64,000 bases of DNA from positions 62,001-126,000 of the forward strand of contig NZ_PYGE01000014.1 in assembly GCF_003014555.1 (NCBI RefSeq), read 5' to 3'. Under the pieces are notes generated by a model. The model was not told where the DNA came from. It worked only from the letters and a program-made list of their open reading frames with translations, and did not search any database. Source of the DNA: Haloactinopolyspora alba. GTDB lineage: Bacteria; Actinomycetota; Actinomycetes; Jiangellales; Jiangellaceae. This document shows, in pieces, positions 1 through 64,000 of this stretch; position 1 is the first letter of the stretch; each line of letters opens with the position of its first letter. The position numbers and the translations under genes are program-made.

Positions 1-1
1 C

Positions 2-274
2 TCCTACGGCGCGTCGTCGACGGCCAAGCGCGACGTGCGCGGGTCCAACGCCGTGCAGTGGCGCATGATCCGCGACGCCCTCGACGACGGCTGCGAGGTC
101 TACGACCTGCGTGGCATCACCGACACGCTGCGCGAGGACGACCCGCACGCCGGCCTGATCCGGTTCAAGCTCGGCACCGGCGGGGAGGTCGTCGAGTACG
201 TCGGCGAGTGGGACCTGCCGATCTCACGGGTGCTGTACTCGGCGTTCGACCTGTACATGAAGCGGCGGAGCTGA
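2..274 (+). CDS. FemX-type peptidoglycan bridge transferase, C-terminal fragment
   Basis: The reading frame is open from the window edge, so only the last 90 residues are present. The visible part (SYGASSTAKRD..., NAVQWRMIRDA, YDLRGI, RFKLGTGG, ending in a short basic tail) matches the C-terminal end of the FemABX family, which adds amino acids from aminoacyl-tRNA to the stem peptide of lipid II at the inner face of the membrane. The next gene starts 5 bases after the stop and is alanine-racemase-like; this femX-racemase pair is familiar from other actinomycetes. The substrate amino acid cannot be read from this fragment. Confidence 0.8.
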   Translation, partial: SYGASSTAKRDVRGSNAVQWRMIRDALDDGCEVYDLRGITDTLREDDPHAGLIRFKLGTGGEVVEYVGEWDLPISRVLYSAFDLYMKRRS

Positions 275-279
275 CACCC

Positions 280-1350
280 GTGCCCCTGACACTGCACATC
301 GACACTCCCCGCTGGCGAGAGCACGTACGCGACCGGCTCGCCGACCCGTCCGGTCCCGACGACGGCACGGCCGCGGTCCGCGTGGTGCCGGTCACCAAGG
401 GCAACGGATACGGCTTCGGCAACGGCCTGCTCGCCGCCGAGGCCGCCGCGGCGGACGTGCCGACGCTGGCCGTGGGGACCTCCGACGAGGTCGAGACGGT
501 CAGGCGCGCGTTCGACGGTGACGTCCTGGTCCTGGCTCCGTTGCGGCCGTGGGACGCCGCCACCGCTGACGACCGGGTCGTGCGCACCGTCTCACGGGTC
601 GAGGATCTGCGCCGCCTCGCCGCGGCCGGCGGCCGCCCGCGGGTCGTCATCGAGCTGCTGACCAGCATGCGCAGGCACGGGGTCGCACTGGCGGACCTGC
701 CCGAGGCGCTCACCGCCTGCGAGCCGCTGCGGGTCGAGGGGTTCGCGTTGCACCTGCCACTCGCCGGCCAGCACGGCGCCGAGGCACGGTCCCTGGCCGA
801 GCAGGCGTTCGCCGCGGCCGGCGAGCACGGGCCGGACGTACCGCGCCGGCTCTGGGTCAGTCACCTGTCCGCCGCCGAGGCCGCCGACCTGGCGCGGCGG
901 ACGGCCGCGGACGTGAACCTGCGTGTGGGTACCGCGTTGTGGCTGGGCGATCGCGCTGCGCTGACCGCCCGTGCCACCGTCATCGACGTGCACGACGTCC
1001 GCAGGGGCGACACGTTCGGCTACCGGCAACGACGGGCACGGCGCGACGGCACGGTGGCCGTGGTGGCCGGCGGGACGGCGCACGGGGTCGCGCTCGAGGC
1101 ACCGACACCGGCGACGGGTGTGCGCCAGCGCGCGGTCGCCCTGGCGAAGGGCGGGCTGGAGTCGGCGGGACGCGCCCTGTCGCCGTTCCGGGTCGCCGGA
1201 CGGCAGCGCTGGTTCGCCGAGCCGCCGCACATGCAGTGCTCGATGATCTGGCTTCCCGGCGGGGTCGAGGTCCCTGCCGTGGGCGACGAGGTCGACGTCG
1301 ACGTCAGGTTCACCATCACGCACGTCGACCGGATCGCCTGGGACGGGTGA
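280..1350 (+). CDS. alanine racemase-like PLP protein
   Basis: 356 residues from a GTG start placed right behind the femX-like stop. The N-terminal part is an alanine racemase-type TIM barrel: VTKGNGYGFG near residue 40 carries the lysine expected to bind pyridoxal phosphate. The end contains a racemase C-terminal-type segment (RRGDTFGYRQRR, GGTAHGVAL). It is close to the usual length of the family. An open frame continues upstream of 280 but runs through the femX gene and is not real. Coupling to femX suggests a role in cell-wall precursor metabolism, but alanine racemase activity is not certain: the family includes paralogues acting on other amino acids, and this is probably not the only racemase of the organism. 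Confidence 0.75.
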   Translation: MPLTLHIDTPRWREHVRDRLADPSGPDDGTAAVRVVPVTKGNGYGFGNGLLAAEAAAADVPTLAVGTSDEVETVRRAFDGDVLVLAPLRPWDAATADDRVVRTVSRVEDLRRLAAAGGRPRVVIELLTSMRRHGVALADLPEALTACEPLRVEGFALHLPLAGQHGAEARSLAEQAFAAAGEHGPDVPRRLWVSHLSAAEAADLARRTAADVNLRVGTALWLGDRAALTARATVIDVHDVRRGDTFGYRQRRARRDGTVAVVAGGTAHGVALEAPTPATGVRQRAVALAKGGLESAGRALSPFRVAGRQRWFAEPPHMQCSMIWLPGGVEVPAVGDEVDVDVRFTITHVDRIAWDG

Positions 1351-1407
1351 GCACCGGGCGCTCGACCACGAGATCCGCGGCGCCGGCGCTGGATCGGACC
1401 GGGCGGG

Positions 1408-2616
1408 TCAACCGGCCCAGCGGCCGGTGAGGAACGCCGCGGCCCACACCACCATCAGCGGCCCGCTGACCGCGAGATAGGCCCACAGGACCCATCGACG
1501 TCGAGCCGCCAGCACGGCGATGCCCACCCACAACGGCCACCACAACAGCGTCGCGCGGGGAACCGAGAAGTACCAGGTGGACGTGCCGAACGCGACGACC
1601 TGCAGACCCACCCAGGTGGCCTCGCCCCAACGGCGCCACCACAGCATCGCGACCGTCACCACGACCCCGACCAGCATCGCGACGATCTCGGCGCGGAACA
1701 TCCAGGCGAAACCGGGCGACTGGGTGCCGCCGAACGCGGCCTCCCAGGTCCGGTCGAACGACGCCCACGGTGTGGTGAACTCCCGGTTCCATCCCTCGGA
1801 CTGCGCGTGCAGCCAGCGGAGCCAATCTCCCGAGCGCTGCTGCAGGTACAGCGACCACGCCAGCAACGGGACGGCGGGCAGGAACAGCCAGCCGAATCCG
1901 GACCAGCGCCACCGCGGCGTCGCGGCCTCGTCGTCACCGGTACCGCTGCTGCGCCGCGTCACCAGCCAGTGCACGACGATCGCCGCCGCCAGGAACACCC
2001 CGCTGACCCGCACCGTGCACGACAACGCCGTCAGCACACCAGCGGCCAGCCAGTGGTCACGACGGGCGGCGAGCCACGCGGGCAGCGCGAACGCGAGGAA
2101 CAGCGCCTCGGTGTACGGCGCGGCGAGGAACACCGCGGACGGCGCCGTCACCCAGACCAACACCGCCAGCCGGCCGACCCGGCGGCCACCGTCCAGCGCG
2201 CCGATACGTCCCATCGCGACCGCCGCGACCGCGCCGGCCACCAGCGAGACCAGCAGCCCGGCAAGGACGTGGCGCATGCCCACCGCGTTGCCGAGCCAGA
2301 GCAACGCGGGAAAGCCCGGGAAGAATGCTTCGTTCGGCACGCCGGTGGGCTGACCGCCGTAACCGTGCAGGGCGATACCCCAGTAGTGGTGGAAATCCCA
2401 CTGCCGCCACCGGTCCAGCGCCGGGACGACACCCTGGCCCTGGGTGGCGAACATCCACCCGGTCGTACCGGCGATCACCCAGATCGAGACCCTGCTGGCC
2501 AGCCAGACGCCCAGCGCGTCCAGATCCACACCGCGCAGCCGCCGCAGCACGCGCTGCGGCATGCGTCCGCCTATGCCACCCGGGCTGCCGCGGTCCGCCG
2601 GGACCGACGTCGTCAC
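1408..2616 (-). CDS. PIG-V-like membrane mannosyltransferase
   Basis: 402-residue polytopic membrane protein. It starts with a short cytoplasmic stretch and then has about nine hydrophobic segments. An early loop with WDFHHYWGIALHGYG and FFPGFPALL is the signature region of PIG-V/GPI-mannosyltransferase-2-like proteins, lipid-linked sugar transferases of the GT-C fold that use a polyprenyl-phosphate donor outside the membrane. The ATG overlaps the stop of the upstream gene by 4 bases, so it is translationally coupled to another predicted GT-C enzyme. Actinomycetes use such enzymes to decorate lipoglycans or secreted proteins. Donor and acceptor cannot be deduced. Confidence 0.7.
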   Translation of the reverse strand: MTTSVPADRGSPGGIGGRMPQRVLRRLRGVDLDALGVWLASRVSIWVIAGTTGWMFATQGQGVVPALDRWRQWDFHHYWGIALHGYGGQPTGVPNEAFFPGFPALLWLGNAVGMRHVLAGLLVSLVAGAVAAVAMGRIGALDGGRRVGRLAVLVWVTAPSAVFLAAPYTEALFLAFALPAWLAARRDHWLAAGVLTALSCTVRVSGVFLAAAIVVHWLVTRRSSGTGDDEAATPRWRWSGFGWLFLPAVPLLAWSLYLQQRSGDWLRWLHAQSEGWNREFTTPWASFDRTWEAAFGGTQSPGFAWMFRAEIVAMLVGVVVTVAMLWWRRWGEATWVGLQVVAFGTSTWYFSVPRATLLWWPLWVGIAVLAARRRWVLWAYLAVSGPLMVVWAAAFLTGRWAG

Positions 2617-4013
2617 GTCGCCACCGCCGTCCGCTCACCCGGCCGTGACGGCGTCGTGAACGGCCGGACCGGGTCGCGGCCCGGACGGAGCACGTCACGG
2701 ACGACCACCCCCACCAGCCACAGCAACGCCGCCACGCGAAGCACGATCAACCACGCGTAGCTCTGCCCGGAGACCAGGACGTTCTCCGGGTCGAAGAGAC
2801 CGGCGAGATACCACCACACGCCCACCACGTACGCGACCTCGACCACCTGCCAGATCGCCAGGTCCCGCACCCGGGGCCGGGCGAGCGCCGCCAGCGGCAG
2901 CAACCACAACGAGTACTGCGGCGACCACACTTTGTTGACCAGCAGGAACGCCGCCACCGCGAGGAAGGCCAACTGCGCGAGCCGTGGCGGCTCCGGCGAG
3001 GCGAGCGCCAGCGCGACGATGAGCACCAGCGCGAACACGCCCCCGCCGAGAACCAGCGGGTCGATCTCGTCCGGCAGCACGCCCGGCCACAGCAGATCGG
3101 CCGCGTACCAGGTGGACCCGAAGTCGGCCGACCGCTCGGCGTTGAACTCGAAGAACATCCGCCACCCGTCGGGCGCCCACAGCACCACCGGCAGGTTCAC
3201 CGCGCCCCACGCGACGATCGCGGAGGCGAACGTCAGGACCGTGTCACGCAACGCGGCACGGCGTTCCGGATCCCGCAGCGCGACCAGCAGGATCGGGCCG
3301 AGCAGCAGGACCGGGTACAGCTTCACGGCGGCCCCGAGCCCGATCAGCACGCCGGCCGCCACCGGTCGCTCGCGCGTCCACGCCAGGATCGCCAGAGCGG
3401 CGAGCGCCACCGCCAGAAGGTCCCAGTTGATCGTGGCGCTGAGCAGCAGCAACGGGGATGCGGCGAACAGCATCCCGTCCCAGGGCCGCCGTGGCACCGT
3501 CCGCGACGTCGCGACCACGACGACCAGCGCGCACAGGGCCATCAGCGCGGCAGTGAGGTCGAAGAACCTCCGGCTCTCCGCGACGGCCGCCTCGGCTCGG
3601 CCGGCCTCGGCCGCGACGTCGCTCACGGCACCGAGCGCGTCGACCCCGTACGCCGTGGCCTGCATGACCGCACCGGTCAGAACCGGATACTCCAGGGAAG
3701 CCTCGCGGTAGGCGAGTTGATCGTCGGCGAATCCGCGTTCGCGGTACAGGAACGCCACGTCGCTGTAGCACAACGACGTCCACATCGAGCGGTCCGAGCG
3801 GTCGGCCCACCCGTCGGACCGACACGGCTGGTCGGCCACGAAGCCCAGCGCCACCGTCACGCTCGCCACGGCCAACGCGATCCGCAACGGCGTCCACCAG
3901 CGACGTGCCGGCGCCGCTCGCCGCCCGACCGGCCCGCCGATCCACTCACTGGCCGCGGCGACCGTCGGATCGTCGCGGCTCGGTGTCGCGATCGGGTCGG
4001 TCATCGGCGCCAT
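2613..4013 (-). CDS. GT87-family (DUF2029) polyprenyl-phosphate mannosyltransferase-like protein
   Basis: 466 residues, one N-terminal membrane segment after about 45 cytoplasmic residues, then a periplasmic loop (CRSDGWADRSDRSMW, CYSDVAFLYRERG, EYPVLTGAVM) and about nine more membrane helices. The motifs LEYPVLTG, ATINWDLLAVAL and VKLYPVLLL are typical of the GT87/DUF2029 family, which includes mycobacterial enzymes that extend lipomannan from polyprenyl-phosphate-mannose. It is the first gene of a two-gene unit with the PIG-V-like gene (4-base overlap). An acceptor in the cell envelope is likely; its identity is unknown. Confidence 0.75.
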   Translation of the reverse strand: MAPMTDPIATPSRDDPTVAAASEWIGGPVGRRAAPARRWWTPLRIALAVASVTVALGFVADQPCRSDGWADRSDRSMWTSLCYSDVAFLYRERGFADDQLAYREASLEYPVLTGAVMQATAYGVDALGAVSDVAAEAGRAEAAVAESRRFFDLTAALMALCALVVVVATSRTVPRRPWDGMLFAASPLLLLSATINWDLLAVALAALAILAWTRERPVAAGVLIGLGAAVKLYPVLLLGPILLVALRDPERRAALRDTVLTFASAIVAWGAVNLPVVLWAPDGWRMFFEFNAERSADFGSTWYAADLLWPGVLPDEIDPLVLGGGVFALVLIVALALASPEPPRLAQLAFLAVAAFLLVNKVWSPQYSLWLLPLAALARPRVRDLAIWQVVEVAYVVGVWWYLAGLFDPENVLVSGQSYAWLIVLRVAALLWLVGVVVRDVLRPGRDPVRPFTTPSRPGERTAVAT

Positions 4014-4079
4014 GGTGCCTCACCGGTTCGCCGCCTCGGCATACGGCCCGTCCGAGCTGCGCTCGGACGCCGCGGACCG

Positions 4080-6656
4080 CTACCCCCACTCGGTGCCGGT
4101 GTCGGATCCGGTGTCAGTGCCGGTGTCGGATCCGGTGTCAGTGCCGTCCTCGGTCCCGGTGTCCGCACCGGTGTCGGTGCCGCCCTCGGTGCCACCCTCA
4201 CCCCACTGGCCGCCGGTCTCGTTCCCACCGGTCTGGTCGCCACCAGTCTGGTCGCCACCGGTCTCGTCGCCACCGGTCTCGTCGCCACCGGTCTCGTCGC
4301 CACCAGTCTCGTCGCCACCAGTCTCGTCGCCACCAGTCTCGTCGCCACCGGTCTCGTCGCCACCGGTCTCGTCGCCACCGGTCTCGTCGCCGCCAGTCTC
4401 GTCGCCGCCAGTCTGGTCGCCGCCGGTCTCGTCGCCACCGGTCTCGTCCCCGCCGGTCTCATCGCCCGACTCGTCACCGGACTCGTCCTCCCCTGGTGGC
4501 GTCGGCTCGTCGGTCGGCGTGGGTGTGGGCGTGGGCGAGGGGTTGACCGCCTCACCGACGTCGGCGCGCTCGGGGAACTCCTCGGCCTCGGTCCCCTCGA
4601 GAGCGGCTTTCATGAACGCCGTCCAGGTCCGGGCCGGGTACTCGCCGGCGAAGAAGGTCTCCATGCCCGCGACCCCGTCGAGAGTCACGGTACCGCCCGT
4701 CTCGCCGGAGCCGCGGAAGTACACGACCGAGGCCGCCAACTGTGGCGTGAAGCCGGAAAACCACGCGGTCAGGTCCTCATGTGTGCCGGTCTTGCCCGCG
4801 GAGGGCCGGCCGAGCTCGCGTGCGGCCTGGCCGCTGCCGTTCTCGCCCTCGACGACCTGGCGCATGGCGTAGGTGGTGTCCGCGACGACATCCGGGTCGA
4901 GCACGCTCTGCGTCTGCGGGTCCGCCTCGTAGCGCACGTTGCCGCCGGGAGCGGTGACCGAGCGCACCGTGTACCAGTCTGCGTGCCTGCCGCCGGCGGC
5001 GAGCGTGGCGTACGCCTCGGCCATGTCGACCGCCGGTGTGGGCGCGATACCGATCGAGACCCTGGGGTTGTGCCGCAGATCGTCGGTGTCCTGGTCCGGC
5101 GGCGGTATCGGCAGTCCGGCGGACTCCATGGTCTCGACGACCTTGTCCGGTCCGACCTGCATGGTCATGTCGACATAGGCGGTGTTGATGGACTGCTCGG
5201 TGGCCTGGATCAGGTCCACCGGCCCGCCGTACTCCGTGTCGTTCTGGTTGTGGACGGGAGGACCGAGGCTCGGGTCCTCCAGCGTGTTACCGGAGTACCG
5301 GCTCTCCAGCGAGATGCCCTGCTTCAGCGCGGTGGCCAGGGCGAACGGCTTGACGCTTGAGCCGCCCTGCACCGCACCGTCGACGGCGTCGTTGAACGGG
5401 CGCTTCACGAAGTCGGGCCCGCCGTACATCGCGACCACGCCACCGTCGCCCGGATCGACCGCGGCGAGGCCGATGCGCAACTGATCGGCGTTCTCGGTGG
5501 GCCTCTCGTTCCTGACCGCCTTGAGCGCCGCGGCCTGCGCCTTGCGTTCGAAGGTCGTCACGATCCGCAGCCCGCCGGTGTCGAGCTCGTTCTCGGTGAA
5601 CCCTTGGTCCAGCAGCTCGTTGCGCACCAGGTCGAGCAGGTATCCGTTCGGCCCGCCGTACATGTTCGTCTTCTGCTCGGGCAACACGGCCGGAGGCTTG
5701 ACCTTCTCCGCCTTGGCGGGTTCGAGAGTGCCCATCTCCACCATGCCGTCGAGGACGTAGTCGACACGCCCCCTGAACCGCTCGGCGTTCTGCTTGCCGA
5801 GCGTGGGGTCGTAGCGCGCCGGCGAGCGCAGGATCGACGCCAGACCCGCACACTGCGACAGGTTCAGCTCCGACACCGGCTTGCCGAAGTACGCCTTCGA
5901 CGCCGTCTGCACGCCGTAGGTGCCGCGGCCGAACCAGATCGTGTTCAGGTACGAGGCGAGGATGTCGTCCTTGTCCAGCTGGCGGTCGATCTTGACCGAG
6001 ATGAACAGCTCCTTCACCTTGCGGGTGACGGTCTGCTCGTGCGTGAGGTAGTAGTTCTTGACGTACTGCTGGGTGATGGTCGAGGCACCACCGCCCTCGG
6101 CGGAGCCGCTGTTGCGGACGTAGTCGATGCTCGCCTGGATCGTGCGCAACGGGTTGAAGCCGCTGTTCTCGTAGAACGTGCGATCCTCCGCGGCCACGAC
6201 GGCGTCCTGGCACGTCTGCGGGATGGCCGATATGTCGACGGTCTCGCGGTCCTGGCTGCTGAACCTGCCCAGCTCGGTCTTGCCGTCGCTCCAGTAGACG
6301 ATGGTCGACTCGGAGCGGGCGAAGTCGTTCGGCGCCGGAACGTCGGTCATCGCGTAGGCGATGCTGACGCCCGCGAGGACCGCGAGGACCATCCCGAGGA
6401 AGTACAGCGTGAACGCCTTCAGGGAGACGAACTTGCGCCATCCGCGGCGTCGGCGCTTCGCGCTCCTGCCGCCGGCCGCGTACCGACGCGCCGTCCGCCC
6501 GCCCGCACTCGACGACGGGTCGGTCCCGGACTGCGCCGTCTCACGCGGCGTGGCACCTCGGCCGGCACGGTCACCCGCGCGGCGTCGCCCTTGATTGGTC
6601 ACGTGGTTCTCGGTCGGGTCGGGGACAGGAGCACGGTGTTGCGCATCGTCAGGCAC
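4080..6656 (-). CDS. bifunctional class A penicillin-binding protein with repeat tail
   Basis: 858 residues. A basic cytoplasmic N terminus is followed by one membrane anchor (about residues 80-102). The GT51 glycosyltransferase domain has the catalytic EDRTFYEN (E157) and ITQQYVKNYY. The transpeptidase domain has the active serine in GGSSVKPF (about 435), SINTAY and AGKTGT (about 620). It polymerises and cross-links peptidoglycan outside the membrane. After residue 700 a low-complexity acidic tail contains 17 copies of a D-E-T-G-G unit and then TD/GS repeats. The GTG start follows a CAGGG; a second in-frame GTG 18 codons later is possible. The place next to PadR and ino1 matches the penicillin-binding protein near the Streptomyces origin. 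Confidence 0.9.
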   Translation of the reverse strand: MPDDAQHRAPVPDPTENHVTNQGRRRAGDRAGRGATPRETAQSGTDPSSSAGGRTARRYAAGGRSAKRRRRGWRKFVSLKAFTLYFLGMVLAVLAGVSIAYAMTDVPAPNDFARSESTIVYWSDGKTELGRFSSQDRETVDISAIPQTCQDAVVAAEDRTFYENSGFNPLRTIQASIDYVRNSGSAEGGGASTITQQYVKNYYLTHEQTVTRKVKELFISVKIDRQLDKDDILASYLNTIWFGRGTYGVQTASKAYFGKPVSELNLSQCAGLASILRSPARYDPTLGKQNAERFRGRVDYVLDGMVEMGTLEPAKAEKVKPPAVLPEQKTNMYGGPNGYLLDLVRNELLDQGFTENELDTGGLRIVTTFERKAQAAALKAVRNERPTENADQLRIGLAAVDPGDGGVVAMYGGPDFVKRPFNDAVDGAVQGGSSVKPFALATALKQGISLESRYSGNTLEDPSLGPPVHNQNDTEYGGPVDLIQATEQSINTAYVDMTMQVGPDKVVETMESAGLPIPPPDQDTDDLRHNPRVSIGIAPTPAVDMAEAYATLAAGGRHADWYTVRSVTAPGGNVRYEADPQTQSVLDPDVVADTTYAMRQVVEGENGSGQAARELGRPSAGKTGTHEDLTAWFSGFTPQLAASVVYFRGSGETGGTVTLDGVAGMETFFAGEYPARTWTAFMKAALEGTEAEEFPERADVGEAVNPSPTPTPTPTDEPTPPGEDESGDESGDETGGDETGGDETGGDQTGGDETGGDETGGDETGGDETGGDETGGDETGGDETGGDETGGDETGGDETGGDQTGGDQTGGNETGGQWGEGGTEGGTDTGADTGTEDGTDTGSDTGTDTGSDTGTEWG
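4212..4466 (-). repeat. 15-bp tandem repeat encoding D-E-T-G-G units in the PBP tail
   Basis: Seventeen consecutive 15-base units encode DETGG with occasional DQTGG and NETGG. Downstream (about 4096-4145) a second, 24-base repeat encodes a TDTGSDTG-type unit. Both lie in frame at the C-terminal end of the class A penicillin-binding protein, so copy-number change by slippage would keep the frame. Confidence 0.9.
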
Positions 6657-6816
6657 CCCTGACAGACGCAGAGCCTACGACGACCAACGTCCGGGACGTC
6701 ATTTCCGCTCCTTCGCTCCGCGTCACACACCTCGCCAACGGTAAGCCCGAAAGCTCCCGAGGGCTCGGGTGTTGCACGCCACACCTCGGACACTCTATCG
6801 TCTGGAGCTATCATCG

Positions 6817-6839
6817 CGATGTATCAGTTCGATACATCG
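6817..6839. promoter_or_regulatory. PadR-type operator palindrome
   Basis: CGATGTATC and GATACATCG form a perfect 9-base inverted repeat around AGTTC. It contains the ATGT...ACAT core known for PadR-family regulators and lies 29 bases before the start of the padR gene, between it and the divergent penicillin-binding protein gene. Autoregulation is the simplest reading. Confidence 0.75.
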
Positions 6840-6868
6840 GCTCGAGACGGTACAGAGGAGCGTACTTC

Positions 6869-7525
6869 GTGGGCAGGCGTGCCGAGGCGTTGGAACTGGC
6901 CGTACTCGGCCTGCTCCATGACGCGCCGATGCACGGCTACGAGCTGCGCAAACGGGTGAACGCACTGCTCGGGTGGGGTCGCGCGTTCTCGTACGGCACG
7001 CTGTATCCGACCCTGAAGGACATGGTCCGGCGGAACTACCTCGCCGAGGACGAGGCCGTCACCGACGTCACCTCCCAAGCCGCCCCACCTCGCGGTGGCC
7101 GTCGCGGCAAGGTCGTCTACAAGCTCACCCCGGAGGGCAAGGAACGCTTCGCCGACCTGCTCTCCGAGACCGGGCCGTCGGCGTGGGACGACGAACACTT
7201 CGGCGTGCACTTCGCGTTCTTCGGGCGCGCCGACGCCGATACCCGGATGCGGATCCTGCTGGGACGCCGCAGCCGGCTACAGGAGCGCCTCGACCACTTC
7301 CGTTCCTCGCTCTCTCGCACCCGGGAACGGCTCGACGCGTACACGCTGGAGCTGCAGCGGCACGGGCTCGAGTCCGTGGAACGCGAGGTCAACTGGCTCG
7401 ACGACCTGATCAACGCGGAGCGGCGTTCGATCGAGTCCGCAACCACCGCACATTCGCGGGGCGAGCCGCCCCGCACCGAAGCCGGCACGCAGCCGGCGGC
7501 TGCCACTGACGACGAAGGAGAGTAG
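6869..7525 (+). CDS. PadR-family transcriptional regulator
   Basis: 218 residues from a GTG behind a GAGGAG. The N-terminal winged helix is clearly PadR ([38 protein letters not shown]). Residues 110-190 form the helical C-terminal domain of the virulence-activator type used for dimerisation ([22 protein letters not shown]). The last 30 residues are disordered. It stops 5 bases before inositol-phosphate synthase, so both are probably one transcript controlled by the palindrome upstream. The padR-ino1 pair is conserved near the origin of other actinomycetes. The effector is unknown. Confidence 0.9.
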
Positions 7526-7530
7526 GGCCG

Positions 7531-8610
7531 ATGAGCTCGGTTCGTGTAGGCATTGTCGGCGTGGGCAACTGCGCCGCGTCACTCGTGCAAGGCGTGCACT
7601 ATTACGCGGACGCCGCCCCGGACACCAAGGTTCCGGGGCTGATGCACGTCCAGTTCGGCGACTACCACATCAGCGACGTCGAGTTCGTCGCCGCGTTCGA
7701 CGTGGACGCCAAGAAGGTGGGCCAGGACCTGTCCGAGGCCATCACCGCCAGCGAGAACAACACCATCAAGATCTGCGACGTCCCGCCGACGGGCGTCACC
7801 GTCCAGCGTGGCCACACGCTGGACGGGCTGGGCCAGTACTACCGCGAGACCATCACCGAGGCCGACAGCGACCCCGTCGACGTGGTGCAGGCGCTGCGCG
7901 CGGCGGAGGTGGACGTGCTCGTCTGCTACCTGCCGGTGGGCTCGGAGGATGCCGCCAAGTTCTACGCCCAGTGCGCCATCGACGCCGGCGTTGCGTTCGT
8001 CAACGCGCTGCCGGTGTTCATCGCGGGCACCACGGAGTGGGCCGACAAGTTCACCGCGGCGGGCGTGCCGATCGTCGGCGACGACATCAAGTCGCAGATC
8101 GGCGCCACGATCACGCATCGCGTCCTGGCGCGGCTGTTCGAGGACCGCGGCGTCACCGTCGACCGCACGTACCAGCTCAACGTCGGCGGCAACATGGACT
8201 TCAAGAACATGCTCGAGCGCGACCGGCTCGAGTCGAAGAAGGTGTCGAAGACGCAGTCCGTCACGTCTCAGCTGGCCAACGGGCTGGAGGCGCGCAACGT
8301 CCACATCGGGCCGTCGGACTACGTCGAGTGGCTCGACGACCGCAAGTGGGCGTTCATCCGGCTGGAGGGGCGCAACTTCGGCGACGCCCCGGTGAACCTC
8401 GAGTACAAGCTCGAGGTCTGGGACTCGCCGAACTCGGCCGGCATCATCATCGACGCCATCCGCGCCGCGAAGATCGCCAAGGACCGCGGTGTCGGCGGGC
8501 CGATCCTGTCGGCGTCGTCGTACTTCATGAAGTCGCCGCCGGAGCAGTACTCCGACGATCTGTGCCGGTCGAAGGTCGAACAGTTCATCGCAGGAGAGAT
8601 CGAGCGCTGA
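7531..8610 (+). CDS. ino1: inositol-3-phosphate synthase
   Basis: 359 residues, the short actinobacterial form. The enzyme converts glucose 6-phosphate to inositol 3-phosphate with bound NAD, the first step to phosphatidylinositol and mycothiol. The N-terminal dinucleotide-binding motif [16 protein letters not shown], the segment [32 protein letters not shown], and the [11 protein letters not shown] stretch are all family signatures. The start follows GAAGGAGAGTAGGGCCG. It is transcribed with the PadR gene. The end of the gene (GAGATCGAGCGCTGA) is repeated 91 bases downstream. Confidence 0.95.
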
Positions 8611-9179
8611 AGGAGCTGCAGCGGAGGTGGTCGGCCGAGGAACGAGTGCCGCCCGCCGAAGCGGAGGCGACGCGCAGCGCGAGCGGAGAGATCGAGCGCT
8701 GAGCGAGCGGAGGTAGCGGCGTCGCGATGCCGGATGATCAGGTGACGTAAACGGCGCGATGGCGTCCAGTTGGTCACCTGATCGTCCGGTATCCACCATT
8801 TGGACACCGCGTGGGGGCCGAACGGTCAGTCCCCACTGGCGCGTGTGCCCCTGTTCGTCCGTTCCCGGCTGAGGAGATGCCCTGAGCACGGCACGCTGTC
8901 CGTCGTGACCGATGACCACCGGCACCGGCGCCGACCCCGACCGTCGACCTCGTCGTGCAAACGGCCCGGGACTCCTCGTCTACCATTTCCGTCATGCTCG
9001 GATGGCTGGCGTATCGAACAACGGTGTTCCATCCATCGGTCGCCTATTGACAGAACGCGGACGGGAAGCAAGCGTCGTCTAGCGGCGCGTGTGCGGCCCG
9101 ACGCACAACGGTGGCCACGAGGAGCCTGTGTCGCTCACCTCAGAGCGGCCACGGGGGACGACAGAGGAAGGAAGCATCG
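8611..9179. other. 569-bp non-coding gap with direct and inverted repeats
   Basis: No convincing gene is present; the short frames here lack ribosome sites and family resemblance. The first 90 bases contain a second copy of the ino1 3' end (8687-8701, GAGATCGAGCGCTGA) embedded in GAGCGG-rich sequence. A long inverted repeat follows at 8730-8789. The rest up to 9179 should hold the promoter of the conservon, which I cannot place precisely. Confidence 0.6.
8730..8789. terminator. 17-bp inverted repeat downstream of ino1
   Basis: Arms 8730-8746 and 8773-8789 pair over 17 bases with one mismatch (CCGGATGATCAGGTGAC against its near complement), enclosing a 26-base loop. There is no T-run. It could end the padR-ino1 transcript or act as an operator; the position 120 bases after the stop fits a factor-independent terminator of the GC-rich type only moderately. 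Confidence 0.45.
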
Positions 9180-12100
9180 ATGACGCGGACCGCGCGAGGA
9201 CGTCGTGGGAATGACGGCGCCGCGAAGCGGGCGCGCGCGAGCCAGCGCCCCAGCGACAAGTCCAGCCGCGCGAAGGAGGCTGCGTCCGACCAGGAGCCTT
9301 CCCGCTCAGCTTGGCGCACGTTCCTGCACGACCGCAGTGTGCGTTCGCGTGTCGCGGCGCTCGTTCTGCTGCCGCTGCTCGGCACGCTGATCCTGGGCTC
9401 CCTGTTCTTCCGGACCGCGCTCGACGAGGCGTCGTCGGCCTCGCGTGTGGAGAGTCTCTCCGAGGTGGGCCTGTCGGCGGTCGAAGCGCTGCACGCCATC
9501 CAGGACGAGCGTGACGTCTCGGGCCTGGCCGAGGCCGGCGGCACCGGAGCCGGAGCGGTCAGCGATGCGCGCGCGGCCACGGACGAAGCCCTCGCGGCAC
9601 TCGAGGAAGAGATCGACGAGCGGCGTGACGACGAGCTCGGCTCCTCGTTCGAGGGCGCGGTCATCGCCTTCGACCGCGAGATGGGCCGTCTCGACGGTTA
9701 CCGCGCACAGCGCGACGACGCCAACCCGCCGTTCGACCAGGGCGGCACGAACGGGTACCACCGCTTCGCCGAGGCATTGCAGCGCGTCGTCACCGCCTCC
9801 GGATCGGTCGCGGACGACCCGCTGCTCACCCGGCGCATCGACTCGCTGGCCGACATCGCCCAGGCGGTCGAGTCGGCGTCGATGGAACGGGGTCTGGTCG
9901 CCTACTTCATCCAGCCGGGCGAGGTGCCCACGGACGAACAGCGCGACCAGGCGACGGTGCTGCAGGGCGAACAGGACCTCCTGCTGGTCGGCCGGTTCAT
10001 CAACGGCTTCGGCTTCACCCAGCAGGCGCGCATCTACTCCAACCAGATCTTCGTCGCCAACCGCGAGATCGCGACCGCGCGCAGCGACATCAGCAACGGT
10101 GCTCCTGCTCGCACGACGAAGGAGGAGTGGTACTCCAGCGCCACCACACGCATCGAGAACCTGCGTGAGATCGAAACGCAGACCGCCCAGCGCGTCGTGA
10201 ACCGTGCGTCCGAAACCGCACAGTCCGCGCAGCTCACGGCGTTGTTCATCGCCGCCGCGGTGCTCCTGGTGCTGGGGCTGACCATCTACCTGACGATCGT
10301 CGTCGCCCGTTCCATCATCGGCCCGCTCCGGCGGCTGCGCGCGACGGCTCTCGAGACCTCGCAGAGCCATCTGCCGGAGCTGGTCGACCGGGTGCGGCGC
10401 GACGGCCCGGCGGCCGCCCGTACGAGTGACAACGCAGTGGAGGCCGAGGGCCGCGACGAGATCGGCCAGGTCGCCACCGCCTTCAACGACGTGCACTCCA
10501 CCGCTGTCGACGTGGCCGCGGGGCAGGCGCTGTTGCGCCAGAACCTCGACACCATCGTGGTCAACCTGTCCCGGCGCACCCAGTCCCTGGTCGACCGCCA
10601 GCTCGGCGAGATCGAGGGGCTCGAGCAGCGCGAGCGTGACCCGGACCAGCTGAGCACGCTGTTCCGCATCGACCACATGGCCACCCGTGTGCGCCGGCAC
10701 GCCGAGAGCCTGCTGGTCCTCGCCGGTGTCGACGAGATGCGCAAGCAGACCTCCGCCGCCGGCATCCTCGACGTCGTCCGCACTGCCGTCGGCGAGGTCG
10801 AGCAGTACCCGCGGGTGAAGTTCGGCGTCATGCCGACCGACCTGGTCGCCGCAGGCGCCGTTGACGACATCGCCCACCTGCTCGCCGAGCTGATCGACAA
10901 CGCCACCGAGTTCTCGGCACCTGCCACCCCGGTGCGTGTCACCAGTCAGCCGTTGCTCGGTGGCGGGTTGCGCCTGCAGGTCGCCGACTCCGGCATCGGC
11001 ATCGGCGAGGAGCAGCTCGAGGAGTTGAACGAGCGGCTGCGCAACGCCGGTGACATCGACGTCGCGGCGTCGCGCACGCTGGGCCTGTACGTGGTGGCCC
11101 GCCTGGCGGCCAAGCACGGCATCCAGGTACGGCTCGAGCCCGTCCCCGAGGGCGGTATCGCCGCGCAGGTCGACCTGCCTTCGCACCTGATCCTGTCGGC
11201 GCTGGACACCGGTGAGGGCGTCATCGCGCCGGTGTCGGCCGAGGCGGAGCCCGAGCCGGTGGGCCCGGCGCACGACGGTGACGACGTCGCCGCCCTCGAG
11301 CCGGCCACGTCCGGCCACGGCACCGAGCAGGCGCCGGCTCCGCTCACGGCGGCCGGCCTGCCCCGGCGGGACGCGACCGACGACACCGGCGAGCAGCGGG
11401 CGGTTCCGGAGCAGGACGCACCCGCCGAACGCCCGGCCTGGCCGGAGCGCCCGGCCTGGCCGGAGCGCCCGGCCTGGCCCGCAGCGGCGCCCGGCACGCC
11501 GGAACCGCAAGCACAACCGGAAGCGACGCCGCAGCCCGAGCCCGCCCGGCAGGTCGAGCCGCTGTCCGCGCAACACGAGCCGCAGCCCACGGCCCGCGAC
11601 GACGCTCAACCGGCGCAGGCAGCGTGGAACCAGCCGTCCTGGAACCAGCAGCCTGCACGGCCTGCCGCCGGTGCTCGCGGCGAGCACGCCGAGCAGTACC
11701 GCTCCCAGGCGGATGCACTGCCCGGAACCACCGGCGGGGCCTCGGGCAACCAGGCCCGGCCGTCGCTGCGTGCTCCCGAGCCGGAACTACCCGAGAGTGA
11801 CTCGCCGATCTTCGACTCCGTCGCCTCCGCCTGGTTCAGCAGGTCGAGCACCGAGCACGACTGGTCGAGCCCGGCCGACGAAGGCTGGCGCAAAGCCGCG
11901 GAAGCCCTCCGGACGGCCGAGGAAGCGGCGAGCGCCCGGCGCAGCCAGCGCGACACCGAGCCGATCCCGGACGCGACCCGTCCGGCGGCCCCGGCGGCGA
12001 GCGGGAACGGCGGCTCCGCCGCACCGGCTCCGCCCGCCGAGCCCGAGTCCGCGGAACCCGCGGTGAACGCCTCCGGGCTTCCCGTACGGCGGCGCGGGGC

Positions 12101-12296
12101 CTCGCTCGTCCCGGGGTCGATCGCGGACGCCCCCGAGAACGCCCGTCCCGAACGTCCGGCCGCTACGGAGGGCAAGGACGCCGAGACGGTCGCCTCCACG
12201 CTGTCCAGCCTGCAGCGCGGCGTCGGCCGCGGACGCGAAGAGACAGGTGGCTGGGTTCCGAAGCGACCCGGTGACCCCGAGAGGAGCAATTCGTGA
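9180..12296 (+). CDS. conservon sensor histidine kinase with NIT domain (CvnA-type)
   Basis: 1038 residues. Basic N terminus, membrane segment at about 58-77, extracytoplasmic nitrate/nitrite-sensing-type (NIT) helical domain to about 350, second membrane segment 354-378, HAMP linker, a dimerisation segment DHMATRVRRHAESLLVLAG (about 495-515), and an HATPase domain with LIDNATEFSAP (N box, about 571) and DSGIGIG (G1 box, about 603). The last 350 residues are proline-rich and disordered, with three tandem PERPAWP units. ATG 9180 was chosen for the GAGGAAGG upstream. The next three genes complete the conservon, in which the kinase works with a small GTPase module rather than a classical response regulator. 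The signal is unknown. Confidence 0.9.
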   Translation: MTRTARGRRGNDGAAKRARASQRPSDKSSRAKEAASDQEPSRSAWRTFLHDRSVRSRVAALVLLPLLGTLILGSLFFRTALDEASSASRVESLSEVGLSAVEALHAIQDERDVSGLAEAGGTGAGAVSDARAATDEALAALEEEIDERRDDELGSSFEGAVIAFDREMGRLDGYRAQRDDANPPFDQGGTNGYHRFAEALQRVVTASGSVADDPLLTRRIDSLADIAQAVESASMERGLVAYFIQPGEVPTDEQRDQATVLQGEQDLLLVGRFINGFGFTQQARIYSNQIFVANREIATARSDISNGAPARTTKEEWYSSATTRIENLREIETQTAQRVVNRASETAQSAQLTALFIAAAVLLVLGLTIYLTIVVARSIIGPLRRLRATALETSQSHLPELVDRVRRDGPAAARTSDNAVEAEGRDEIGQVATAFNDVHSTAVDVAAGQALLRQNLDTIVVNLSRRTQSLVDRQLGEIEGLEQRERDPDQLSTLFRIDHMATRVRRHAESLLVLAGVDEMRKQTSAAGILDVVRTAVGEVEQYPRVKFGVMPTDLVAAGAVDDIAHLLAELIDNATEFSAPATPVRVTSQPLLGGGLRLQVADSGIGIGEEQLEELNERLRNAGDIDVAASRTLGLYVVARLAAKHGIQVRLEPVPEGGIAAQVDLPSHLILSALDTGEGVIAPVSAEAEPEPVGPAHDGDDVAALEPATSGHGTEQAPAPLTAAGLPRRDATDDTGEQRAVPEQDAPAERPAWPERPAWPERPAWPAAAPGTPEPQAQPEATPQPEPARQVEPLSAQHEPQPTARDDAQPAQAAWNQPSWNQQPARPAAGARGEHAEQYRSQADALPGTTGGASGNQARPSLRAPEPELPESDSPIFDSVASAWFSRSSTEHDWSSPADEGWRKAAEALRTAEEAASARRSQRDTEPIPDATRPAAPAASGNGGSAAPAPPAEPESAEPAVNASGLPVRRRGASLVPGSIADAPENARPERPAATEGKDAETVASTLSSLQRGVGRGREETGGWVPKRPGDPERSNS

Positions 12297-12688
12297 CCAA
12301 CGCCTCCCAAGACGAGCTCGGTTGGCTGCTCGACCGGTTCGTCGATCGCACGACCGGCGCGGCGCACGCGGTGGTCGTGTCGGCCGACGGCCTGCACCTG
12401 GCCGGTTCCACCGGCATGCCCCGCGAACGCGGCGAACAGCTCGCCGCCGTCGTATCCGGTCTGGCCAGTCTGACCGTCGGCGCGTCGCTGATCCTGGGCG
12501 CCGGTGAGGTCCAACAGACACTCGTCGAGATGAGCAACGGTTTCATGCTGGTCATGGCCGTCCGCGACGGTGCTCACCTGGCCGTCCTGGCGGCGGCGGA
12601 CGCCGACCTCGGTCAGGTGGGCTACGAGATGGCCCTGCTCGTCGAGCGGGTCGGTGCGGCACTCAACCCGGCAAGTCGCGTGGGATGA
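12293..12688 (+). CDS. roadblock/LC7 domain protein (CvnB-type)
   Basis: 131 residues, one roadblock/LC7 domain: LGWLLDRFVDRTTGAAHAVVVSADGLHLAGSTGM, then AAVVSGLASLTVGAS and a conserved C-terminal helix. Such proteins are GTPase-activating or scaffold partners of Ras-like GTPases. The GTG start overlaps the kinase stop by 4 bases and follows GAGGAG, so translation is coupled. It is expected to act with the GTPase encoded two genes downstream. Confidence 0.9.
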   Translation: MTNASQDELGWLLDRFVDRTTGAAHAVVVSADGLHLAGSTGMPRERGEQLAAVVSGLASLTVGASLILGAGEVQQTLVEMSNGFMLVMAVRDGAHLAVLAAADADLGQVGYEMALLVERVGAALNPASRVG

Positions 12689-12777
12689 TCCGGCATGAAC
12701 GGGCGCAGGATGTGGTGGGATCGGGTCGGTACGAACGTTGTTGACCCGGCGGTCTCTTCACTGGGCTGGAGGTAAGT

Positions 12778-13140
12778 ATGGCGACATCCGACGGGCGGCG
12801 AGTCCGGCCGTACCTCGCGACGCGGGGACGGACCCGGCCGGTGCAGGACATCGCCATCGAAGCGCTCGTCTCGACCACCACGAACGGCCGCGATCACGGC
12901 GCTGACCCGGAGCCCGAGCGTGAGCGCATTCTCCGGCTGTGTCATTCTCCCCGGTCGGTCGCCGAGGTGGCGGCCATCGTCTCGACGCCACTCGGAGTGG
13001 CCCGTGTCCTCGTCGCCGATCTCGAGTCGGAGAACCTGGTACGGGTGGCGGATCCGCATGCGGCGTACGCCGGTTCGTCCGAGCCGGCCCGAAACCTGAG
13101 CGTCCTGGAAAGGGTGAGGGATGGCCTTCGTCGACTCTGA
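12778..13140 (+). CDS. DUF742 protein (CvnC-type)
   Basis: 120 residues. The sequence VRPYLATRGRTRPV at the start, LCHSPRSVAEVAAIVSTPLGVARVLVADL in the middle (a winged-helix-like segment) and a short C-terminal tail are typical of DUF742, the third protein of actinomycete conservons. A strong GGAGG lies 8 bases before the ATG. The last 20 bases overlap the GTPase gene. It may bind DNA or link the sensor to the GTPase; its biochemical role is not settled. Confidence 0.9.
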   Translation: MATSDGRRVRPYLATRGRTRPVQDIAIEALVSTTTNGRDHGADPEPERERILRLCHSPRSVAEVAAIVSTPLGVARVLVADLESENLVRVADPHAAYAGSSEPARNLSVLERVRDGLRRL

Positions 13141-13717
13141 GGTGTCCGGTGGCACAGCTGCCGACCAGGACGCGCTCTCGGTCAAGATCGTGGTCGCCGG
13201 CGGGTTCGGCGTCGGGAAGACCACGTTCGTCGGCGCGGTGAGCGAGATCGAGCCGCTGCGCACCGAAGCACTCATGACCGAGGCGTCGACCAGCGTCGAC
13301 GACCTGTCGATGCTGCCGGAGAAGCGCACGACGACGGTCGCGATGGACTTCGGGCGCATCACGCTCGCGGACGACCTGGTGCTGTATCTGTTCGGCACGC
13401 CGGGACAGAACCGCTTCTGGTTCATGTGGGACGACATCACCCACGGCGCCATCGGTGCCGTGGTCCTGGTCGACACCCGGCGGCTGGCCGACTGCTTCGG
13501 CGCCATCGACTACGTCGAACAGCGCGGTATCCCGTTCCTCGTCGCCCTGAACGCGTTCGACGGCGTGCAGGAGCACGATGTCGAGGACGTCCGCGACGCG
13601 CTGCAGATCGGGCCCGAGGTGCCGTTCGTCGTCACGGACGCGCGCGAACGCGAATCGGTCAAGGTCGTGCTGGTCACGTTGGTCGAACACGCCATGTCGC
13701 TGATCCAGCAGCCCTGA
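13121..13717 (+). CDS. conservon small GTPase (CvnD-type)
   Basis: 198 residues, a Ras-like GTP-binding domain. The P loop is GGFGVGKTTFVG (about residues 27-38), the switch region contains KRTTTVAMDFGRI and the G3 motif is FGTPGQNRFWFMW; the G4 motif is LNAFD instead of the canonical NKxD, as often seen in this family. The ATG lies inside the end of the DUF742 gene. With the kinase, roadblock and DUF742 proteins it forms a complete conservon, a membrane-associated signalling complex of filamentous actinomycetes. Confidence 0.9.
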   Translation: MAFVDSEVSGGTAADQDALSVKIVVAGGFGVGKTTFVGAVSEIEPLRTEALMTEASTSVDDLSMLPEKRTTTVAMDFGRITLADDLVLYLFGTPGQNRFWFMWDDITHGAIGAVVLVDTRRLADCFGAIDYVEQRGIPFLVALNAFDGVQEHDVEDVRDALQIGPEVPFVVTDARERESVKVVLVTLVEHAMSLIQQP

Positions 13718-13770
13718 TCCCGGCCGCGGGACGCACCCGGCGGGCGGTACGGCGGCGGCGCCGGCCGAGC

Positions 13771-14142
13771 TCAGCGCCGTTCCGCGTCCGTCCGGCCGGT
13801 CCGCGGCATCGACAGCAGCCGCCACCCGATCAGGAACACCCCCAGCACCACGGTGGCCACGACCACGAACGACGGCGCCGTCCCCTGCCCGGACACCGCG
13901 CGCAGCAGCATCCCGACGAGGACCGTCGCCGCCCAGACCGTGACACCGGTCGGCAGGACGGACCGAGGACGGCGCCAGGCACGCGCCGCCAGCCATCCGG
14001 ACGCGAGGCCCGTCAGGAACGGCCACGCCGTCGTCGCGATCCCGGCGAGATCTCCGACGCCCTCGTGTGTGCGCCTTCCGAGCAGGACGAAGGCGACGAC
14101 AAGCAGGACGTCGACGAGCGCGGCGACGGCCGCACGGCTCAC
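13771..14142 (-). CDS. DUF3054-like small membrane protein
   Basis: 123 residues with four hydrophobic segments (AALVDVLLVVAFVLLG, ITTAWPFL-type, TGVTVWAATVLVGMLL and FVVVATVVLGVFLIGW). The arrangement and the RTHEG motif resemble DUF3054, a small actinobacterial membrane family of unknown function. I chose the GTG that overlaps the stop of the upstream cca gene (GTGA), although the frame is open 10 codons further up. It is cotranscribed with the tRNA nucleotidyltransferase. Confidence 0.65.
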   Translation of the reverse strand: MSRAAVAALVDVLLVVAFVLLGRRTHEGVGDLAGIATTAWPFLTGLASGWLAARAWRRPRSVLPTGVTVWAATVLVGMLLRAVSGQGTAPSFVVVATVVLGVFLIGWRLLSMPRTGRTDAERR

Positions 14143-15602
14143 GACGCGCTCTCGGGCTGTTCGGCCCACCACTTCAGCAGTTCGTCACGCGCCTCGTCCT
14201 CGTCCAGACCACCGCGGTCCAGGCGGACCTCGAGCAGGTGCTGGTAGGCACGCCCGACGACCGGACCGGGCGCGATGCCGAGGATCCGCATGATCTGGTT
14301 GCCGTCCAGGTCCGGGCGGATCGAGGCGAGCTCCTCCTCCTCGGCGAGGCGCTCGATGCGTTCCTCGAGGCTGTCGTAGGAGCGCTGCAGGGCCTGCGCC
14401 TTGCGCCGGTTCCGGGTGGTGCAGTCGGCGCGGGTCAGCACGTGCAGGCGGGCCAGCTCCTCGCCCGCGTCGCGGACGTACCGCCGGACCGCCGAGTCGG
14501 TCCACTCGCCGCTGCCGTAGCCGTGGAAACGCAGGTGCAGCCGCGTCAGCTCGGTGACGCTGTTGACGACCGCGGTGGGGTACCGCAGGGCCGTCAGCCG
14601 CTTCCGGGCGAGCTTCGCGCCCACGACGTCGTGATGGTAGAAGCTCACACCGCCACGGGTCTCGAACCGGCGCGTCTTCGGCTTGCCGATGTCGTGCAGC
14701 AACGCGGCGAGCCGGATCACCAGGTCCGGCCCATCGCCCGGAAGCCGCTCCTCCAGCTCGATGGCCTGTTCGAGCACGGTCAGCGAGTGCTCGTACACGT
14801 CCTTGTGCCGGTGGTGCTCGTCGATCTCGAGCCGCAGTGCCGGCAGCTCCGGCAGCACCCGCGCCGCGAGACCGGTGTCCACCAGCAGCGTGAGCCCCGC
14901 CCGCGGGTCCGCCGCCAGCAGCATCTTGGAAAGCTCGTCGCGCACCCGTTCGGCCGAGACGATGTCGATGCGCTCGGCCATGGTGCCCATGGCGGACACG
15001 ACCTCGTCGGCCACCTCGAACCCGAGCTGCGCGGCGAACCGGGCTGCGCGCATCATCCGCAGCGGGTCGTCGGAGAACGACTGCTGCGGCGTGCCGGGCG
15101 TGCGGATGGTCTGCCGGCCGAGATCGACGAGGCCCTGGTGCGGATCGACGAACTCGTGCCCGGGCAGCATGACGGCCATCGCGTTGACGGTGAAGTCCCG
15201 GCGCACGAGGTCGTCGGCGATGGAGTCTCCGTACGCCACCGCCGGCTTCCGGCTCTCCTGCTCGTAGCTGTCGGCACGGTAGGTCGTGATCTCGATGTGG
15301 AAACCGTCCTTGGTCCCGCCGATGGTTCCGTACGCCCGCCCGACGTCCCACACCGAGTCGGCCCAGCCGGCCAGCAGCCGCTTGGTGTCCTCGGGCCGCG
15401 CCGACGTAGTGAAGTCGAGGTCGTGGCCGAGCCGGTCCAGCAGCGCGTCCCGGACCGACCCGCCGACGAGCGCCAGCTCGTGTCCGGCCCCCTCGAACCG
15501 GGCACCGAGCTCGTCGGCGACCGGCGCGATGCGCAGCAACTGCCGGACCGCCTGACGTTGTGCTTTGGAGAGCAGCTGCGTGGGATCGTCACGTTCGGTC
15601 AC
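14139..15602 (-). CDS. cca: CCA tRNA nucleotidyltransferase / poly(A) polymerase family
   Basis: 487 residues. The class II nucleotidyltransferase head has [11 protein letters not shown] and the metal-binding [11 protein letters not shown]; the tRNA-binding arm region [13 protein letters not shown] follows, then an HD domain ([29 protein letters not shown]). It adds or repairs the CCA end of tRNA using CTP and ATP. It is divergent from the Nudix gene exactly as pcnA and mutT4 are in mycobacteria. Length and motifs are normal. Confidence 0.95.
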
Positions 15603-15691
15603 GACCCACCAGCGTAAACGGTGCGGGGAGCAGCCACGCCGACACGTCGCCGACCAGCGGCGAGCAGGAGCAATGCGGTTACTCTGGACGT

Positions 15692-16249
15692 ATGCCCGGC
15701 TCGCCGTCCACCCCAGGAAGCCTGGGTGACGGCCCTCACAACCGGCGGCGCCGGGGAGCGAAGCGGCGCCGGGCGAAGAACCGCCCGCGACGACGGGCCG
15801 TCACCGAGACGTCGGCCGGCGGTCTCGTGGTCGACCAGCTCGAGCAGGCCACCATGGTCGTGCTGATCGGCCGGATCGACCGCCGGGGCCGACTGGAGTG
15901 GGTACTGCCGAAGGGACATGTGGAGGCAGGTGAAACCGCTGAGCAGGCTGCGGTGCGAGAAGTGTCGGAGGAGACTGGTCTGACGTCACGCGTGGTGGCG
16001 GCGGTGGGGGACATCGACTACTGGTTCGGAGCGAACAACCGCCGCATCCACAAAACCGTGCATCACTTCCTCCTCGAGGCCACGGGTGGGAGTCTGAGCA
16101 CCGACGACGTGGAGGTGAGCGAGGTGGCCTGGGTTCCGCTGGACGAGCTGTCCGGCCGCATGCGCTATGCCTCGGAACGCCGGCTCGCCCGCCGCCTGCC
16201 CGAACTGCTCGCCGAAGTCGCCGCGGCGCCGCACGGGGACGGCCGATGA
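15692..16249 (+). CDS. Nudix hydrolase (MutT4-like)
   Basis: 185 residues. After a basic 35-residue tail comes a full Nudix fold; the Nudix box [23 protein letters not shown] (23 residues, positions about 75-97) has every conserved Gly and Glu (G-x5-E-x7-R-E-x2-E-E-x-G). Such enzymes hydrolyse a nucleoside diphosphate linked to another group. The stop overlaps the next start (ATGA), opening the chain of coupled genes that runs to the anti-sigma factor. Confidence 0.9.
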
Positions 16250-18456
16250 GGCGGCACGCTCGATCCCGGTGGCTGCTCGCCGCCGCGGCACTCGCGGCGC
16301 TGGTGCCGGGGATTGCCGTCGCGGCGCCGGGTGCCGCTGTCGCGGCGAACGCGGCCCCGGCTCCTGCTGCCGACCCGGCTGCGCCTCCCGCCGGCCCCGC
16401 CGCGACCATCGCGTTGCATTCGGCCACACCGAGCGTGCTCCGGCCGTCCGACGACGAGCTGGTGCTGACCGGAACGGTCCGGAACACCGGAGACGAGCCG
16501 GTGCGCAACGCCCAGGTTCTGCCCCGGTTCAGCCGGGTGCCGCTGGAGTCACGTGCCGAGATCGGCCGTGTCGGCACCGACCAGAACCTGAACTGGGGCG
16601 CACGGTACAGCGACGGCTACGACCCGGTCGACGCACTGCAGCCCGGCGAGACCCAGCCGTTCACCCTGCGTGTACCGGTCGAGTTGCTCGACTTCGCGCA
16701 GTCCGGGGTGTACATCGTCGGCGCGGACGTCATGGGCTCCCCGGTGGACAGCGAGCAACGCATCCGCCTCGACACCGAACGCACCGTGATCCCGTGGCTG
16801 CCGAGAGCCGGCGATCTGCCGACCGTCCCGGTCGGCATGCTGTGGCCGCTGGCGGACCGGCCCGCGCTGATGCCTGACGGCACGCTGCTCGACGATTCGC
16901 TGGCCGCACAGGTGGGCGCGGAGGACCCGCTGTCCACGCTGGTGGACGCCGCGGCGGACGCGCCGGTGACGTGGGCGGTCGACCCCGATCTCGTCGACAC
17001 CGCGGACGCGATGACCGACGGGTACGGCGTCGTCTCGCCGTCCGGTGTCATCGAGGGCTCTCGGGCCAACAGCGACGCCGCACGCGCCTGGCTGACGTCC
17101 CTGCAGCAGGCGACGGACGGCAGCAACGTGCTGATGCTCCCTTACGCCACGCCGGATCTCGCCGCCCTCGCGACGACCGAGCCGGGACTGGCCGGGACCG
17201 TTGCCCGCCGCGCCGTCTCGGTGTCCGAGCAGGCCGCCCGCACGTTCGGCGCGTCCGCGCCGGCGGGATGGCTCGACAGCGGCTCCGTCAGCACGGACGC
17301 GCTCAGTGCCCTCGCCGAGGCCGGCGCCGGCTCGGTCGTCGTGCCCGGCGACGCGGTGCGGCCACGGCCCGACGGCCCGTCGGCTACGTTCGACCTGGGC
17401 GAGGGGTCGCTGGACGCCGTGGTCACCGATTCCGGGCTCAGCGACGCCGTCGCCGCCGCGGCGGTCGCGCCGGATCCGCAGGCGGGCGCGCTGGAAGTCC
17501 GGCAGCGCTGGTTCGCCGAGACCGCGATGATCGCCATGTCCGCCGCCGACAGTGGCGCCACCCCAGATCCGCTCGTCGTGGCTCCTCCCCTGCGATGGCG
17601 GCCCTCCAAGGCCGCCGCCGAGGCGGTCATCGCCTCGTGGACGTCGATTCCGTGGGTCGAACCCACCTCGGTCGACACCGCCAGCAACGGGACCGCCGGC
17701 ACGGACACAGACGCCGTCACGCCCGACCCGGCCGAAGGCACCAACAGGCTGCCGGAGAACAACGTCGAGGCCACCGCCGAGTTGCACCGCCAGGCGGGCA
17801 GCTACGCAGGGCTGCTGGCCGACACCGGCACGGCCAACCAGGACCTCGCGCTCGCGGCGGTACGCGCGGCCTCGACGGGCTGGCGCTCCGACCCCGCCGC
17901 GGGCCGGGCCTACGCGAACTCGATCGCCGACGACCTCGCGGCGCAGCTGGACGAAGTGAGCGTGACCGTTCCCGAGTCCGTCACGCTGTCGAGCCGCACC
18001 GGCACGTTCCCGCTGACCGTGACGAACGATCTCGACCAGGCCATCGTCATCGGACTCGACATCACCTCCGCGAACGTCGACCGGCTACGCATCGACGACG
18101 TCGCCGAACGGCGGATCGAGCCGGGCGCCCGCGAGCTCGTGAACGTCACCGCACAAGCCGCCGCGAACGGGAAGGTGCCGATCGACGTCCAGCTCACCAC
18201 CGGTACCGGCACCGCGATCGGACCGGCCCGGCCCACGGTCGTCAACGCGACGGACTACGGCACCATCGGCTGGCTGATCGTCGGCGGCGCCGGAGCCCTG
18301 TTCGCCGCGGCCCTGGTACGCCGTACGACCCGGCGGCGCACGCCCGAGGACGCCGAGACTGCTGAGGGCACCACCGACGGGACCGCCGAGGACACCGACG
18401 CCGCGGGCACCGGCCCGCCATCCCCGACCGAGCCACTGCGGGGGACCAGCCGGTGA
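16246..18456 (+). CDS. secreted, membrane-anchored DUF6049-family protein
   Basis: 736 residues. A signal peptide ([29 protein letters not shown]) precedes a large extracytoplasmic region with beta-rich domains at both ends (an NTF-like [14 protein letters not shown] immunoglobulin-type start, and [20 protein letters not shown] near the end), and one membrane helix (about 673-692) with a basic stop and an acidic cytoplasmic tail. It is the counterpart of the protein encoded between the Nudix and murJ genes in mycobacteria and streptomycetes. Start and stop overlap both neighbours by 4 bases. A role with MurJ in wall synthesis is inferred from this strict linkage only. Confidence 0.8.
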
Positions 18457-21400
18457 CGTCGACACAGCAACCTCGCAGTTCCGGGCTGCTCGGCTCGAGC
18501 GCCATCATGGCCGCGGGCACGGTCGTCTCGCGGCTCACCGGATTCGCCAAGGCGGCGGTCATCGCCGCCGCCATCGGGCTGACCGCAGTAACGGCCGACG
18601 TCTTCAACGTGCCCAACGTCATCCCGAACATGATCTACATCCTGGTCGGCGGTGGCGTCCTCAACTCGGTCCTGGTGCCGGTCCTGGTACGTGCCATCAA
18701 GAACGACGCCGACGGCGGGCACGCCTTCTCGCAGCGGCTGTTCAGCCTGGCCGTCACCGCGCTGGGCCTGGCCACCGTGGTGGCGATCCTGGCCGCGCCG
18801 TGGATCATGCAGGTGATCGTTGACGACCGGTACCTCGAACCCGGCAACCGGGCGTACTTCGACGACATGGTGATGTTCGCCCGGTTCTGCCTCCCGCAGA
18901 TCTTCTTCTACGGGTTGTACGTCCTGATCGGGCAGATGCTCAACGCCAGGGGCCGCTTCGGGCCCATGATGTGGTCGCCGATCCTGAACAACGTCGTGGC
19001 CATCGGCGTGTTCGCCGTGTTCCTCGTGATGTACGGGCAGAAGGGGCTCGAGCCGTTCACCACGTCCGAGAGCCTCCTGCTGGGCCTGGGCTCCACGGCG
19101 GGCATTGCCACGCAGGCGCTGATCCTGCTGCCGGTCCTGCGCGCCACCGGCTTCACGCTGCGGTTCCGCACCGACTGGCGTGGGCAGGGGCTGGGCGAGG
19201 CCGTACGCCTGGGCCTGTGGACGTTCGGGTTCGTGGTGCTGAACCAGGTCGCGTACCTGGTCGTGGTCAAGGTCGCCTCCGGGGCCAGTACCGTCACCGC
19301 GGGCGGCAGCGGCGCGGGTTACTCCGTCTACTCCAACGCGATGCTGATCATGATGGTGCCGCACTCGGTCATCACGGTGTCGCTGGCGACGGCGCTGCTG
19401 CCGCGGCTGGCCGACCTCGCCTCCGAGGGCAGGCTCGACGAGGTCCGCTCGAAGCTGGTGTCGGCCATCCGGATGTGCCTCGCGGTGATCATCCCGCTCG
19501 GCGCCCTGGTGGCCGCCCTGGCGTTCCCGCTGACCGCGATGATCTTCGACTACGGGTCCGCCGAGGGACAGACCGGCCGGCTGGCGCTCACCCTCGCGCT
19601 GCTGATGCCCGGCCTCGTCGGCTTCACCGTCCACTACCTGGCGCTACGCGGCTTCTATGCGGTGCAGGACACGAAGACGCCGTTCTTCACCCAGATCTGG
19701 GTGGCGTCGGTCATCACGGCCGGCGCGATCGGCGTCGCCGTCGTCTCGCCCGGCAACGACTACGTCACCATGGCGTTGGCCGGCGGCTACAGCCTCGCCT
19801 ACATCGTCGGCTCGGCCGTGGGGATGCTGCGGCTCCAGCGGCGCATCGGCGCGCTCGGCGGTGGTGAGCTGGTCCAGCACATCATCCGGGTGCTGTTCCA
19901 CTCGCTGATCGCGGCCGGGCTGGCCTGGCTGGTCTGGCGCGGCTGGAGCGGCCTCGGCGCCCTCGACGGGATGCCGTCGATCATCACCAACCTGGTCGAG
20001 CTGGCCGTCGGCGGCACGGTGGGAATGGTCGTCTTCGTCGGGCTCGCGTTCGCCTTCCGCGTCGACGAGGTCCGCCGGGCGGTGGCGATGGTCATGGCCA
20101 AGCTCCGCGGCGCCCCCGCCCAGCCGGCCGAGGTCGACCCCGGCGAGCTGCTCGAGGACACCGCCGAGTACGCGCTGCCCGCCGAGACCGGCACGCTGAG
20201 CATCTTCCGCCGGCCGGTCGACCCGGACATGACCTCGGAGTTCTTCCTCGACGAGACGCTGCCCGGGGTGCCGAGCTTCTTCGACACGACCGCGGGAGCC
20301 CCCCGGTCCCGGACCGGATCGAACCGGCCCGCTCCCCCGACCGGTGCCAGATCGGACCGGTCCGGCACCGCCACCTCGGACACGCAGCCCCCACCACCGG
20401 GCGATCTGCCACCCACACCGCTCGGCGGTACCGTCCAGCCGGGCCAACGCCGTACCGTCGCCGGGCGTTACCGGTTCGAACGGCTGCTCGACGACTCCGA
20501 CGGCGTGTACTCGTGGCAGGCGGTCGACGACGTGCTGCGGCGTGCGGTGTTCATCCAGGCCGTCGGCTCCGACGACCCACGTGCCCAGGGCTTCCTCACC
20601 GCGGCGCGCGTGTCCTCCACGGTCGGCGACGCGCGGTTCCTGCGGGTGCTCGACGTCGGCACCGACGACGTCGCCTACGTGGTGCGCGAGTGGACACCCG
20701 GGCAGAGCCTCGAGGCCCTCCTCGGCACCGGAGCCTTCCACCCCGACCAGGCCGCGGCCGTCGCCCGCGACGTCGCCGAAGCGCTCGCCGCCGCCCACAC
20801 CCAAGGGCTGGCACACCGGCATCTCGACCCCGCCCTCGTCTTCGTCACCGCCGACGGATCCGTCAAGATCGCCGGCCTCGAGACCGAGCACGCGTTGCGC
20901 GGACCGGCGCCGACACCCTGCCCGCCGGTCACCGACACGTCCCGCCCGGACCCCGCCGAGCTCGACGCGATCGGCGTCGGCGGCATCCTCTACGCGGGAC
21001 TCACCGCGCGCTGGCCCGCCGAAGCGTTCGGCGCGCTGGCTCCCGCACCGCACATCGACGGGCGCATCGCCTCGCCGCGGCAGGTGCGCCCCGGCGTGCC
21101 CGGACACCTCGACGCGGTGGCCGACCGCGCCATCGGCCACGCCCGGCGGCATCACGCCCAGCCGTTGCTCAGCCCGTCCGCCGTCGCGTCGGAGCTGTCC
21201 ACCACGACGAAGCCGCCGCGTCCCACGGTGACCGAGCCGCCGGGACCGCAGGAGCAGCCGCCCGCACTGCTCGACGAACCCGGAACGCCGCCGCCACCGC
21301 CGAGCCGGATCGAGCAGCGCCGCGAACGTCGCCGCTCCGGCCGGGGTGCGCGCGTGCTCGGGGTGATGGCCGCGACACTGTTGCTCGTCGGATCCACCCT

Positions 21401-21989
21401 CGTCGGACTGCAGCTGCTGCTCGGAGCGATCGACGACGAAGGCGAGGGCGAGGGCGGCGGCGCCGCGGGAACCCCGTCCGCCGAGACCACCTCGCAGACG
21501 CAGCCCACGCCCACCGGCGATCCGACCCCGATGCCCGTCGCCGAGGCCTCCGACTACGACCCGACGCCGGAGTTCGGTGGTGAGGGCAACGGCGAGGAGA
21601 ACCCCAGCGACGTCGGCAACGCCGTCGACGGCGACAGCGAGACGGCGTGGACCACGGTCAACTACTACGACCCGATGGAGGACCAGAAGCCCGGCGTCGG
21701 GCTGGTCCTCGACCTCGGCGAGGCCGTCGACGTGCGGGGCCTCCGGCTGGATCTCATCAACGAGGGCGCCTCGCTGGAGATCCGGGCCGCCGACGCGGAG
21801 GCCGAGGAGGCGCCCGACGATCTCGCCGAGTGGACAGTGGTCGATCAGATCGACTCGGCTGAGCAGAATGTCTCGCACAGTCTCGACGAGGCCGTCACCA
21901 CCAGGTACGTCCTCGTGTGGTTCACTGCTCTGCCGTTGGACGGCGAAAACTATCGTGGCGGCATCACGGATGCGGAGGTGTTGGGGTGA
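18453..21989 (+). CDS. murJ: lipid II flippase MurJ fused to a pseudokinase and an extracytoplasmic sugar-binding-like domain
   Basis: 1178 residues. Residues 1-560 are a MurJ/MviN flippase with about 14 helices (SRLTGFAKAAVIAAAIG, NVPNVIPNMIYILVGGGVLNS). A linker leads to a kinase-like fold (about 665-890) whose catalytic loop reads HRHLDPALVF: the HRD aspartate and the loop asparagine are lost and there is no DFG, so it is a pseudokinase. A further membrane helix (966-992) is followed by a discoidin-like domain outside (NAVDGDSETAWTTV). The same layout is known for mycobacterial MviN, where the pseudokinase is regulated by binding a phosphopeptide reader. GTG start overlaps the upstream stop. 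Confidence 0.92.
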   Translation: MTSTQQPRSSGLLGSSAIMAAGTVVSRLTGFAKAAVIAAAIGLTAVTADVFNVPNVIPNMIYILVGGGVLNSVLVPVLVRAIKNDADGGHAFSQRLFSLAVTALGLATVVAILAAPWIMQVIVDDRYLEPGNRAYFDDMVMFARFCLPQIFFYGLYVLIGQMLNARGRFGPMMWSPILNNVVAIGVFAVFLVMYGQKGLEPFTTSESLLLGLGSTAGIATQALILLPVLRATGFTLRFRTDWRGQGLGEAVRLGLWTFGFVVLNQVAYLVVVKVASGASTVTAGGSGAGYSVYSNAMLIMMVPHSVITVSLATALLPRLADLASEGRLDEVRSKLVSAIRMCLAVIIPLGALVAALAFPLTAMIFDYGSAEGQTGRLALTLALLMPGLVGFTVHYLALRGFYAVQDTKTPFFTQIWVASVITAGAIGVAVVSPGNDYVTMALAGGYSLAYIVGSAVGMLRLQRRIGALGGGELVQHIIRVLFHSLIAAGLAWLVWRGWSGLGALDGMPSIITNLVELAVGGTVGMVVFVGLAFAFRVDEVRRAVAMVMAKLRGAPAQPAEVDPGELLEDTAEYALPAETGTLSIFRRPVDPDMTSEFFLDETLPGVPSFFDTTAGAPRSRTGSNRPAPPTGARSDRSGTATSDTQPPPPGDLPPTPLGGTVQPGQRRTVAGRYRFERLLDDSDGVYSWQAVDDVLRRAVFIQAVGSDDPRAQGFLTAARVSSTVGDARFLRVLDVGTDDVAYVVREWTPGQSLEALLGTGAFHPDQAAAVARDVAEALAAAHTQGLAHRHLDPALVFVTADGSVKIAGLETEHALRGPAPTPCPPVTDTSRPDPAELDAIGVGGILYAGLTARWPAEAFGALAPAPHIDGRIASPRQVRPGVPGHLDAVADRAIGHARRHHAQPLLSPSAVASELSTTTKPPRPTVTEPPGPQEQPPALLDEPGTPPPPPSRIEQRRERRRSGRGARVLGVMAATLLLVGSTLVGLQLLLGAIDDEGEGEGGGAAGTPSAETTSQTQPTPTGDPTPMPVAEASDYDPTPEFGGEGNGEENPSDVGNAVDGDSETAWTTVNYYDPMEDQKPGVGLVLDLGEAVDVRGLRLDLINEGASLEIRAADAEAEEAPDDLAEWTVVDQIDSAEQNVSHSLDEAVTTRYVLVWFTALPLDGENYRGGITDAEVLG

Positions 21990-22639
21990 CTCGGCCCTCG
22001 CCGGCGCCTCGTCCGAGCGACGAGGACCTGCTCCGCAGGCACGTCGCCGGCGACGCCGACGCGTTCGGCGAGCTGGTGGCCAGGCACCAGGACCGCCTCT
22101 GGGCCGTCGCACTACGCACGCTCGGCGACCAGCACGACGCCGCCGACGCACTCCAGGACGCCATGATCAACGCGTTCCGCCGGGCCGGCTCGTTCCGCTC
22201 CGAGTCGGCCGTCACGACGTGGCTGCACCGGATCGTCGTCAACGCCTGCCTCGACCGGGTGCGCCACAACGCCGCCCGGCCCGCCGATCCGGTGGCCTTC
22301 GACGGCAGCGAGGTCCCCGGGGTGACGCCGTCGACCATGGCCGTCGACGATCCCGCCGAGCGGACCTCGATGCGTCTCGACCTCGAACAGGCGCTGGCCA
22401 CACTGCCGGACGAGCAGCGGGTCCCGCTTGTCCTGGTGGACGTCGAGGGCTACCCCGTCGCCGACGCGGCCCAGATGCTCGACCTGCCCGCGGGCACCGT
22501 CAAGAGCAGATGCGCCCGTGCCCGAGCCAAACTGCTGCCGTTGCTGGCTCCGGGGCGATCGGGCACGACCGGGAACCAACCCGGCAACGACGACGTCCCA
22601 TCACCGACCACGCACGGACCTGGAGGTGAGCAGCGGTGA
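21986..22639 (+). CDS. sigM: ECF RNA polymerase sigma factor SigM
   Basis: 217 residues. Region 2 is clear (LLRRHVAGDADAFGELVARHQDRLW, DALQDAMINAFRRAGSFR, TTWLHRIVVNACLDRVR) and region 4 follows (LPDEQRVPLVLVDVEGYPVADAAQMLDLPAGTVKSR). The GTG overlaps the murJ stop, and the gene is followed by its anti-sigma factor with a 4-base overlap. Gene order is that of mycobacterial mviN-sigM-rsmA. It presumably directs an envelope or oxidative stress regulon. Confidence 0.92.
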   Translation: MTRPSPAPRPSDEDLLRRHVAGDADAFGELVARHQDRLWAVALRTLGDQHDAADALQDAMINAFRRAGSFRSESAVTTWLHRIVVNACLDRVRHNAARPADPVAFDGSEVPGVTPSTMAVDDPAERTSMRLDLEQALATLPDEQRVPLVLVDVEGYPVADAAQMLDLPAGTVKSRCARARAKLLPLLAPGRSGTTGNQPGNDDVPSPTTHGPGGEQR

Positions 22640-23406
22640 CATCAGCCGGGACTCATCCCGCTCCCGTGACGCTGGCCGAGTACGTCGAGGGCGTCCTCGA
22701 CGACGACTCGGCACGCAGTACCGCCTCGCACGTGGACGAGTGCCCGACGTGCCGGCAGGTCGTCGACGATCTGCGCGGCGTACCGGCGGCGCTGCGCGAC
22801 CTGCCGGCCGAGATGCCGGTACCGGAGCACGTCTCGGCCCGGCTGACGGCGGCCATCGCCGCCGAGCACGCACGGGGCTCGCAGACGCACGCCGGCGACG
22901 ACCACGGCACCGTCGCCTGGTTCCGGCGCGGCGTCCCCCGGGCGGTGGCGGCCGCCGCGAGCATCGCCGTGCTCGGCCTGGCCGGATACATCGCGGTCGG
23001 CGGCGACGGCGGACCCGACGAGGCCACCACGGCCGGTTCGGGGGCGGAGTCGCTCAGCGAGAGTGCCGGCGAGAACGCCGGCTCCGGTCCGGGTCCGCGG
23101 GTGGCCGAGGATGGCGGCTCCCCCCTCGACGGCCAGATGCAGGAGCTGGAAGCGTCGACCGTCACCGAGCTCGAACAGGCGACGCGAGGCGTGTGGGAGA
23201 ACCGCACCGAGATGGCGCCGGGATGCGGCAGCGCCCTCGCCGACCAGGTCGGCCTCGAGCTGGTCGGCTCGGTCGAGCACGGCTCCGGCGTCCTGGTCGT
23301 GCTGGAGAACCCGGACGCCGCGCAACTCGAAGGCAGGCTCGTCTCCACCTGCGGATCCACCACGGCCGAGGCGCTTGCCGCGCCGGTCACCGTCCCCGTC
23401 CCCTGA
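22636..23406 (+). CDS. anti-sigma factor of SigM, zinc-binding membrane protein
   Basis: 256 residues. The cytoplasmic N terminus has the ZAS signature HVDECPTC (residues about 32-39), which binds zinc and holds the sigma factor; a membrane helix follows (about 98-116) and then about 135 extracytoplasmic residues including two cysteines (APGCGSALAD, STCGST). GTG start overlaps sigM. Release of SigM by a redox signal at the zinc site or by proteolysis would be typical of the family; the sequence does not say which. Confidence 0.88.
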   Translation: MTSAGTHPAPVTLAEYVEGVLDDDSARSTASHVDECPTCRQVVDDLRGVPAALRDLPAEMPVPEHVSARLTAAIAAEHARGSQTHAGDDHGTVAWFRRGVPRAVAAAASIAVLGLAGYIAVGGDGGPDEATTAGSGAESLSESAGENAGSGPGPRVAEDGGSPLDGQMQELEASTVTELEQATRGVWENRTEMAPGCGSALADQVGLELVGSVEHGSGVLVVLENPDAAQLEGRLVSTCGSTTAEALAAPVTVPVP

Positions 23407-23501
23407 AGCCGGCGGGTCCGACCCGCACACACACGGCGGGAATGCGCGCCACCTAGGATCGGTTGAGCCAGGTGAATGCGTGAGCGAGGAAAGGCGCCAG
23501 C

Positions 23502-24470
23502 GTGACCGACACGAGAAATCTCATCATCATCGGCTCGGGTCCAGCCGGATACACGGCAGCGGTGTACGCCGCGCGGGCCCGGCTCGAGCCGCTCGTCCTC
23601 GAGGGCGAAGTCACGTGGGGCGGCGCGCTGATGAACACCACCGAGGTCGAGAACTACCCCGGCTTCCGCGACGCGATCATGGGTCCTGAGCTGATGGACG
23701 AGATGCGCGCGCAGGCGGAGCGGTTCGGCGCCGAGATCGTCACACGCGACGCCGTCGAGGTCGACCTCACCGGCGACGTCAAGGTCGTCAAGGACAGCGA
23801 CGGAGCGGTGCACCAGGCGCGCGCCGTGATCCTCGCGACCGGCTCCGGCTACCGCGAGATCGGCCTCGAGAACGAGAAGCGGCTGTCCGGGCACGGCGTG
23901 TCGTGGTGTGCGACCTGTGACGGGTTCTTCTTCCGTGAGCAGGACATCGCCGTCGTCGGCGGCGGAGACTCCGCCATCGAGGAGGCGACGTTCCTCACCC
24001 GGTTCGCCCGCAAGGTGTACGTCATTCACCGCCGCGACGAGCTCCGGGCGTCGAAGGTGATGCAGGAGCGCGCGTTCGCCAACGACAAGATCGAGTTCGT
24101 GTGGAACACCGTCGTCACGGACGTGCTCGGCAACGACAAGGTCAGCGGGCTGGCGCTGCGCGACACCGTCACCGGTGACGAGCGCACGCTCGACGTCACC
24201 GGGCTGTTCGTCGCGATCGGACACGACCCACGGTCCGAGCTGCTCGAAGACCAGGTCAAGCTCGACGCCGAGGGGTACGTGCTGGTCGACCACCCGTCCA
24301 CGCGCACCGACCAGACCGGCGTGTTCGCTTGCGGCGACGTCGTCGACCACATCTACCGGCAGGCGGTCACCGCGGCCGGTACGGGCTGCCAGGCGGCGCT
24401 CGACGCCGAGCGGTACCTCGCCGACATCGAGGTCGCCCAGAACGTCAAACCCGAGCTCGTCGTCTCCTGA
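23502..24470 (+). CDS. trxB: thioredoxin reductase
   Basis: 322 residues, normal length. FAD-binding [15 protein letters not shown] at the start, redox-active CATC in [11 protein letters not shown] (about residues 133-136), NADPH-binding [10 protein letters not shown], and [25 protein letters not shown] near the end. It reduces thioredoxin with NADPH in the cytoplasm. The start follows GAGGAAAGG. trxA is 32 bases downstream, so the pair is one transcript. Confidence 0.96.
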
Positions 24471-24502
24471 CGCCGATCTCGATCCGTCACAAGGAGTGAT
24501 CA

Positions 24503-24829
24503 ATGGGGAACATCCAGCACGTCACCGATGCCGACTTCGCCGAGAAGGTGCTCAAGAACGACAAGCCGGTGCTCGTCGATTTCTGGGCTGAATGGTGCAC
24601 GCCGTGCCGCATGATCGCCCCGGTGCTCGAGGAGATCGCGGGCAAGCAGGACGACCTCGACATCGTCAAGCTCAACACCGACGAGAACCCCGAGACCGCC
24701 GCCGCGTACCGCATCACCTCGATCCCGGCGCTGAAGGTCTTCGACGGCGGCCAGGTCGTCAAGGAGATCATCGGCGCCAAGCCGAAGGCGGCCCTGCTCA
24801 ACGAGCTCGGCGACTACGTCCCCAGCTGA
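24503..24829 (+). CDS. trxA: thioredoxin
   Basis: 108 residues, a complete thioredoxin: [18 protein letters not shown] carries the redox pair and the cis-proline loop is [10 protein letters not shown]. The active site is WCTPC rather than the usual WCGPC, a variant found in several thioredoxins. A perfect AAGGAG lies 8 bases before the ATG. The gene is the last one of the conserved block; a terminator and then the inserted region follow. Confidence 0.96.
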
Positions 24830-24850
24830 CGCCACCGCTGCCTGACCTCG

Positions 24851-24884
24851 GATGCCCGTCGGACACACCAGTCCGGCGGGCATC
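24851..24884 (+). terminator. terminator hairpin after trxA
   Basis: A 14-base stem (24851-24864 with 24871-24884, one G-U pair, GATGCCCGTCGGAC in the left arm) with a 6-base loop sits 21 bases after the trxA stop. There is no long T-run, as is usual in such GC-rich genomes. Confidence 0.8.
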
Positions 24885-24928
24885 ACCTTGCGCCCGGCCT
24901 GTAAATGATCCACGTTGTTGAAGCATGG

Positions 24929-25171
24929 ATGGAATCCCCTGCGTCACCACCCTTACATGCCTCGTGATGCGTACATACGCCTGGTGATGTCCCACGCCGG
25001 CCGCAGTGCCGACCCCGGCCGCGGCGTCCCGTAACGCCTCCGTACCACAGTGGCGAGAATCACAGCACCGCATCGTGACGAGTGGTGGTCGCCACCGCTC
25101 ATGCACGATGCATCACGAGGATCCTCTGCGCATCACGAGGACTGCAGGGGTGGTGACGCAGGGAATTCCAT
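24929..25171. repeat. 243-bp element with 43-bp imperfect terminal inverted repeats
   Basis: The outermost 24 bases at 24929-24952 and 25148-25171 are reverse complements with one mismatch. After 7 unrelated bases, the 12-base CCTCGTGATGCG (24960-24971) again matches the complement of 25129-25140. A further copy of GCATCACGAGG lies at 25110-25120, 20 bases before its partner at 25130. No gene fits inside. The size and structure are those of a MITE-like element; no flanking target duplication is visible. It sits at the left junction of the inserted block. Confidence 0.65.
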
Positions 25172-25228
25172 GCGGAACGTGATCATTTTCGGCAACGTGC
25201 AGGCGGGGACAAAGGGCGCATAAGGGGG

Positions 25229-25251
25229 CGAATCGCGCGATAGGCGATTCG
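25229..25251. repeat. short perfect hairpin upstream of the first inserted gene
   Basis: CGAATCGC and GCGATTCG pair perfectly around a 7-base loop, about 190 bases before the membrane protein gene. It could be an operator or a small terminator; the 268 bases from 25172 to 25439 hold no other recognisable element except the promoter motif at 25361. Confidence 0.4.
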
Positions 25252-25360
25252 ATGCGCAGAGCGCGACCTCTTGCTCATCGCGCCGTTCAGTCATTCAATG
25301 GCATATCCGCCCAAACAATCCGCTCCGTTTGCCGACACACGTGTTCTCCCGGATCATCTC

Positions 25361-25389
25361 GTCACGGAAGTCCTTGCGCCGACACCTAC
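25361..25389 (+). promoter_or_regulatory. promoter motif copy 1: GTCACG-N19-CTAC
   Basis: First of seven copies of the block's shared motif, here with G as the last base of the upstream box. It ends 50 bases before the start of the 162-residue membrane protein. GACAC directly precedes CTAC. Confidence 0.65.
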
Positions 25390-25439
25390 GCCGGCAGGGA
25401 CCGTGAACCACGCAAGATCGCCACGGCGAAGAGGTATGC

Positions 25440-25928
25440 ATGGAATACAGGGACGATTTCTCGAATGCCGAGAGCGCCGCCATCGAGGCGTACACCTCGA
25501 TGGCGGTGCGGCACACGATGCTGTTGTTGTTGGGCATCGCCACGATGATGGCCTCCATTCTGGCCATCGTCCTCGCAGCGGTCGGCACGGTGCTCGACCT
25601 GGCCGGCGTGGCCGATCTGCACCCCGCGTTCACGCCGGTGGCCGTGTTCGGTCTCGTCTGCGGGGGTGTCGACTTCATCGCTCGCCGTCGTGACAACGAT
25701 GACATCGCCGGCCTGGCCACCATCGGCGGGCAGGGCGCACTCACGACGGCCGGAGTGGTGGCACTGCTCGGCTGGTTCTCCAGCGGAGCCTGGGTGCTCG
25801 CCGGCGCGCTCGCCGTCGGAGCGACAACCAGCGCGATCCTGTTCAAGTACCCCGAGTGGGAGACCCGGGCGGACATGCTCGAACGGTTCGTCCGCGTGCC
25901 CGACGACGGCGACGACGACCACCGCTGA
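25440..25928 (+). CDS. small membrane protein of unknown function
   Basis: 162 residues with four predicted membrane helices in two hairpins (LLLLGIATMMASILAIVLAAVG, FTPVAVFGLVCGGVDFIA, ALTTAGVVALLGWFS and WVLAGALAVGATTSAILF) and charged ends. I do not recognise a family. It is the first gene of the inserted block and has its own copy of the shared promoter motif. The FtsK-like gene follows after 84 bases, with a second copy of the motif in between, so the two are co-regulated but need not be one transcript. Confidence 0.75.
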   Translation: MEYRDDFSNAESAAIEAYTSMAVRHTMLLLLGIATMMASILAIVLAAVGTVLDLAGVADLHPAFTPVAVFGLVCGGVDFIARRRDNDDIAGLATIGGQGALTTAGVVALLGWFSSGAWVLAGALAVGATTSAILFKYPEWETRADMLERFVRVPDDGDDDHR

Positions 25929-25944
25929 CGCCGGCACTTCACCC

Positions 25945-25973
25945 GTCACAAATCGGCATCCTCGGACACCTTC
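25945..25973 (+). promoter_or_regulatory. promoter motif copy 2: GTCACA-N19-CTTC
   Basis: Located 39 bases before the FtsK/EccC-like ATPase gene, behind the stop of the membrane protein. GACAC precedes CTTC. Confidence 0.7.
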
Positions 25974-26012
25974 GTAGAGGACAGCCACCAGCGTGACGGG
26001 AGGAAGTGCACG

Positions 26013-28781
26013 ATGCGTCTTTCCGCCCTCCGTGCCGGACGGCGTGCGGGCACCGGACCCGACGACCCGCCGGCGCGGCTCGCACACGCCGTCGACACCA
26101 CCGACCACGCCGCCGAGCAGCTGCGTGTCCTGGCGGCTCGGGCCGCCGAACGCGAGCGCCGGCGGTTCGCCGAGCAGCAGCAGACCCTCACCCGCGACGC
26201 CGAACGCCGCCACGCTCGCACCAACGCGCTGCTCGCCGCCGCCACCGACCGGGCCCGTCTCGACATCACCGAACTCCTCGGCCACGGTCCCGGATACGCC
26301 CATCAGCCCTGGGACGCCGCAGTCTGGGAGGAACCCTACGACGAGCCCGTCGAGCCACCCCGCGTCGTTCACGTCGCCACCCTCGGGCTCGCTTCCCCGA
26401 ACTCCATCGTCGAGCTTCCGTTCGTGCTGCCCGCGCTCGGCGCCAACGTCGTCATCACCCACACGCCGGCCGGTCGCGCACCCGCGCACAACCTCGCGCA
26501 AGGGTTCGTCACCCGCGCGCTCGCCGCGGCTCCGCCGGGGTCACTGCGTGCCCATCTGCTCGACGCCGGCGGGCTCGGCCAGAATCTGGGCATTCTCAGC
26601 AGACTGCCGGAGCCACTGGTCAGCGGCGGTGTCCGCGCCACACACGACGAGATCGCCGCGGAGCTCACCACGCTGCGTGAACACGTTCACCGGCTGAACA
26701 GCCGCGTGCTTCTCGGTGACGGCGACTCGCTGGTCTCCCGCTGGCACGACGGCAGCGCCCAGGGCGTTCCGTGCACGCTGGTGTTCGCCGCCGGCCTCGA
26801 CGGGAGTCTGCACACCGACGACGCACAGCAGCTGTGGTCGCTGGCGCGCACCGGAAACCGATGCGGCGTCGCCGTCGTCGCGGTGATCGACACCGGTCGC
26901 GACCTTCCGCAGGGCGTCTCCCTGTCCGATCTCACCTCGACCGCCGAGCACGTGCACGTCGACGACGACGGCGGCGCATCCTGGGAGTCGGCTCCACCGG
27001 CGTTGCATCACCACACACGTGTGCGCTGCCCGAACCCGCCGGGCACCCGGCAGCACCGATTCCTGGCCACCGTCCTCGCGCCCGCCGCGGCTCGCGGCTC
27101 GAACCGGCCGGTCCGGCTGACGGAACTGTTGCAGAGCGAGCCTCCGGAGTCCGCGTCCACCACGACCACCGTCAGCGCACCCGTCGGTCTCGGCGCCGAC
27201 GGCACCCCCATCGAACTCGCCGTCGGCGACGACGAGGACGTGCCGATCGGCGGGCTTCTGGTCGGGCCCTCCGGCTCGGGCAAGACGACGCTGCTGCACG
27301 CGTTCATCCATGCGCTGGTCCACCGCTACCCCCCGGACGAGCTCGAGCTGCACCTGCTGGACATGAAAGCAGGCGTCGAGTTCGCCGAGTACGCCCCGCG
27401 CCCCGGCAGTCCGGCGCTGCCGCACGTGCGCACCGTCGGCATCGAGGCCGACGCGACCTTCGCGCTGGGCGTCCTCCACCACCTGCGTTCGGTCGACGCA
27501 CGGCGCAAGCAGCTGTTCAAGGACGCTTCGGCCGCCTTCGGACAAGAGATCAAGAACATCGCCGAGTACCGGGAGGTCACCGGCGCCCGGTTGCCCCGTG
27601 TCCTGCTCATCGCCGACGAGTTCCAGTTGATGCTGGCCGGTCCCACCGAGGACGAGGCGTGGTCGAGCCTGGACGTCCTCGCCAAACAGGGCCGCAGCCA
27701 GGGCATCCACCTGCTGCTCGCCACCCAGAGCCTCAACTCCGTCGGCCAGGGACGGGGTCTGCAGAAGGCGTCCGTGTTCGACCAGCTCGAGCTGCGTCTG
27801 GGACTGCGCTGCAAGCCGGACGAGCTCAGCACGCTCCTGGACCGCACGGTCCGCGACCGTCTCGACACCGGACGACGTGGCTCCGGCGTCCTGAACCGCA
27901 GCCACGGCGACAGGGACGCCGACCAGCTGTTCCAGGCCGGCCTGCTCGAACCCGACGAGCGCCGCAGCATCCGCGCCGACATCGACGCCCGGCACCTCGC
28001 CGGCCCGCGACCGATCCGGGTCAGCCGTGGTGCCAGCGCGGTCGAGCTCGCCGACGTGGCCGACACGCTGACCGCGGCCACGACACCGTCGATCTACGTG
28101 GGTGCTCCCGTCGGCGTCGACCCGCCGCTGGTCGGGGTTCCGGCCCACCCGGGCGGTGGACGCGGCCTGCTGCTGTCGGACCGGGACGAGAGCCGGGCGG
28201 TGAACTCCGTCGCTGCGATCCTCGCCGGCCTCGCACTGCAGCCGGGCTGCCGCGATGCGCGCTTCGTCGTGCTGGACCTGCTGCCCGAGACGGTCCCGGC
28301 GCGACGCCCGCTCGACCGCGTCGTCGAACTGCTGGGCGAGCGCGTCACCACCGTGACCGAGAAGGACGCCGGCACGCTGCCGGACGTCGCCGCGGATCAC
28401 GGCGGCGCGGCGTTCGTGGCCGTGCTCGGCCTGCAGTACAGCGACCTCGAGGTGCCGTTCTACGCCGCCACCGACGAGCCGCACCCGCTGAGCTGGCTGT
28501 GCTCCGACGCCCCGGCCCGGTCGGTGTTCCCGCTGATCTGGCTCGACACCCCCGACCGGCTGCGATCGCTGGGTCCCGACGGCGAGCGGCTGCAGCTGCG
28601 CGCCGATGCCGGAACGGACGTCGTCGACACGGCGACCTTCCTGGGTCGACGCCCACCGTTCGCGGCGGCCCGCGGCCGGATGTGGTTCCACGACCTCGCC
28701 GGTGACACCGATCCGCGGCTGGTCGACCCGTTGACGGTCGGCACTCACCTGCCCGAACTGCTGGACGGAGCACTCCGGTGA
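26013..28781 (+). CDS. FtsK/SpoIIIE-EccC-like ATPase
   Basis: 922 residues. The first 90 residues are a charged helix likely to form a coiled coil (ARAAERERRRFAEQQQTLTRDAERR). An FtsK-like domain follows with Walker A GPSGSGKTT (about 418-426), HLLDMKAGVEF, Walker B RVLLIADEFQ (about 530) and LATQSL. The last 200 residues resemble a second, degenerate ATPase domain (GRGLLLSDRDESRAVNSVAAIL, no P-loop lysine), as in the EccC ATPases of type VII secretion. No membrane helix was seen, but the next gene, overlapping by 4 bases, encodes one. It could pump DNA or protein; no WXG100 substrate is encoded nearby, so type VII secretion is not proven. Confidence 0.8.
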   Translation: MRLSALRAGRRAGTGPDDPPARLAHAVDTTDHAAEQLRVLAARAAERERRRFAEQQQTLTRDAERRHARTNALLAAATDRARLDITELLGHGPGYAHQPWDAAVWEEPYDEPVEPPRVVHVATLGLASPNSIVELPFVLPALGANVVITHTPAGRAPAHNLAQGFVTRALAAAPPGSLRAHLLDAGGLGQNLGILSRLPEPLVSGGVRATHDEIAAELTTLREHVHRLNSRVLLGDGDSLVSRWHDGSAQGVPCTLVFAAGLDGSLHTDDAQQLWSLARTGNRCGVAVVAVIDTGRDLPQGVSLSDLTSTAEHVHVDDDGGASWESAPPALHHHTRVRCPNPPGTRQHRFLATVLAPAAARGSNRPVRLTELLQSEPPESASTTTTVSAPVGLGADGTPIELAVGDDEDVPIGGLLVGPSGSGKTTLLHAFIHALVHRYPPDELELHLLDMKAGVEFAEYAPRPGSPALPHVRTVGIEADATFALGVLHHLRSVDARRKQLFKDASAAFGQEIKNIAEYREVTGARLPRVLLIADEFQLMLAGPTEDEAWSSLDVLAKQGRSQGIHLLLATQSLNSVGQGRGLQKASVFDQLELRLGLRCKPDELSTLLDRTVRDRLDTGRRGSGVLNRSHGDRDADQLFQAGLLEPDERRSIRADIDARHLAGPRPIRVSRGASAVELADVADTLTAATTPSIYVGAPVGVDPPLVGVPAHPGGGRGLLLSDRDESRAVNSVAAILAGLALQPGCRDARFVVLDLLPETVPARRPLDRVVELLGERVTTVTEKDAGTLPDVAADHGGAAFVAVLGLQYSDLEVPFYAATDEPHPLSWLCSDAPARSVFPLIWLDTPDRLRSLGPDGERLQLRADAGTDVVDTATFLGRRPPFAAARGRMWFHDLAGDTDPRLVDPLTVGTHLPELLDGALR

Positions 28782-29506
28782 CCGCGCATGCCGAAGCCGA
28801 GCACGAGGACCACACCGGACACGCCGGCCCGCCGCGCGGTCCGGCGATGCGGGCCTACTGCGCGTCGCTGACCCATTTCACCTCGTCGGTCCACAGCAGC
28901 GAGTTGGCCCTGCGCCACGACGAAGCCGCCACCGTCGAGCAGCGCGAAGAGCTCGAGACCGCGTCCGGGTCCCGGCTTCGCGGCATCGACAAGGCCGGAG
29001 CGGAGGCCGCAGCCGCAGCCGAGCACGTCGTCGCCGTACGTGAACGGCACGGCATCGGCCCGGCGGACACCGGCGCGAGCGCACCGGTTCCTGATCCGCG
29101 GGCCATGGGCGCCGATCTCGGCGCGGCGCTCGCGTCTCTGGCCCGGCGCCGTGACCAGCTGCGCACCGCGGAGGCCGAGTTCGACACCTGGCGGCGAGCC
29201 GCGGACCGCACGGCGCTGCGCGTCGTCGTCGCGATCGCGGGGGTCCTGGGCACCGTCGGCGCGCTCGTCCTGGCGGCGAGCGCCGCGTCCTCGACGACGA
29301 CGATCGTCGCGCTGCTGGCGGGCACGGCGGTGGTCACGGGCGCCGCATTGCTCGCCGCCGTCGTGCTGCGTCTCCCCCAGGTGTGCGCCGGGCCGAGCCT
29401 CGCACGCAGCCCCGATCCCGCGGCTGTCTCGCGCTTCGGTGCGCTGGTCGCGGCGGTCGCCATCGTCGGACTCGCGCTGGTGTCGGTGCTCACCACGGCG
29501 GTCTGA
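28778..29506 (+). CDS. coiled-coil membrane protein, partner of the FtsK-like ATPase
   Basis: 242 residues. The first 140 are helical and charged (ELALRHDEAATVEQREELE, LASLARRRDQLRTAEAEFDTWRRAADRT), then three hydrophobic segments (VVVAIAGVLGTVGALVLAAS, TIVALLAGTAVVTGAALLAAVVL, FGALVAAVAIVGLALVSVL) end the protein. The GTG start overlaps the ATPase stop (GTGA). No family is recognised; a membrane anchor or channel part for the soluble ATPase is a reasonable guess from the coupling alone. Confidence 0.75.
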   Translation: MTAHAEAEHEDHTGHAGPPRGPAMRAYCASLTHFTSSVHSSELALRHDEAATVEQREELETASGSRLRGIDKAGAEAAAAAEHVVAVRERHGIGPADTGASAPVPDPRAMGADLGAALASLARRRDQLRTAEAEFDTWRRAADRTALRVVVAIAGVLGTVGALVLAASAASSTTTIVALLAGTAVVTGAALLAAVVLRLPQVCAGPSLARSPDPAAVSRFGALVAAVAIVGLALVSVLTTAV

Positions 29507-29528
29507 TCGGCCGATTTCGCCCTGGGGC

Positions 29529-29557
29529 GTCACAACGGTGCCACGCAGGACACCTAC
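29529..29557 (+). promoter_or_regulatory. promoter motif copy 3: GTCACA-N19-CTAC
   Basis: Located 64 bases before the coiled-coil gene at 29622. GACAC directly precedes CTAC, as in copies 1 and 2. Confidence 0.7.
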
Positions 29558-29621
29558 ACGGACAGCACGCCCACGACAGGGGCGCTGCGGTGAGTCGACA
29601 TCGTGGAAGGGTGGGCACGGC

Positions 29622-30227
29622 ATGCCGAGCATCAAGGAGTCCGGCGAGATCCTCATCGGGGTTTCGAACGACCTCACCCGCGGCGGCGACGAGACCGCGC
29701 GCGGCCTGACCGAACTGCAACGGCAGGCCGATGCCGCCGTCGAGGCGTTGAACGCGCTGCGCGGACCGGCCGAGGAGGCACGCACCGCCACCGCCACGTT
29801 ACGCGCCAAGGCCGACGAGGCGCGCGCGAAGTTCGACGAGTTGAAACGCTCCGCCGCGACGACCGAGCAGGCCGCGGGTGTGCTGAACACCGCATGCAGC
29901 AACCTCCAGCGTGGCGACACCGACCTGGCGGCCGCGCTCGAGCCACGTATCCGCCCGATCGCCGCACAGGTCACGACGTTCACCGAACAGCTGCGCGAGA
30001 CCGCAACCCGCCTCGAGACGGCTGTCGACGGCCTGATCGAAGGGGCCGATCACATCGGCAAGAACACCGAGCAGCTCAAGGCGGGCGGCGACGAGGTCGG
30101 CAAGGGCGCCGCCCAGGTCAGTGATGGTCTGGGGCAGGCCCGGTCGCGGCTCGGTCAGGTGATCCCGAGCGCGGCGAAGGCCGTGGGCGACCGCGGCCGC
30201 GAGGCCGTCCACGTCGCGCGGCGCTGA
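29622..30227 (+). CDS. long-helix coiled-coil protein of unknown function
   Basis: 201 residues, almost entirely helical and built of heptad-like runs (EETARGLTELQRQADAAVEAL-type, ATLRAKADEARAKFDELKRSA, VTTFTEQLRETATRLETAVDGL). It lacks membrane segments and signal peptide. ATG 29622 was chosen because GGAAGGG lies 10 bases before it. The pattern resembles methyl-accepting or phasin-like coiled coils but no family is recognised. It lies between the ATPase pair and another small helical protein, under its own promoter motif, so it may be a structural or secreted partner of the FtsK-like machine. Confidence 0.7.
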   Translation: MPSIKESGEILIGVSNDLTRGGDETARGLTELQRQADAAVEALNALRGPAEEARTATATLRAKADEARAKFDELKRSAATTEQAAGVLNTACSNLQRGDTDLAAALEPRIRPIAAQVTTFTEQLRETATRLETAVDGLIEGADHIGKNTEQLKAGGDEVGKGAAQVSDGLGQARSRLGQVIPSAAKAVGDRGREAVHVARR

Positions 30228-30256
30228 ACGCGGCGAGCACACAGGTCCGGCCCGCC

Positions 30257-30649
30257 GTGTCGACCCCGCCTCCGCAGACAGTGCAGGCCCTCGAGGCCGA
30301 GGTCCGTCAGCTCGACCGGGCCCGCCGCGCGCTCGAGCACGCCCTGGCGCATGCGCGCCGCGCCGACGAACGCAGCGCCGCCGACCTGGCCGCCGCGCGC
30401 ACACGCATCGTCGACGCGACACACCGCTCGGTTCCGGCGGCCGACGACGCGGGCATCCCGCAGCGCGTGGCGGACGCCGTCGAACGAGCTTTCGCCGCCG
30501 CGATGCGTGCCTTGCACGAACGTTGGGACCGCATCTGCGAAACGATCCGGCGGGCGCTGGAACGCACTGCCGGGACGTTGGCCGAGAAGGACCGCACCTT
30601 GCGGCGGCTGGACGACGCCAGGAGCCGGCGGCGATCGGCCGCGGGCTGA
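30257..30649 (+). CDS. small coiled-coil protein of unknown function
   Basis: 130 residues from a GTG. The N-terminal 50 residues form a coiled coil (VQALEAEVRQLDRARRALEHALAHARRADERS at 32 residues), followed by a second helical run (AVERAFAAAMRALHERWDRICETIRRALERT). It follows the 201-residue coiled-coil gene by 29 bases and is probably cotranscribed. Function unknown; the ribosome site is weak, so expression is less certain. Confidence 0.6.
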   Translation: MSTPPPQTVQALEAEVRQLDRARRALEHALAHARRADERSAADLAAARTRIVDATHRSVPAADDAGIPQRVADAVERAFAAAMRALHERWDRICETIRRALERTAGTLAEKDRTLRRLDDARSRRRSAAG

Positions 30650-30736
30650 CCGGTCGTTCCCTGGTCGCCGGTCCTCCGTCGTGGCGTTCGTCCCGATGGC
30701 GTCCGTCGCCCGGTGCGCTCGGACCTGTCCTCGACG

Positions 30737-31042
30737 TCAGGTGTCGATCGACTCGTCGCTCGGGCCCCGCCGCGCCACCATCGAGCCGACGACCATGATC
30801 AACACGACCAGGCAGGCGCCGAGGACGATGTGGGCGCTTCCGACGCCGGCTCCGTCCCAGCCCGGAACGGACCACACGGCGTCCTCCGGCGAGGCGATGA
30901 AGCCACGCTCGATCATCCATTGCCGGCCCTCCGTCCAGGCACCGAACACCAGCGGCGCCGCGACCGGCAGCGCCAGCGGCGCCGCGAGCAGCATGACCAG
31001 CGCATCGTTGCCAGAGGTCGCCTCGGCCATGGTCGGTGTCAC
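30737..31042 (-). CDS. small membrane protein downstream of the second FtsK-like gene
   Basis: 101 residues with an N-terminal hydrophobic segment (ALVMLLAAPLALPVAAPLVFG), an acidic middle part with several tryptophans (WTEGRQW, VWSVPGWDG) and a C-terminal helix (HIVLGACLVVLIMVVGSMVA). It begins 33 bases after the FtsK-like gene on the same strand, behind AAGGTG, and is likely cotranscribed. No family recognised. Confidence 0.65.
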   Translation of the reverse strand: MTPTMAEATSGNDALVMLLAAPLALPVAAPLVFGAWTEGRQWMIERGFIASPEDAVWSVPGWDGAGVGSAHIVLGACLVVLIMVVGSMVARRGPSDESIDT

Positions 31043-31075
31043 CTTGCCCGTTTTGTGTCGATGGTTGTGTCGATG

Positions 31076-32938
31076 TCAGTACACCCCGTCACTCAGGTGG
31101 CGGATACGGACGGTGCGGGTGCGCGACACCTCGGCGGTGCCGGCCCCGTCGGAGCCTCGCCACTGGATCCGCAGGCGAGTGCCGTCGTTCTCGACCGCGT
31201 CCACCTGTTCCACGACCACCCAGCCGGTGTCGTCGTCGATGCGCGCCAGGTTGCCGGGTTCGAGCTGGGAGACCATGACGATCTCGGACCACCCGCCGGC
31301 GTCGCGTCCCGCGCCGGCAGTGTCGTCGGACTGCTCCGTCCGGCGGGCACGGCCCCAGTCGACCAGCCCGCTCGCCGCACTCGCGTACCCTTCGGTGAGC
31401 TCGCCTGACAGCGTGGCTCGCCACGTCGCGGCAGGGCTGTCGCTGCGCGCACGCGGGCGCTGCACGTGCAGGACGGGGTGCGTGACGACATGTGGGCGGA
31501 ACGCCTCGATCAGCCGGAGATCCTGCTCGTCACCGATGCGTCGCGCCTCGCGCGGATCCGGCGTCCAGTAGCACTGCACCGTGGCGGCCGTGCCGTCACC
31601 GACACGAACCACGCCCCGGCCGGGAACCGGCTCGGCCGACTCGTCCGCGTCGGCGCCACGCCACAGAACGGAACTCGCGGGTGCGTCCAACCGCCCCAGC
31701 GCGACGACCGTGCCGAGGTCGTCCCGGTGCTGCTCGCGTAGCAGCGGATCGTCCGCGCGTTGCACGCTCAGCACGACGACGACGTTGACCTGACCCCCGT
31801 GGCGCAGCAACTGGGTGACACGGTCGGACGCGAGGGCGGCACCCGCAGCGCTCTGGTCGGCGCGGGCGGCGGCCTCGGCGACCGCGGTGGCGAACTCGCG
31901 GAAATGGTGGACCATGACGACCAGCGGCTCCAGGTCCGCCGGGCTGGTGCCGGACTCGACCAGCTCCACCCGGCTCTCCATCTCACGCCAGGCGTGCTCG
32001 AGGACGACGATCTGATCGTCCAGTGTCGACGCCACGATCTGCACGTTCGGCCAGTCGCGCAGCCCGTGCAGGTCGACCCGCCGATGGTCGATGATCCACA
32101 CCGGCCACCCCCGGACCGCGGCTTCGAGGGCGACCCCGGTCAGCAGCACCCGCTTGCCCGAACCCGACCGGCCGAGCACCAGCAGGCTGCCGTGCGAACC
32201 TCCGGGATCCCACGTCACCTGTGCGCCCGAGGCGTTCACGCCCAACGCGACGGGGCGCCCCGGACGCTGGTCGCCCGGTGGTGGCGGGCGATGGATCTTC
32301 TCGGTCGTACGGCGTGCCGGTTCCGGATCGGGCGTCGCCTCCGGCTCCGGCTGTGTACTCAGCGGCCCCGGTGAGCGGCTCGGATCACGGAGCGTGAGCC
32401 GTCCGTCACGGGCGTTGTGCCTGGCCACCACGTACTGCTCACCCAGGTGGGCGTGCACCGCACGGGCGACGGCCTCGGCCCAGCCGGGAGCGGCGTCGTC
32501 GACGACCGTGGGATACCGGACGTTGAGCAGATGCGGGATGCCGACCCACCCGCCCTTCCACCGTCGCGCGTCCACCTCGAGATAGGTCGTGTCCGGTACA
32601 CCGATGGGCTCGGTCATGGAGCCCGCGAGCCCAGCCGTCGCCTGGTCGCGTCGCCGGCGTCGCGCGGCCAGCACGCCCAGCACCGCCGCGCAGCCCAGAA
32701 CCGGTGCCGCCAGGACCAGCCCCGGGCCAGGCTGATCGAGCACCACGAGGATGGTCCAGACCGCGACAGCCAGGACGGCGACCGCCGCGGCTGCAGCGGT
32801 GAGCGCGGCGGCGCTGAACCCGGGCCGGGTCGCTGCCACCGGCCGGGTGGCCTCGAAACGGGCGGCGTGCTCGTCGGCGGCGCCCGCCGTCCCCGCGGAC
32901 TCACCCGGTCGTGCGCGCGCCGGTTCCTGGGCCGTCAC
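31076..32938 (-). CDS. membrane-anchored FtsK-like ATPase (coupling-protein-like)
   Basis: 620 residues from a GTG with GGGAGG upstream. Two adjacent membrane helices near the start (AAAAAVAVLAVAVWTILVVL, VLAAPVLGCAAVLGVLA) precede the motor domain. Walker A is GRSGSGKRV: the usual Thr/Ser after the lysine is Arg, which is unusual. A Walker B-like strand (PLVVMVHHFREFA) lacks the canonical acidic pair. It ends in an SH3/Tudor-like small barrel (LARIDDDTGWVVVEQVDAV). The layout suits a TraB/T4CP-like coupling ATPase that passes substrate to the transfer channel, but the altered motifs make ATP hydrolysis doubtful. It has its own promoter motif, divergent from the wall-hydrolase gene. Confidence 0.72.
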   Translation of the reverse strand: MTAQEPARARPGESAGTAGAADEHAARFEATRPVAATRPGFSAAALTAAAAAVAVLAVAVWTILVVLDQPGPGLVLAAPVLGCAAVLGVLAARRRRRDQATAGLAGSMTEPIGVPDTTYLEVDARRWKGGWVGIPHLLNVRYPTVVDDAAPGWAEAVARAVHAHLGEQYVVARHNARDGRLTLRDPSRSPGPLSTQPEPEATPDPEPARRTTEKIHRPPPPGDQRPGRPVALGVNASGAQVTWDPGGSHGSLLVLGRSGSGKRVLLTGVALEAAVRGWPVWIIDHRRVDLHGLRDWPNVQIVASTLDDQIVVLEHAWREMESRVELVESGTSPADLEPLVVMVHHFREFATAVAEAAARADQSAAGAALASDRVTQLLRHGGQVNVVVVLSVQRADDPLLREQHRDDLGTVVALGRLDAPASSVLWRGADADESAEPVPGRGVVRVGDGTAATVQCYWTPDPREARRIGDEQDLRLIEAFRPHVVTHPVLHVQRPRARSDSPAATWRATLSGELTEGYASAASGLVDWGRARRTEQSDDTAGAGRDAGGWSEIVMVSQLEPGNLARIDDDTGWVVVEQVDAVENDGTRLRIQWRGSDGAGTAEVSRTRTVRIRHLSDGVY

Positions 32939-32971
32939 CGCACCCTCCCTCGGATCGATCTCTCGGTTACT

Positions 32972-33000
32972 GAAGGTCGGTTCCGGCCCCCGGCTGTGAC
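32972..33000 (-). promoter_or_regulatory. promoter motif copy 4: GTCACA-N19-CTTC
   Basis: On the minus strand, 33 bases before the second FtsK-like gene. Its GTCACA box lies in the left arm of a 13-base perfect inverted repeat shared with the divergent copy 5. Confidence 0.7.
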
Positions 33001-33045
33001 ACCGGACCACGGACGAGTCGCCGCCCCCTCGATGTCACAGCCGGG
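32989..33045. promoter_or_regulatory. 13-bp perfect inverted repeat spanning two divergent promoters
   Basis: CCCGGCTGTGACA (32989-33001) and its exact complement (33033-33045) face each other across 31 bases. Each arm contains the GTCACA box of one divergent promoter motif plus identical flanking bases. The symmetry suggests either co-evolved promoters or one dimeric regulator acting on both. Confidence 0.7.
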
Positions 33046-33062
33046 ACGTTTCGACCACCTAC
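33034..33062 (+). promoter_or_regulatory. promoter motif copy 5: GTCACA-N19-CTAC
   Basis: Located 62 bases before the SLT-CHAP gene. CCAC precedes CTAC. Confidence 0.7.
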
Positions 33063-33124
33063 AGAGTCAGGCGAGGAGAAGCGGGACGCCGCCGTGCACG
33101 ACGAGCCGAGCGAGGTGGCCGGAC

Positions 33125-34504
33125 ATGTGGAAGAAGGTCGCCGTCGGTGGCGTGCTCTTCTTCCTGGTCGCCCCGATGCTCATGCTGGCCGCGGCGTTCG
33201 GTCTCGTGTCTGCGGCCGCGTGCAAGTCGATGGACGACATCCCGTTCGTCGAATGCGAGTTCCTGCTCGAGGGTGGGAACGGCGACCAGTGCCAAGGCGA
33301 GCTGCCGACGGGCCTGTCGGCCAACGTGCCGAAGCCCTGGCGTCCGCTGATCGGCGATGCCGCCGAGGCCTTCGACGTCAACCCGAACTTCCTCGCAGCC
33401 ATCTTCCTCACCGAGAACGGCAACGTGTGGCGTGCGCCGGACACGGACTGGCCCACCTCGTCGGCCGGCGCGGGCGGGCCCATGCAGTTCGTTCCCGGCA
33501 CCTGGCGCGACTACGGCATCGACGGCGGTGGCGACGGCACCGCCGACCGCAACGACCCGGCCGACGCGCTGCACTCCGCCGCCAGCATGTTCTCGGTGTC
33601 GCCTGCGAAGGGCGCGCCGATCTACGGATCCACCACGGTCGGCATGCCCGTGGGATCGATCGGCAAACCATGGCTCCCCGGCACGCTCCTGCACGCGTCC
33701 GCGATGTACAACGCCGGGCCGGGAACCATCGCCAACAACACCCGTCCCGGCGACACGCTCGACGGGCCGGAGTGGGGCCGTGCGTGGGAGGTCCGAAGGT
33801 ACCTGCACAACGTCCATGCACTCCTGCACAGCGACCTGACCAAGAGCGGCGTCACCCCCCAGAACGGTTACACCGGACAGGCGGGTGGCCGGTACGACCA
33901 CAACGGCGACTTCATCGCCGCATGGGCCGATCCGCACGGCCTCGGCGTCGGTGACGGAGGTAGCCGTGACGGTCCCGCACCCGATCCCTGCGCACCACCG
34001 ACCGGTGACCTCGGCTCCGTCGTGCAGATCGCGCGCAAGGAGTTCGAACGTGGCCCGCGTGAGCAGACGCACTGCGGCCGCATCTGCGACGTCTACATCG
34101 ACGACGGGCACGAGGATTGGTGCGCGGACTTCGTCAGCTGGGTGTTCAAGGCGGCGGGCGTCCCGTTCAAGCCGACCCCCGGCACGAAGATGTACTTCTG
34201 GCGCCACGACTGGCAGATTCCCGCCGTCATGGGCATGGAGGAATGGTTCCGCCGTGGCGCTCACGGCAGTCAGTTCTTCACTCCGGGCCAGCAGGATCCA
34301 CAACCCGGCGACGTCGCCATCTACGCCGGCCACGTCAACATCGTCGTCGCCGTCAACCCGGAACAGCAGACGCTGGTCACGATCGGCGGCAACGAGTCAG
34401 ACACCATCCAGCAGTCCACCGGGACCTTCGCCACCGGCACCAGCTCCGGCCTGGTCGGGTACGGGCGTGTCGCCGGTGGGGCCGCGCAGGAGCCCGGCGA
34501 ATGA
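33125..34504 (+). CDS. two-domain cell-wall hydrolase: lytic transglycosylase (SLT) plus CHAP
   Basis: 459 residues. An uncleaved or signal-type N-terminal helix (VAVGGVLFFLVAPMLMLAAAFGLVSA) exports it. Residues about 65-240 are an SLT-like domain with catalytic Glu in FLTENGNVW, GPMQFVPGTWRDYG and the DPADALHSAA and ASAMYNAGPG motifs. A linker leads to a CHAP/NlpC-type peptidase: Cys in EDWCADFVSWVF, His in GDVAIYAGHVNIV, Asn in IGGNESD. ATG 33125 follows AGGTGG. Such hydrolases (VirB1/CwlT type) open the wall for type IV secretion; its pairing with a VirB8-like gene supports this. Stop overlaps the next start. Confidence 0.88.
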   Translation: MWKKVAVGGVLFFLVAPMLMLAAAFGLVSAAACKSMDDIPFVECEFLLEGGNGDQCQGELPTGLSANVPKPWRPLIGDAAEAFDVNPNFLAAIFLTENGNVWRAPDTDWPTSSAGAGGPMQFVPGTWRDYGIDGGGDGTADRNDPADALHSAASMFSVSPAKGAPIYGSTTVGMPVGSIGKPWLPGTLLHASAMYNAGPGTIANNTRPGDTLDGPEWGRAWEVRRYLHNVHALLHSDLTKSGVTPQNGYTGQAGGRYDHNGDFIAAWADPHGLGVGDGGSRDGPAPDPCAPPTGDLGSVVQIARKEFERGPREQTHCGRICDVYIDDGHEDWCADFVSWVFKAAGVPFKPTPGTKMYFWRHDWQIPAVMGMEEWFRRGAHGSQFFTPGQQDPQPGDVAIYAGHVNIVVAVNPEQQTLVTIGGNESDTIQQSTGTFATGTSSGLVGYGRVAGGAAQEPGE

Positions 34505-35307
34505 ATGACGAAAGCACGCGCACCGAACGGCTCAGCACCGGCCAGCTGGTGCTCGCCGCCGCTGCGCTCGCGGTCCTCGGGCTCATGCTGATCTTCGGCT
34601 TCGGCAGCTCCGGTGAGGCCGGGGAGGCCGGTACGGGTGAAACTGCGGCACAACCGAGGGCCGCGACCGACGACGACACGGATGCAGGAGAGCACGACTC
34701 CGCGCCCGAGAGTCAGGACTCGCCGACACCCGCGGACTCTGCCTCACCGACCTCGTCGTCGCGGCCTCCACTCACCCCACCGCCCGGAATCGAAAGACCC
34801 GGACCAACACAGGCGCCGGAGCCGTCCACCGTCGACGAGACCTCACCGTCCCAACTGGCGCTCGCCGCCGTGACGGCCGCCTACTCCATGGACTCCACCA
34901 CCGACGCCGATCCGGAAGAGGCGCTACGCCGCGCCGAGCCATGGCTGGCCGAGCCGTACGACGCCGACGTCTACGACCTCGAGCGTCTCGGTGAAGACGT
35001 CGAGGACGACTGGGACACCTGGGCCGAGCACGACGCGTACGCGTCGATCAACACGATTCAGGACGTCATCTCGAACGACCAGACCGCACCCGCTGAGCGT
35101 GGCGACACCGCGACCACCGCCATGCGAAAGATCGCCGTCAGCTTTACGCCGCTCGGCCGGGACGGCTGGAACGGCTCGGTGAGCGACGACACCTGGTACG
35201 TCCACCTGGAACGTCAGTCCAAGTCCGATCCGTGGCACATCACCGAGATGCGCCGTCCCGAGTTCTCACCCACGTTCCAGCCGCTGCCGACCGGCACACC
35301 CTCCTGA
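34501..35307 (+). CDS. single-pass membrane protein, VirB8/TcpC-like
   Basis: 268 residues. One N-terminal helix (QLVLAAAALAVLGLMLIFGFG), then a Ser/Thr/Pro/Asp-rich wall-spanning stretch to about residue 115 and a folded C-terminal domain (LALAAVTAAYSMDS, ALRRAEPWLAEPYDADVY, WYVHLERQ..WHITEMRRP). The topology and the NTF2-like end resemble VirB8/TcpC channel components. It overlaps the wall-hydrolase gene by 4 bases. Assignment rests on topology and context more than on motifs. Confidence 0.65.
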   Translation: MNDESTRTERLSTGQLVLAAAALAVLGLMLIFGFGSSGEAGEAGTGETAAQPRAATDDDTDAGEHDSAPESQDSPTPADSASPTSSSRPPLTPPPGIERPGPTQAPEPSTVDETSPSQLALAAVTAAYSMDSTTDADPEEALRRAEPWLAEPYDADVYDLERLGEDVEDDWDTWAEHDAYASINTIQDVISNDQTAPAERGDTATTAMRKIAVSFTPLGRDGWNGSVSDDTWYVHLERQSKSDPWHITEMRRPEFSPTFQPLPTGTPS

Positions 35308-35378
35308 CGGGTCCGGGTACCACGGGTCCACGCCGGTTATCGACGCCGAATACTGGTCGGCCCCGCCGATGCTCATGC

Positions 35379-36149
35379 CTAGATCCGTCCACGCGCCGCC
35401 CGCTGTTCGGCCTCGTTCACGACGCCGATGATGAAGAGCGCGACGAGGTACAGCAACCAGGCCAACGCAAGGCCGCCGTAGGTCCATCGCTCGGCCGCTG
35501 TAGCGATGTCGCCGTAGGCGAACGGCCAGGCAATCAGCCCGATCGCCACGATGCCGTGCGGCAGTACGGAGGCTTCGAGTACGCCCATGTCTCGTGGATA
35601 GAGGAAAAACAGGTACAGGCCGGCCAATCCGGCAGTGACCGGGGGAAGTTGAAGTAGCCACATGAACGCGTCTGGCTCCGCCCGATCCGGCCGGATAAGG
35701 TCCGGGATCAGCAATACGGTAAGGCAAGTTGCGAACAGAACAACCATTGCGATCTTGCTGACCCGCTTTGCATGGTGCGCTGAACGACTGCGTGCGGCCC
35801 AGGCAAGTAGGCGGATCCGCGGAGACTTCTTGACCTCGAAACCCCGGTCCGCGTTCCAGGTAGTTTCGGCACCCCAGCCAGGGTCCGAGACGTGATGGAA
35901 GTTGTCGTCGTTCGTTACATCGGTGACACGATCGGAACCAGGACCGTTTCGGATGGCGTCATATGCAGCCCGCTCGGTTGGATCACTGAGCGTCTCGTAA
36001 GCCCGTGTGACCAGATGAAACAGACCGTCGGTCCCACCTTTGTCGGGATGCGCGGAGACGACCACTCTCCGGTGAGCCGCCTTGATCTCCTCAGCGGACG
36101 CGTCCGGCGCGACGCCCAGCAATTCGTAATAGTCCGGATCTGGCACCAT
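35379..36149 (-). CDS. J-domain (DnaJ-like) membrane protein
   Basis: 256 residues. The first 70 form a complete J domain (DYYELLGVAPDASAEEIKAAHR, HPDKGGTDGLFHLVTRAYETLSD) with the HPD motif that stimulates DnaK. Four membrane helices fill the second half (IAMVVLFATCLTVLLIPDLI, PPVTAGLAGLYLFFLY, GIVAIGLIAWPFAYG, LALAWLLYLVALFIIGVV). There is no zinc-finger or substrate domain, so it recruits Hsp70 to the membrane. It is the last gene of the type IV secretion-like operon. The gene uses more A/T in third positions than its neighbours, suggesting a different origin. Confidence 0.85.
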   Translation of the reverse strand: MVPDPDYYELLGVAPDASAEEIKAAHRRVVVSAHPDKGGTDGLFHLVTRAYETLSDPTERAAYDAIRNGPGSDRVTDVTNDDNFHHVSDPGWGAETTWNADRGFEVKKSPRIRLLAWAARSRSAHHAKRVSKIAMVVLFATCLTVLLIPDLIRPDRAEPDAFMWLLQLPPVTAGLAGLYLFFLYPRDMGVLEASVLPHGIVAIGLIAWPFAYGDIATAAERWTYGGLALAWLLYLVALFIIGVVNEAEQRAARGRI

Positions 36150-36152
36150 CAG

Positions 36153-37013
36153 CTACGACGTCCGGCCATCGCCATGCGATAGCTCTGCCCGATTCACGCC
36201 AACCGCGTCGCCGAGCGACCGGTCAGCGTCCAACTCGATGATCCGCTCGGGCCCCAGTTGTGCCGTTACCGTTGTCACATCCCAGGGCGCGACCGCCAGT
36301 TGTCTCTCGGCCTCGTCGGCGGGCATACGCCGGCGCACCTGGATAGTCTGAGTCGCCGACACAGCGATCATCATGTTCGCCGTCGCACGCACCAGCCCGG
36401 CTTCGTGATCCGCCGGCACGCCACGCTCGTTCCCCTGCAGGAGAACATCGAAGTCGACCTCCGGCTTCGGCACGACCGCCCGGACCTGGGCCCGCACCGG
36501 GGCAGGCAGTAGATCGATAACGTCGACCCAGCCCGGTCCGCCAGACGTGTCAGCGACATCGGTATCAACGGCACGGTCGGCGGGTACCGTGCCGGAACGC
36601 TGGCGGACCTCTCCGACGAACGGTCGACGGCGCACTGTCAGCTGCCAAGACTCGACGGGCCGGAACCGTGCCCCGTCCATGCGCTCCAGCTGCCGCGAGG
36701 CATCGACCACCGCCAACGACTGGTGGTCCACCGACCACGCATACGCGCGTTCGACGTAGCGGTCCCCACGTTTACGTACGACGGGCTCCTTGGCCCCGTT
36801 CACGATGGCCACGATCGGGTCGAGCCTCGCGTCCACCTTGAGCCGGACCTGCACCGATGGCGGCATCAGCTTCCACGCTGACCACGCGGGCGCGGCCGCA
36901 AAGTCGACGTCGCTCGTGGAGGATGCGCCGGGGTCAACGTCGACGGCCCGCGACGGCATGCCCGCGGATCGCCGGACCACCTCTCCCGGACCTGCGTCGC
37001 GACGTGGCGGCAT
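36153..37013 (-). CDS. hypothetical protein of the secretion operon
   Basis: 286 residues, no membrane segment or signal peptide. Two beta-rich halves with VRLKVDARLDPIVAIVNGAKEPVVRKRGDRY-like and ANMMIAVSATQTIQVRRRMP segments; charged and without recognisable catalytic motif. It ends 3 bases before the J-domain gene and starts 33 bases after the YbjN gene. I do not recognise the family. Base composition is lower in G+C than in the VirB-like genes. Being fixed between a putative chaperone-like YbjN protein and a J protein, it may be a substrate or an adaptor. Confidence 0.6.
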   Translation of the reverse strand: MPPRRDAGPGEVVRRSAGMPSRAVDVDPGASSTSDVDFAAAPAWSAWKLMPPSVQVRLKVDARLDPIVAIVNGAKEPVVRKRGDRYVERAYAWSVDHQSLAVVDASRQLERMDGARFRPVESWQLTVRRRPFVGEVRQRSGTVPADRAVDTDVADTSGGPGWVDVIDLLPAPVRAQVRAVVPKPEVDFDVLLQGNERGVPADHEAGLVRATANMMIAVSATQTIQVRRRMPADEAERQLAVAPWDVTTVTAQLGPERIIELDADRSLGDAVGVNRAELSHGDGRTS

Positions 37014-37046
37014 CTCGCATACTCCTTCGATGGTTGACCAGCGAGT

Positions 37047-37607
37047 TTACTCAATCGCACGCGCATCAGGGAATGCCTCGGCCGCAGCGTCGAACAACAA
37101 CAGCGCCGTCCCGATGCCTTGGCTCACCACCAATTCCACCTGCTCGGCCGTGGGAGCGGCCGTCAGGTCGACGGTGGTTTCACCGAAGATGCCCACGACG
37201 TGCTCCACCTCCTCGATCTGGGCGTATGCCTTCGGCCAGGCGTTGACAGCGTTCCATTCGTTGCAGAACAGTGCCGCCTGTGGGTACGCGTCCTCCGGCA
37301 AGACGAGTTCCCAGGTCCCGTGCACCTGCAGCACGGGTTCAGCGTCCCTCTCGCCGAGGTCGCTGAACTGGAAAATCCCCTGTTCCCAACGCCCGTAGAC
37401 GTCGCCACCCTCGACCGTGTAGTCGGCGTCCATTCCGTCCAAGACCGCGAGTACCTGTTGATGCGCAGACTCTCGCCCTGGGGAGCGCGTGGAGTCCGGG
37501 CCGCTCGCCGAGTCGCTGGCGTTCGACGGGGTGGATCGCAGGCGCGCGCGCAACCGACCGAGCTGATCCGCCGACGTCTCGTGATCACCTCGTCCGATGT
37601 CGCTCAT
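37047..37607 (-). CDS. YbjN-domain protein
   Basis: 186 residues from the ATG that overlaps the stop of the VirB6-like gene (ATGA); the open frame continues 39 codons upstream inside that gene. Residues 50-185 match the YbjN fold (VLAVLDGMDADYTVEGGDV, LQVHGTWELVLPEDAYPQAALFCNEWNAVN-like, VVSQGIGTALLLFDAAAEAFP), related to type III secretion chaperones. In this operon a chaperone or regulatory role for a secreted protein is plausible but not shown. Confidence 0.75.
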   Translation of the reverse strand: MSDIGRGDHETSADQLGRLRARLRSTPSNASDSASGPDSTRSPGRESAHQQVLAVLDGMDADYTVEGGDVYGRWEQGIFQFSDLGERDAEPVLQVHGTWELVLPEDAYPQAALFCNEWNAVNAWPKAYAQIEEVEHVVGIFGETTVDLTAAPTAEQVELVVSQGIGTALLLFDAAAEAFPDARAIE

Positions 37608-39892
37608 CCGAAGCCACCCTTCCTCCGTGCACGCTTCCGATCCATGCGCTTCAGTTCCCTCTTGGACTTCGCCCACAGCCAGTCGACGTTTCTGGACTGT
37701 TGCTCCGGCGTCATCTTGGACCAATCAGCGTCATCAGCCGCGAAGTGCTCCGCACGCTTCTCCATGAATTTCTTGTCCTTCTCGTCGACCTTCGCGCTGC
37801 GCGACGCTCTTCGGTTCTGTGCCCAGAGGGCTGTCCCGAACCGCCCGTTCGTCGCCCGCGCAGCGACGTCGGCACCTCTGGTGCCCATGTCGTAGCGCGA
37901 CATGCTCGCGGCATCCCGGCGGCGCTGAGCGGCCAAGCCGCGGCGTCGGTTCGTCTGTTGTGCCCGACTTGCTCGGTCCCAGTCGTTCCGTGCTCGATGG
38001 AACGCATAGCTGCCTCGGTTTCCAGCCCAGCGGGCACCGCGGCCGGCGTTGGCCGAGACCATCTTCGCTCCGGAGCGGAACGCGCGTGACTTGGAGAGCA
38101 CCGCGCCGCCGCGGACGGCAGCAGCGGGTGCCTGGACGAGCAGCGAACTGCCACCCGTGGCAGCACCCAGCGCGGCTCCGGCCACCACCTTCCGAGCGCC
38201 TCTCGCGGCGCCGGATCGCATCACCGCTCCTGCGGCACGGCCCGTCCGGCTACCGGTGCCGCCGCCAGGCCGACCGCCGGGTCCGCCGTCACCCCCGGCA
38301 GCCCCGGCCCCGCTGCCGAAGCCGCCACCGCCGTTGCCTGACATCGTCATGCTGCCCGGGCCACGGAAGTACCCGCCGCGGCGACGGCCCATGACGTCGT
38401 GCATGTGCCGTCCGCCGGTCAGATCACGCTGCACGTCCATGGCGGTGTGGAACCGGCCCAATCCGCTGCCGTTGGCGCCCTTGGCGAACCCGCCGCCTCC
38501 GCCGCCACCACTGGCCGTCGCCTTGCCCATGGCGTCGGCCATCTTCTCGTTCGACTGTGCGACGGATTTGCGACCCCGCCAGAAGATGATCAGTCCGACC
38601 ACCAGCAGGATGTCGACCAGCAGGAAGGTGCCGATCACCTCGCCGACCGGTGTGTTCTCTCCCACGTTGAGGATCTGCTGAACCACCGCGAGGAACGTCC
38701 CCAGGAAGATGATCGTGAAGACGACGATCAGCAGTGACGTGGCTGCCGAACCGATCGTGACCCACAGCGAGCGCCTTCCACCGCGAGGCAGGATCGCCAC
38801 CAGCAGCGCCAGCAGTAGCTTGAAGCACTGCACCACGGCGTTGATGCCCGCGAGGACGACCGCGCCGGCCATGACGAGGATCACGAGGGCGAGCAGACCA
38901 ACGGACGGGCCGAGGAACCACTGGGTGATGACGCCGTCGATGTTCGCCTGGTCCTTGTAGTACTCCTCGTCCTCGTGCTCGCAGGCGCCGGGAACGGCCC
39001 ACGCTTCGCTGTCGTACTTGACGTCGTCGCCGACGGCGTCGGCGGCCCGCTCCCCCTTGTCGCCGGGAACTCGGTCCCGCAGCACCGACGCGAGTTCATC
39101 TCCGTCGCCCTCGCCTTTACCGTTACCGAGCGCTCTCAGGACGAGGGCGTAGGCGGTCTGGCACTCGTGGGACAGCACCTCACCGAAGTTGACCAGTTGG
39201 ACCGGGTACCAGAGGAACGACTTGACGATGCTCTGTCCCGGCGACATCGCCACATAGCCCTCGTCCTCGCCGTGGGATTCGATCTCGTTGTCGAGTTGCC
39301 CGACGACGCTGGTGCCGAAGTCCCGTGACTCGTAGACCAGACCGTCGTGGCCGCCACCGCCGATCATCAGCTCGATCGGCGACGTGGTCACGACAGGGGT
39401 GGTGTCCGTTTCGGTCGACCCGACCGACGCGATTGCGTAGTTGGCGATGACCAGTGCCACGAACAGCTCGAGGATTCCTTGGCCCCAGCGACCGCGGGCC
39501 ATCCAGATGATGCAGATGAACGCCGTGATGACCAGCATCGTCGCGTAGAGGTTGTAACTGCGCAGGATGTCCTGGAGCACGTCCTCGATGGCTTCGAACG
39601 GCCCGCGGATCGTCTCCAGCCAGGTCATCTCCATCGCGAAGTTCGCGAACCACGCGATCATCCGCATGCACGCCTGGTAAGCGGCCCAGAGCATCTCCAT
39701 GATGAACTTGAAGAACACCGTGCCGAGCTCGGTCAGGCCGCCACCGTTCAGAGCCAGTTTGATCGCCGATGCGGGAACGTTCAGCGGGCTCCCGTCGGCG
39801 GGATCGTGCGAGTACACGAGGTTGTCGAAGTTGGCGTCCGTGGCCACACCGGCCAGGTGGCCGGCCCCGGTCGCCAGCGCCGACAGGCTCAT
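37604..39892 (-). CDS. VirB6/TrbL-like polytopic channel protein
   Basis: 762 residues. About seven membrane helices: early ones near 55-75 and 110-155 (YATMLVITAFICIIWMARG, GILELFVALVIANYAIASVG), a 170-residue extracytoplasmic loop with paired cysteines, then a cluster at about 330-450 (VGLLALVILVMAGAVVLAG, LLIVVFTIIFLGTFLAVV, GTFLLVDILLVVGLIIFW). The last 300 residues are cytoplasmic, first glycine-rich, then strongly basic (RRGLAAQRRRDAASM, KSKRELKRMDRKRARRK). This matches VirB6/TrbL proteins of Gram-positive conjugative systems. It overlaps both neighbours by 4 bases. Confidence 0.8.
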   Translation of the reverse strand: MSLSALATGAGHLAGVATDANFDNLVYSHDPADGSPLNVPASAIKLALNGGGLTELGTVFFKFIMEMLWAAYQACMRMIAWFANFAMEMTWLETIRGPFEAIEDVLQDILRSYNLYATMLVITAFICIIWMARGRWGQGILELFVALVIANYAIASVGSTETDTTPVVTTSPIELMIGGGGHDGLVYESRDFGTSVVGQLDNEIESHGEDEGYVAMSPGQSIVKSFLWYPVQLVNFGEVLSHECQTAYALVLRALGNGKGEGDGDELASVLRDRVPGDKGERAADAVGDDVKYDSEAWAVPGACEHEDEEYYKDQANIDGVITQWFLGPSVGLLALVILVMAGAVVLAGINAVVQCFKLLLALLVAILPRGGRRSLWVTIGSAATSLLIVVFTIIFLGTFLAVVQQILNVGENTPVGEVIGTFLLVDILLVVGLIIFWRGRKSVAQSNEKMADAMGKATASGGGGGGGFAKGANGSGLGRFHTAMDVQRDLTGGRHMHDVMGRRRGGYFRGPGSMTMSGNGGGGFGSGAGAAGGDGGPGGRPGGGTGSRTGRAAGAVMRSGAARGARKVVAGAALGAATGGSSLLVQAPAAAVRGGAVLSKSRAFRSGAKMVSANAGRGARWAGNRGSYAFHRARNDWDRASRAQQTNRRRGLAAQRRRDAASMSRYDMGTRGADVAARATNGRFGTALWAQNRRASRSAKVDEKDKKFMEKRAEHFAADDADWSKMTPEQQSRNVDWLWAKSKRELKRMDRKRARRKGGFG

Positions 39893-42441
39893 GGCCGCGC
39901 CGTCTCTTCCAGTTGCGGCGGCTCGGCCTCCCCGGCGATCGAGACCTCCGGCGGGGAGGTCTTCATCGCCTCGAAGCGTTCCGGACGCGACGGCGGCATG
40001 ATCTTGACCCGTGCCACGTTGCCCAGCGCGTCGCGCATCAGTGCCTCGCCGCGGCGCATCTCGGCGACGCCGTCGGCGCCGACCGGGCTGGTGTGCTCAC
40101 TGACGAGCTCGATCAGCGACTCGTCGTCCGGATCCAGATCGAGCCAGCTCAGCCCGCGCCGGGCGAGCGTCTTGTCGCGGTGGCGCATCAGGATCCTGGT
40201 GGGAATGAGCCCGCGCAGGGTGGCGTCGCCGAAGTCGCTCTCGGGGTCGTGGCTGCCGAGCGCCACCGCCGCCTGATGCTTGCGGCCGTCGCGCACGAAC
40301 GCGGTGATCTCGCGTTCACCCTCGGGACTGGCCGTGACGTGGTGCGCCTCGTCGACGATGAACAATGACAGCTCGGAGCGGTTGTGGAAGCAGATCTGGC
40401 GGCCCATGCTCGCCATCAGCGCGTACATCGCCCGCCCGAAGATCTTCTCGAGCTTGAGCTGCCCGAACAGGTGGGCGTGCTGCAGCTCCTCGCGATCCGG
40501 CAGCTCCAGCGTCCGCGTCAGGAACACGATCGCGCGGTCGTCCAGCTCGAGCGGCGGCAGGGACGAGTCGAAGATCACCCGGCCGAAGTCCTTGCGCGCG
40601 AACACGTTCATCAGCCGGCCGAGCTCGTACGCGCCGTCGAGGGTGCAGCTCTCCTGCAGGTGCGCCGTCAGGTTGCCCAGACCGCGGATGCCGTGCCGGC
40701 TCAGGTATCCCGGGTCGAGAACGTCGGACAACAGGACGCCGCGGTCGGACGTCGGCGCGATGTTGAGCAGCGGGGTGAGGAACGACTGCGCGACACGGGA
40801 ACCGGTCTGGCGGTCGAACACCCGTAGCGGGTCCATGCTCATGGCCGGGTCGGCCACCGACACCAGGGTCGGCCTCGTCAGTGCCTGCGCCATGGTTCCC
40901 CACTCGCCGGAGTCGGTCCGGTCGAGGGCGATGAACCGGCCGCCCCGGTCCAGCGTGTCGGCGGCGATCTTCTTCAGCGCGACGGACTTGCCCGCTCCCA
41001 GCTCGCCGGCGATGGCCAGCGACCCGGACACGTCCAGGCGGCTGGTCGCACCGGCAGGGTCGTGGTGCACGGCGCCGACCTGGCCGGTGGAGATGTTCAG
41101 CGCAAGCAGGCTGCCGCGATTGTCGCCGATCTCGCAGGTCACGACGGGAACGGCCGCCGAGAACGAGTGCGAGGTGGTGATCTGCGCGAACTCGCGGACG
41201 GACTTCGTCAGCGGCGTGCCGGGCAGCATCGCCCACCACAGGTCCTCCTGGTTGCCCACGGGATGGGTGAGCTTGAACCCCGAGGCGCCGTAGAACGACT
41301 GCAGTTGGCGTGCCTGCTCCATGGCCTCGTCACCGGTACGTCCGGACACGCAGAACACCGCCGTCGCCTCCACCTCGACCTCGAGGTCGTCGGAGGACAA
41401 CAGCGCCTCGTACTCGGCGAGGTCGCGCGCGGAGCGTTCGATGGCGTGCATCCCGGTGCTGAGCTGCCCCTCCTGCTGCTGGAACTGGTCGTTCAGGTTG
41501 GCCACCGCCCGCCGGTTGCGCGCGATGACCTCCTCGCGGGAGCGGGTGTGCAGGCGAACCGCCCAGTCGACGTCCAGGCCGGTGTCGTCGATGCGGCCCA
41601 GGTACTCGCCGCCCGGAAAGATCATGCCGTCGGCCGGGGTGTCCGCAAGGGCGAGCAGTGCCTGGTAGGACGGCGCTTCCGGGTGATCGGGCTGGGTCAC
41701 CTTCAGGTACTTGCGGCGTAGCGGGTTCCAGGACTTCAACTGCCGCCGGTCGAGCTCGGCCTGCCCGCCCTCGTCCAGCAGTGCGTCCGGCCACAGCACA
41801 CCGTGGCGCGGCGGCGTGGGTGCCTCTCGGTCGGGCTCGCCCTCCGGCAGGTCGACGTCGGCGTACAGGCCGCGCTGCAGGGCATGCTGGTAGAGCCAGA
41901 CCAGCTGCGCCACCGTCGCCGGCGCCGGACGGAACACGCCGGGGATGCCCGCCTCGATCTTGCGGGCCTGTTCGGTGCGGAGCTTCAGTTCGGCGGGTGG
42001 GACGCCGCCGCGCGGCAGTGCGAGCTGGTCGCGGAAATCGTCGGTCGCCGCACGCAGCGACGTACCGAGGCTGCCGAGGCGCCCCGAGTTGCGCAGCGGC
42101 ACGCTCAACCAGAACGTCCGTTGTCCCAGCGCGAGCTCGTCCAGCGTGTCCAGCGTGGCCTCGCACTCGGCGGCCCATTCGGGGCAGTGCTCCAGCGGGA
42201 TCCCGCGGACCATGCGCTCCACCACGGCCGCGGGGTCCAACGCGGCGCAGGTACCGAGCAGCAACGCCTCGCCGGGCAACGACCGCAGCAGCGCCTGGTG
42301 AGCGGCGCGGACGGCGTGCTTGTCCTTGTCCGGCCGGAACCCGTACGGCAGCGCGTGCAGCCGCCAGGTCGCCCACACCGTTCCGCCGCGGGCCCACAAC
42401 ACGTGTCCGGCCATCGCGCGGGCCGGGCTGCGCATCGCCAT
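39889..42441 (-). CDS. VirB4/TraC-like secretion ATPase
   Basis: 850 residues. The N-terminal half is the VirB4-type domain (the SCO6880-like family of actinobacteria); the motor half has Walker A GELGAGKSV (about residue 485), ALDRTDSGEW, Walker B LSLFIVDEAHH (about 695) and the arginine-finger region RHKDKTLARRG-like near 760. VirB4 energises assembly of the type IV channel at the inner membrane face. Length and motifs look intact. Its start shares one base with the stop of the PrgI-like gene, and the VirB6-like gene overlaps its end. Confidence 0.9.
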   Translation of the reverse strand: MAMRSPARAMAGHVLWARGGTVWATWRLHALPYGFRPDKDKHAVRAAHQALLRSLPGEALLLGTCAALDPAAVVERMVRGIPLEHCPEWAAECEATLDTLDELALGQRTFWLSVPLRNSGRLGSLGTSLRAATDDFRDQLALPRGGVPPAELKLRTEQARKIEAGIPGVFRPAPATVAQLVWLYQHALQRGLYADVDLPEGEPDREAPTPPRHGVLWPDALLDEGGQAELDRRQLKSWNPLRRKYLKVTQPDHPEAPSYQALLALADTPADGMIFPGGEYLGRIDDTGLDVDWAVRLHTRSREEVIARNRRAVANLNDQFQQQEGQLSTGMHAIERSARDLAEYEALLSSDDLEVEVEATAVFCVSGRTGDEAMEQARQLQSFYGASGFKLTHPVGNQEDLWWAMLPGTPLTKSVREFAQITTSHSFSAAVPVVTCEIGDNRGSLLALNISTGQVGAVHHDPAGATSRLDVSGSLAIAGELGAGKSVALKKIAADTLDRGGRFIALDRTDSGEWGTMAQALTRPTLVSVADPAMSMDPLRVFDRQTGSRVAQSFLTPLLNIAPTSDRGVLLSDVLDPGYLSRHGIRGLGNLTAHLQESCTLDGAYELGRLMNVFARKDFGRVIFDSSLPPLELDDRAIVFLTRTLELPDREELQHAHLFGQLKLEKIFGRAMYALMASMGRQICFHNRSELSLFIVDEAHHVTASPEGEREITAFVRDGRKHQAAVALGSHDPESDFGDATLRGLIPTRILMRHRDKTLARRGLSWLDLDPDDESLIELVSEHTSPVGADGVAEMRRGEALMRDALGNVARVKIMPPSRPERFEAMKTSPPEVSIAGEAEPPQLEETARP

Positions 42442-43217
42442 CAGCGCACCACCTTGCCTGGTTCGTCGGCCGTGTCGTCGGCCATGAGCTCGGCTTCGTC
42501 CTTGGTTCGGTCGTCGCCGGCCGCGTCGTCGTCGGCCAGGGCGAGCAACGCCTGAACCCCGGTCAGCGGACCACTCGACGCTGTCGCGGGTGTCCGTGCC
42601 GGCGACGGACGCATGTCACCGGGTCCGTCGCTGCGGCGGGCACCACCCGCGTCGACACCCCCTGCGTAGACACCGCCCACATCGACACCACCCGAGCCGA
42701 TGCCAGCCGCGTCGGCGGCGGACACGACCCGCGCCCGGCGCCGCAGCCGGCCCGGCAGCACGTCCGCCGTCTCCGCCGGGACCGCGTCACCCGTGCGCTC
42801 GGTGCCCGGCAGCGGTTCGAGGTACACGTTCGTCCGATGCGTGAGACGACGCGGACGCCGGATCCGGATCGGGCGACCGCGGTAGCGCCCGGTACGCGGT
42901 GCGCCGACCGCACGGAACAGTCCGACCACCGCGAAGAACGGGTTCCGCCCGTTCATCGGCACCCGCCCGACGACGAACACCGCGCCGAACGCCGACCCGA
43001 ACAACACCGCGATGTTGCCGAAGAAGCCGAAGACACCCCAGGTGCTGATGGTCATCCCACCGACGACGATGATCGCGATGGCGACGATCAGCTGCTGCAC
43101 CGTGTAGGGCCCACCGGGGATCTTCGTCCCGTCGGGCATCCGCCCCAGCAGCTGGGGGAACTTGCGTGCCCGGGTGTAGTACTTGACGGTCTCCACGTGC
43201 TCCTGGTCGTCCGTCAC
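42441..43217 (-). CDS. PrgI/VirB3-like membrane protein
   Basis: 258 residues from GTG behind GGGGAGG. YYTRARKFPQLLGRMPDGTKIPGGPYT precedes two close helices (QQLIVAIAIIVVGGMTISTW, FGFFGNIAVLFGSAFGAVFVV), then RVPMNGRNPFFAVVGLFRAV and a basic, disordered tail. This is the layout of PrgI/VirB3-type proteins always encoded beside VirB4. A short valine/glycine repeat (GGVDVGGVYAGGVDAGG) lies in the tail. Confidence 0.78.
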   Translation of the reverse strand: MTDDQEHVETVKYYTRARKFPQLLGRMPDGTKIPGGPYTVQQLIVAIAIIVVGGMTISTWGVFGFFGNIAVLFGSAFGAVFVVGRVPMNGRNPFFAVVGLFRAVGAPRTGRYRGRPIRIRRPRRLTHRTNVYLEPLPGTERTGDAVPAETADVLPGRLRRRARVVSAADAAGIGSGGVDVGGVYAGGVDAGGARRSDGPGDMRPSPARTPATASSGPLTGVQALLALADDDAAGDDRTKDEAELMADDTADEPGKVVR

Positions 43218-43281
43218 CGGTCCTCACCTCCCCTCGGCATCAGCGGCATGGTGCTGGGCCGGTCGACGCGGCCCGGCGGGA

Positions 43282-43617
43282 TCACCCGCCCGGCTGTGTC
43301 GCCGTGACGCTGACGGTCGAGTCGGGCAGCGACCCGGGCATGTCCTCGCCGACGGTGTCGCGCAGGGACGTGACGTTGTAGACGATCCAGATGAACACGC
43401 CGGCCGCCAGCGCCGAGACGACGATCGTCCCGATGGCGAACTTCGACTGGACGGCCTTGAACACGACGAACAGGACCGCGACCGTGATGGCCACGACGCG
43501 CAGCACTGTGCGCAGGCTCGTGGCGGTGTCCGACGTCCAATCGAGGATGCCGGCCTGGATGGTCGTGCCGGCCGCGACGTCGGGCGCCGCGGCGGCGAGG
43601 CTGGTGATGATGGTCAT
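43282..43617 (-). CDS. pilin-like/VirB2-like small membrane protein
   Basis: 111 residues from the ATG preceded by AAGGAG. A short hydrophobic leader with alanines (ITSLAAAAPDVAAG) and two helices (VLRVVAITVAVLFVVFKAVQ, IGTIVVSALAAGVFIWIVY). The size, position before the PrgI-like gene and two-helix hairpin fit the VirB2/TrbC slot of a type IV system; sequence motifs are too weak for proof. Confidence 0.65.
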   Translation of the reverse strand: MTIITSLAAAAPDVAAGTTIQAGILDWTSDTATSLRTVLRVVAITVAVLFVVFKAVQSKFAIGTIVVSALAAGVFIWIVYNVTSLRDTVGEDMPGSLPDSTVSVTATQPGG

Positions 43618-43656
43618 GGCTGGTTCTCCTTGCTGGGCGGGCTGTACGGGTGACAT

Positions 43657-44775
43657 CTAGGGCGACCGGGTGGCCGTGGAGTCGCCGCCGGTCTCCGGTG
43701 ACCGGCTCGGTTCCGACGGCGGGTCCGTCGGCTCACTCGTGGCCGTCCCGCCCGTGGTCGTCGGCGTCGGTGTCGGTGTCGGCGTGGGGACGGGAACGGG
43801 TTCGGCCAGGACCGGCGCCGGGCTCATCTCGGCGATCTCCCACCGGTTCTCACGGGCACGCAGGACCAGCGCGTACTGCGCGCCGACGGCCTGCTCGTGT
43901 GCGCCGTACACCAGGACGTCGGCCCGGATCTCGAGCCGGGCGCCGTCGTCCGGGCGCGCGCTCGGCGCCTCGTCGCCGGTCACGTCGATGGCCTGCACCT
44001 CGATGGCGCTGTATCGCACCTGACCGAGCGGGCGGAACGACGTGCCGGGGCTGCTGTAGGCCTCCAGCTCGGACTGGTCGCCGGTGACGAGCATCGCCTC
44101 GAGGAACTTCGCGACCCACGTGAACGCCGGATGGTCACGCTGAAGCTCCATTTCGTAGCCGTCGGCGAGCGGCTCGACGGTCGCCGGAGCGGGAACCGGG
44201 GCCGGCAGCGCCTGCGCGACCAGCTCGCCCGACACGTACAGCACCGGCAGCTGGAAGTACTGCCGACCGGACCGGACCTTCGCCTTGCTTCCGGGGGGAC
44301 GGCCCTGCGTCGTGTCCACGCCGACGACCACCGACCACAGACCGGTCTCGTCCTTCACCACCTCGGCGACGGCGGGCCGCTCCGCGGTCCAGGGGAACTC
44401 GGGCCGTTCGGTCGCGAGGTCGCCGAAGTACCGACGCAGGGAGTCGGCGCGCTGTTCCGGTGTCTCCAGCCAGGCGACGACGGCGCTCTCGGCGAACTCG
44501 CTCACCGCGGCCGCCTCGCCGAGCCGTTCTCCCGGACCGTTGCTCTCGACGACCGGTGCCAGGGCGGGCGGTGCCAGCAGCTGTAGCCCGAGCGCTGTCG
44601 GACCGGCGACAAGTGCCGCCCACAGCAGCCCGACGACCGCCTTCGTCGTCAGGTTCGACCCGGCGGTCCAGGCGTGCTGTTCCGACGGCGCGGCGTCGGT
44701 GGCCGACGCGTCACGCGCGTCGTCCTCGCCGCCCGAGCCGTCCTTCGGCGGGCCGAAACCCCAGTTGATCTTCAT
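43657..44775 (-). CDS. TcpC/VirB8-like conjugation protein
   Basis: 372 residues from ATG 44775, which overlaps the preceding gene by 4 bases. One membrane helix (about 45-65, TTKAVVGLLWAALVAGPTALGL) and two extracytoplasmic NTF2-like domains (VSEFAESAVVAWLETPEQRADSL..., HPAFTWVAKFLEAMLVTGDQSELEAY) as in TcpC, followed by a P/T-rich tail ending outside. TcpC/VirB8 forms the scaffold ring of Gram-positive transfer channels. Confidence 0.82.
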   Translation of the reverse strand: MKINWGFGPPKDGSGGEDDARDASATDAAPSEQHAWTAGSNLTTKAVVGLLWAALVAGPTALGLQLLAPPALAPVVESNGPGERLGEAAAVSEFAESAVVAWLETPEQRADSLRRYFGDLATERPEFPWTAERPAVAEVVKDETGLWSVVVGVDTTQGRPPGSKAKVRSGRQYFQLPVLYVSGELVAQALPAPVPAPATVEPLADGYEMELQRDHPAFTWVAKFLEAMLVTGDQSELEAYSSPGTSFRPLGQVRYSAIEVQAIDVTGDEAPSARPDDGARLEIRADVLVYGAHEQAVGAQYALVLRARENRWEIAEMSPAPVLAEPVPVPTPTPTPTPTTTGGTATSEPTDPPSEPSRSPETGGDSTATRSP

Positions 44776-45038
44776 GGTGACGGTTCCTCGCGTCCGGAGG
44801 TCTCCGCGGGCGTCCATGCGTCGTCCTGCCCGGACAGGTGCTCGAGGCGATCGAGCGCCCGTTGTGCCCGTTCGGCATTGGCGCCGACGGCGTCCTGCAG
44901 ACGCTCGGCGGCGTCACGATCGAACGGATCGGCCACCAGGTGGGCGATCTCTCGGTCGATCGCGCGCCGGGCGGCCAGCACCGTCGCGGCGTCCACCAGG
45001 GACTGCCGGTTGCTGAAGGGCTCTGGCATCTCGGGCAC
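44772..45038 (-). CDS. small charged protein, first gene of the type IV secretion-like operon
   Basis: 88 residues, helical and without membrane segment (RQSLVDAATVLAARRAIDREIAHLVADPFDR..., ERAQRALDRLEHLSG). No family recognised. It lies 28 bases behind promoter motif copy 6 and overlaps the TcpC-like gene by 4 bases, so the ten-gene operon down to the J-domain gene starts here. Confidence 0.7.
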   Translation of the reverse strand: MPEMPEPFSNRQSLVDAATVLAARRAIDREIAHLVADPFDRDAAERLQDAVGANAERAQRALDRLEHLSGQDDAWTPAETSGREEPSP

Positions 45039-45066
45039 CTCCGTCGGCGGGATCGGCTTCGCCCGA

Positions 45067-45095
45067 GTAGGTACGCGCAGGCATCGTCCTGTGAC
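45067..45095 (-). promoter_or_regulatory. promoter motif copy 6: GTCACA-N19-CTAC
   Basis: On the minus strand, 28 bases before the first gene of the type IV secretion-like operon. Confidence 0.7.
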
Positions 45096-45277
45096 GGCGT
45101 CGTCGCATCACGGTTCGCGGCCACAGGCGGGCCCAGCACCGGAGTCAGTACCGGAGTCGGCACCGGGCAAGCGTCCCGGCGGGCCCGACGACCCTGCGGG
45201 CAAGAGGCTCGGCAAGGGCGCGGCAGCAGCCTGATCGGTGTCCGGTCCCATCCACCATCCGCTCTTTGGGGGCCCGC

Positions 45278-46108
45278 ATGCCGACCATCGCCGACCTCGA
45301 GGTCACCGACACCAGAGATGCCGCCACCGCGCCCGGAGCCGCGGCACCCGGTGTCACGCGGGCTCGCAGGCGCACCGACGGCAGTCTGGCCGGCCGGCTC
45401 AACGTCGAGTGGGCGCGGCTGCGCCACGACGACACCGCCGCCGCGGCCGTCGCCTCGTGGGCGCGTGTGCATCCCGCTCTGGCCGGCTGCGCGTCACCCG
45501 GAGACGTGGAACACCGCGTCGTCTCGGCACCCGAACGGGCCGACGACGTCCTGCTCGCGCTGGTCCGGCTGGCTCACGACGGCGACGACCTCGCCGGGCG
45601 GACCGTGCTGCAGCTGATGCTGGGCAAGGCGCTGCGGATCGCCGGGACCCGAGCCGGGCAGGACCCGCGACCGGACCTCGAGCACGCGGCCATCAGCGCG
45701 CTGTGGACGACGATCGCCACCTACCCGGTCGAGCGGCGCCCGGGCCGGGTCGCGGCCAACATCGCCATGGAGACGCTCCGGCTGGTGTCCGCCGAGCTGG
45801 CCCACCGCAGGTGCGAGACCCCGGCGAGCCCGGACGACGTCGACCTGACCGCAGCGCCGGCACGTCCGCGCGCGGACGTGGAGCTGATGAACCTGCTCGT
45901 CTGGGCGGTCGAGCGGGGAACGGTCACCGCGGCGGACGCCACCCTCGTGCTCGACATCTACAGTCCGGCACCAGGGGAGTCCGGCGGCACGGCAGCGGCC
46001 GAGCGGCACGGCCTGAGCTGGCCGGCGGCGCGCCAGCGCGCGAGCCGGGCGGCCCGCCGTATCGCCGACGCGGTCCACGCCGACGGGTCGTGGCCCTGGG
46101 ACCGGTAG
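45278..46108 (+). CDS. sigma-70-like regulator
   Basis: 276 residues from ATG 45278 (an in-frame TTG lies 4 codons earlier). The middle (EHAAISALWTTIATYPVERRPGRVAANIAMETLRLV, about residues 125-160) resembles sigma region 2, and the end (ADATLVLDIYSPAPGESGG, AAAERHGLSWPAARQRASRAARRIADAV) resembles the region 4 helix-turn-helix. The similarity is distant; a degenerate sigma factor or sigma-derived regulator is the best description. It is divergent from the type IV operon and upstream of the pilus operon, which makes it the candidate reader of the shared promoter motif. No copy of the motif lies in front of it. Confidence 0.62.
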   Translation: MPTIADLEVTDTRDAATAPGAAAPGVTRARRRTDGSLAGRLNVEWARLRHDDTAAAAVASWARVHPALAGCASPGDVEHRVVSAPERADDVLLALVRLAHDGDDLAGRTVLQLMLGKALRIAGTRAGQDPRPDLEHAAISALWTTIATYPVERRPGRVAANIAMETLRLVSAELAHRRCETPASPDDVDLTAAPARPRADVELMNLLVWAVERGTVTAADATLVLDIYSPAPGESGGTAAAERHGLSWPAARQRASRAARRIADAVHADGSWPWDR

Positions 46109-46222
46109 CCTCGTCCGCGCAGCGCCACCGCGGACGAGCCGCCGGATGAGACATTCGTTCGTCGAGCTGCCGTCAAGGCTTAACATTTCGTGCTCTATGC
46201 GGTTGTGTGCCCAGTCACATAC

Positions 46223-46270
46223 CCTCGTCCTCACGAGACCGACCCCGGATCGGTCTCGACGTGCACGAGG
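46223..46270. repeat. nested hairpin upstream of the pilus operon
   Basis: CGAGACCGA (46234-46242) and TCGGTCTCG (46250-46258) pair perfectly around 7 bases; the outer CCTCGT (46223-46228) and ACGAGG (46265-46270) extend the stem after a bulge. It ends directly at the GAGGAGGG ribosome site of the small frame at 46282, so it may control translation or act as an operator. A GTCACA box lies at 46214 but the CTAC partner is missing at the 19-base distance. Confidence 0.55.
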
Positions 46271-46281
46271 AGGGCGGCTTC

Positions 46282-46443
46282 GTGACCATCGAAGGTTCGA
46301 ATCACCCGGTACGCGAAGCTCCGTCGGGCGAGACCGGCGGAGTCGTTCCTGTGTGTCCGTGCGCCCGCGGCGCACGGACCGGCCGGTCCATGGAAACGGC
46401 TGCTCGCCGCGATCGCACGCAGCAATTCTCCGGGCGCCCATGA
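46282..46443 (+). CDS. possible 53-residue leader peptide
   Basis: A GTG frame with a very strong GAGGAGGG 7 bases upstream encodes a short, charged peptide with two close cysteines (VVPVCPCARGARTGR). Its TGA overlaps an ATG that starts a seven-codon frame, and the SAF/CpaB gene follows 38 bases after its stop. No similarity is recognised and third-position GC is not as high as in real genes of the region, so this may be a leader or a chance frame. Confidence 0.3.
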   Translation: MTIEGSNHPVREAPSGETGGVVPVCPCARGARTGRSMETAARRDRTQQFSGRP

Positions 46444-46480
46444 TCCGCGAAGCCCGCCGATAGCCATCAGGACGGCCCCG

Positions 46481-47185
46481 ATGAGTTCGCCCCCCGCCCA
46501 TCAGCCGACCGCGGAGCAGCAGCCTGAGGACCCCGACCTCGAGGCGAGCGAGTCCACGCTCAAGCCCGCTGTCGCGGCCCCGCCGAAACAACGCCGCCGC
46601 CCCGCCCTGATCGGGCTCGGCGTCGCCCTCGTGGCGCTCGGCGGTCTCGGCGCCGCGTGGCTGGCCACCAGCGTCAGCGACAGCGTCTCCGTCATCGCGA
46701 TGAGTACGGACGTTCCGCGCGGCCAGGTCATCGAACGCGCCGACCTCACCACGGCGGACATCAACACCGACCCCAGCCTCGAGCCGGTACGCGCGGGCCG
46801 TATCGACGAGATCGTCGGTCAGCACGCCACCAGCGACCTGTCCAGCGGCAGCCTGCTCACTCTCGACGCCGTCGCCGACACCGTGCGACCGGGCGACGGC
46901 GAGGCGCTGGTCGGGGTGGCCGTCACCGCCGCGCAACTGCCGGCCGAGCCACTCCGCCCCGGCGACTCCGTCCGCATCGTGGACACGCCGAACCCGCAGG
47001 ACGACCCGCCGTCGGACACGCCGAACTCGATCGAGGCCGTCGTGGTGCGCTCCACCGTCGACCAGGAGTCGGGACAGCGCGTCGTCGACGTCGTCGTTCC
47101 CGAGGGTGACGCCGCCTCGCTCGCGGCCCGGGTGGCCACGGGACGGATCACGATCGTCCTGATGTCGCGGACGGAGGGCGAGTGA
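46481..47185 (+). CDS. SAF-domain pilus assembly protein (CpaB/RcpC-like)
   Basis: 234 residues. Disordered N terminus, one membrane helix (about 43-63, PALIGLGVALVALGGLGAAWLA), then a SAF domain (VIAMSTDVPRGQVIERADLTTADI...) that in CpaB binds peptidoglycan and guides the Flp pilus through the envelope. It is the first clear gene of the Tad locus; its stop overlaps the TadZ-like start. Confidence 0.82.
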   Translation: MSSPPAHQPTAEQQPEDPDLEASESTLKPAVAAPPKQRRRPALIGLGVALVALGGLGAAWLATSVSDSVSVIAMSTDVPRGQVIERADLTTADINTDPSLEPVRAGRIDEIVGQHATSDLSSGSLLTLDAVADTVRPGDGEALVGVAVTAAQLPAEPLRPGDSVRIVDTPNPQDDPPSDTPNSIEAVVVRSTVDQESGQRVVDVVVPEGDAASLAARVATGRITIVLMSRTEGE

Positions 47186-47997
47186 TGGCCGTCGTCGTAC
47201 TGACTTCCGCACGTGGGGCCCCCGGCGTCACCACCAGTGCGCTGGCCATGGCGATGCTGTGGCCGCGGCCGGTGGTGCTGGTCGAGGCCGACGTCGCCGG
47301 CAGCAGCAGCATCCTCGCCGGCTATCTCCGCGGGTCGGTACCGCCGGACCGTGGTCTGGTCAGCCTCGCCGTCGCGCACCGCCGCGGCGTGCTGGCCGAG
47401 CAGTTCTACGAGCAGACGGTCAACCTCATCGAGGACCGGGTACGGCTGGTGCCCGGCCTGGTCAACGCCCAGCAGGCGGCCAGTATGGACCGGCTGTGGT
47501 CCCCGCTGAGCATGGTGCTGTCCGGCCTCGAGCGCGCCGGCACCGACGTCATCGTCGACGCCGGGCGGCTCGGCATGGTGCACGGACCCCAGCCGCTGAT
47601 CCGTTCCGCCGACGCGGTTCTGCTGGTCACCCGCACCACCCTGCCCGCGGTCAGTTCCGCCCGGGCGCGGGTCGAGTCGTTGCGCACCGAACTCGTCGAC
47701 TTCGGCCAGGGCGACGACACGCTCGCGGTGCTGCTGGTCGGCGAGGGGCAGCCGTACCGTTCCCGCGAGATCCACTCCGCGCTGCGGACCCCGGTGCTCG
47801 CCGCCATGACGTGGGACCAGGCGGCGGCGGAGTCGCTGAGCCACGGCGCGGCGTACGGACGCCGATTCGCCGCCGCTCCGCTGTTCCGCGGCACGCGGGT
47901 CGCCATCGGCGCCGTCCACGAACTGATCGATCGGCACCGTACCCGGCTGGCGCCGGCCTCCGGCGAGCAGCTGATGCAGGAGCCGACCTATGGCTGA
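47185..47997 (+). CDS. TadZ/CpaE-like protein of the MinD fold with altered P loop
   Basis: 270 residues. The MinD/ParA fold is recognisable (VVVLTSARGAPGVTTSALAMA, VVLVEADVAGSSSIL, DVIVDAGRLG, ADAVLLVTRTTLPAV), but the loop is RGAPGVTTS: both lysines of the deviant Walker A (KGGxGKT) are missing. TadZ proteins locate the pilus base at the pole and several have lost ATP hydrolysis. The ATG at 47185 shares one base with the upstream stop; it overlaps cpaF by 8 bases. Confidence 0.8.
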   Translation: MAVVVLTSARGAPGVTTSALAMAMLWPRPVVLVEADVAGSSSILAGYLRGSVPPDRGLVSLAVAHRRGVLAEQFYEQTVNLIEDRVRLVPGLVNAQQAASMDRLWSPLSMVLSGLERAGTDVIVDAGRLGMVHGPQPLIRSADAVLLVTRTTLPAVSSARARVESLRTELVDFGQGDDTLAVLLVGEGQPYRSREIHSALRTPVLAAMTWDQAAAESLSHGAAYGRRFAAAPLFRGTRVAIGAVHELIDRHRTRLAPASGEQLMQEPTYG

Positions 47998-49600
47998 CCC
48001 GGACAACGCCGCCTCGAATCTCGAGAACCTGCCGCTGTTCGCCGACAGCGGCTCACCGGACATCGGCGAGTGGGGCGACGGCCGCACGTTCGGCTCGGAG
48101 CGCGACGGTGCGACGGACCTGCGGCGCTCGTTGCAGGCCAGGCTCGCGTCGGCCGGCTCCAACGGGCACGGCCAGCCGACGGCGACCGGCCCGAACGGGC
48201 GGCACGCGTCCGGGCACGCCGACGCCGACGACGAGCCGGGCCTGCGCGCCCGCGACATCACCGGCCACGGCGACATCGGGCGGGGCGAGAACATCGACTG
48301 GGCCCTCGTCCGCGCCTACCGCGAACAGGCCGCCGACCAGCTGGCGCACGCCCTGCGCGACCGCGAGGGCCTGGACGAGGCCGGCCGGCGCGAACTGGGC
48401 CGCAGCATCGTCGTCGAGCTGCTCGCCGACCACGCCGAGCACGCCCTCACCAAGGGCCTGCCGATCATCACCCAGGACGAGCAGATCCAGCTCGCCGAGG
48501 CGATCATGGCGGCGCTGTTCGGCCTGGGCCGGCTGCAGCCGCTGGTGGACGACCCCGACATCGAGAACATCGAGATCAACGGCCACGACAACGTCCACCT
48601 CATCTACGACGACGGCCGCATCGAGGAGGGCCCTCCGGTCGCGGACAGCGACGAGGAGCTCATCGAGACGCTGTCGTTCCTCGCCTCGCGCACCAGCTCG
48701 AACGAACGGCCCTTCTCGCCGACCAACCCGCGGCTGCACCTGCGGCTGCGCGACGGCTCCCGGCTGGCGGCCACCGCTTGGATCACCCCGCGGCCGGTCG
48801 CGGTCATCCGCAAGCACCGGCTGACCGACATCGGCATCCGCGAGCTGGTCGATCTCGACATGCTCAGCCCGGCGGCCGCGGCGTTCCTCGCCGCCGCCGT
48901 GCGGGCACGCAAGAGCATCGTCGTCTCCGGCGCCCAGGGGGCGGGCAAGACGACGCTGGTCCGCGCCCTGACCAACGAGCTCGACCCGCTGGAGCGCATC
49001 GGGACCATCGAGACGGAGTACGAGCTCCATCTGCACGACATGCCGGACCGGCACCGCCGCATCGTCGCGTGGGAGTCGCGGCCCGGCAGCGGTGAGCGCG
49101 GCCCGGACGGGCGCGCGGTCGGCGAGATCACGCTGGACGACCTCGTCTACGACTCGCTGCGGATGAACCTGTCCCGCCTGATCGTCGGTGAGGTCCGCGG
49201 CCGCGAGGTGCTGCCGATGTTCAAGGCGATGCAGTCCGGCGCGGGGTCGCTGTCGACCACGCACGCGCACTCCGCCCGTGCGGCCATCGAGCGCATCGTC
49301 ACCTGCGCCATGGAAGCCGGTCAGCACGTCACCGAGTCGTTCGCCTACCGGCAGATCGCCGAGCACATCGACCTCGTGGTCCAGATCGAGCTGCGCGACG
49401 AGAGCAACGCCGGCGGTAAGCGCTGGCGCTACCTGACCGAGATCGTCGCGGTCGAGCCCGGTGAGCACGGCATGCCGGCGGTCACCGACGTGTTCCGCCC
49501 GGGCCCCGCCGGGACCGCGGTTCCCGGCACGCCGCCGATCTGGCTGGCCGACCTCGAGCGGGTCGGATTCGATCCACGGCTGCTCGACCAGGAGGGCTGA
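47990..49600 (+). CDS. tadA: Tad/Flp pilus assembly ATPase (CpaF/TadA)
   Basis: 536 residues. About 95 disordered residues, then the VirB11/CpaF N-terminal domain (LFGLGRLQPLVDDPDIENIEINGHD) and the motor: Walker A SGAQGAGKTTLVRAL (about 313), Asp box, RLIVGEVRGREVLPMFKAMQSG and the His box STTHAHSA. It powers extension and retraction of Flp pili from the cytoplasm. It is 1 base from tadB and overlaps the TadZ-like gene, so the whole assembly unit is one transcript. Confidence 0.95.
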   Translation: MADPDNAASNLENLPLFADSGSPDIGEWGDGRTFGSERDGATDLRRSLQARLASAGSNGHGQPTATGPNGRHASGHADADDEPGLRARDITGHGDIGRGENIDWALVRAYREQAADQLAHALRDREGLDEAGRRELGRSIVVELLADHAEHALTKGLPIITQDEQIQLAEAIMAALFGLGRLQPLVDDPDIENIEINGHDNVHLIYDDGRIEEGPPVADSDEELIETLSFLASRTSSNERPFSPTNPRLHLRLRDGSRLAATAWITPRPVAVIRKHRLTDIGIRELVDLDMLSPAAAAFLAAAVRARKSIVVSGAQGAGKTTLVRALTNELDPLERIGTIETEYELHLHDMPDRHRRIVAWESRPGSGERGPDGRAVGEITLDDLVYDSLRMNLSRLIVGEVRGREVLPMFKAMQSGAGSLSTTHAHSARAAIERIVTCAMEAGQHVTESFAYRQIAEHIDLVVQIELRDESNAGGKRWRYLTEIVAVEPGEHGMPAVTDVFRPGPAGTAVPGTPPIWLADLERVGFDPRLLDQEG

Positions 49601-49601
49601 G

Positions 49602-50516
49602 GTGTCCGCGTTCACGGCAGCACTGTCGGCCATGCTGATCCTCGGCGGGATCCTGCTCGTGGCCGTCGGGCTGGTGCCGCGGTCGGCGCTCGCCCGGCCG
49701 ACCACCCGTACTCAGCGGGTCAAGGCGAGGTTCGTCTCGGCGACCGGCGGGCGCGGTCAGGCGGCGCGGCGGACCCGGAAGCTGCTCGGCGTGGGACTCG
49801 CCGTCGGCATGCTCGGGTGGCTGCTGACCGGGTGGCTGATCCTCGTGCTGCTCGCTCCGGTGGCACTGATCGGTCTTCCGGTCCTGCTCACGCCACCGTC
49901 GTCGTCCACGTCGGTGGCGAAGCTCGAAGCCATGGAGGAATGGACCCGGTCGCTGGCCGGCGTGCTCACCGTCGGTGTCGGCATCGAGCAGGCGATCATG
50001 GCGACGATGAAGTCGACGCCGGAGGCGTTGCGGCCCGAGGTCACGACGCTGGCGGCGCGGCTGCGCGCACGGTGGCCGACAGTGGCAGCGCTGCGCGCCT
50101 TCGCCGACGACCTGGACGACGCCACCGGTGACCTGATCGCGTCGTCGCTGATCCTCGGCGCCACCCGGCGCGGTTCCGGTCTCGCCGCCGTGCTCGAAGG
50201 CCTGGCCAGCACGGTCGCGCAGGACGTCCAAGTCCGGCGCAACATCGAGGCCGACCGTTCGAAGCCGCGCACGACGGCGCGGATGGTCACCATCGTCACC
50301 CTGGTCGCCCTGGGGTTCATGGCGTTCAACAGCGGATACATCGAGCCGTACGGCACACCCGTCGGCCAGATCGTGCTGATCATCCTGCTCAGCTGCTACG
50401 TGCTGTGCCTGCTGTGGATGCGCCAGATCACGCGGCCGCAGCCGCTCCCCCGGATCATGGGCTGGAACCTGCGCGCCTCGAACCGCGGCAGCCCGGCCCG
50501 AAGCGAGGCATCATGA
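49602..50516 (+). CDS. tadB: Tad pilus inner-membrane protein TadB
   Basis: 304 residues from GTG with GGAGGG upstream. Two N-terminal helices (LSAMLILGGILLVAVGLVP, WLLTGWLILVLLAPVALIGLPVLL), a GspF-type cytoplasmic domain (KLEAMEEWTRSLAGVLTVGVGIEQAI, TRRGSGLAAVLEGLASTVAQDVQVRRNIEADRS) and two C-terminal helices. It forms the platform on which the ATPase acts. The stop overlaps tadC (ATGA). Confidence 0.9.
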   Translation: MSAFTAALSAMLILGGILLVAVGLVPRSALARPTTRTQRVKARFVSATGGRGQAARRTRKLLGVGLAVGMLGWLLTGWLILVLLAPVALIGLPVLLTPPSSSTSVAKLEAMEEWTRSLAGVLTVGVGIEQAIMATMKSTPEALRPEVTTLAARLRARWPTVAALRAFADDLDDATGDLIASSLILGATRRGSGLAAVLEGLASTVAQDVQVRRNIEADRSKPRTTARMVTIVTLVALGFMAFNSGYIEPYGTPVGQIVLIILLSCYVLCLLWMRQITRPQPLPRIMGWNLRASNRGSPARSEAS

Positions 50517-51415
50517 TCTGGGAGCTGGGCATTCTCGCCGGAGCCCTGGCCGGGCTCGGCCTCACGCTGGTCATCCGCGAGCTGGCCCCGTCACATCCGC
50601 ATCTGCGGGCCACCCTGGGCCGCCTGCACAACGACGCCGGTCCCGCGCCGTCCGTGCAGGTGCCGACGTCGCGACAGACGTCACTGTTCCAGGACCGGCT
50701 CGGGCGGATGCTCGAGCAGCGGCTGCCCACGCTGGTCGGCTTCCGGCTCCCCCGCCGCGAGCTCGACCTGCTGCGCATACCGACCTACCGGTACTTCGGC
50801 GAGAAGGCGCTGTGGGCGCTGCTCGGGCTGTGCTTCCCGGCGATCCTCACGATGACGCTGATGATCATGGGGGTGACGCCGCCGTTCAGCATCCCCGCGT
50901 TCGTCGGGCTGATCCTCGCGGTCGTCATGTGGTTCCTCCCGGACATCGAGACCCGGCAGAAGGCGAACCGGGCACGTGAGGACTTCACCCGCGCACTGGG
51001 CGCCTACATCGACCTGGTGGCGCTGGAACGCGCGGGTGGGGCCGGATCGACACAGGCGATGGAGAACGCCGCCGAGGTCGGCGACTCCTGGGTCTTCCAG
51101 CGGCTTCGTGAGGAGCTGGCCAGGGCCCGGTGGTCCGGAACCACGCCGTGGGAGGGGCTGCACACGCTGTCCCGCCAGCTCGGCCTCAACGAGCTCGACG
51201 ATCTGGCCGACATCATGCGGCTGTCCGGCGAGGAGGGCGCCACCGTGTACGAGAGCCTGCGCGCTCGCGCCGAGGGCCTACGTAACGCTACGTTGTCGGC
51301 CGAGCATGCTCGAGCGAACGCCGACAGCGAGCGGATGGTCATGCCGGTGGCCCTGCTCGGCGTCGTCTTCATGGCCATCCTCGCAGCTCCGACGGTGATG
51401 CGTATGCTCGAATGA
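50513..51415 (+). CDS. tadC: Tad pilus inner-membrane protein TadC
   Basis: 300 residues. First helix (LGILAGALAGLGLTLVI), a cytoplasmic region, paired helices (ALWALLGLCFPAILTMTLMIMG, IPAFVGLILAVVMWFLPDI) and the second GspF-type domain (FTRALGAYIDLVALERAGGAGSTQAMENAA, LRARAEGLRNATLSAEHARANADSERM) ending in a helix. The start overlaps tadB. A separate pilin unit follows after 118 bases. Confidence 0.9.
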   Translation: MIWELGILAGALAGLGLTLVIRELAPSHPHLRATLGRLHNDAGPAPSVQVPTSRQTSLFQDRLGRMLEQRLPTLVGFRLPRRELDLLRIPTYRYFGEKALWALLGLCFPAILTMTLMIMGVTPPFSIPAFVGLILAVVMWFLPDIETRQKANRAREDFTRALGAYIDLVALERAGGAGSTQAMENAAEVGDSWVFQRLREELARARWSGTTPWEGLHTLSRQLGLNELDDLADIMRLSGEEGATVYESLRARAEGLRNATLSAEHARANADSERMVMPVALLGVVFMAILAAPTVMRMLE

Positions 51416-51458
51416 CAGCCGACCCAGCCGCCCGCACCGAGAATTCACCACCTCCGTC

Positions 51459-51487
51459 GTCACAGAGGCCGGCCGCCAGGGGCCTAC
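51459..51487 (+). promoter_or_regulatory. promoter motif copy 7: GTCACA-N19-CTAC
   Basis: Located 46 bases before the Flp pilin gene. Nearby TGTGACG (51492-51498) mirrors the upstream box. Confidence 0.7.
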
Positions 51488-51533
51488 TCAGTGTGACGGA
51501 GCGGACAACCGCTTCCCCGAGAGGACACCGACC

Positions 51534-51734
51534 ATGCTGCAACTCCGGACATGGATGACGGTCATGTCAGCTGAGCTGCGCGACCGCTACGAGCACGCCA
51601 CCCGACAGCGCTCCGAACGCGGAGCCACGACGCTCGAGTACGTCGTCATCGCCGCCGCGGTGTTCGTCGCCGCCACACTGCTGGTCGGCGTGATCATCGG
51701 CGTCATCAATCGCGAGCAGGCGAAGATCGAGTAA
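51534..51734 (+). CDS. Flp-type major pilin
   Basis: 66 residues. A basic leader ends in SERG, followed by ATTLEYVVIAAAVFVAATLLVGVIIG: the prepilin peptidase site lies after G30 with the conserved Glu at +5 and Tyr at +6, leaving a 36-residue mature pilin. A separate promoter motif directly upstream fits the need for high expression. Internal ATG codons at 51555 and 51564 are alternative starts. Confidence 0.9.
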   Translation: MLQLRTWMTVMSAELRDRYEHATRQRSERGATTLEYVVIAAAVFVAATLLVGVIIGVINREQAKIE

Positions 51735-51739
51735 TCACC

Positions 51740-52177
51740 ATGGGCCGGACAGGACGACGGGTGCGGCGGCGGTGGCGACGCCGCCGCGCCGACGGGCGCG
51801 AGCGCGGGGCCGCGACCCTCGAGATCGCGATCGTCTTCCCGATCGTCCTGCTCATCACGTTCGGCGTCATCGAGGGCGCGTTGTGGTACCACGCCCGCAA
51901 CGTCGCGCTGGCGGCCGCCGAGGAGGGTGTCCGGGCGGCCACCGGCGACGGCGGCACGCCCGGCGCCGGCGTGGAGGAGGCGCGGGACTTCGCTCTGCGT
52001 GCCGGCGCCGACGACACGCTGAGCGCGGTCACCGTCAGCTCGACCAGCACGCCCAGCGAGGTCAGCATCACCGTCACCGGGCACTCACTGACCCTGTTCC
52101 CCGGCTGGTCCGGCCACGAGGTGACACAGACCGCCAGCGGACCGGTCGAACGGTTCACGAGCCCGGACGGGCCATGA
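51740..52177 (+). CDS. TadE-like minor pilin
   Basis: 145 residues. Very basic start, RERGAATLEIAIVFPIVLLITFGVIEGALWY: TadE-type cleavage and helix, then a beta-rich extracellular domain. It follows the Flp gene by 5 bases and overlaps the next TadE-like gene by 4. Confidence 0.87.
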   Translation: MGRTGRRVRRRWRRRRADGRERGAATLEIAIVFPIVLLITFGVIEGALWYHARNVALAAAEEGVRAATGDGGTPGAGVEEARDFALRAGADDTLSAVTVSSTSTPSEVSITVTGHSLTLFPGWSGHEVTQTASGPVERFTSPDGP

Positions 52178-52611
52178 CCCGCCGGCGCCCGCACGACCAG
52201 CGGGGCTCGGCGACCACCGAGCTCGCGGTGGTCGCGCCCGGACTGTTGATGATCATCGCGCTGCTCGTCATGGGCGGCCGGATCACCATCGCGGGTGGCT
52301 CGGTCGAACACGCCGCGGCCGAGGCGGCCCGCGCGGCCTCCCTCGCCCGCAGCGCATCCGAAGCCGTCGCCGACGGCGGGGCGGCAGCCAAGCGCTCACT
52401 CACCCAACAGGGACTGAGCTGTGTCGGGTCACCGTCGATCACCATCGACGCACGCCAGTTCGCGCGCCCGCCCGGTGAGCCCGCCACCGTGACCGCCACC
52501 GTCACGTGCGAGGTGCGCCTGTCCGACCTGGCGATTCCCGCCGTCCCGGGCTCGCGCAGCATCACCGAGACCGTGCGCAGTCCCATCGACACCTACCGGA
52601 TGCGCCGATGA
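52174..52611 (+). CDS. second TadE/TadF-like minor pilin
   Basis: 145 residues. HDQRGSATTELAVVAPGLLMIIALLVMGG is the pseudopilin N terminus with Glu at +5 after the glycine; the rest contains two cysteines (SCVGSP, VTCEVR). Coupled to both neighbours by 4-base overlaps. Confidence 0.85.
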   Translation: MTRRRPHDQRGSATTELAVVAPGLLMIIALLVMGGRITIAGGSVEHAAAEAARAASLARSASEAVADGGAAAKRSLTQQGLSCVGSPSITIDARQFARPPGEPATVTATVTCEVRLSDLAIPAVPGSRSITETVRSPIDTYRMRR

Positions 52612-53036
52612 GCGCCCGCGGGCTCCGCCTCCGTGGTGACGACGGCGCGATCGCGATCTTCGCCGTCGTCATCGTGATGGCACTGTTCCTGGCCATCGGC
52701 CTGGTGGTGGACGGCGGCGGGCGGCTGCGGGCGATGCAGCGCGCCGACGCGCTCGCTGCCGAGGCCGCGCGCACCGGCGCGCAGCGGATCCTCATCGGCG
52801 GCGACACCGACCGGCCGACCATCGACGTCACACCGGCCTGTCAGGCCGCGTCGGCCTACCTGGTCCAGGCCGGCGTCCAGCCGTCCGGGTGCGGCCGTGT
52901 GGACGGCGAGACGTTGCGGGTCAGCGCGACGGTCTCGTACGACAACGTCTTCCTGTCCCTGATCGGGCAGTCGACATCCCAGGTCACCGGCAGCGCCCGC
53001 GCCCGGCTCGCCCGCGGTGTCGACGAGGAGTACTGA
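52608..53036 (+). CDS. TadG-like/pseudopilin-like protein
   Basis: 142 residues. RGDDGAIAIFAVVIVMALFLAIGLVVDGGGRLRAMQRADALAAEAARTGA is a TadG-type start (helix plus RADALAAEAA motif); one pair of cysteines (TPACQAA, PSGCGR) may form a disulfide. It lacks the von Willebrand domain of full TadG. Coupled to the previous gene, 9 bases before the LysM-BTAD gene. Confidence 0.82.
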   Translation: MSARGLRLRGDDGAIAIFAVVIVMALFLAIGLVVDGGGRLRAMQRADALAAEAARTGAQRILIGGDTDRPTIDVTPACQAASAYLVQAGVQPSGCGRVDGETLRVSATVSYDNVFLSLIGQSTSQVTGSARARLARGVDEEY

Positions 53037-53045
53037 GGAGAACCC

Positions 53046-56000
53046 GTGAGCACTCGAGCAGCGCAACCCCATCGGCCACGACGCGCCGTGTCCGTCGTCC
53101 GCGGCCTGCTGGCGCTCGTCGCGATCGTCGTCCTCCTCGTCGGTATCCCGGCCGCGCTGGTCGCCATCGCCGGCCCGCCGTTGCCGGACAGCATGCCGTC
53201 ATGGGCGGATATCCGGTCCGCGCTGACGTCGCCGGGCGACGGCACTGTGTTCCTGGGCGCTCTCGTGGTGCTCGCGTGGCTGGGATGGGCCGGTTTCGCC
53301 ATCGGTGTGCTCGTGGAGGTTCCGGCGGCGTTCCGCGGCCGGCGCGCCCCGCAGCTGCCGGTGGTGCGTTTTCAGCAACGCGCTGCCGCCGGCCTGGTGA
53401 CGGCGGTGGCGGCGCTGTTCGTCGCGGGTCCGGTCGGGGTCGCCACGGCGGGCACGATGCCGCCGGACAGCGCCGGCCAACCGTCGGCACCGGCCACGTC
53501 GTCGTCCGCGTCGGCCACTGCCGATCCAGGACCGGGCACCGGGACCGGCGCCCGGACGGACAGCGGGACCGGCGCGAGGACCGCCGCGAACAACGCTGCT
53601 TCGCCGTCCGCTCCCGCGGCGCCGACCCGGCAGCACGTCGTACGCAGCGGCGAGTCGCTGTGGCGTATCGCCGAGGAACAGCTCGGCGACGGCGCGCGGT
53701 GGACCGAGATCGCCGAGCTCAACTACGGGGTCGAACAGCCCGGGGGCGGCGCCCTCGACCGCACGCACTGGCTCGATCCCGGCTGGCGGCTCTCGTTGCC
53801 GGCCGCGACCGGCGACCAGACCGGCGCGGCCGTGCCCGCGGCCGACACGTCGTCGCCCGACACGCCCGCGGCGGATTCGGCGCGGTCGTCGACGCACATC
53901 GTGGCCGAGGGCGACACCCTGTGGGACATCGCCGAGCAGCGTCTCGGGGACGGCGCCCGCTACCCCGAACTCGTCGAGGCCTCCCGCGACACCGTGCAGC
54001 CCGACGGACGGCAGCTGCGCGACCCCGACGTCATCCTGCCGGGATGGAAGATCACCGTTCCCGGTACCGGCGCGCCGGTGAGCGAACCGCCGGCCGCGCA
54101 GCAGCCGGACGACACCCGGCCGCAGCAGCCGGAACAGCCGGCACCGGAAGAGCCGCCGGCGGCCGAGCAGAACCCGCCCGCCGAGGACGAGCCGCCGGCC
54201 TCCGAGGACACCGGGGCGGGCGACACCGACACCGAGAACACCGGCGCAGGTGACACCGGAGCCGAGGAACGCCCGCCCGCGGACGACGCCGTTCCCGACG
54301 AGAACGACGTCCCGGCAGGCGGGGACGCCGAAGGCGAGGTCGGCGCCGACGCGGACGCGGCCACCGCCGCCAGCGGTGATGCCGACTTCCCGGTCCGTAC
54401 CGCTGCGGGCGTCGGCTCGCTGCTCGCCGCCGGCGTGCTGGCCTACCTGGCGGCCAAGCGCCGAGGCCAGCAGCGGCGCCGCCGTCCCGGCGAGCGCATC
54501 GCGAAGCCCACCAGCGCCGCCGCCGTCGCCGAACGCGACCTGCGCACGGTCACCGACCCGATGAGCGTCGAGCATGTCGACGTGGCGCTGCGCGAGCTCG
54601 CCGTGAGCTGCGCACGCCGCGGCGTCGCGCTGCCGCCGCTGCGGGTCGCCCGCCTGACCTCGGAACAGTTCGAGCTGTACCTGACCGAGCCCGCGAGCCT
54701 GCCGTCGCCGTTCGTCGCGACCGACCAGGAACACGTGTGGTTCCTGCCGGCGGGTGCGCGCGCCGAGCTCGACGCGACCGAGATCGCTGAGGTCGCCGCG
54801 CCGTATCCGAGCCTGGTCACCGTCGGGCACGGGCCCGAGAACGGCCACCTGCTGCTCGACCTCGAACGGCTCGGCACGCTCGCCGTCACCGGACCGCCCG
54901 AACGCACCCGGGCCGTCATGGCCGCACTCGCCGTCGAGCTGGCGACCAGCCCTTGGGCCGACGACGCCCAGGTCACGCTGGTGGGTACGTCCCCGGAACT
55001 GGCCGACGGGCTGGACACCGGCCGGGTGCGGCATCTCGATGCCGTCGACCCGCTGCTCGACGAGCTCGCCGGTCGTGCCGAGGCCGACCGGCTCGCGCTG
55101 CACCGCTCGGGCGCCGCCTCACTCGACGACGCGCGCGCCCGAGGGGTCGCCGCCGCGGCATGGACACCCGAGATCGTGCTGCTGGCCGAGCCGTTGACGC
55201 CCGAGCAGCACCGGCGCCTGGACGAGCTGGTCGACACCGTGCCCCGAGTCGCGGTCGCCGCGGTGACGCACGAGGGCTCCGCCGGGCGCGACCACGACGG
55301 CTGGTCGCTCGAACTGAGCCCCACCGACGCCGACCTGGCGACACTTCTCCCGGTCGGCGTCGACCTCAGTCCGCAGCGTCTCGACCACGAGCAGTACCGG
55401 CGGATCCTCGGCCTGCTCGGCATCGCCGAACAACCGGCCACGGCGCAGCGGAGCGCACCGCCGCGCGAGCACCCCCGGCCCGGTGCCACCACCGGCACCG
55501 TTCAGCCGGACGCCGGCACCTCGGCGTTCGACAACCCTGCCGGCGCGCCGTTGCTCGCGGACCTGCCGGACGGCGAGGAGCCGGAGGCACCGCCGACCGG
55601 GGCTCCGCCGGCAGCGGCTCCGGCGGGTCCAGCGGATCCAGCGGATCCAGCGGGTCCGTCCGCCGTGCCGGACGTCATCGATGCCGGCGCCGTCCCAGTC
55701 CGTACCGAACCGCCGTCGTCCGACGGGCCCACGATCATGTTGCTCGGGCCGGTCGAGGTCGAGAACGCCGAAGGACCCGTCGAGCAGTCGAAGTACCGGC
55801 AGCTGACCGAGATCGCCGCCTACATCGCGCTGCAGCCGGGGCTGAGTCACACCGCACTGGACGAGGCGATCTGGCCGGGAAGCCGGGTCACCCAGAACAC
55901 CCGGAACACGGCGATCTCCAAGCTGCGCCGCTGGTTCGGCAGCGACGGCGCCGGCGCCGACTACGTCCCCCGCGTCGACACTGGCTACCGGTTCCACCCC

Positions 56001-56489
56001 GCGGTCAGCACCGACTGGGACCTGTGGATGCACCTGGTCGGCGCGAACCCGGTGGTCGCCGGTACCGACCAGCTGCTGCGCGCGCTGGAGCTGGTGCGGG
56101 GGCAGCCGTTCACCGGGGTGAACCCGCGGCGGTACGCCTGGGCCGAGAACATCAAGCAGGACATGATCTCCGCCATCGTCGACGCCGCGCACGAGCTCGC
56201 CCGGCGCGGGCTCGAGGCCGGCGACGCGCATCTCGCCCGCAAGGCCGCGACCATCGGCCTGCAGGTCGAGCCCGGCATGGAGGTGCTCTGGCGAGACCGG
56301 ATCAAGGCGGAGCACATGGCCGGGAACCGCGCCGGCATCACCGACGCGGTCGCGCGCGTGACGGCCATCAGCGACGACCTCGGCGACGAGCTCGAGCAGG
56401 CCACCGTCAACCTGATCAACCAGGTCGGGCTGCGCGCGTCCGGCGACGTGGCCGAGTCGACGGGCGCGGAGCTGTCCGGTCAGTACTAG
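53046..56489 (+). CDS. membrane protein with two LysM domains and a BTAD regulatory domain
   Basis: 1147 residues. Three helices near the start (about 18-44, 75-98, 112-138), then two LysM domains (HVVRSGESLWRIAEEQLGDG at about 197; HIVAEGDTLWDIAEQRLGDG at about 284) that bind peptidoglycan, a proline/acid-rich spacer, one helix (about 455-475), a large cytoplasmic region and at the C terminus a winged helix (MLLGPVEVENAEG, LDEAIWPGSRVTQNTRNTAISKLRRWFG) plus the bacterial transcriptional activator domain (GQPFTGVNPRRYAWAENIKQDM...). Such LysM-BTAD proteins close Tad loci in many actinomycetes. A membrane-tied sensor linking wall state to pilus gene expression is plausible. Confidence 0.88.
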   Translation: MSTRAAQPHRPRRAVSVVRGLLALVAIVVLLVGIPAALVAIAGPPLPDSMPSWADIRSALTSPGDGTVFLGALVVLAWLGWAGFAIGVLVEVPAAFRGRRAPQLPVVRFQQRAAAGLVTAVAALFVAGPVGVATAGTMPPDSAGQPSAPATSSSASATADPGPGTGTGARTDSGTGARTAANNAASPSAPAAPTRQHVVRSGESLWRIAEEQLGDGARWTEIAELNYGVEQPGGGALDRTHWLDPGWRLSLPAATGDQTGAAVPAADTSSPDTPAADSARSSTHIVAEGDTLWDIAEQRLGDGARYPELVEASRDTVQPDGRQLRDPDVILPGWKITVPGTGAPVSEPPAAQQPDDTRPQQPEQPAPEEPPAAEQNPPAEDEPPASEDTGAGDTDTENTGAGDTGAEERPPADDAVPDENDVPAGGDAEGEVGADADAATAASGDADFPVRTAAGVGSLLAAGVLAYLAAKRRGQQRRRRPGERIAKPTSAAAVAERDLRTVTDPMSVEHVDVALRELAVSCARRGVALPPLRVARLTSEQFELYLTEPASLPSPFVATDQEHVWFLPAGARAELDATEIAEVAAPYPSLVTVGHGPENGHLLLDLERLGTLAVTGPPERTRAVMAALAVELATSPWADDAQVTLVGTSPELADGLDTGRVRHLDAVDPLLDELAGRAEADRLALHRSGAASLDDARARGVAAAAWTPEIVLLAEPLTPEQHRRLDELVDTVPRVAVAAVTHEGSAGRDHDGWSLELSPTDADLATLLPVGVDLSPQRLDHEQYRRILGLLGIAEQPATAQRSAPPREHPRPGATTGTVQPDAGTSAFDNPAGAPLLADLPDGEEPEAPPTGAPPAAAPAGPADPADPAGPSAVPDVIDAGAVPVRTEPPSSDGPTIMLLGPVEVENAEGPVEQSKYRQLTEIAAYIALQPGLSHTALDEAIWPGSRVTQNTRNTAISKLRRWFGSDGAGADYVPRVDTGYRFHPAVSTDWDLWMHLVGANPVVAGTDQLLRALELVRGQPFTGVNPRRYAWAENIKQDMISAIVDAAHELARRGLEAGDAHLARKAATIGLQVEPGMEVLWRDRIKAEHMAGNRAGITDAVARVTAISDDLGDELEQATVNLINQVGLRASGDVAESTGAELSGQY

Positions 56490-56558
56490 TACTCAGCTGT
56501 AGATCGTGATCTTTCGTCGCCGGTCCCGGCCGAGTCGGATGTGCCGTCTTCGTGTTCG

Positions 56559-56604
56559 AAGGGGTGACATGCGTGGCAACTCTTGCCCCTCATGTCACCG
56601 CCTT
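56559..56604. terminator. nested bidirectional hairpin between converging genes
   Basis: GTGACATG (56564-56571) pairs with CATGTCAC (56591-56598), and the inner GGCAA (56575-56579) with TTGCC (56583-56587); AAGG/CCTT extends the outer stem with one bulge. It lies after the LysM-BTAD gene and over the end of the minus-strand pseudogene, so it can end transcription from both sides. Confidence 0.75.
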
Positions 56605-56961
56605 CTGACAACGAGGCTTGCCACTACGTCCCGGGCCACTACCAAGCATGAGCAGCGGCGCGGTCGGAGGCGCACAGGCTCAGAAGGACGGATCTGCTCG
56701 GGTACGAGCCCGGCCTGACGGAGTAGGCCGTACAGATCGGTCTCCCCCCAGAACTCGACGATCCGTCCATCCTCGAGTCGGTAGGACTTGATGCCCCTCA
56801 GGGTGATGCCGTCCCCGTACGTGCTGCCCCGCGCCGTGCACGGTCACATCATCAGCGACGAGATCCGTCAGCTCAGCGACCTGCCGTGTCTCGAAGACAC
56901 GAAGGTAGCGCCGGACGATGTCGATGTTTCGCTCGATAGTGGCTTCAGCCGAGGCAGACAT
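56595..56961 (-). pseudogene. SnoaL/NTF2-like gene, internally deleted and frameshifted
   Basis: From ATG 56961 (AAGGTG upstream) the first 45 residues are a good SnoaL-type start (NIDIVRRYLRVFETRQVAELTDLVADDVTVHGAG). Then the frame is wrong and ends at 56680. The other frame continues the family's C-terminal part (GITLRGIKSYRLEDGRIVEFWGETDLYGLLRQAG), closing at 56595. About 40-50 residues of the middle are missing, so this is a remnant, not a sequencing slip alone. Confidence 0.75.
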
Positions 56962-57029
56962 GCGGGCACCTTATCCAGGCGCGCGGCGTGAGCGGCCGGA
57001 AGCGGCAGCTCCGGCGACGGACGTGCATG

Positions 57030-57100
57030 GTGTGGGGCTGGTGTCGTTCCGGGAACGACGGTGCGAGGTACGTGTCGCCATGACGACACCGGCCTCACAC
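57030..57100 (-). terminator. large stem after the secreted-protein operon
   Basis: GTGTGGGGCTGGTGTCG (57030-57046) pairs with 57084-57100 over 17 bases with two mismatches; inside the left part GTCGTTCC-G-GGAACGAC (57043-57059) is a perfect palindrome, an alternative fold. It lies 60 bases after the stop of the minus-strand secreted protein. The rest of 56962-57159 shows nothing else. Confidence 0.55.
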
Positions 57101-57159
57101 ACAGCGTCACCGTCTGCCCGCAACCGGACCTAACGGTTCCGATGTCCGTCCCGGGACCG

Positions 57160-58176
57160 TTACTGGACGAGGACCTGGATCTCTCCCACCGGGACCGGCA
57201 CGCCGTTCCACGGGCTCTCGAGGGTGTCCGGCACGCCCGGCATCGAGATCTGCTCGCCGTCCATGTAGTAGGTGACGTCGTAGACGAGCCGGGCCTGAGC
57301 GTTGTACGCGGCGCGTCCTTCGAGGTCGGTGGCGATCTCGTCCGTCGACGTCGCGAGGTAGACGTACGTGCAGTCGTCGGTGTCGGCGTCGTCGTCGCAC
57401 TCGACGGTCGCGCCGCCGTCGCCCGGGTCGAGCTCGACGTGGCTGAACGTCCCACGGGCACGCAGGCCACCGGCTTCGCTGCCGACCAGCTCGCCGTCAC
57501 CGATGCCGTCGACGGCGAAGGTGGTGTCGGCGCCCACGTAGGTCATCCCGGCGGGTTCGAAGCTCAGCGTGAAGGCCGGGGTCTGCAGTCGGCCCCAGGC
57601 CGACCAGATCTGGTCCGGCAGCGAGTCCTTGTACGGCTCGAACCAGCTGTATCCGCCGTACGGTTCACCTTCCGGCGGCTTGCACTCGTAGTAGGTGAAG
57701 ATCTCCTTCTCGGAGTCCTGGCCCTTCTCCGGCCACCTGTCCTCGGGGATCGGCGACGGGAACTCGGCGCGGCACGCGTCCAGCTCGTGCTCGTCGTGGC
57801 AGAACTCGGTGTACGGCTTGTTCGACAGGTCGCAGGTCGGTCCCTCGGGCTCGCCCTCGCCCTCGTCGCCGTCGTCATCGTCGTCGCCGGGCGACTCGCA
57901 GATGTTGACGTACTGGTGCACGCCGGGCAGGACCTCGACGAGGGTCCAGCAGTCCGAGGCGGCGTCGACCTCGGAACCCGGCGGCGGCGTGGCGTCGAGC
58001 ACCGCTTCCGGGGTGGACGACAACGTGGGCGTGGCCGTCGGCGAGTTGAACTGTCCCGGGGTCTTGCCCGGCTCCTGTCCGTCGGCGACCGCTACCGCCG
58101 ACGAGGCCGCCAGGGCGGTGACGGCTCCGGTCGCTGTCGCCGCCACCAGCCGGCCGATCCGCGCGAACCTCAGCAT
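57160..58176 (-). CDS. secreted acidic protein of unknown function
   Basis: 338 residues from the ATG behind GGAGGG; a signal peptide (IGRLVAATATGAVTALAASSAVAVA) is cleaved near residue 31. The mature part has an acidic low-complexity stretch (ESPGDDDDDGDEGEGEPEG), several cysteines and aromatic-rich segments (IFTYYECKPPEGEPYGGYSWFEPY), then beta-rich sequence. No family recognised. The start overlaps the end of the upstream lipoprotein gene by 7 bases. Confidence 0.75.
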   Translation of the reverse strand: MLRFARIGRLVAATATGAVTALAASSAVAVADGQEPGKTPGQFNSPTATPTLSSTPEAVLDATPPPGSEVDAASDCWTLVEVLPGVHQYVNICESPGDDDDDGDEGEGEPEGPTCDLSNKPYTEFCHDEHELDACRAEFPSPIPEDRWPEKGQDSEKEIFTYYECKPPEGEPYGGYSWFEPYKDSLPDQIWSAWGRLQTPAFTLSFEPAGMTYVGADTTFAVDGIGDGELVGSEAGGLRARGTFSHVELDPGDGGATVECDDDADTDDCTYVYLATSTDEIATDLEGRAAYNAQARLVYDVTYYMDGEQISMPGVPDTLESPWNGVPVPVGEIQVLVQ

Positions 58177-58727
58177 GTGATCGTCCCTCCTGCGTCCACC
58201 GGCGAACCGATGAGCCACGTGCCGCCCTGCTTGACCACGTCGAACTTCACGGGATGCGGTTGCTGCTGGTGATCCGGCGGTGGCAACGTTCGGCCCTGCA
58301 CCACGGCGCGCCACTCGGACTCGTCGACACACGCGGCGACCGTCGCCGCCCCGTCGTCGAGTGTGACCTCGACATCGCTGATGACCGGATCACCGACCCG
58401 GACCAGACCCTGCCGTGCGTATCGCTCGGCCACGGCAACATTCTGCTGGATCTGCGCATCGGTCGCGACGCCTTCGAACAACTCCGCGGGATCGCCGGAA
58501 TCACCGCGCTGAGCGCGTGCCACCGCGTCCCAATAGGCCGAGAAGGCCGCCTCGATCCGTGTGACAGGGGTGTCCGAGGTCGTGGTGGCTGAACTCGTCC
58601 GGACGCCGTCCGGTTCCGTACGCTGCTGGTCGGCGCCGTTGGCCGCACTGCAGCCGGAGCCGACGAAGCCGAGGACGGCGATGCCGACGAGTGAGCACCG
58701 ACTCGCCCGGGGATGCGAGCCGTTCAT
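58170..58727 (-). CDS. putative lipoprotein
   Basis: 185 residues from ATG 58727. CSLVGIAVLGFVGSGCSAANG is a lipoprotein-type signal, although position -3 of the lipobox is Gly. The mature protein has an NTF2-like alpha-beta look (RIEAAFSAYWDAVARAQRG, AVAERYARQGLVRVGDPVI) with a cysteine (VAACVDESEW) and ends in GGTITC. It is translationally coupled to the secreted acidic protein; both likely act together at the cell surface. The open frame begins 21 codons earlier but without ribosome site. Confidence 0.7.
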   Translation of the reverse strand: MNGSHPRASRCSLVGIAVLGFVGSGCSAANGADQQRTEPDGVRTSSATTTSDTPVTRIEAAFSAYWDAVARAQRGDSGDPAELFEGVATDAQIQQNVAVAERYARQGLVRVGDPVISDVEVTLDDGAATVAACVDESEWRAVVQGRTLPPPDHQQQPHPVKFDVVKQGGTWLIGSPVDAGGTITC

Positions 58728-58971
58728 GCTGGGACGATAGCCAGCATCGTCGGTCGGAGCAATACATCGTCCATGAACGCGTAGTGACATCGGAATTCAC
58801 GAGATTTCCTCGGTCAGCGGCCGGAACGGCACCACGCGCGAGGCTCCGGTACACCGGCCGCAGTGGGTAGACTCACGACCGGGCCGCGGTTGGCGCAGGC
58901 TCGGGCGGCACGACGCCGTCGTCGGTGTGCGCCGATCGGTCGATCACGGCTCAGGGAGGAACACGCCGCGG

Positions 58972-60108
58972 ATGACTTCGCTTCGCTACCAACTGGGCGA
59001 CACCGGACCGGCGATCGCGGAGATACGCTCCAAACTCACCCAGCTCGGTCTCCTGGACGACACCGCGCCGGGCCCGGAGACGTTCGACGAGGACGTCGAC
59101 CGTGCGGTCCGGCATTTCCAGCAGGAGCGCGGGTTGACGGTGACCGGAACCGTCGACGCGACAACGTACCGGGTGCTCGACGAGGCGCGATGGCGTCTCG
59201 GCGACCGGCTGCTGTCGTACGTCGTGACGAACCCGCAGGCCGGTGACGACGTCATCGCGCTGCAGCGGCGGCTGTCCGAGCTCGGCTTCGACGTGGGGCG
59301 TGTCGACGGGGTGTTCGGAACGCGTACCGGCGACGCCGTCCGGCAGTTCCAGCGCAATGTCGGCATTCCGGCCGACGGCACGTGCGGCCCGAGCACGTTC
59401 AAGGCGCTCGGCCGGCTGGCTCCCATCGTCACCGGCGGACGGCCCGACAACCTCCGCGCCTCCGAGGCCCTGCGCCAGGCCGGCAAGCGGCTGCCCGGCA
59501 AGGTCGTCGTCATCGACCCGGGCCACGGCGGGGCCGATCGCGGCAACTCCGGAGACGGGTTCGACGAGGCGTCCGTGGTCGAAGACCTCGCCGCCCGCAT
59601 CGAGGGCCGGCTGACGGCCACCGGCGTACAGACCTACCTGACCCGCGGTCCGGGCGCGGAGGCGTCGCCCACGGAGTCCGAGCGCGCCGCGTTCGCCAAC
59701 GACACCGACGCGAACCTGCTCATCTCGCTGCACGTCGACGCGCACGACAATCCCGAGGCGTCCGGCGTGGCCACCTACTACTACGGCGGCCACCAGCCGG
59801 GAACCACCAGCGCCATCGGCGAACAGTTCGCCGGGCTCGTGCAACGCGAGGTCGTCGCCCGCACCGACCTGGTCGACTGCCGCAGCCACGGCAAGACGTG
59901 GGACCTGTTGCGTCATGCCCGGATGGCCGCCGTGCGTATCGAGCTCGGCTACCTCACCAACGAGGGTGACGCGGCCCGCCTCGCCGACCCGGACTTCCGC
60001 GACGTGGTGGCCGAAGCCGTGGTCATCGCGATCCAGCGGGTGTACCTGCCGTCCAGCGAGGACGCCGCGACGGGCGCGCTGCGCATCCACGACCTCGCGA
60101 CTCACTGA
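58972..60108 (+). CDS. N-acetylmuramoyl-L-alanine amidase (CwlM-type)
   Basis: 378 residues. Two peptidoglycan-binding domains (LGDTGPAIAEIRSKLTQLGLLDD..., GDDVIALQRRLSELGFDVGRVDGVFG) precede an amidase_3 domain (about 185-370) with VIDPGHGG, SLHVDAH and IELGYLTN, which include the zinc ligands and the catalytic Glu, so hydrolysis is possible. No signal peptide is present; mycobacterial CwlM is likewise cytoplasmic and regulates MurA and MurJ. In those genomes it directly follows trxA, from which the inserted block now separates it. Confidence 0.88.
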   Translation: MTSLRYQLGDTGPAIAEIRSKLTQLGLLDDTAPGPETFDEDVDRAVRHFQQERGLTVTGTVDATTYRVLDEARWRLGDRLLSYVVTNPQAGDDVIALQRRLSELGFDVGRVDGVFGTRTGDAVRQFQRNVGIPADGTCGPSTFKALGRLAPIVTGGRPDNLRASEALRQAGKRLPGKVVVIDPGHGGADRGNSGDGFDEASVVEDLAARIEGRLTATGVQTYLTRGPGAEASPTESERAAFANDTDANLLISLHVDAHDNPEASGVATYYYGGHQPGTTSAIGEQFAGLVQREVVARTDLVDCRSHGKTWDLLRHARMAAVRIELGYLTNEGDAARLADPDFRDVVAEAVVIAIQRVYLPSSEDAATGALRIHDLATH

Positions 60109-60272
60109 GAACGTCGCGTGGGCCCGCCCCGCCGGTCCTGTCGTGACCGCTGAGTGGTATGGATTCGCCTCGTTCGGATTGATAAGGCATCGTTGTCCAC
60201 TAAGGAGTCCGACGGGCGCAACTTCGTACGCTCTCGTCCCGGGCGTCAGTCGATCATCGGTGGAGGTGTGAC

Positions 60273-61610
60273 GTGAGCCAGCAGCCAGGCCCCGACCGGA
60301 AGACGACTGACGCCGCAGCAGCCACCGGGTCACGGCTCGACTCCTACGTCGACCGGTACGCCACGCGCACGCACGGCATGACGGCGTCGGAGGTCCGGTC
60401 GCTGTTCTCGGTCGCGGCTCGGCCCGAGGTCGTCTCACTGGCCGGCGGGATGCCGAACATCTCGGGGCTGCCCCTGGACGTCGTCGGATCGATGATGCAC
60501 GAGCTCGTCGACCGACGCGGCATGAGCGCCCTGCAGTACGGGTCCGGGCAGGGCGACCCGGAGCTGCGCGAGCAGATCTGCACGGTCATGCAGCCCACCG
60601 GCATCTCGGCGCACCCGGACGACGTGACGGTGACGGTCGGGTCCCAACAGGCGCTCGACCTCGTGACCAGGATCTTCATCGATCCTGGTGATGTCATTCT
60701 GGCCGAGGCGCCGTCCTACGTCGGCGCGTTGGGCACCTTCCGCTCGTACCAGGCCGACGTGGTGCACGTCGAGATGGACGACGACGGGCTGATCCCGGAA
60801 CGGCTGCGCGAGGCCATCACGTCCGTGGAGGCCTCCGGGCGGCGGATCAAGTTCCTCTACACGATCCCCAACTACCACAACCCGGCCGGCGTGACGCTGA
60901 CCGAGTCGCGCCGCGCCGAGATCCTGGAGATCTGCCGCCGCGCTGACGTGCTCATCATCGAGGACGACCCCTACGGCCTGCTCGGTTTCGACGGCGAGGT
61001 GCCGCGAGCGATGCGGGCGGACGACACCGAGCGTGTGGTGTACCTCGGCTCGTTCTCCAAGACGTTCGCGCCGGGTTTCCGCGTGGGCTGGGCACTGGCT
61101 CCACACGCCGTCCGCGAGAAGCTGGTCCTGGCGGCCGAGAACAGCGTGCTGTGCCCGCCGGCGTTCAGTCAGCTGGCGGTTTCGGAGTACCTGTCCGGTC
61201 ACGACTGGATGGGCCAGGTCAAGGAGTTCCGCGAGTCCTACCGCGAACGGCGCGACGCGATGCTGGACGCGCTCGACGACCTGATGCCCGAAGCCGCGCA
61301 CTGGACCCGCCCCACCGGCGGGTTCTACATCTGGCTCACGTTGCCCGAGGGCATCGACGTGAAGGCCATGCTGCCGCGCGCGGTGACCAACCGCGTCGCC
61401 TACGTCCCGGGAACGGCGTTCTTCGCCGACGGCTTCGGCTCGCGTTCCATGCGGCTGTCCTACTGCTACCCCACGCCGGAACGGATCCGCGAGGGTGTGC
61501 GGCGGCTGGCCCAGGTGGTCGAGCAGGAGATGGAGCTGCGCGCGACGTTCGGAGCCTGGGCGTCCCCACGGCGTCCGGGGCTCGACGGTCCCGCACCCGA
61601 CCAGAGCTAG
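60273..61610 (+). CDS. PLP-dependent aminotransferase, class I fold
   Basis: 445 residues. GLP-type start (VSLAGGMPNISGLP, LQYGSGQGDPELREQI), the aspartate strand IIEDDPYGLLGFDG and the Schiff-base lysine in YLGSFSKTFAPGFRVGW identify a group like 2-aminoadipate/MocR-type transaminases without the GntR domain. GTG/GTGA start behind GGAGGTG. The D-Ala ligase-like gene follows by 15 bases, so an amino-acid building block for the wall may be made here; the substrate is not known. Confidence 0.85.
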   Translation: MSQQPGPDRKTTDAAAATGSRLDSYVDRYATRTHGMTASEVRSLFSVAARPEVVSLAGGMPNISGLPLDVVGSMMHELVDRRGMSALQYGSGQGDPELREQICTVMQPTGISAHPDDVTVTVGSQQALDLVTRIFIDPGDVILAEAPSYVGALGTFRSYQADVVHVEMDDDGLIPERLREAITSVEASGRRIKFLYTIPNYHNPAGVTLTESRRAEILEICRRADVLIIEDDPYGLLGFDGEVPRAMRADDTERVVYLGSFSKTFAPGFRVGWALAPHAVREKLVLAAENSVLCPPAFSQLAVSEYLSGHDWMGQVKEFRESYRERRDAMLDALDDLMPEAAHWTRPTGGFYIWLTLPEGIDVKAMLPRAVTNRVAYVPGTAFFADGFGSRSMRLSYCYPTPERIREGVRRLAQVVEQEMELRATFGAWASPRRPGLDGPAPDQS

Positions 61611-61625
61611 AAGGGCTTGGAGCAC

Positions 61626-62591
61626 ATGAGCGACCTCGGCCGTGTCGTCGTTCTCGCCGGCGGTCTGTCCCACGAGCGTGACGTCTCGTTGCGATCGGGC
61701 CGGCGCGTCAGCGAGGCCTTGCGCGAGATCGGCGTCGACGTCGAGCAGCGCGATGCCGACAGCGAGCTGCTGTCGGCGTTGCGTGCTGATCCACCGCACG
61801 TGGTGCTTCCGCTGCTGCACGGCGCCCAGGGCGAGGACGGCGCCATTCAGGAGGTTCTGTCGCTCGCGGGCCTGCCGTACGTGGGCTCGTCGGCCGCCGC
61901 CTGCCGGCAGGCCTTCGACAAGCCGGTGGCGAAGTCGGTCACCGAACGTGCGGGACTGTCCACGCCGGCGGCGGCGGTGCTGCCGCAGTCGACGTTCCGT
62001 GAGCTCGGCGCGGCGGTGCTGCTGGATGCGCTGATCAGCCGGCTCGGGCTGCCGGTCGTCGTCAAGCCCGCACGTGGTGGCTCGGCGCTCGGCGCGACGG
62101 TCGTCCGTTCCGGTGACGATCTGCCCGCGGCGATGGTCGAATGCTACGCCTACGGCGAGGCGGCGCTCATCGAGCAGTGGATCGACGGCACAGAGGTCGC
62201 CGTCTCGGTCGTCGACACCGGCGGCGGCCCGCGGCCGCTGCCGGCGGTCGAGATCGTGCCGGAGTCCGGCACGTACGACTACCACGCCCGCTACACCGCC
62301 GGGACCACCGAGTTCTTCGTTCCGGCACGGCTGCGGCCGGAGACCTCGGACACCGTGGCCGACGCCGCGGTGACTGCCCATCGCGCACTGGGCCTGCGGG
62401 ACATGTCCCGCACCGATCTGATCGTCGACGGTCACGGCCGGGCCTGGCTGCTCGACGTCAACGTTGCACCCGGAATGACCGAGACGTCGCTGCTGCCGCA
62501 GGCCGCGCACGCCGGCGGCCTCGATCTCGGCGTGCTCACCCGCGAGCTGTTGGCTGCCGCGGCCGGGCGCGGCCACACCGACCGGGTCTGA
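61626..62591 (+). CDS. D-alanine-D-alanine ligase-like ATP-grasp protein
   Basis: 321 residues from ATG 61626 (a TTG 3 codons earlier is less likely). N-terminal VVVLAGGLSHERDVSLRSGRRV is the D-Ala ligase substrate loop in altered form (HERD for EHEV); the ATP-grasp part has VVKPARGGSALGAT and LDVNVAPGMTETSLLPQAA, which includes the metal-binding Asn. It may be the second ligase of the organism or use another D-amino acid. Coupled to the aminotransferase. Confidence 0.82.
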   Translation: MSDLGRVVVLAGGLSHERDVSLRSGRRVSEALREIGVDVEQRDADSELLSALRADPPHVVLPLLHGAQGEDGAIQEVLSLAGLPYVGSSAAACRQAFDKPVAKSVTERAGLSTPAAAVLPQSTFRELGAAVLLDALISRLGLPVVVKPARGGSALGATVVRSGDDLPAAMVECYAYGEAALIEQWIDGTEVAVSVVDTGGGPRPLPAVEIVPESGTYDYHARYTAGTTEFFVPARLRPETSDTVADAAVTAHRALGLRDMSRTDLIVDGHGRAWLLDVNVAPGMTETSLLPQAAHAGGLDLGVLTRELLAAAAGRGHTDRV

Positions 62592-62616
62592 AACGCCGCG
62601 ACAACCGACGCTGCCC

Positions 62617-62650
62617 GGACCGGCTCAGTGCGCTTCGGCCGAGCCGGTCC
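62617..62650. terminator. bidirectional terminator between the ligase and parB
   Basis: GGACCGGCTC and GAGCCGGTCC form a perfect 10-base stem with a 14-base loop between the converging ligase-like gene and parB. Confidence 0.8.
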
Positions 62651-62688
62651 CACTCGGTGACGCGACGGCCGACGGCACCGCGAGCCGG

Positions 62689-63795
62689 TCAGTTCGTTTC
62701 ACGTGAATCCAGATCGGATTCCGTTTCACGTGAATCGAGGGAGTCGCGGCCGGGGACGTTCATGGTCGGACCGATCGTGCTGACGATCCGTTCGAGGTCG
62801 TCGATGCTCGCGAACTCGATGGTGACCTTGCCCTTGCTCCGCCCGAGATCGACCCTCACCCGGGTGTCGAGCCGCTCAGACAGGGCGTCCGCGATGTCGG
62901 ACAGCCGTGGCGCGACCGGCTTGGCCGAGTTCTTGGAGTTGCGCGACTTCGTCGGCGTCTCGCCGTCGCCCATCGCCACGATCTCCTCCACCGACCGGAC
63001 GCTGAGCCCTTCGGCGACGATGCGCTGAGCCAGCCGCTCCTGCTCCGGCCCCTCGGACACCCCCAACAACGCCCGTGCGTGCCCGGCCGACAGCACGCCG
63101 GCCGCGACCCGCCGTTGCACCAGCGGCGGCAGCTTGAGCAGCCGTAGCGTGTTGGAGATCTGCGGGCGGCTGCGCTTGATGCGCACCGCCAGTTCGTCGT
63201 GCGTGCAGCCGAAGTCGTCCAGCAACTGCTGGTATGCCGCGGCCTCCTCGAGCGGATTGAGCTCGCTGCGATGCAGGTTCTCGAGGAGCGCATCGCGCAG
63301 CATGTCGTCGTCGCGCGTCGTCCGCACGATGGCCGGGATCGTGGCGAGGCCGGCCTCGCTCGTCGCGCGCCACCGCCGCTCCCCCATGACGAGCTCGTAT
63401 CGGCCGTCACCGAGCTCACGGACGACGATCGGCTGTAGGAGGCCGATCTCCCGGATCGAGGACGCGAGCTCGTTCATCGCGTCCTCGTCGAACACCTGGC
63501 GCGGCTGCCGCGGGTTCGGCGTGATCGCGTCGACCTCGACCTCGGCGAACCGCGCGCCCTGGACCGGCAGGAGATCCGCACCGTCCGGTGCGTCTCCGGT
63601 GGGGACGTCTCCAGCCGGAGCGTCGGTCACGGTTTCACGTGAAACCGTTTCGGCGGCCCCGTTGCCGTTCGGCGGCTGCTGGTCCGGGAAGTAGACATCC
63701 ACCGGGGAGTGCCGGCCCGCGCCCGCGTCGTTCGGTGCCTCGGTCGGAATGAGCGCACCCAGACCACGCCCGAGTCCCCGACGCTTCTCAGCCAT
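62689..63795 (-). CDS. parB: chromosome partitioning protein ParB
   Basis: 368 residues from the ATG that overlaps the parA stop. [13 protein letters not shown] is the ParA-contact tail; [14 protein letters not shown] is the arginine-rich CTP-binding motif; a helix-turn-helix ([19 protein letters not shown]) binds parS and the end is the dimerisation domain. It loads at parS near the origin and, with ParA, positions the chromosomes. The coding sequence carries three parS-like palindromes, two in its last 50 bases. Confidence 0.95.
62696..62709. promoter_or_regulatory. imperfect parS-like site
   Basis: GTTTCACGTGAATC, which matches the parS core GTTTCACGTGAAAC in all but one position, at the last codons of parB. 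Confidence 0.6.
62723..62736. promoter_or_regulatory. imperfect parS-like site
   Basis: Second GTTTCACGTGAATC, 27 bases from the first. The two sites encode the repeated DSRET in the ParB tail. Confidence 0.6.
63631..63646. promoter_or_regulatory. parS centromere site inside parB
   Basis: GGTTTCACGTGAAACC is a perfect 16-base palindrome with the full 14-base parS core (GTTTCACGTGAAAC). It lies within the early part of parB, as one parS often lies in or near parAB. Confidence 0.88.
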
Positions 63796-64000
63796 GAGCC
63801 GATTCCCCCTTGACTTCCGTTGACGGGACGCCCCGCTCCGCGATCTCGCGGGCCGCCTCCAGGTAGGACAATGCACCACTCGACGCGGCGTCGTACGTCA
63901 TCACCGTCTGGCCGTAACTCGGCGCCTCACTGATCCGCACCGAACGCGGGATGGTGGTCTGCAGCACCGTGTCACCGAAGTGCTGGCGCACCTCTTCGGC
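63788..64000 (-). CDS. parA: chromosome partitioning ATPase ParA, C-terminal fragment
   Basis: Only the last 70 residues lie in the window; the frame is open to the edge. [32 protein letters not shown] and the tail [16 protein letters not shown] are the conserved end of ParA/Soj. The stop overlaps the parB start by 8 bases. Confidence 0.93.

What the first reader, a model, noticed from the sequence alone, without database searches (positions are those of the whole stretch)
25361..51487. Seven copies of a fixed-spacing promoter motif, GTCACA-N19-CTAC, unite the inserted block
Seen directly: at 25361, 25945, 29529, 33034 and 51459 on the plus strand and 33000 and 45095 on the minus strand, a GTCACA (once GTCACG) box is followed by exactly 19 bases and then CTAC or CTTC. 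All seven lie 28-64 bases before the first gene of a unit: small membrane protein, FtsK-like ATPase, coiled-coil protein, second FtsK-like ATPase, wall hydrolase, type IV operon and Flp pilin. Other GTCACA boxes I noticed outside the block (6722, 23739, 24486) lack the partner at this distance. The pattern implies one dedicated regulator for transfer-like, FtsK-like and pilus genes. The spacing does not match the sigma consensus sequences I know.
Basis: partly seen in the sequence, partly recalled or inferred. Interest (0 to 1): 0.88.

Follow-up and report, generated by a model that had tools for sequence, protein, structure and literature searches.

The report
Promoter code for a toxin-secretion regulon
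The repeated DNA signature is a real, conserved promoter shared by a type IV-secretion-like machine, a pilus and a scattered set of toxin-like proteins in soil actinomycetes, most likely read by a hidden sigma factor encoded in the middle of the block.

Summary
In detail: seven GTCAC[AG]-N19-CT[AT]C sites at the stated places, 0.47 expected by chance. It refines to GTCAC[AG]-N18-C[C/T]T[A/T]C. Every orthologous promoter read in Jiangella and a sister genome keeps both boxes and the exact spacing, while spacer and flanks diverge.

Of 13 exact GTCACA-N18-CCTWC sites in the 5.5-Mb genome, 11 precede either the block's genes or scattered genes for toxin-like proteins. Those proteins share an N-terminal helical hairpin; C-terminal domains in the family (own genome or relatives) include a nuclease, an ADP-ribosyltransferase and a RelA/SpoT-like domain. 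Several start 6 nt after the second box, as leaderless transcripts from a -10 element would.

The likely reader is the unannotated 276-aa protein at 45278-46108: no Pfam match, but a predicted sigma-70 fold and a colinear profile match to ECF sigmas. Homologues recur beside Tad-pilus or VirB4 loci in several families. A paralogue at a second Tad locus goes with a changed -10 (CCCA[C/T]) and the same -35.

Shown: promoter, conservation, regulon. Inferred: sigma function, and that machine and toxins form one secretion system. Nothing is experimentally tested.

The parts
25361..25389 (+). promoter P1, GTCACG-N18-CCTAC, before the small membrane protein
   Evidence: GTCACG also in the orthologous promoter of G001 and G016
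25440..25928 (+). small membrane protein (162 aa), no family match
   Evidence: 82% identical in G001
25945..25973 (+). promoter P2, GTCACA-N18-CCTTC, before the first FtsK/EccC-like ATPase
26013..28781 (+). FtsK/SpoIIIE ATPase, EccC-like (922 aa)
   Evidence: FtsK_SpoIIIE 1.5e-20; EccCa 1.2e-26, far below its curated cut-off
29529..29557 (+). promoter P3, GTCACA-N18-CCTAC, before the coiled-coil protein
   Evidence: conserved in 9 genomes
29622..30227 (+). coiled-coil protein (201 aa)
   Evidence: 64% identical to the Jiangella orthologue; frame corrected
32972..33000 (-). promoter P4, GTCACA-N18-CCTTC, before the second FtsK-like ATPase
   Evidence: conserved in 9 genomes
31076..32950 (-). 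second FtsK-like ATPase (624 aa)
   Evidence: weak FtsK_SpoIIIE 6e-4, EccCb 1.1e-6
33034..33062 (+). promoter P5, GTCACA-N18-CCTAC, before the wall hydrolase
   Evidence: conserved in 9 genomes
33152..34504 (+). transglycosylase plus CHAP wall hydrolase
   Evidence: SLT_2 4.7e-10, CHAP 9e-10
45067..45095 (-). promoter P6, GTCACA-N18-CCTAC, before the T4SS-like operon
   Evidence: conserved in 8 of the genomes read and in three named Jiangella
37604..45038 (-). T4SS-like operon: 88-aa protein, TcpC-like, membrane protein, PrgI-like, VirB4, TrbL-like membrane protein
   Evidence: VirB4 AAA_10 1.9e-42, TcpC 5e-8; VirB4 85-89% identical in the related genera; PrgI and TrbL names are by position and appearance
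45278..46108 (+). sigma-like protein (276 aa), proposed reader of the promoter
   Evidence: predicted sigma fold; hhalign to ECF sigmas E 4.9e-6
45165..45216 (+). GGCAA repeats before the sigma-like gene, possible operator
   Evidence: spacing shared with homologues
46481..51415 (+). Tad machinery: SAF/CpaB-like, CpaE-like, CpaF, TadB, TadC
   Evidence: SAF 1.6e-8, T2SSE 4.2e-26, T2SSF 1.7e-10; CpaE name by position and synteny
51459..51487 (+). promoter P7, GTCACA-N18-CCTAC, before the Flp pilin
51534..53036 (+). Flp pilin, TadE-like and TadG-like genes
   Evidence: Flp_Fap 0.004 (weak), TadE 1.7e-6
53046..56489 (+). LysM protein with a BTAD/SARP-like C-terminus
   Evidence: LysM 1.6e-10; BTAD reading by eye and own knowledge; homologues at other Tad loci

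Best explanation
GTCAC[AG]-N18-C[CT]T[AT]C is a bipartite promoter, with GTCACA as -35 and CCTWC as -10. It is read by a divergent sigma-70-family factor encoded at 45278-46108, at the head of the Tad genes and divergent from the T4SS-like operon. RNA polymerase carrying this factor would transcribe together the T4SS-like operon, the EccC/FtsK-like ATPases, a wall hydrolase, the Flp pilin operon and scattered toxin-like effector genes, so that making the factor switches on machine and cargo at once. Shown: the motif, its conservation, its gene set, the toxin-like domain architecture, and the association of the protein family with Tad/VirB4 loci. Inferred: sigma activity, direct recognition of this motif, export of the effectors by this machine, and a role in competition with other bacteria.
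For: Chance and spacing tests. 47 orthologous sites in nine genomes with exact spacing: boxes 1.00/0.97 identical, spacer 0.60, flanks 0.46-0.51. 11 of 13 exact genome sites are in the block or before effector genes. Homologues of the effector N-terminus found without the motif carry it in 5 of 21 cases against 6 of 1500 random segments. ATG or GTG starts exactly 6 nt after CCTWC in several effectors. Predicted sigma fold and profile match to ECF sigmas, E 4.9e-6. Homologues lie beside Tad or VirB4 loci in several families, with GTCACA-N17/N18/N19-CCTWC in two of those families. A second Tad locus with a paralogue has GTCAC[AG]-N18-CCCA[CT] instead, and a third has CCAAC.
Against: No experiment. 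The sigma-like protein has no Pfam match of its own, Foldseek's best E is only 1.3e-3, and Z near 10 can arise by chance for helical folds. Four distant loci with a homologue show no clear motif. No clean copy of the motif was found near the 60%-identical orphan paralogues. Many effector homologues have no site. The -10 change with the paralogue rests on few independent events. The LysM-BTAD protein travels with most of the same loci.
Confidence: 0.72

Rival explanations
1. The motif is a real promoter, but GTCACA is bound by a separate activator and the housekeeping sigma reads CCTWC. The candidate activator is the LysM protein with a BTAD/SARP-like end (53046-56489) encoded with the Tad genes.
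For: The LysM-BTAD protein is encoded at the first and second Tad loci and in other families, and its own promoter at the second locus carries the motif.
Against: The VirB4-only loci G028 and G030 carry the motif and the sigma-like gene, with no LysM-BTAD match in the DNA read. A single GTCACA box is not the direct-repeat site usual for SARPs (own knowledge). CCTWC is unlike the actinobacterial housekeeping -10 TAnnnT (own knowledge). A genome-wide search for LysM-BTAD in those genomes could not be run.
Confidence: 0.15
2. An ECF sigma encoded elsewhere, such as an ECF41 type, reads the motif.
For: ECF41 uses -35 TGTCACA. Sigma proteins that look like ECF41 (by sequence appearance and own knowledge) exist in this genome.
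Against: The ECF41 -10 is CGTC with a 16 +/- 1 spacer and its targets are the neighbouring COE genes. Here the -10 is CCTWC at N18, and the base before GTCACA is T in only 23 of 47 sites. The -10 varies with the local sigma-like paralogue.
Confidence: 0.07
3. The sites are WhiA (GACAC) targets of developmental genes.
For: GACAC overlaps the second box in three of the seven promoters; WhiA controls division genes in Streptomyces.
Against: The bases before CCTWC vary (CAC, GAC, TAC, TGC, GGC) and box 1 with the exact spacing is invariant, which WhiA does not explain.
Confidence: 0.03
4. The regulon serves DNA transfer or uptake rather than toxin export; the co-regulated toxin-like proteins are accessory. 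The promoter reading is unchanged.
For: VirB4, TcpC and FtsK-like ATPases and a Tad pilus are typical of DNA transfer or uptake machinery (own knowledge).
Against: No relaxase was recognised among the block proteins scanned. VirB4 is 85-89% identical across two genera and found in every one of their genomes searched, as for a resident chromosomal locus. Nuclease, ART and RelA/SpoT-like domains recur in the regulon.
Confidence: 0.2

Closest known systems
ECF41 sigma factors and their promoter TGTCACA-N16-CGTC (PMC3426412)
   Same: The -35 box GTCACA; bipartite sigma-type promoter
   Different: -10 is CCTWC at N18; no SnoaL-type C-terminal extension found; targets are secretion and effector genes rather than COE genes
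LXG/WXG100 toxins of type VII secretion (PMC3482391, PMC5555719)
   Same: N-terminal helical hairpin, variable C-terminal toxin domains, a weak YezG-like immunity candidate downstream, an EccC-like motor
   Different: The N-terminal family has no Pfam match; genes are scattered and tied to the machine by a shared promoter; VirB4 and Tad genes are in the same regulon
Bacteria-killing type IV secretion systems (Xanthomonas X-T4SS; PMC6536674)
   Same: VirB4-based machine with toxin-like candidates
   Different: Gram-positive-type components, Tad pilus, EccC-like ATPases; the targeting signal would be N-terminal; shared dedicated promoter
Exported alarmone synthetases of actinomycetes (PMC12691689)
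   Same: RelA/SpoT-like domain on an exported-type protein in actinobacteria
   Different: Here one member of a wider effector family linked by a promoter

Membership tests
sigma-70 family | sigma-2 fold | tested here: met
   predicted model: 2.0 A over 93 residues to RpoS, 1.8 A over 90 to SigA
sigma-70 family | sigma-4 helix-turn-helix in order after sigma-2 | tested here: met
   colinear hhalign match, E 4.9e-6, probability 86
sigma-70 family | recognised by curated family models | tested here: not met
   no Pfam match in the window protein; 2 of 27 homologues weakly hit Sigma70_r4
sigma-70 family | binds core polymerase and starts transcription at the motif | not testable with these tools
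   needs in vitro transcription
ECF41 | -10 CGTC at 16 +/- 1 | tested here: not met
   C[CT]T[AT]C at N18 in 47 of 47 sites
ECF41 | SnoaL-like C-terminal extension | tested here: not met
   protein ends shortly after sigma-4; no such Pfam match
polymorphic toxin | shared N-terminus with variable C-terminal toxin domains | tested here: met
   Endonuclea_NS_2, ART, RelA_SpoT-like C-termini on one N-terminal family
polymorphic toxin | cognate immunity gene downstream | tested here: inconclusive
   weak YezG-like hit, below cut-off, after one nuclease effector
conjugative T4SS | relaxase in the locus | tested here: inconclusive
   none found among the block proteins scanned, but not every ORF was scanned
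T4SS | VirB4 ATPase with VirB8/TcpC-like partner | tested here: met
   AAA_10 1.9e-42, TcpC 5e-8
T7SS | EccC/EssC ATPase and WXG100 substrates | tested here: inconclusive
   EccCa 93.7 bits against a cut-off of 509; effector N-terminus a helical hairpin, ESX proteins only among weak matches, E about 1-3

The most novel reading that the evidence does not exclude
A previously undescribed actinobacterial toxin-delivery system that combines T4SS-like (VirB4/TcpC), EccC-like and Tad-pilus parts, with cargo genes scattered over the chromosome, held together by its own family of cryptic sigma factors. Paralogous sigma factors with diverged -10 elements would run parallel, insulated copies.
Probability: 0.5. 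Interest if true: 0.92.

Novelty: new variant of a known kind. Interest (0 to 1): 0.82.

Why it matters
Whether Gram-positive T4SSs deliver effector proteins is named as a long-standing open question (PMC12857230). A promoter shared by a VirB4 operon and toxin-like proteins gives named cargo candidates and one gene whose deletion should silence machine and cargo together. The promoter is also a cheap tool to list more cargo in many genomes, including proteins without any domain match. And a sigma-like family without a Pfam match suggests that some regulators are missing from current sigma-factor catalogues.

Tried and rejected
Reading the coiled-coil gene at 29603 was a wrong frame; the conserved frame is 29622-30227. 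The C5:264842 site, first scored as inside a gene, lies directly before an effector. The motif was sought around the 60%-identical orphan paralogues (G000 C15 and C5; G007) without a clean copy. Distant Tad/VirB4 loci G057, G251, G216 and G317 gave no clear motif. Direct PDB sequence search with the sigma-like profile gave nothing. Paper searches for this promoter, or for T4SS with polymorphic toxins in Actinobacteria, found no precedent in the held library, which is not a full literature search. A genome-wide test for LysM-BTAD in the VirB4-only genomes could not be run. WhiA as reader was considered and rejected. Hits near an Ada-like gene (L203-L205, L211) and an ADP-ribosylglycohydrolase-like gene (L218) were left unassigned.

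Full report
OBSERVATION. The seven sites exist as described; chance expectation is 0.47, and 19 is the only enriched spacing between 10 and 30. Alignment of orthologous promoters shows the element to be GTCAC[AG]-N18-C[CT]T[AT]C. With GTCACA-N17-V-CCTWC the genome holds 13 hits against 3 for the control (Poisson P 1.6e-5).

CONSERVATION. The closest named relatives found are Jiangella. The same element precedes the T4SS-like operon and the Flp pilin in three named Jiangella genomes. In nine genomes every block promoter lying in the DNA read is kept, with exactly 18 bases between the boxes: 47 sites. The six-base box 1 is GTCACA in 44 of 47 and GTCACG in the other three, which are one promoter, that of the small membrane protein, in three genomes. 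Mean pairwise identity within orthologous groups is 1.00 for box 1, 0.97 for box 2, 0.60 for the spacer and 0.46-0.51 for the flanks. Box identity is partly by selection, since sites were found by the pattern; but no orthologous gene whose upstream DNA was read lacked a site. In Jiangella the hydrolase and second FtsK genes are no longer divergent, yet each keeps its own promoter.

REGULON OUTSIDE THE BLOCK. Of the 13 exact sites in the own genome, six are in the block (the seventh block site has GTCACG). Five lie before genes at C1:90253, C1:467607 (minus), C5:264512 (minus), C6:77044 and C18:61071, whose products share an N-terminal domain of about 100 residues. Only C1:510068 and C26:60610 are unexplained. 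Relatives show the same pattern. C-terminal domains found include Endonuclea_NS_2 (6e-25 in the own genome; 2.9e-14 in G001), NAD:arginine ADP-ribosyltransferase (4.7e-11, G020) and RelA_SpoT (2e-5, just below cut-off, G013). Several other members have no recognised C-terminal domain. The ORF after the own-genome nuclease has a weak YezG-like immunity hit (0.0027, below cut-off). A profile of the N-terminus found further homologues without using the motif. Excluding close homologues of the seeds, 5 of 21 carry an exact site against 6 of 1500 random segments; two more carry the CCCAT class. Most of these further homologues have no site, so not every family member belongs to the regulon, or some lie inside operons. 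Several starts (ATG or GTG) lie exactly 6 nt downstream of CCTWC, where a leaderless transcript from a -10 element would begin. The N-terminal domain is predicted as a long helical hairpin (pLDDT 87); Foldseek lists ESX/WXG100 proteins among weak, non-significant matches, so this likeness is only suggestive.

ORF 45278-46108 (276 aa) has no Pfam match and no meaningful NCBIfam match. AlphaFold2 on 27 homologues gives pLDDT 85. The best-ranked PDB matches are sigma factors. VIA-align gives Z about 10 to whole sigma factors, with high rmsd because the two domains are placed differently, and single-domain matches of 2.0 A over 93 residues (RpoS) and 1.8 A over 90 residues (SigA) for sigma-2. The tool warns that helical folds can reach such Z by chance, so the profile comparison matters: hhalign to 14 sigma factors from the same genome aligns sigma-2 and sigma-4 in order, E 4.9e-6, probability 86. 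That E-value is for a single comparison.

GENOMIC COMPANY. The gene precedes the Tad genes and diverges from the VirB4 operon. A class-wide profile search found relatives in 38 of 394 genomes. Homologues lie beside Tad genes only (G006, G216), beside VirB4-type genes only (G028, G030, G057, G317), or between both (G251) in the DNA read. In family f10 (G030) the operon promoter is GTCACA-N17-CCTTC and an FtsK-like gene has N18; in f8 (G028) a GTCACA-N19-CCTAC site precedes the operon. At a second Tad locus a roughly 40%-identical paralogue lies beside a second LysM gene, whose promoter is GTCAC[AG]-N18-CCCA[CT] in 14 loci; a second promoter of the same class lies beyond the pilus genes in most of them. 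A third Tad locus in one genome has GTCACA-N18-CCAAC before its Flp gene. So the -35 stays while the -10 changes with the paralogue. This is what a sigma reader predicts, but few independent events are involved.

UPSTREAM CONTROL. Sigma-like genes carry repeats of GGCAA with preferred spacings (32/33 and 12 bp) roughly 130 to 55 bases before the start; density 14 per kb against 1.3 background. The pattern GGCAA-N7-GGCAA occurs 29 times in the own genome (control 11), among them upstream of three of its sigma-like paralogues. This suggests a second layer that switches on the sigma factor. The LysM protein with a BTAD/SARP-like end is a candidate; that is untested.

MECHANISM. Most likely a signal, possibly at the cell wall, raises the sigma-like protein, which directs polymerase to GTCACA/CCTWC promoters and turns on machine and cargo together. 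Shown by sequence: promoter-like element, conservation, regulon, architecture. Inferred: sigma activity, the activating signal, export through this machine, and an antibacterial role.

KNOWN AND NEW. The -35 equals that of ECF41 (PMC3426412), but the -10, spacing, protein architecture and targets differ. Gram-positive T4SS effector translocation is described as an open question (PMC12857230). Exported RelA-SpoT-type enzymes with LXG domains or near T4SS genes are known in actinomycetes (PMC12691689). A dedicated sigma factor for a secretion system is a known kind of arrangement (own knowledge, for example HrpL of type III systems), hence 'new variant of a known kind'.

Noticed in passing
45165-45216, and upstream of homologues (e.g. 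L031, L041, L048, L049): Repeats of GGCAA with preferred 32/33-bp and 12-bp spacing before the sigma-like genes of all paralogue groups and of other families: a likely operator of a second regulatory layer.
   Followed up: partly
22376-22534 +: A Sigma70_r4_2 match (3.4e-15) in the ORF at 21917-22639, an ordinary ECF sigma factor a little upstream of the thioredoxin-like gene at 24503-24829, next to the block.
   Followed up: no
L064 (G000:C15), L065 (G000:C5): Two orphan paralogues, about 60% identical to the sigma-like protein, away from any Tad or VirB4 gene; their targets are unknown.
   Followed up: partly
L196:8701-9369 and equivalents in L184, L187, L189-L192, L194: The second CCCA[CT] promoter beyond the second Tad locus precedes a membrane protein with a TcpC-like look but no Pfam match.
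   Followed up: partly
L203, L204, L205, L211: A conserved GTCACA-N18-CCTAC site upstream of an Ada-like gene in several Jiangella genomes, not obviously part of the secretion regulon.
   Followed up: no
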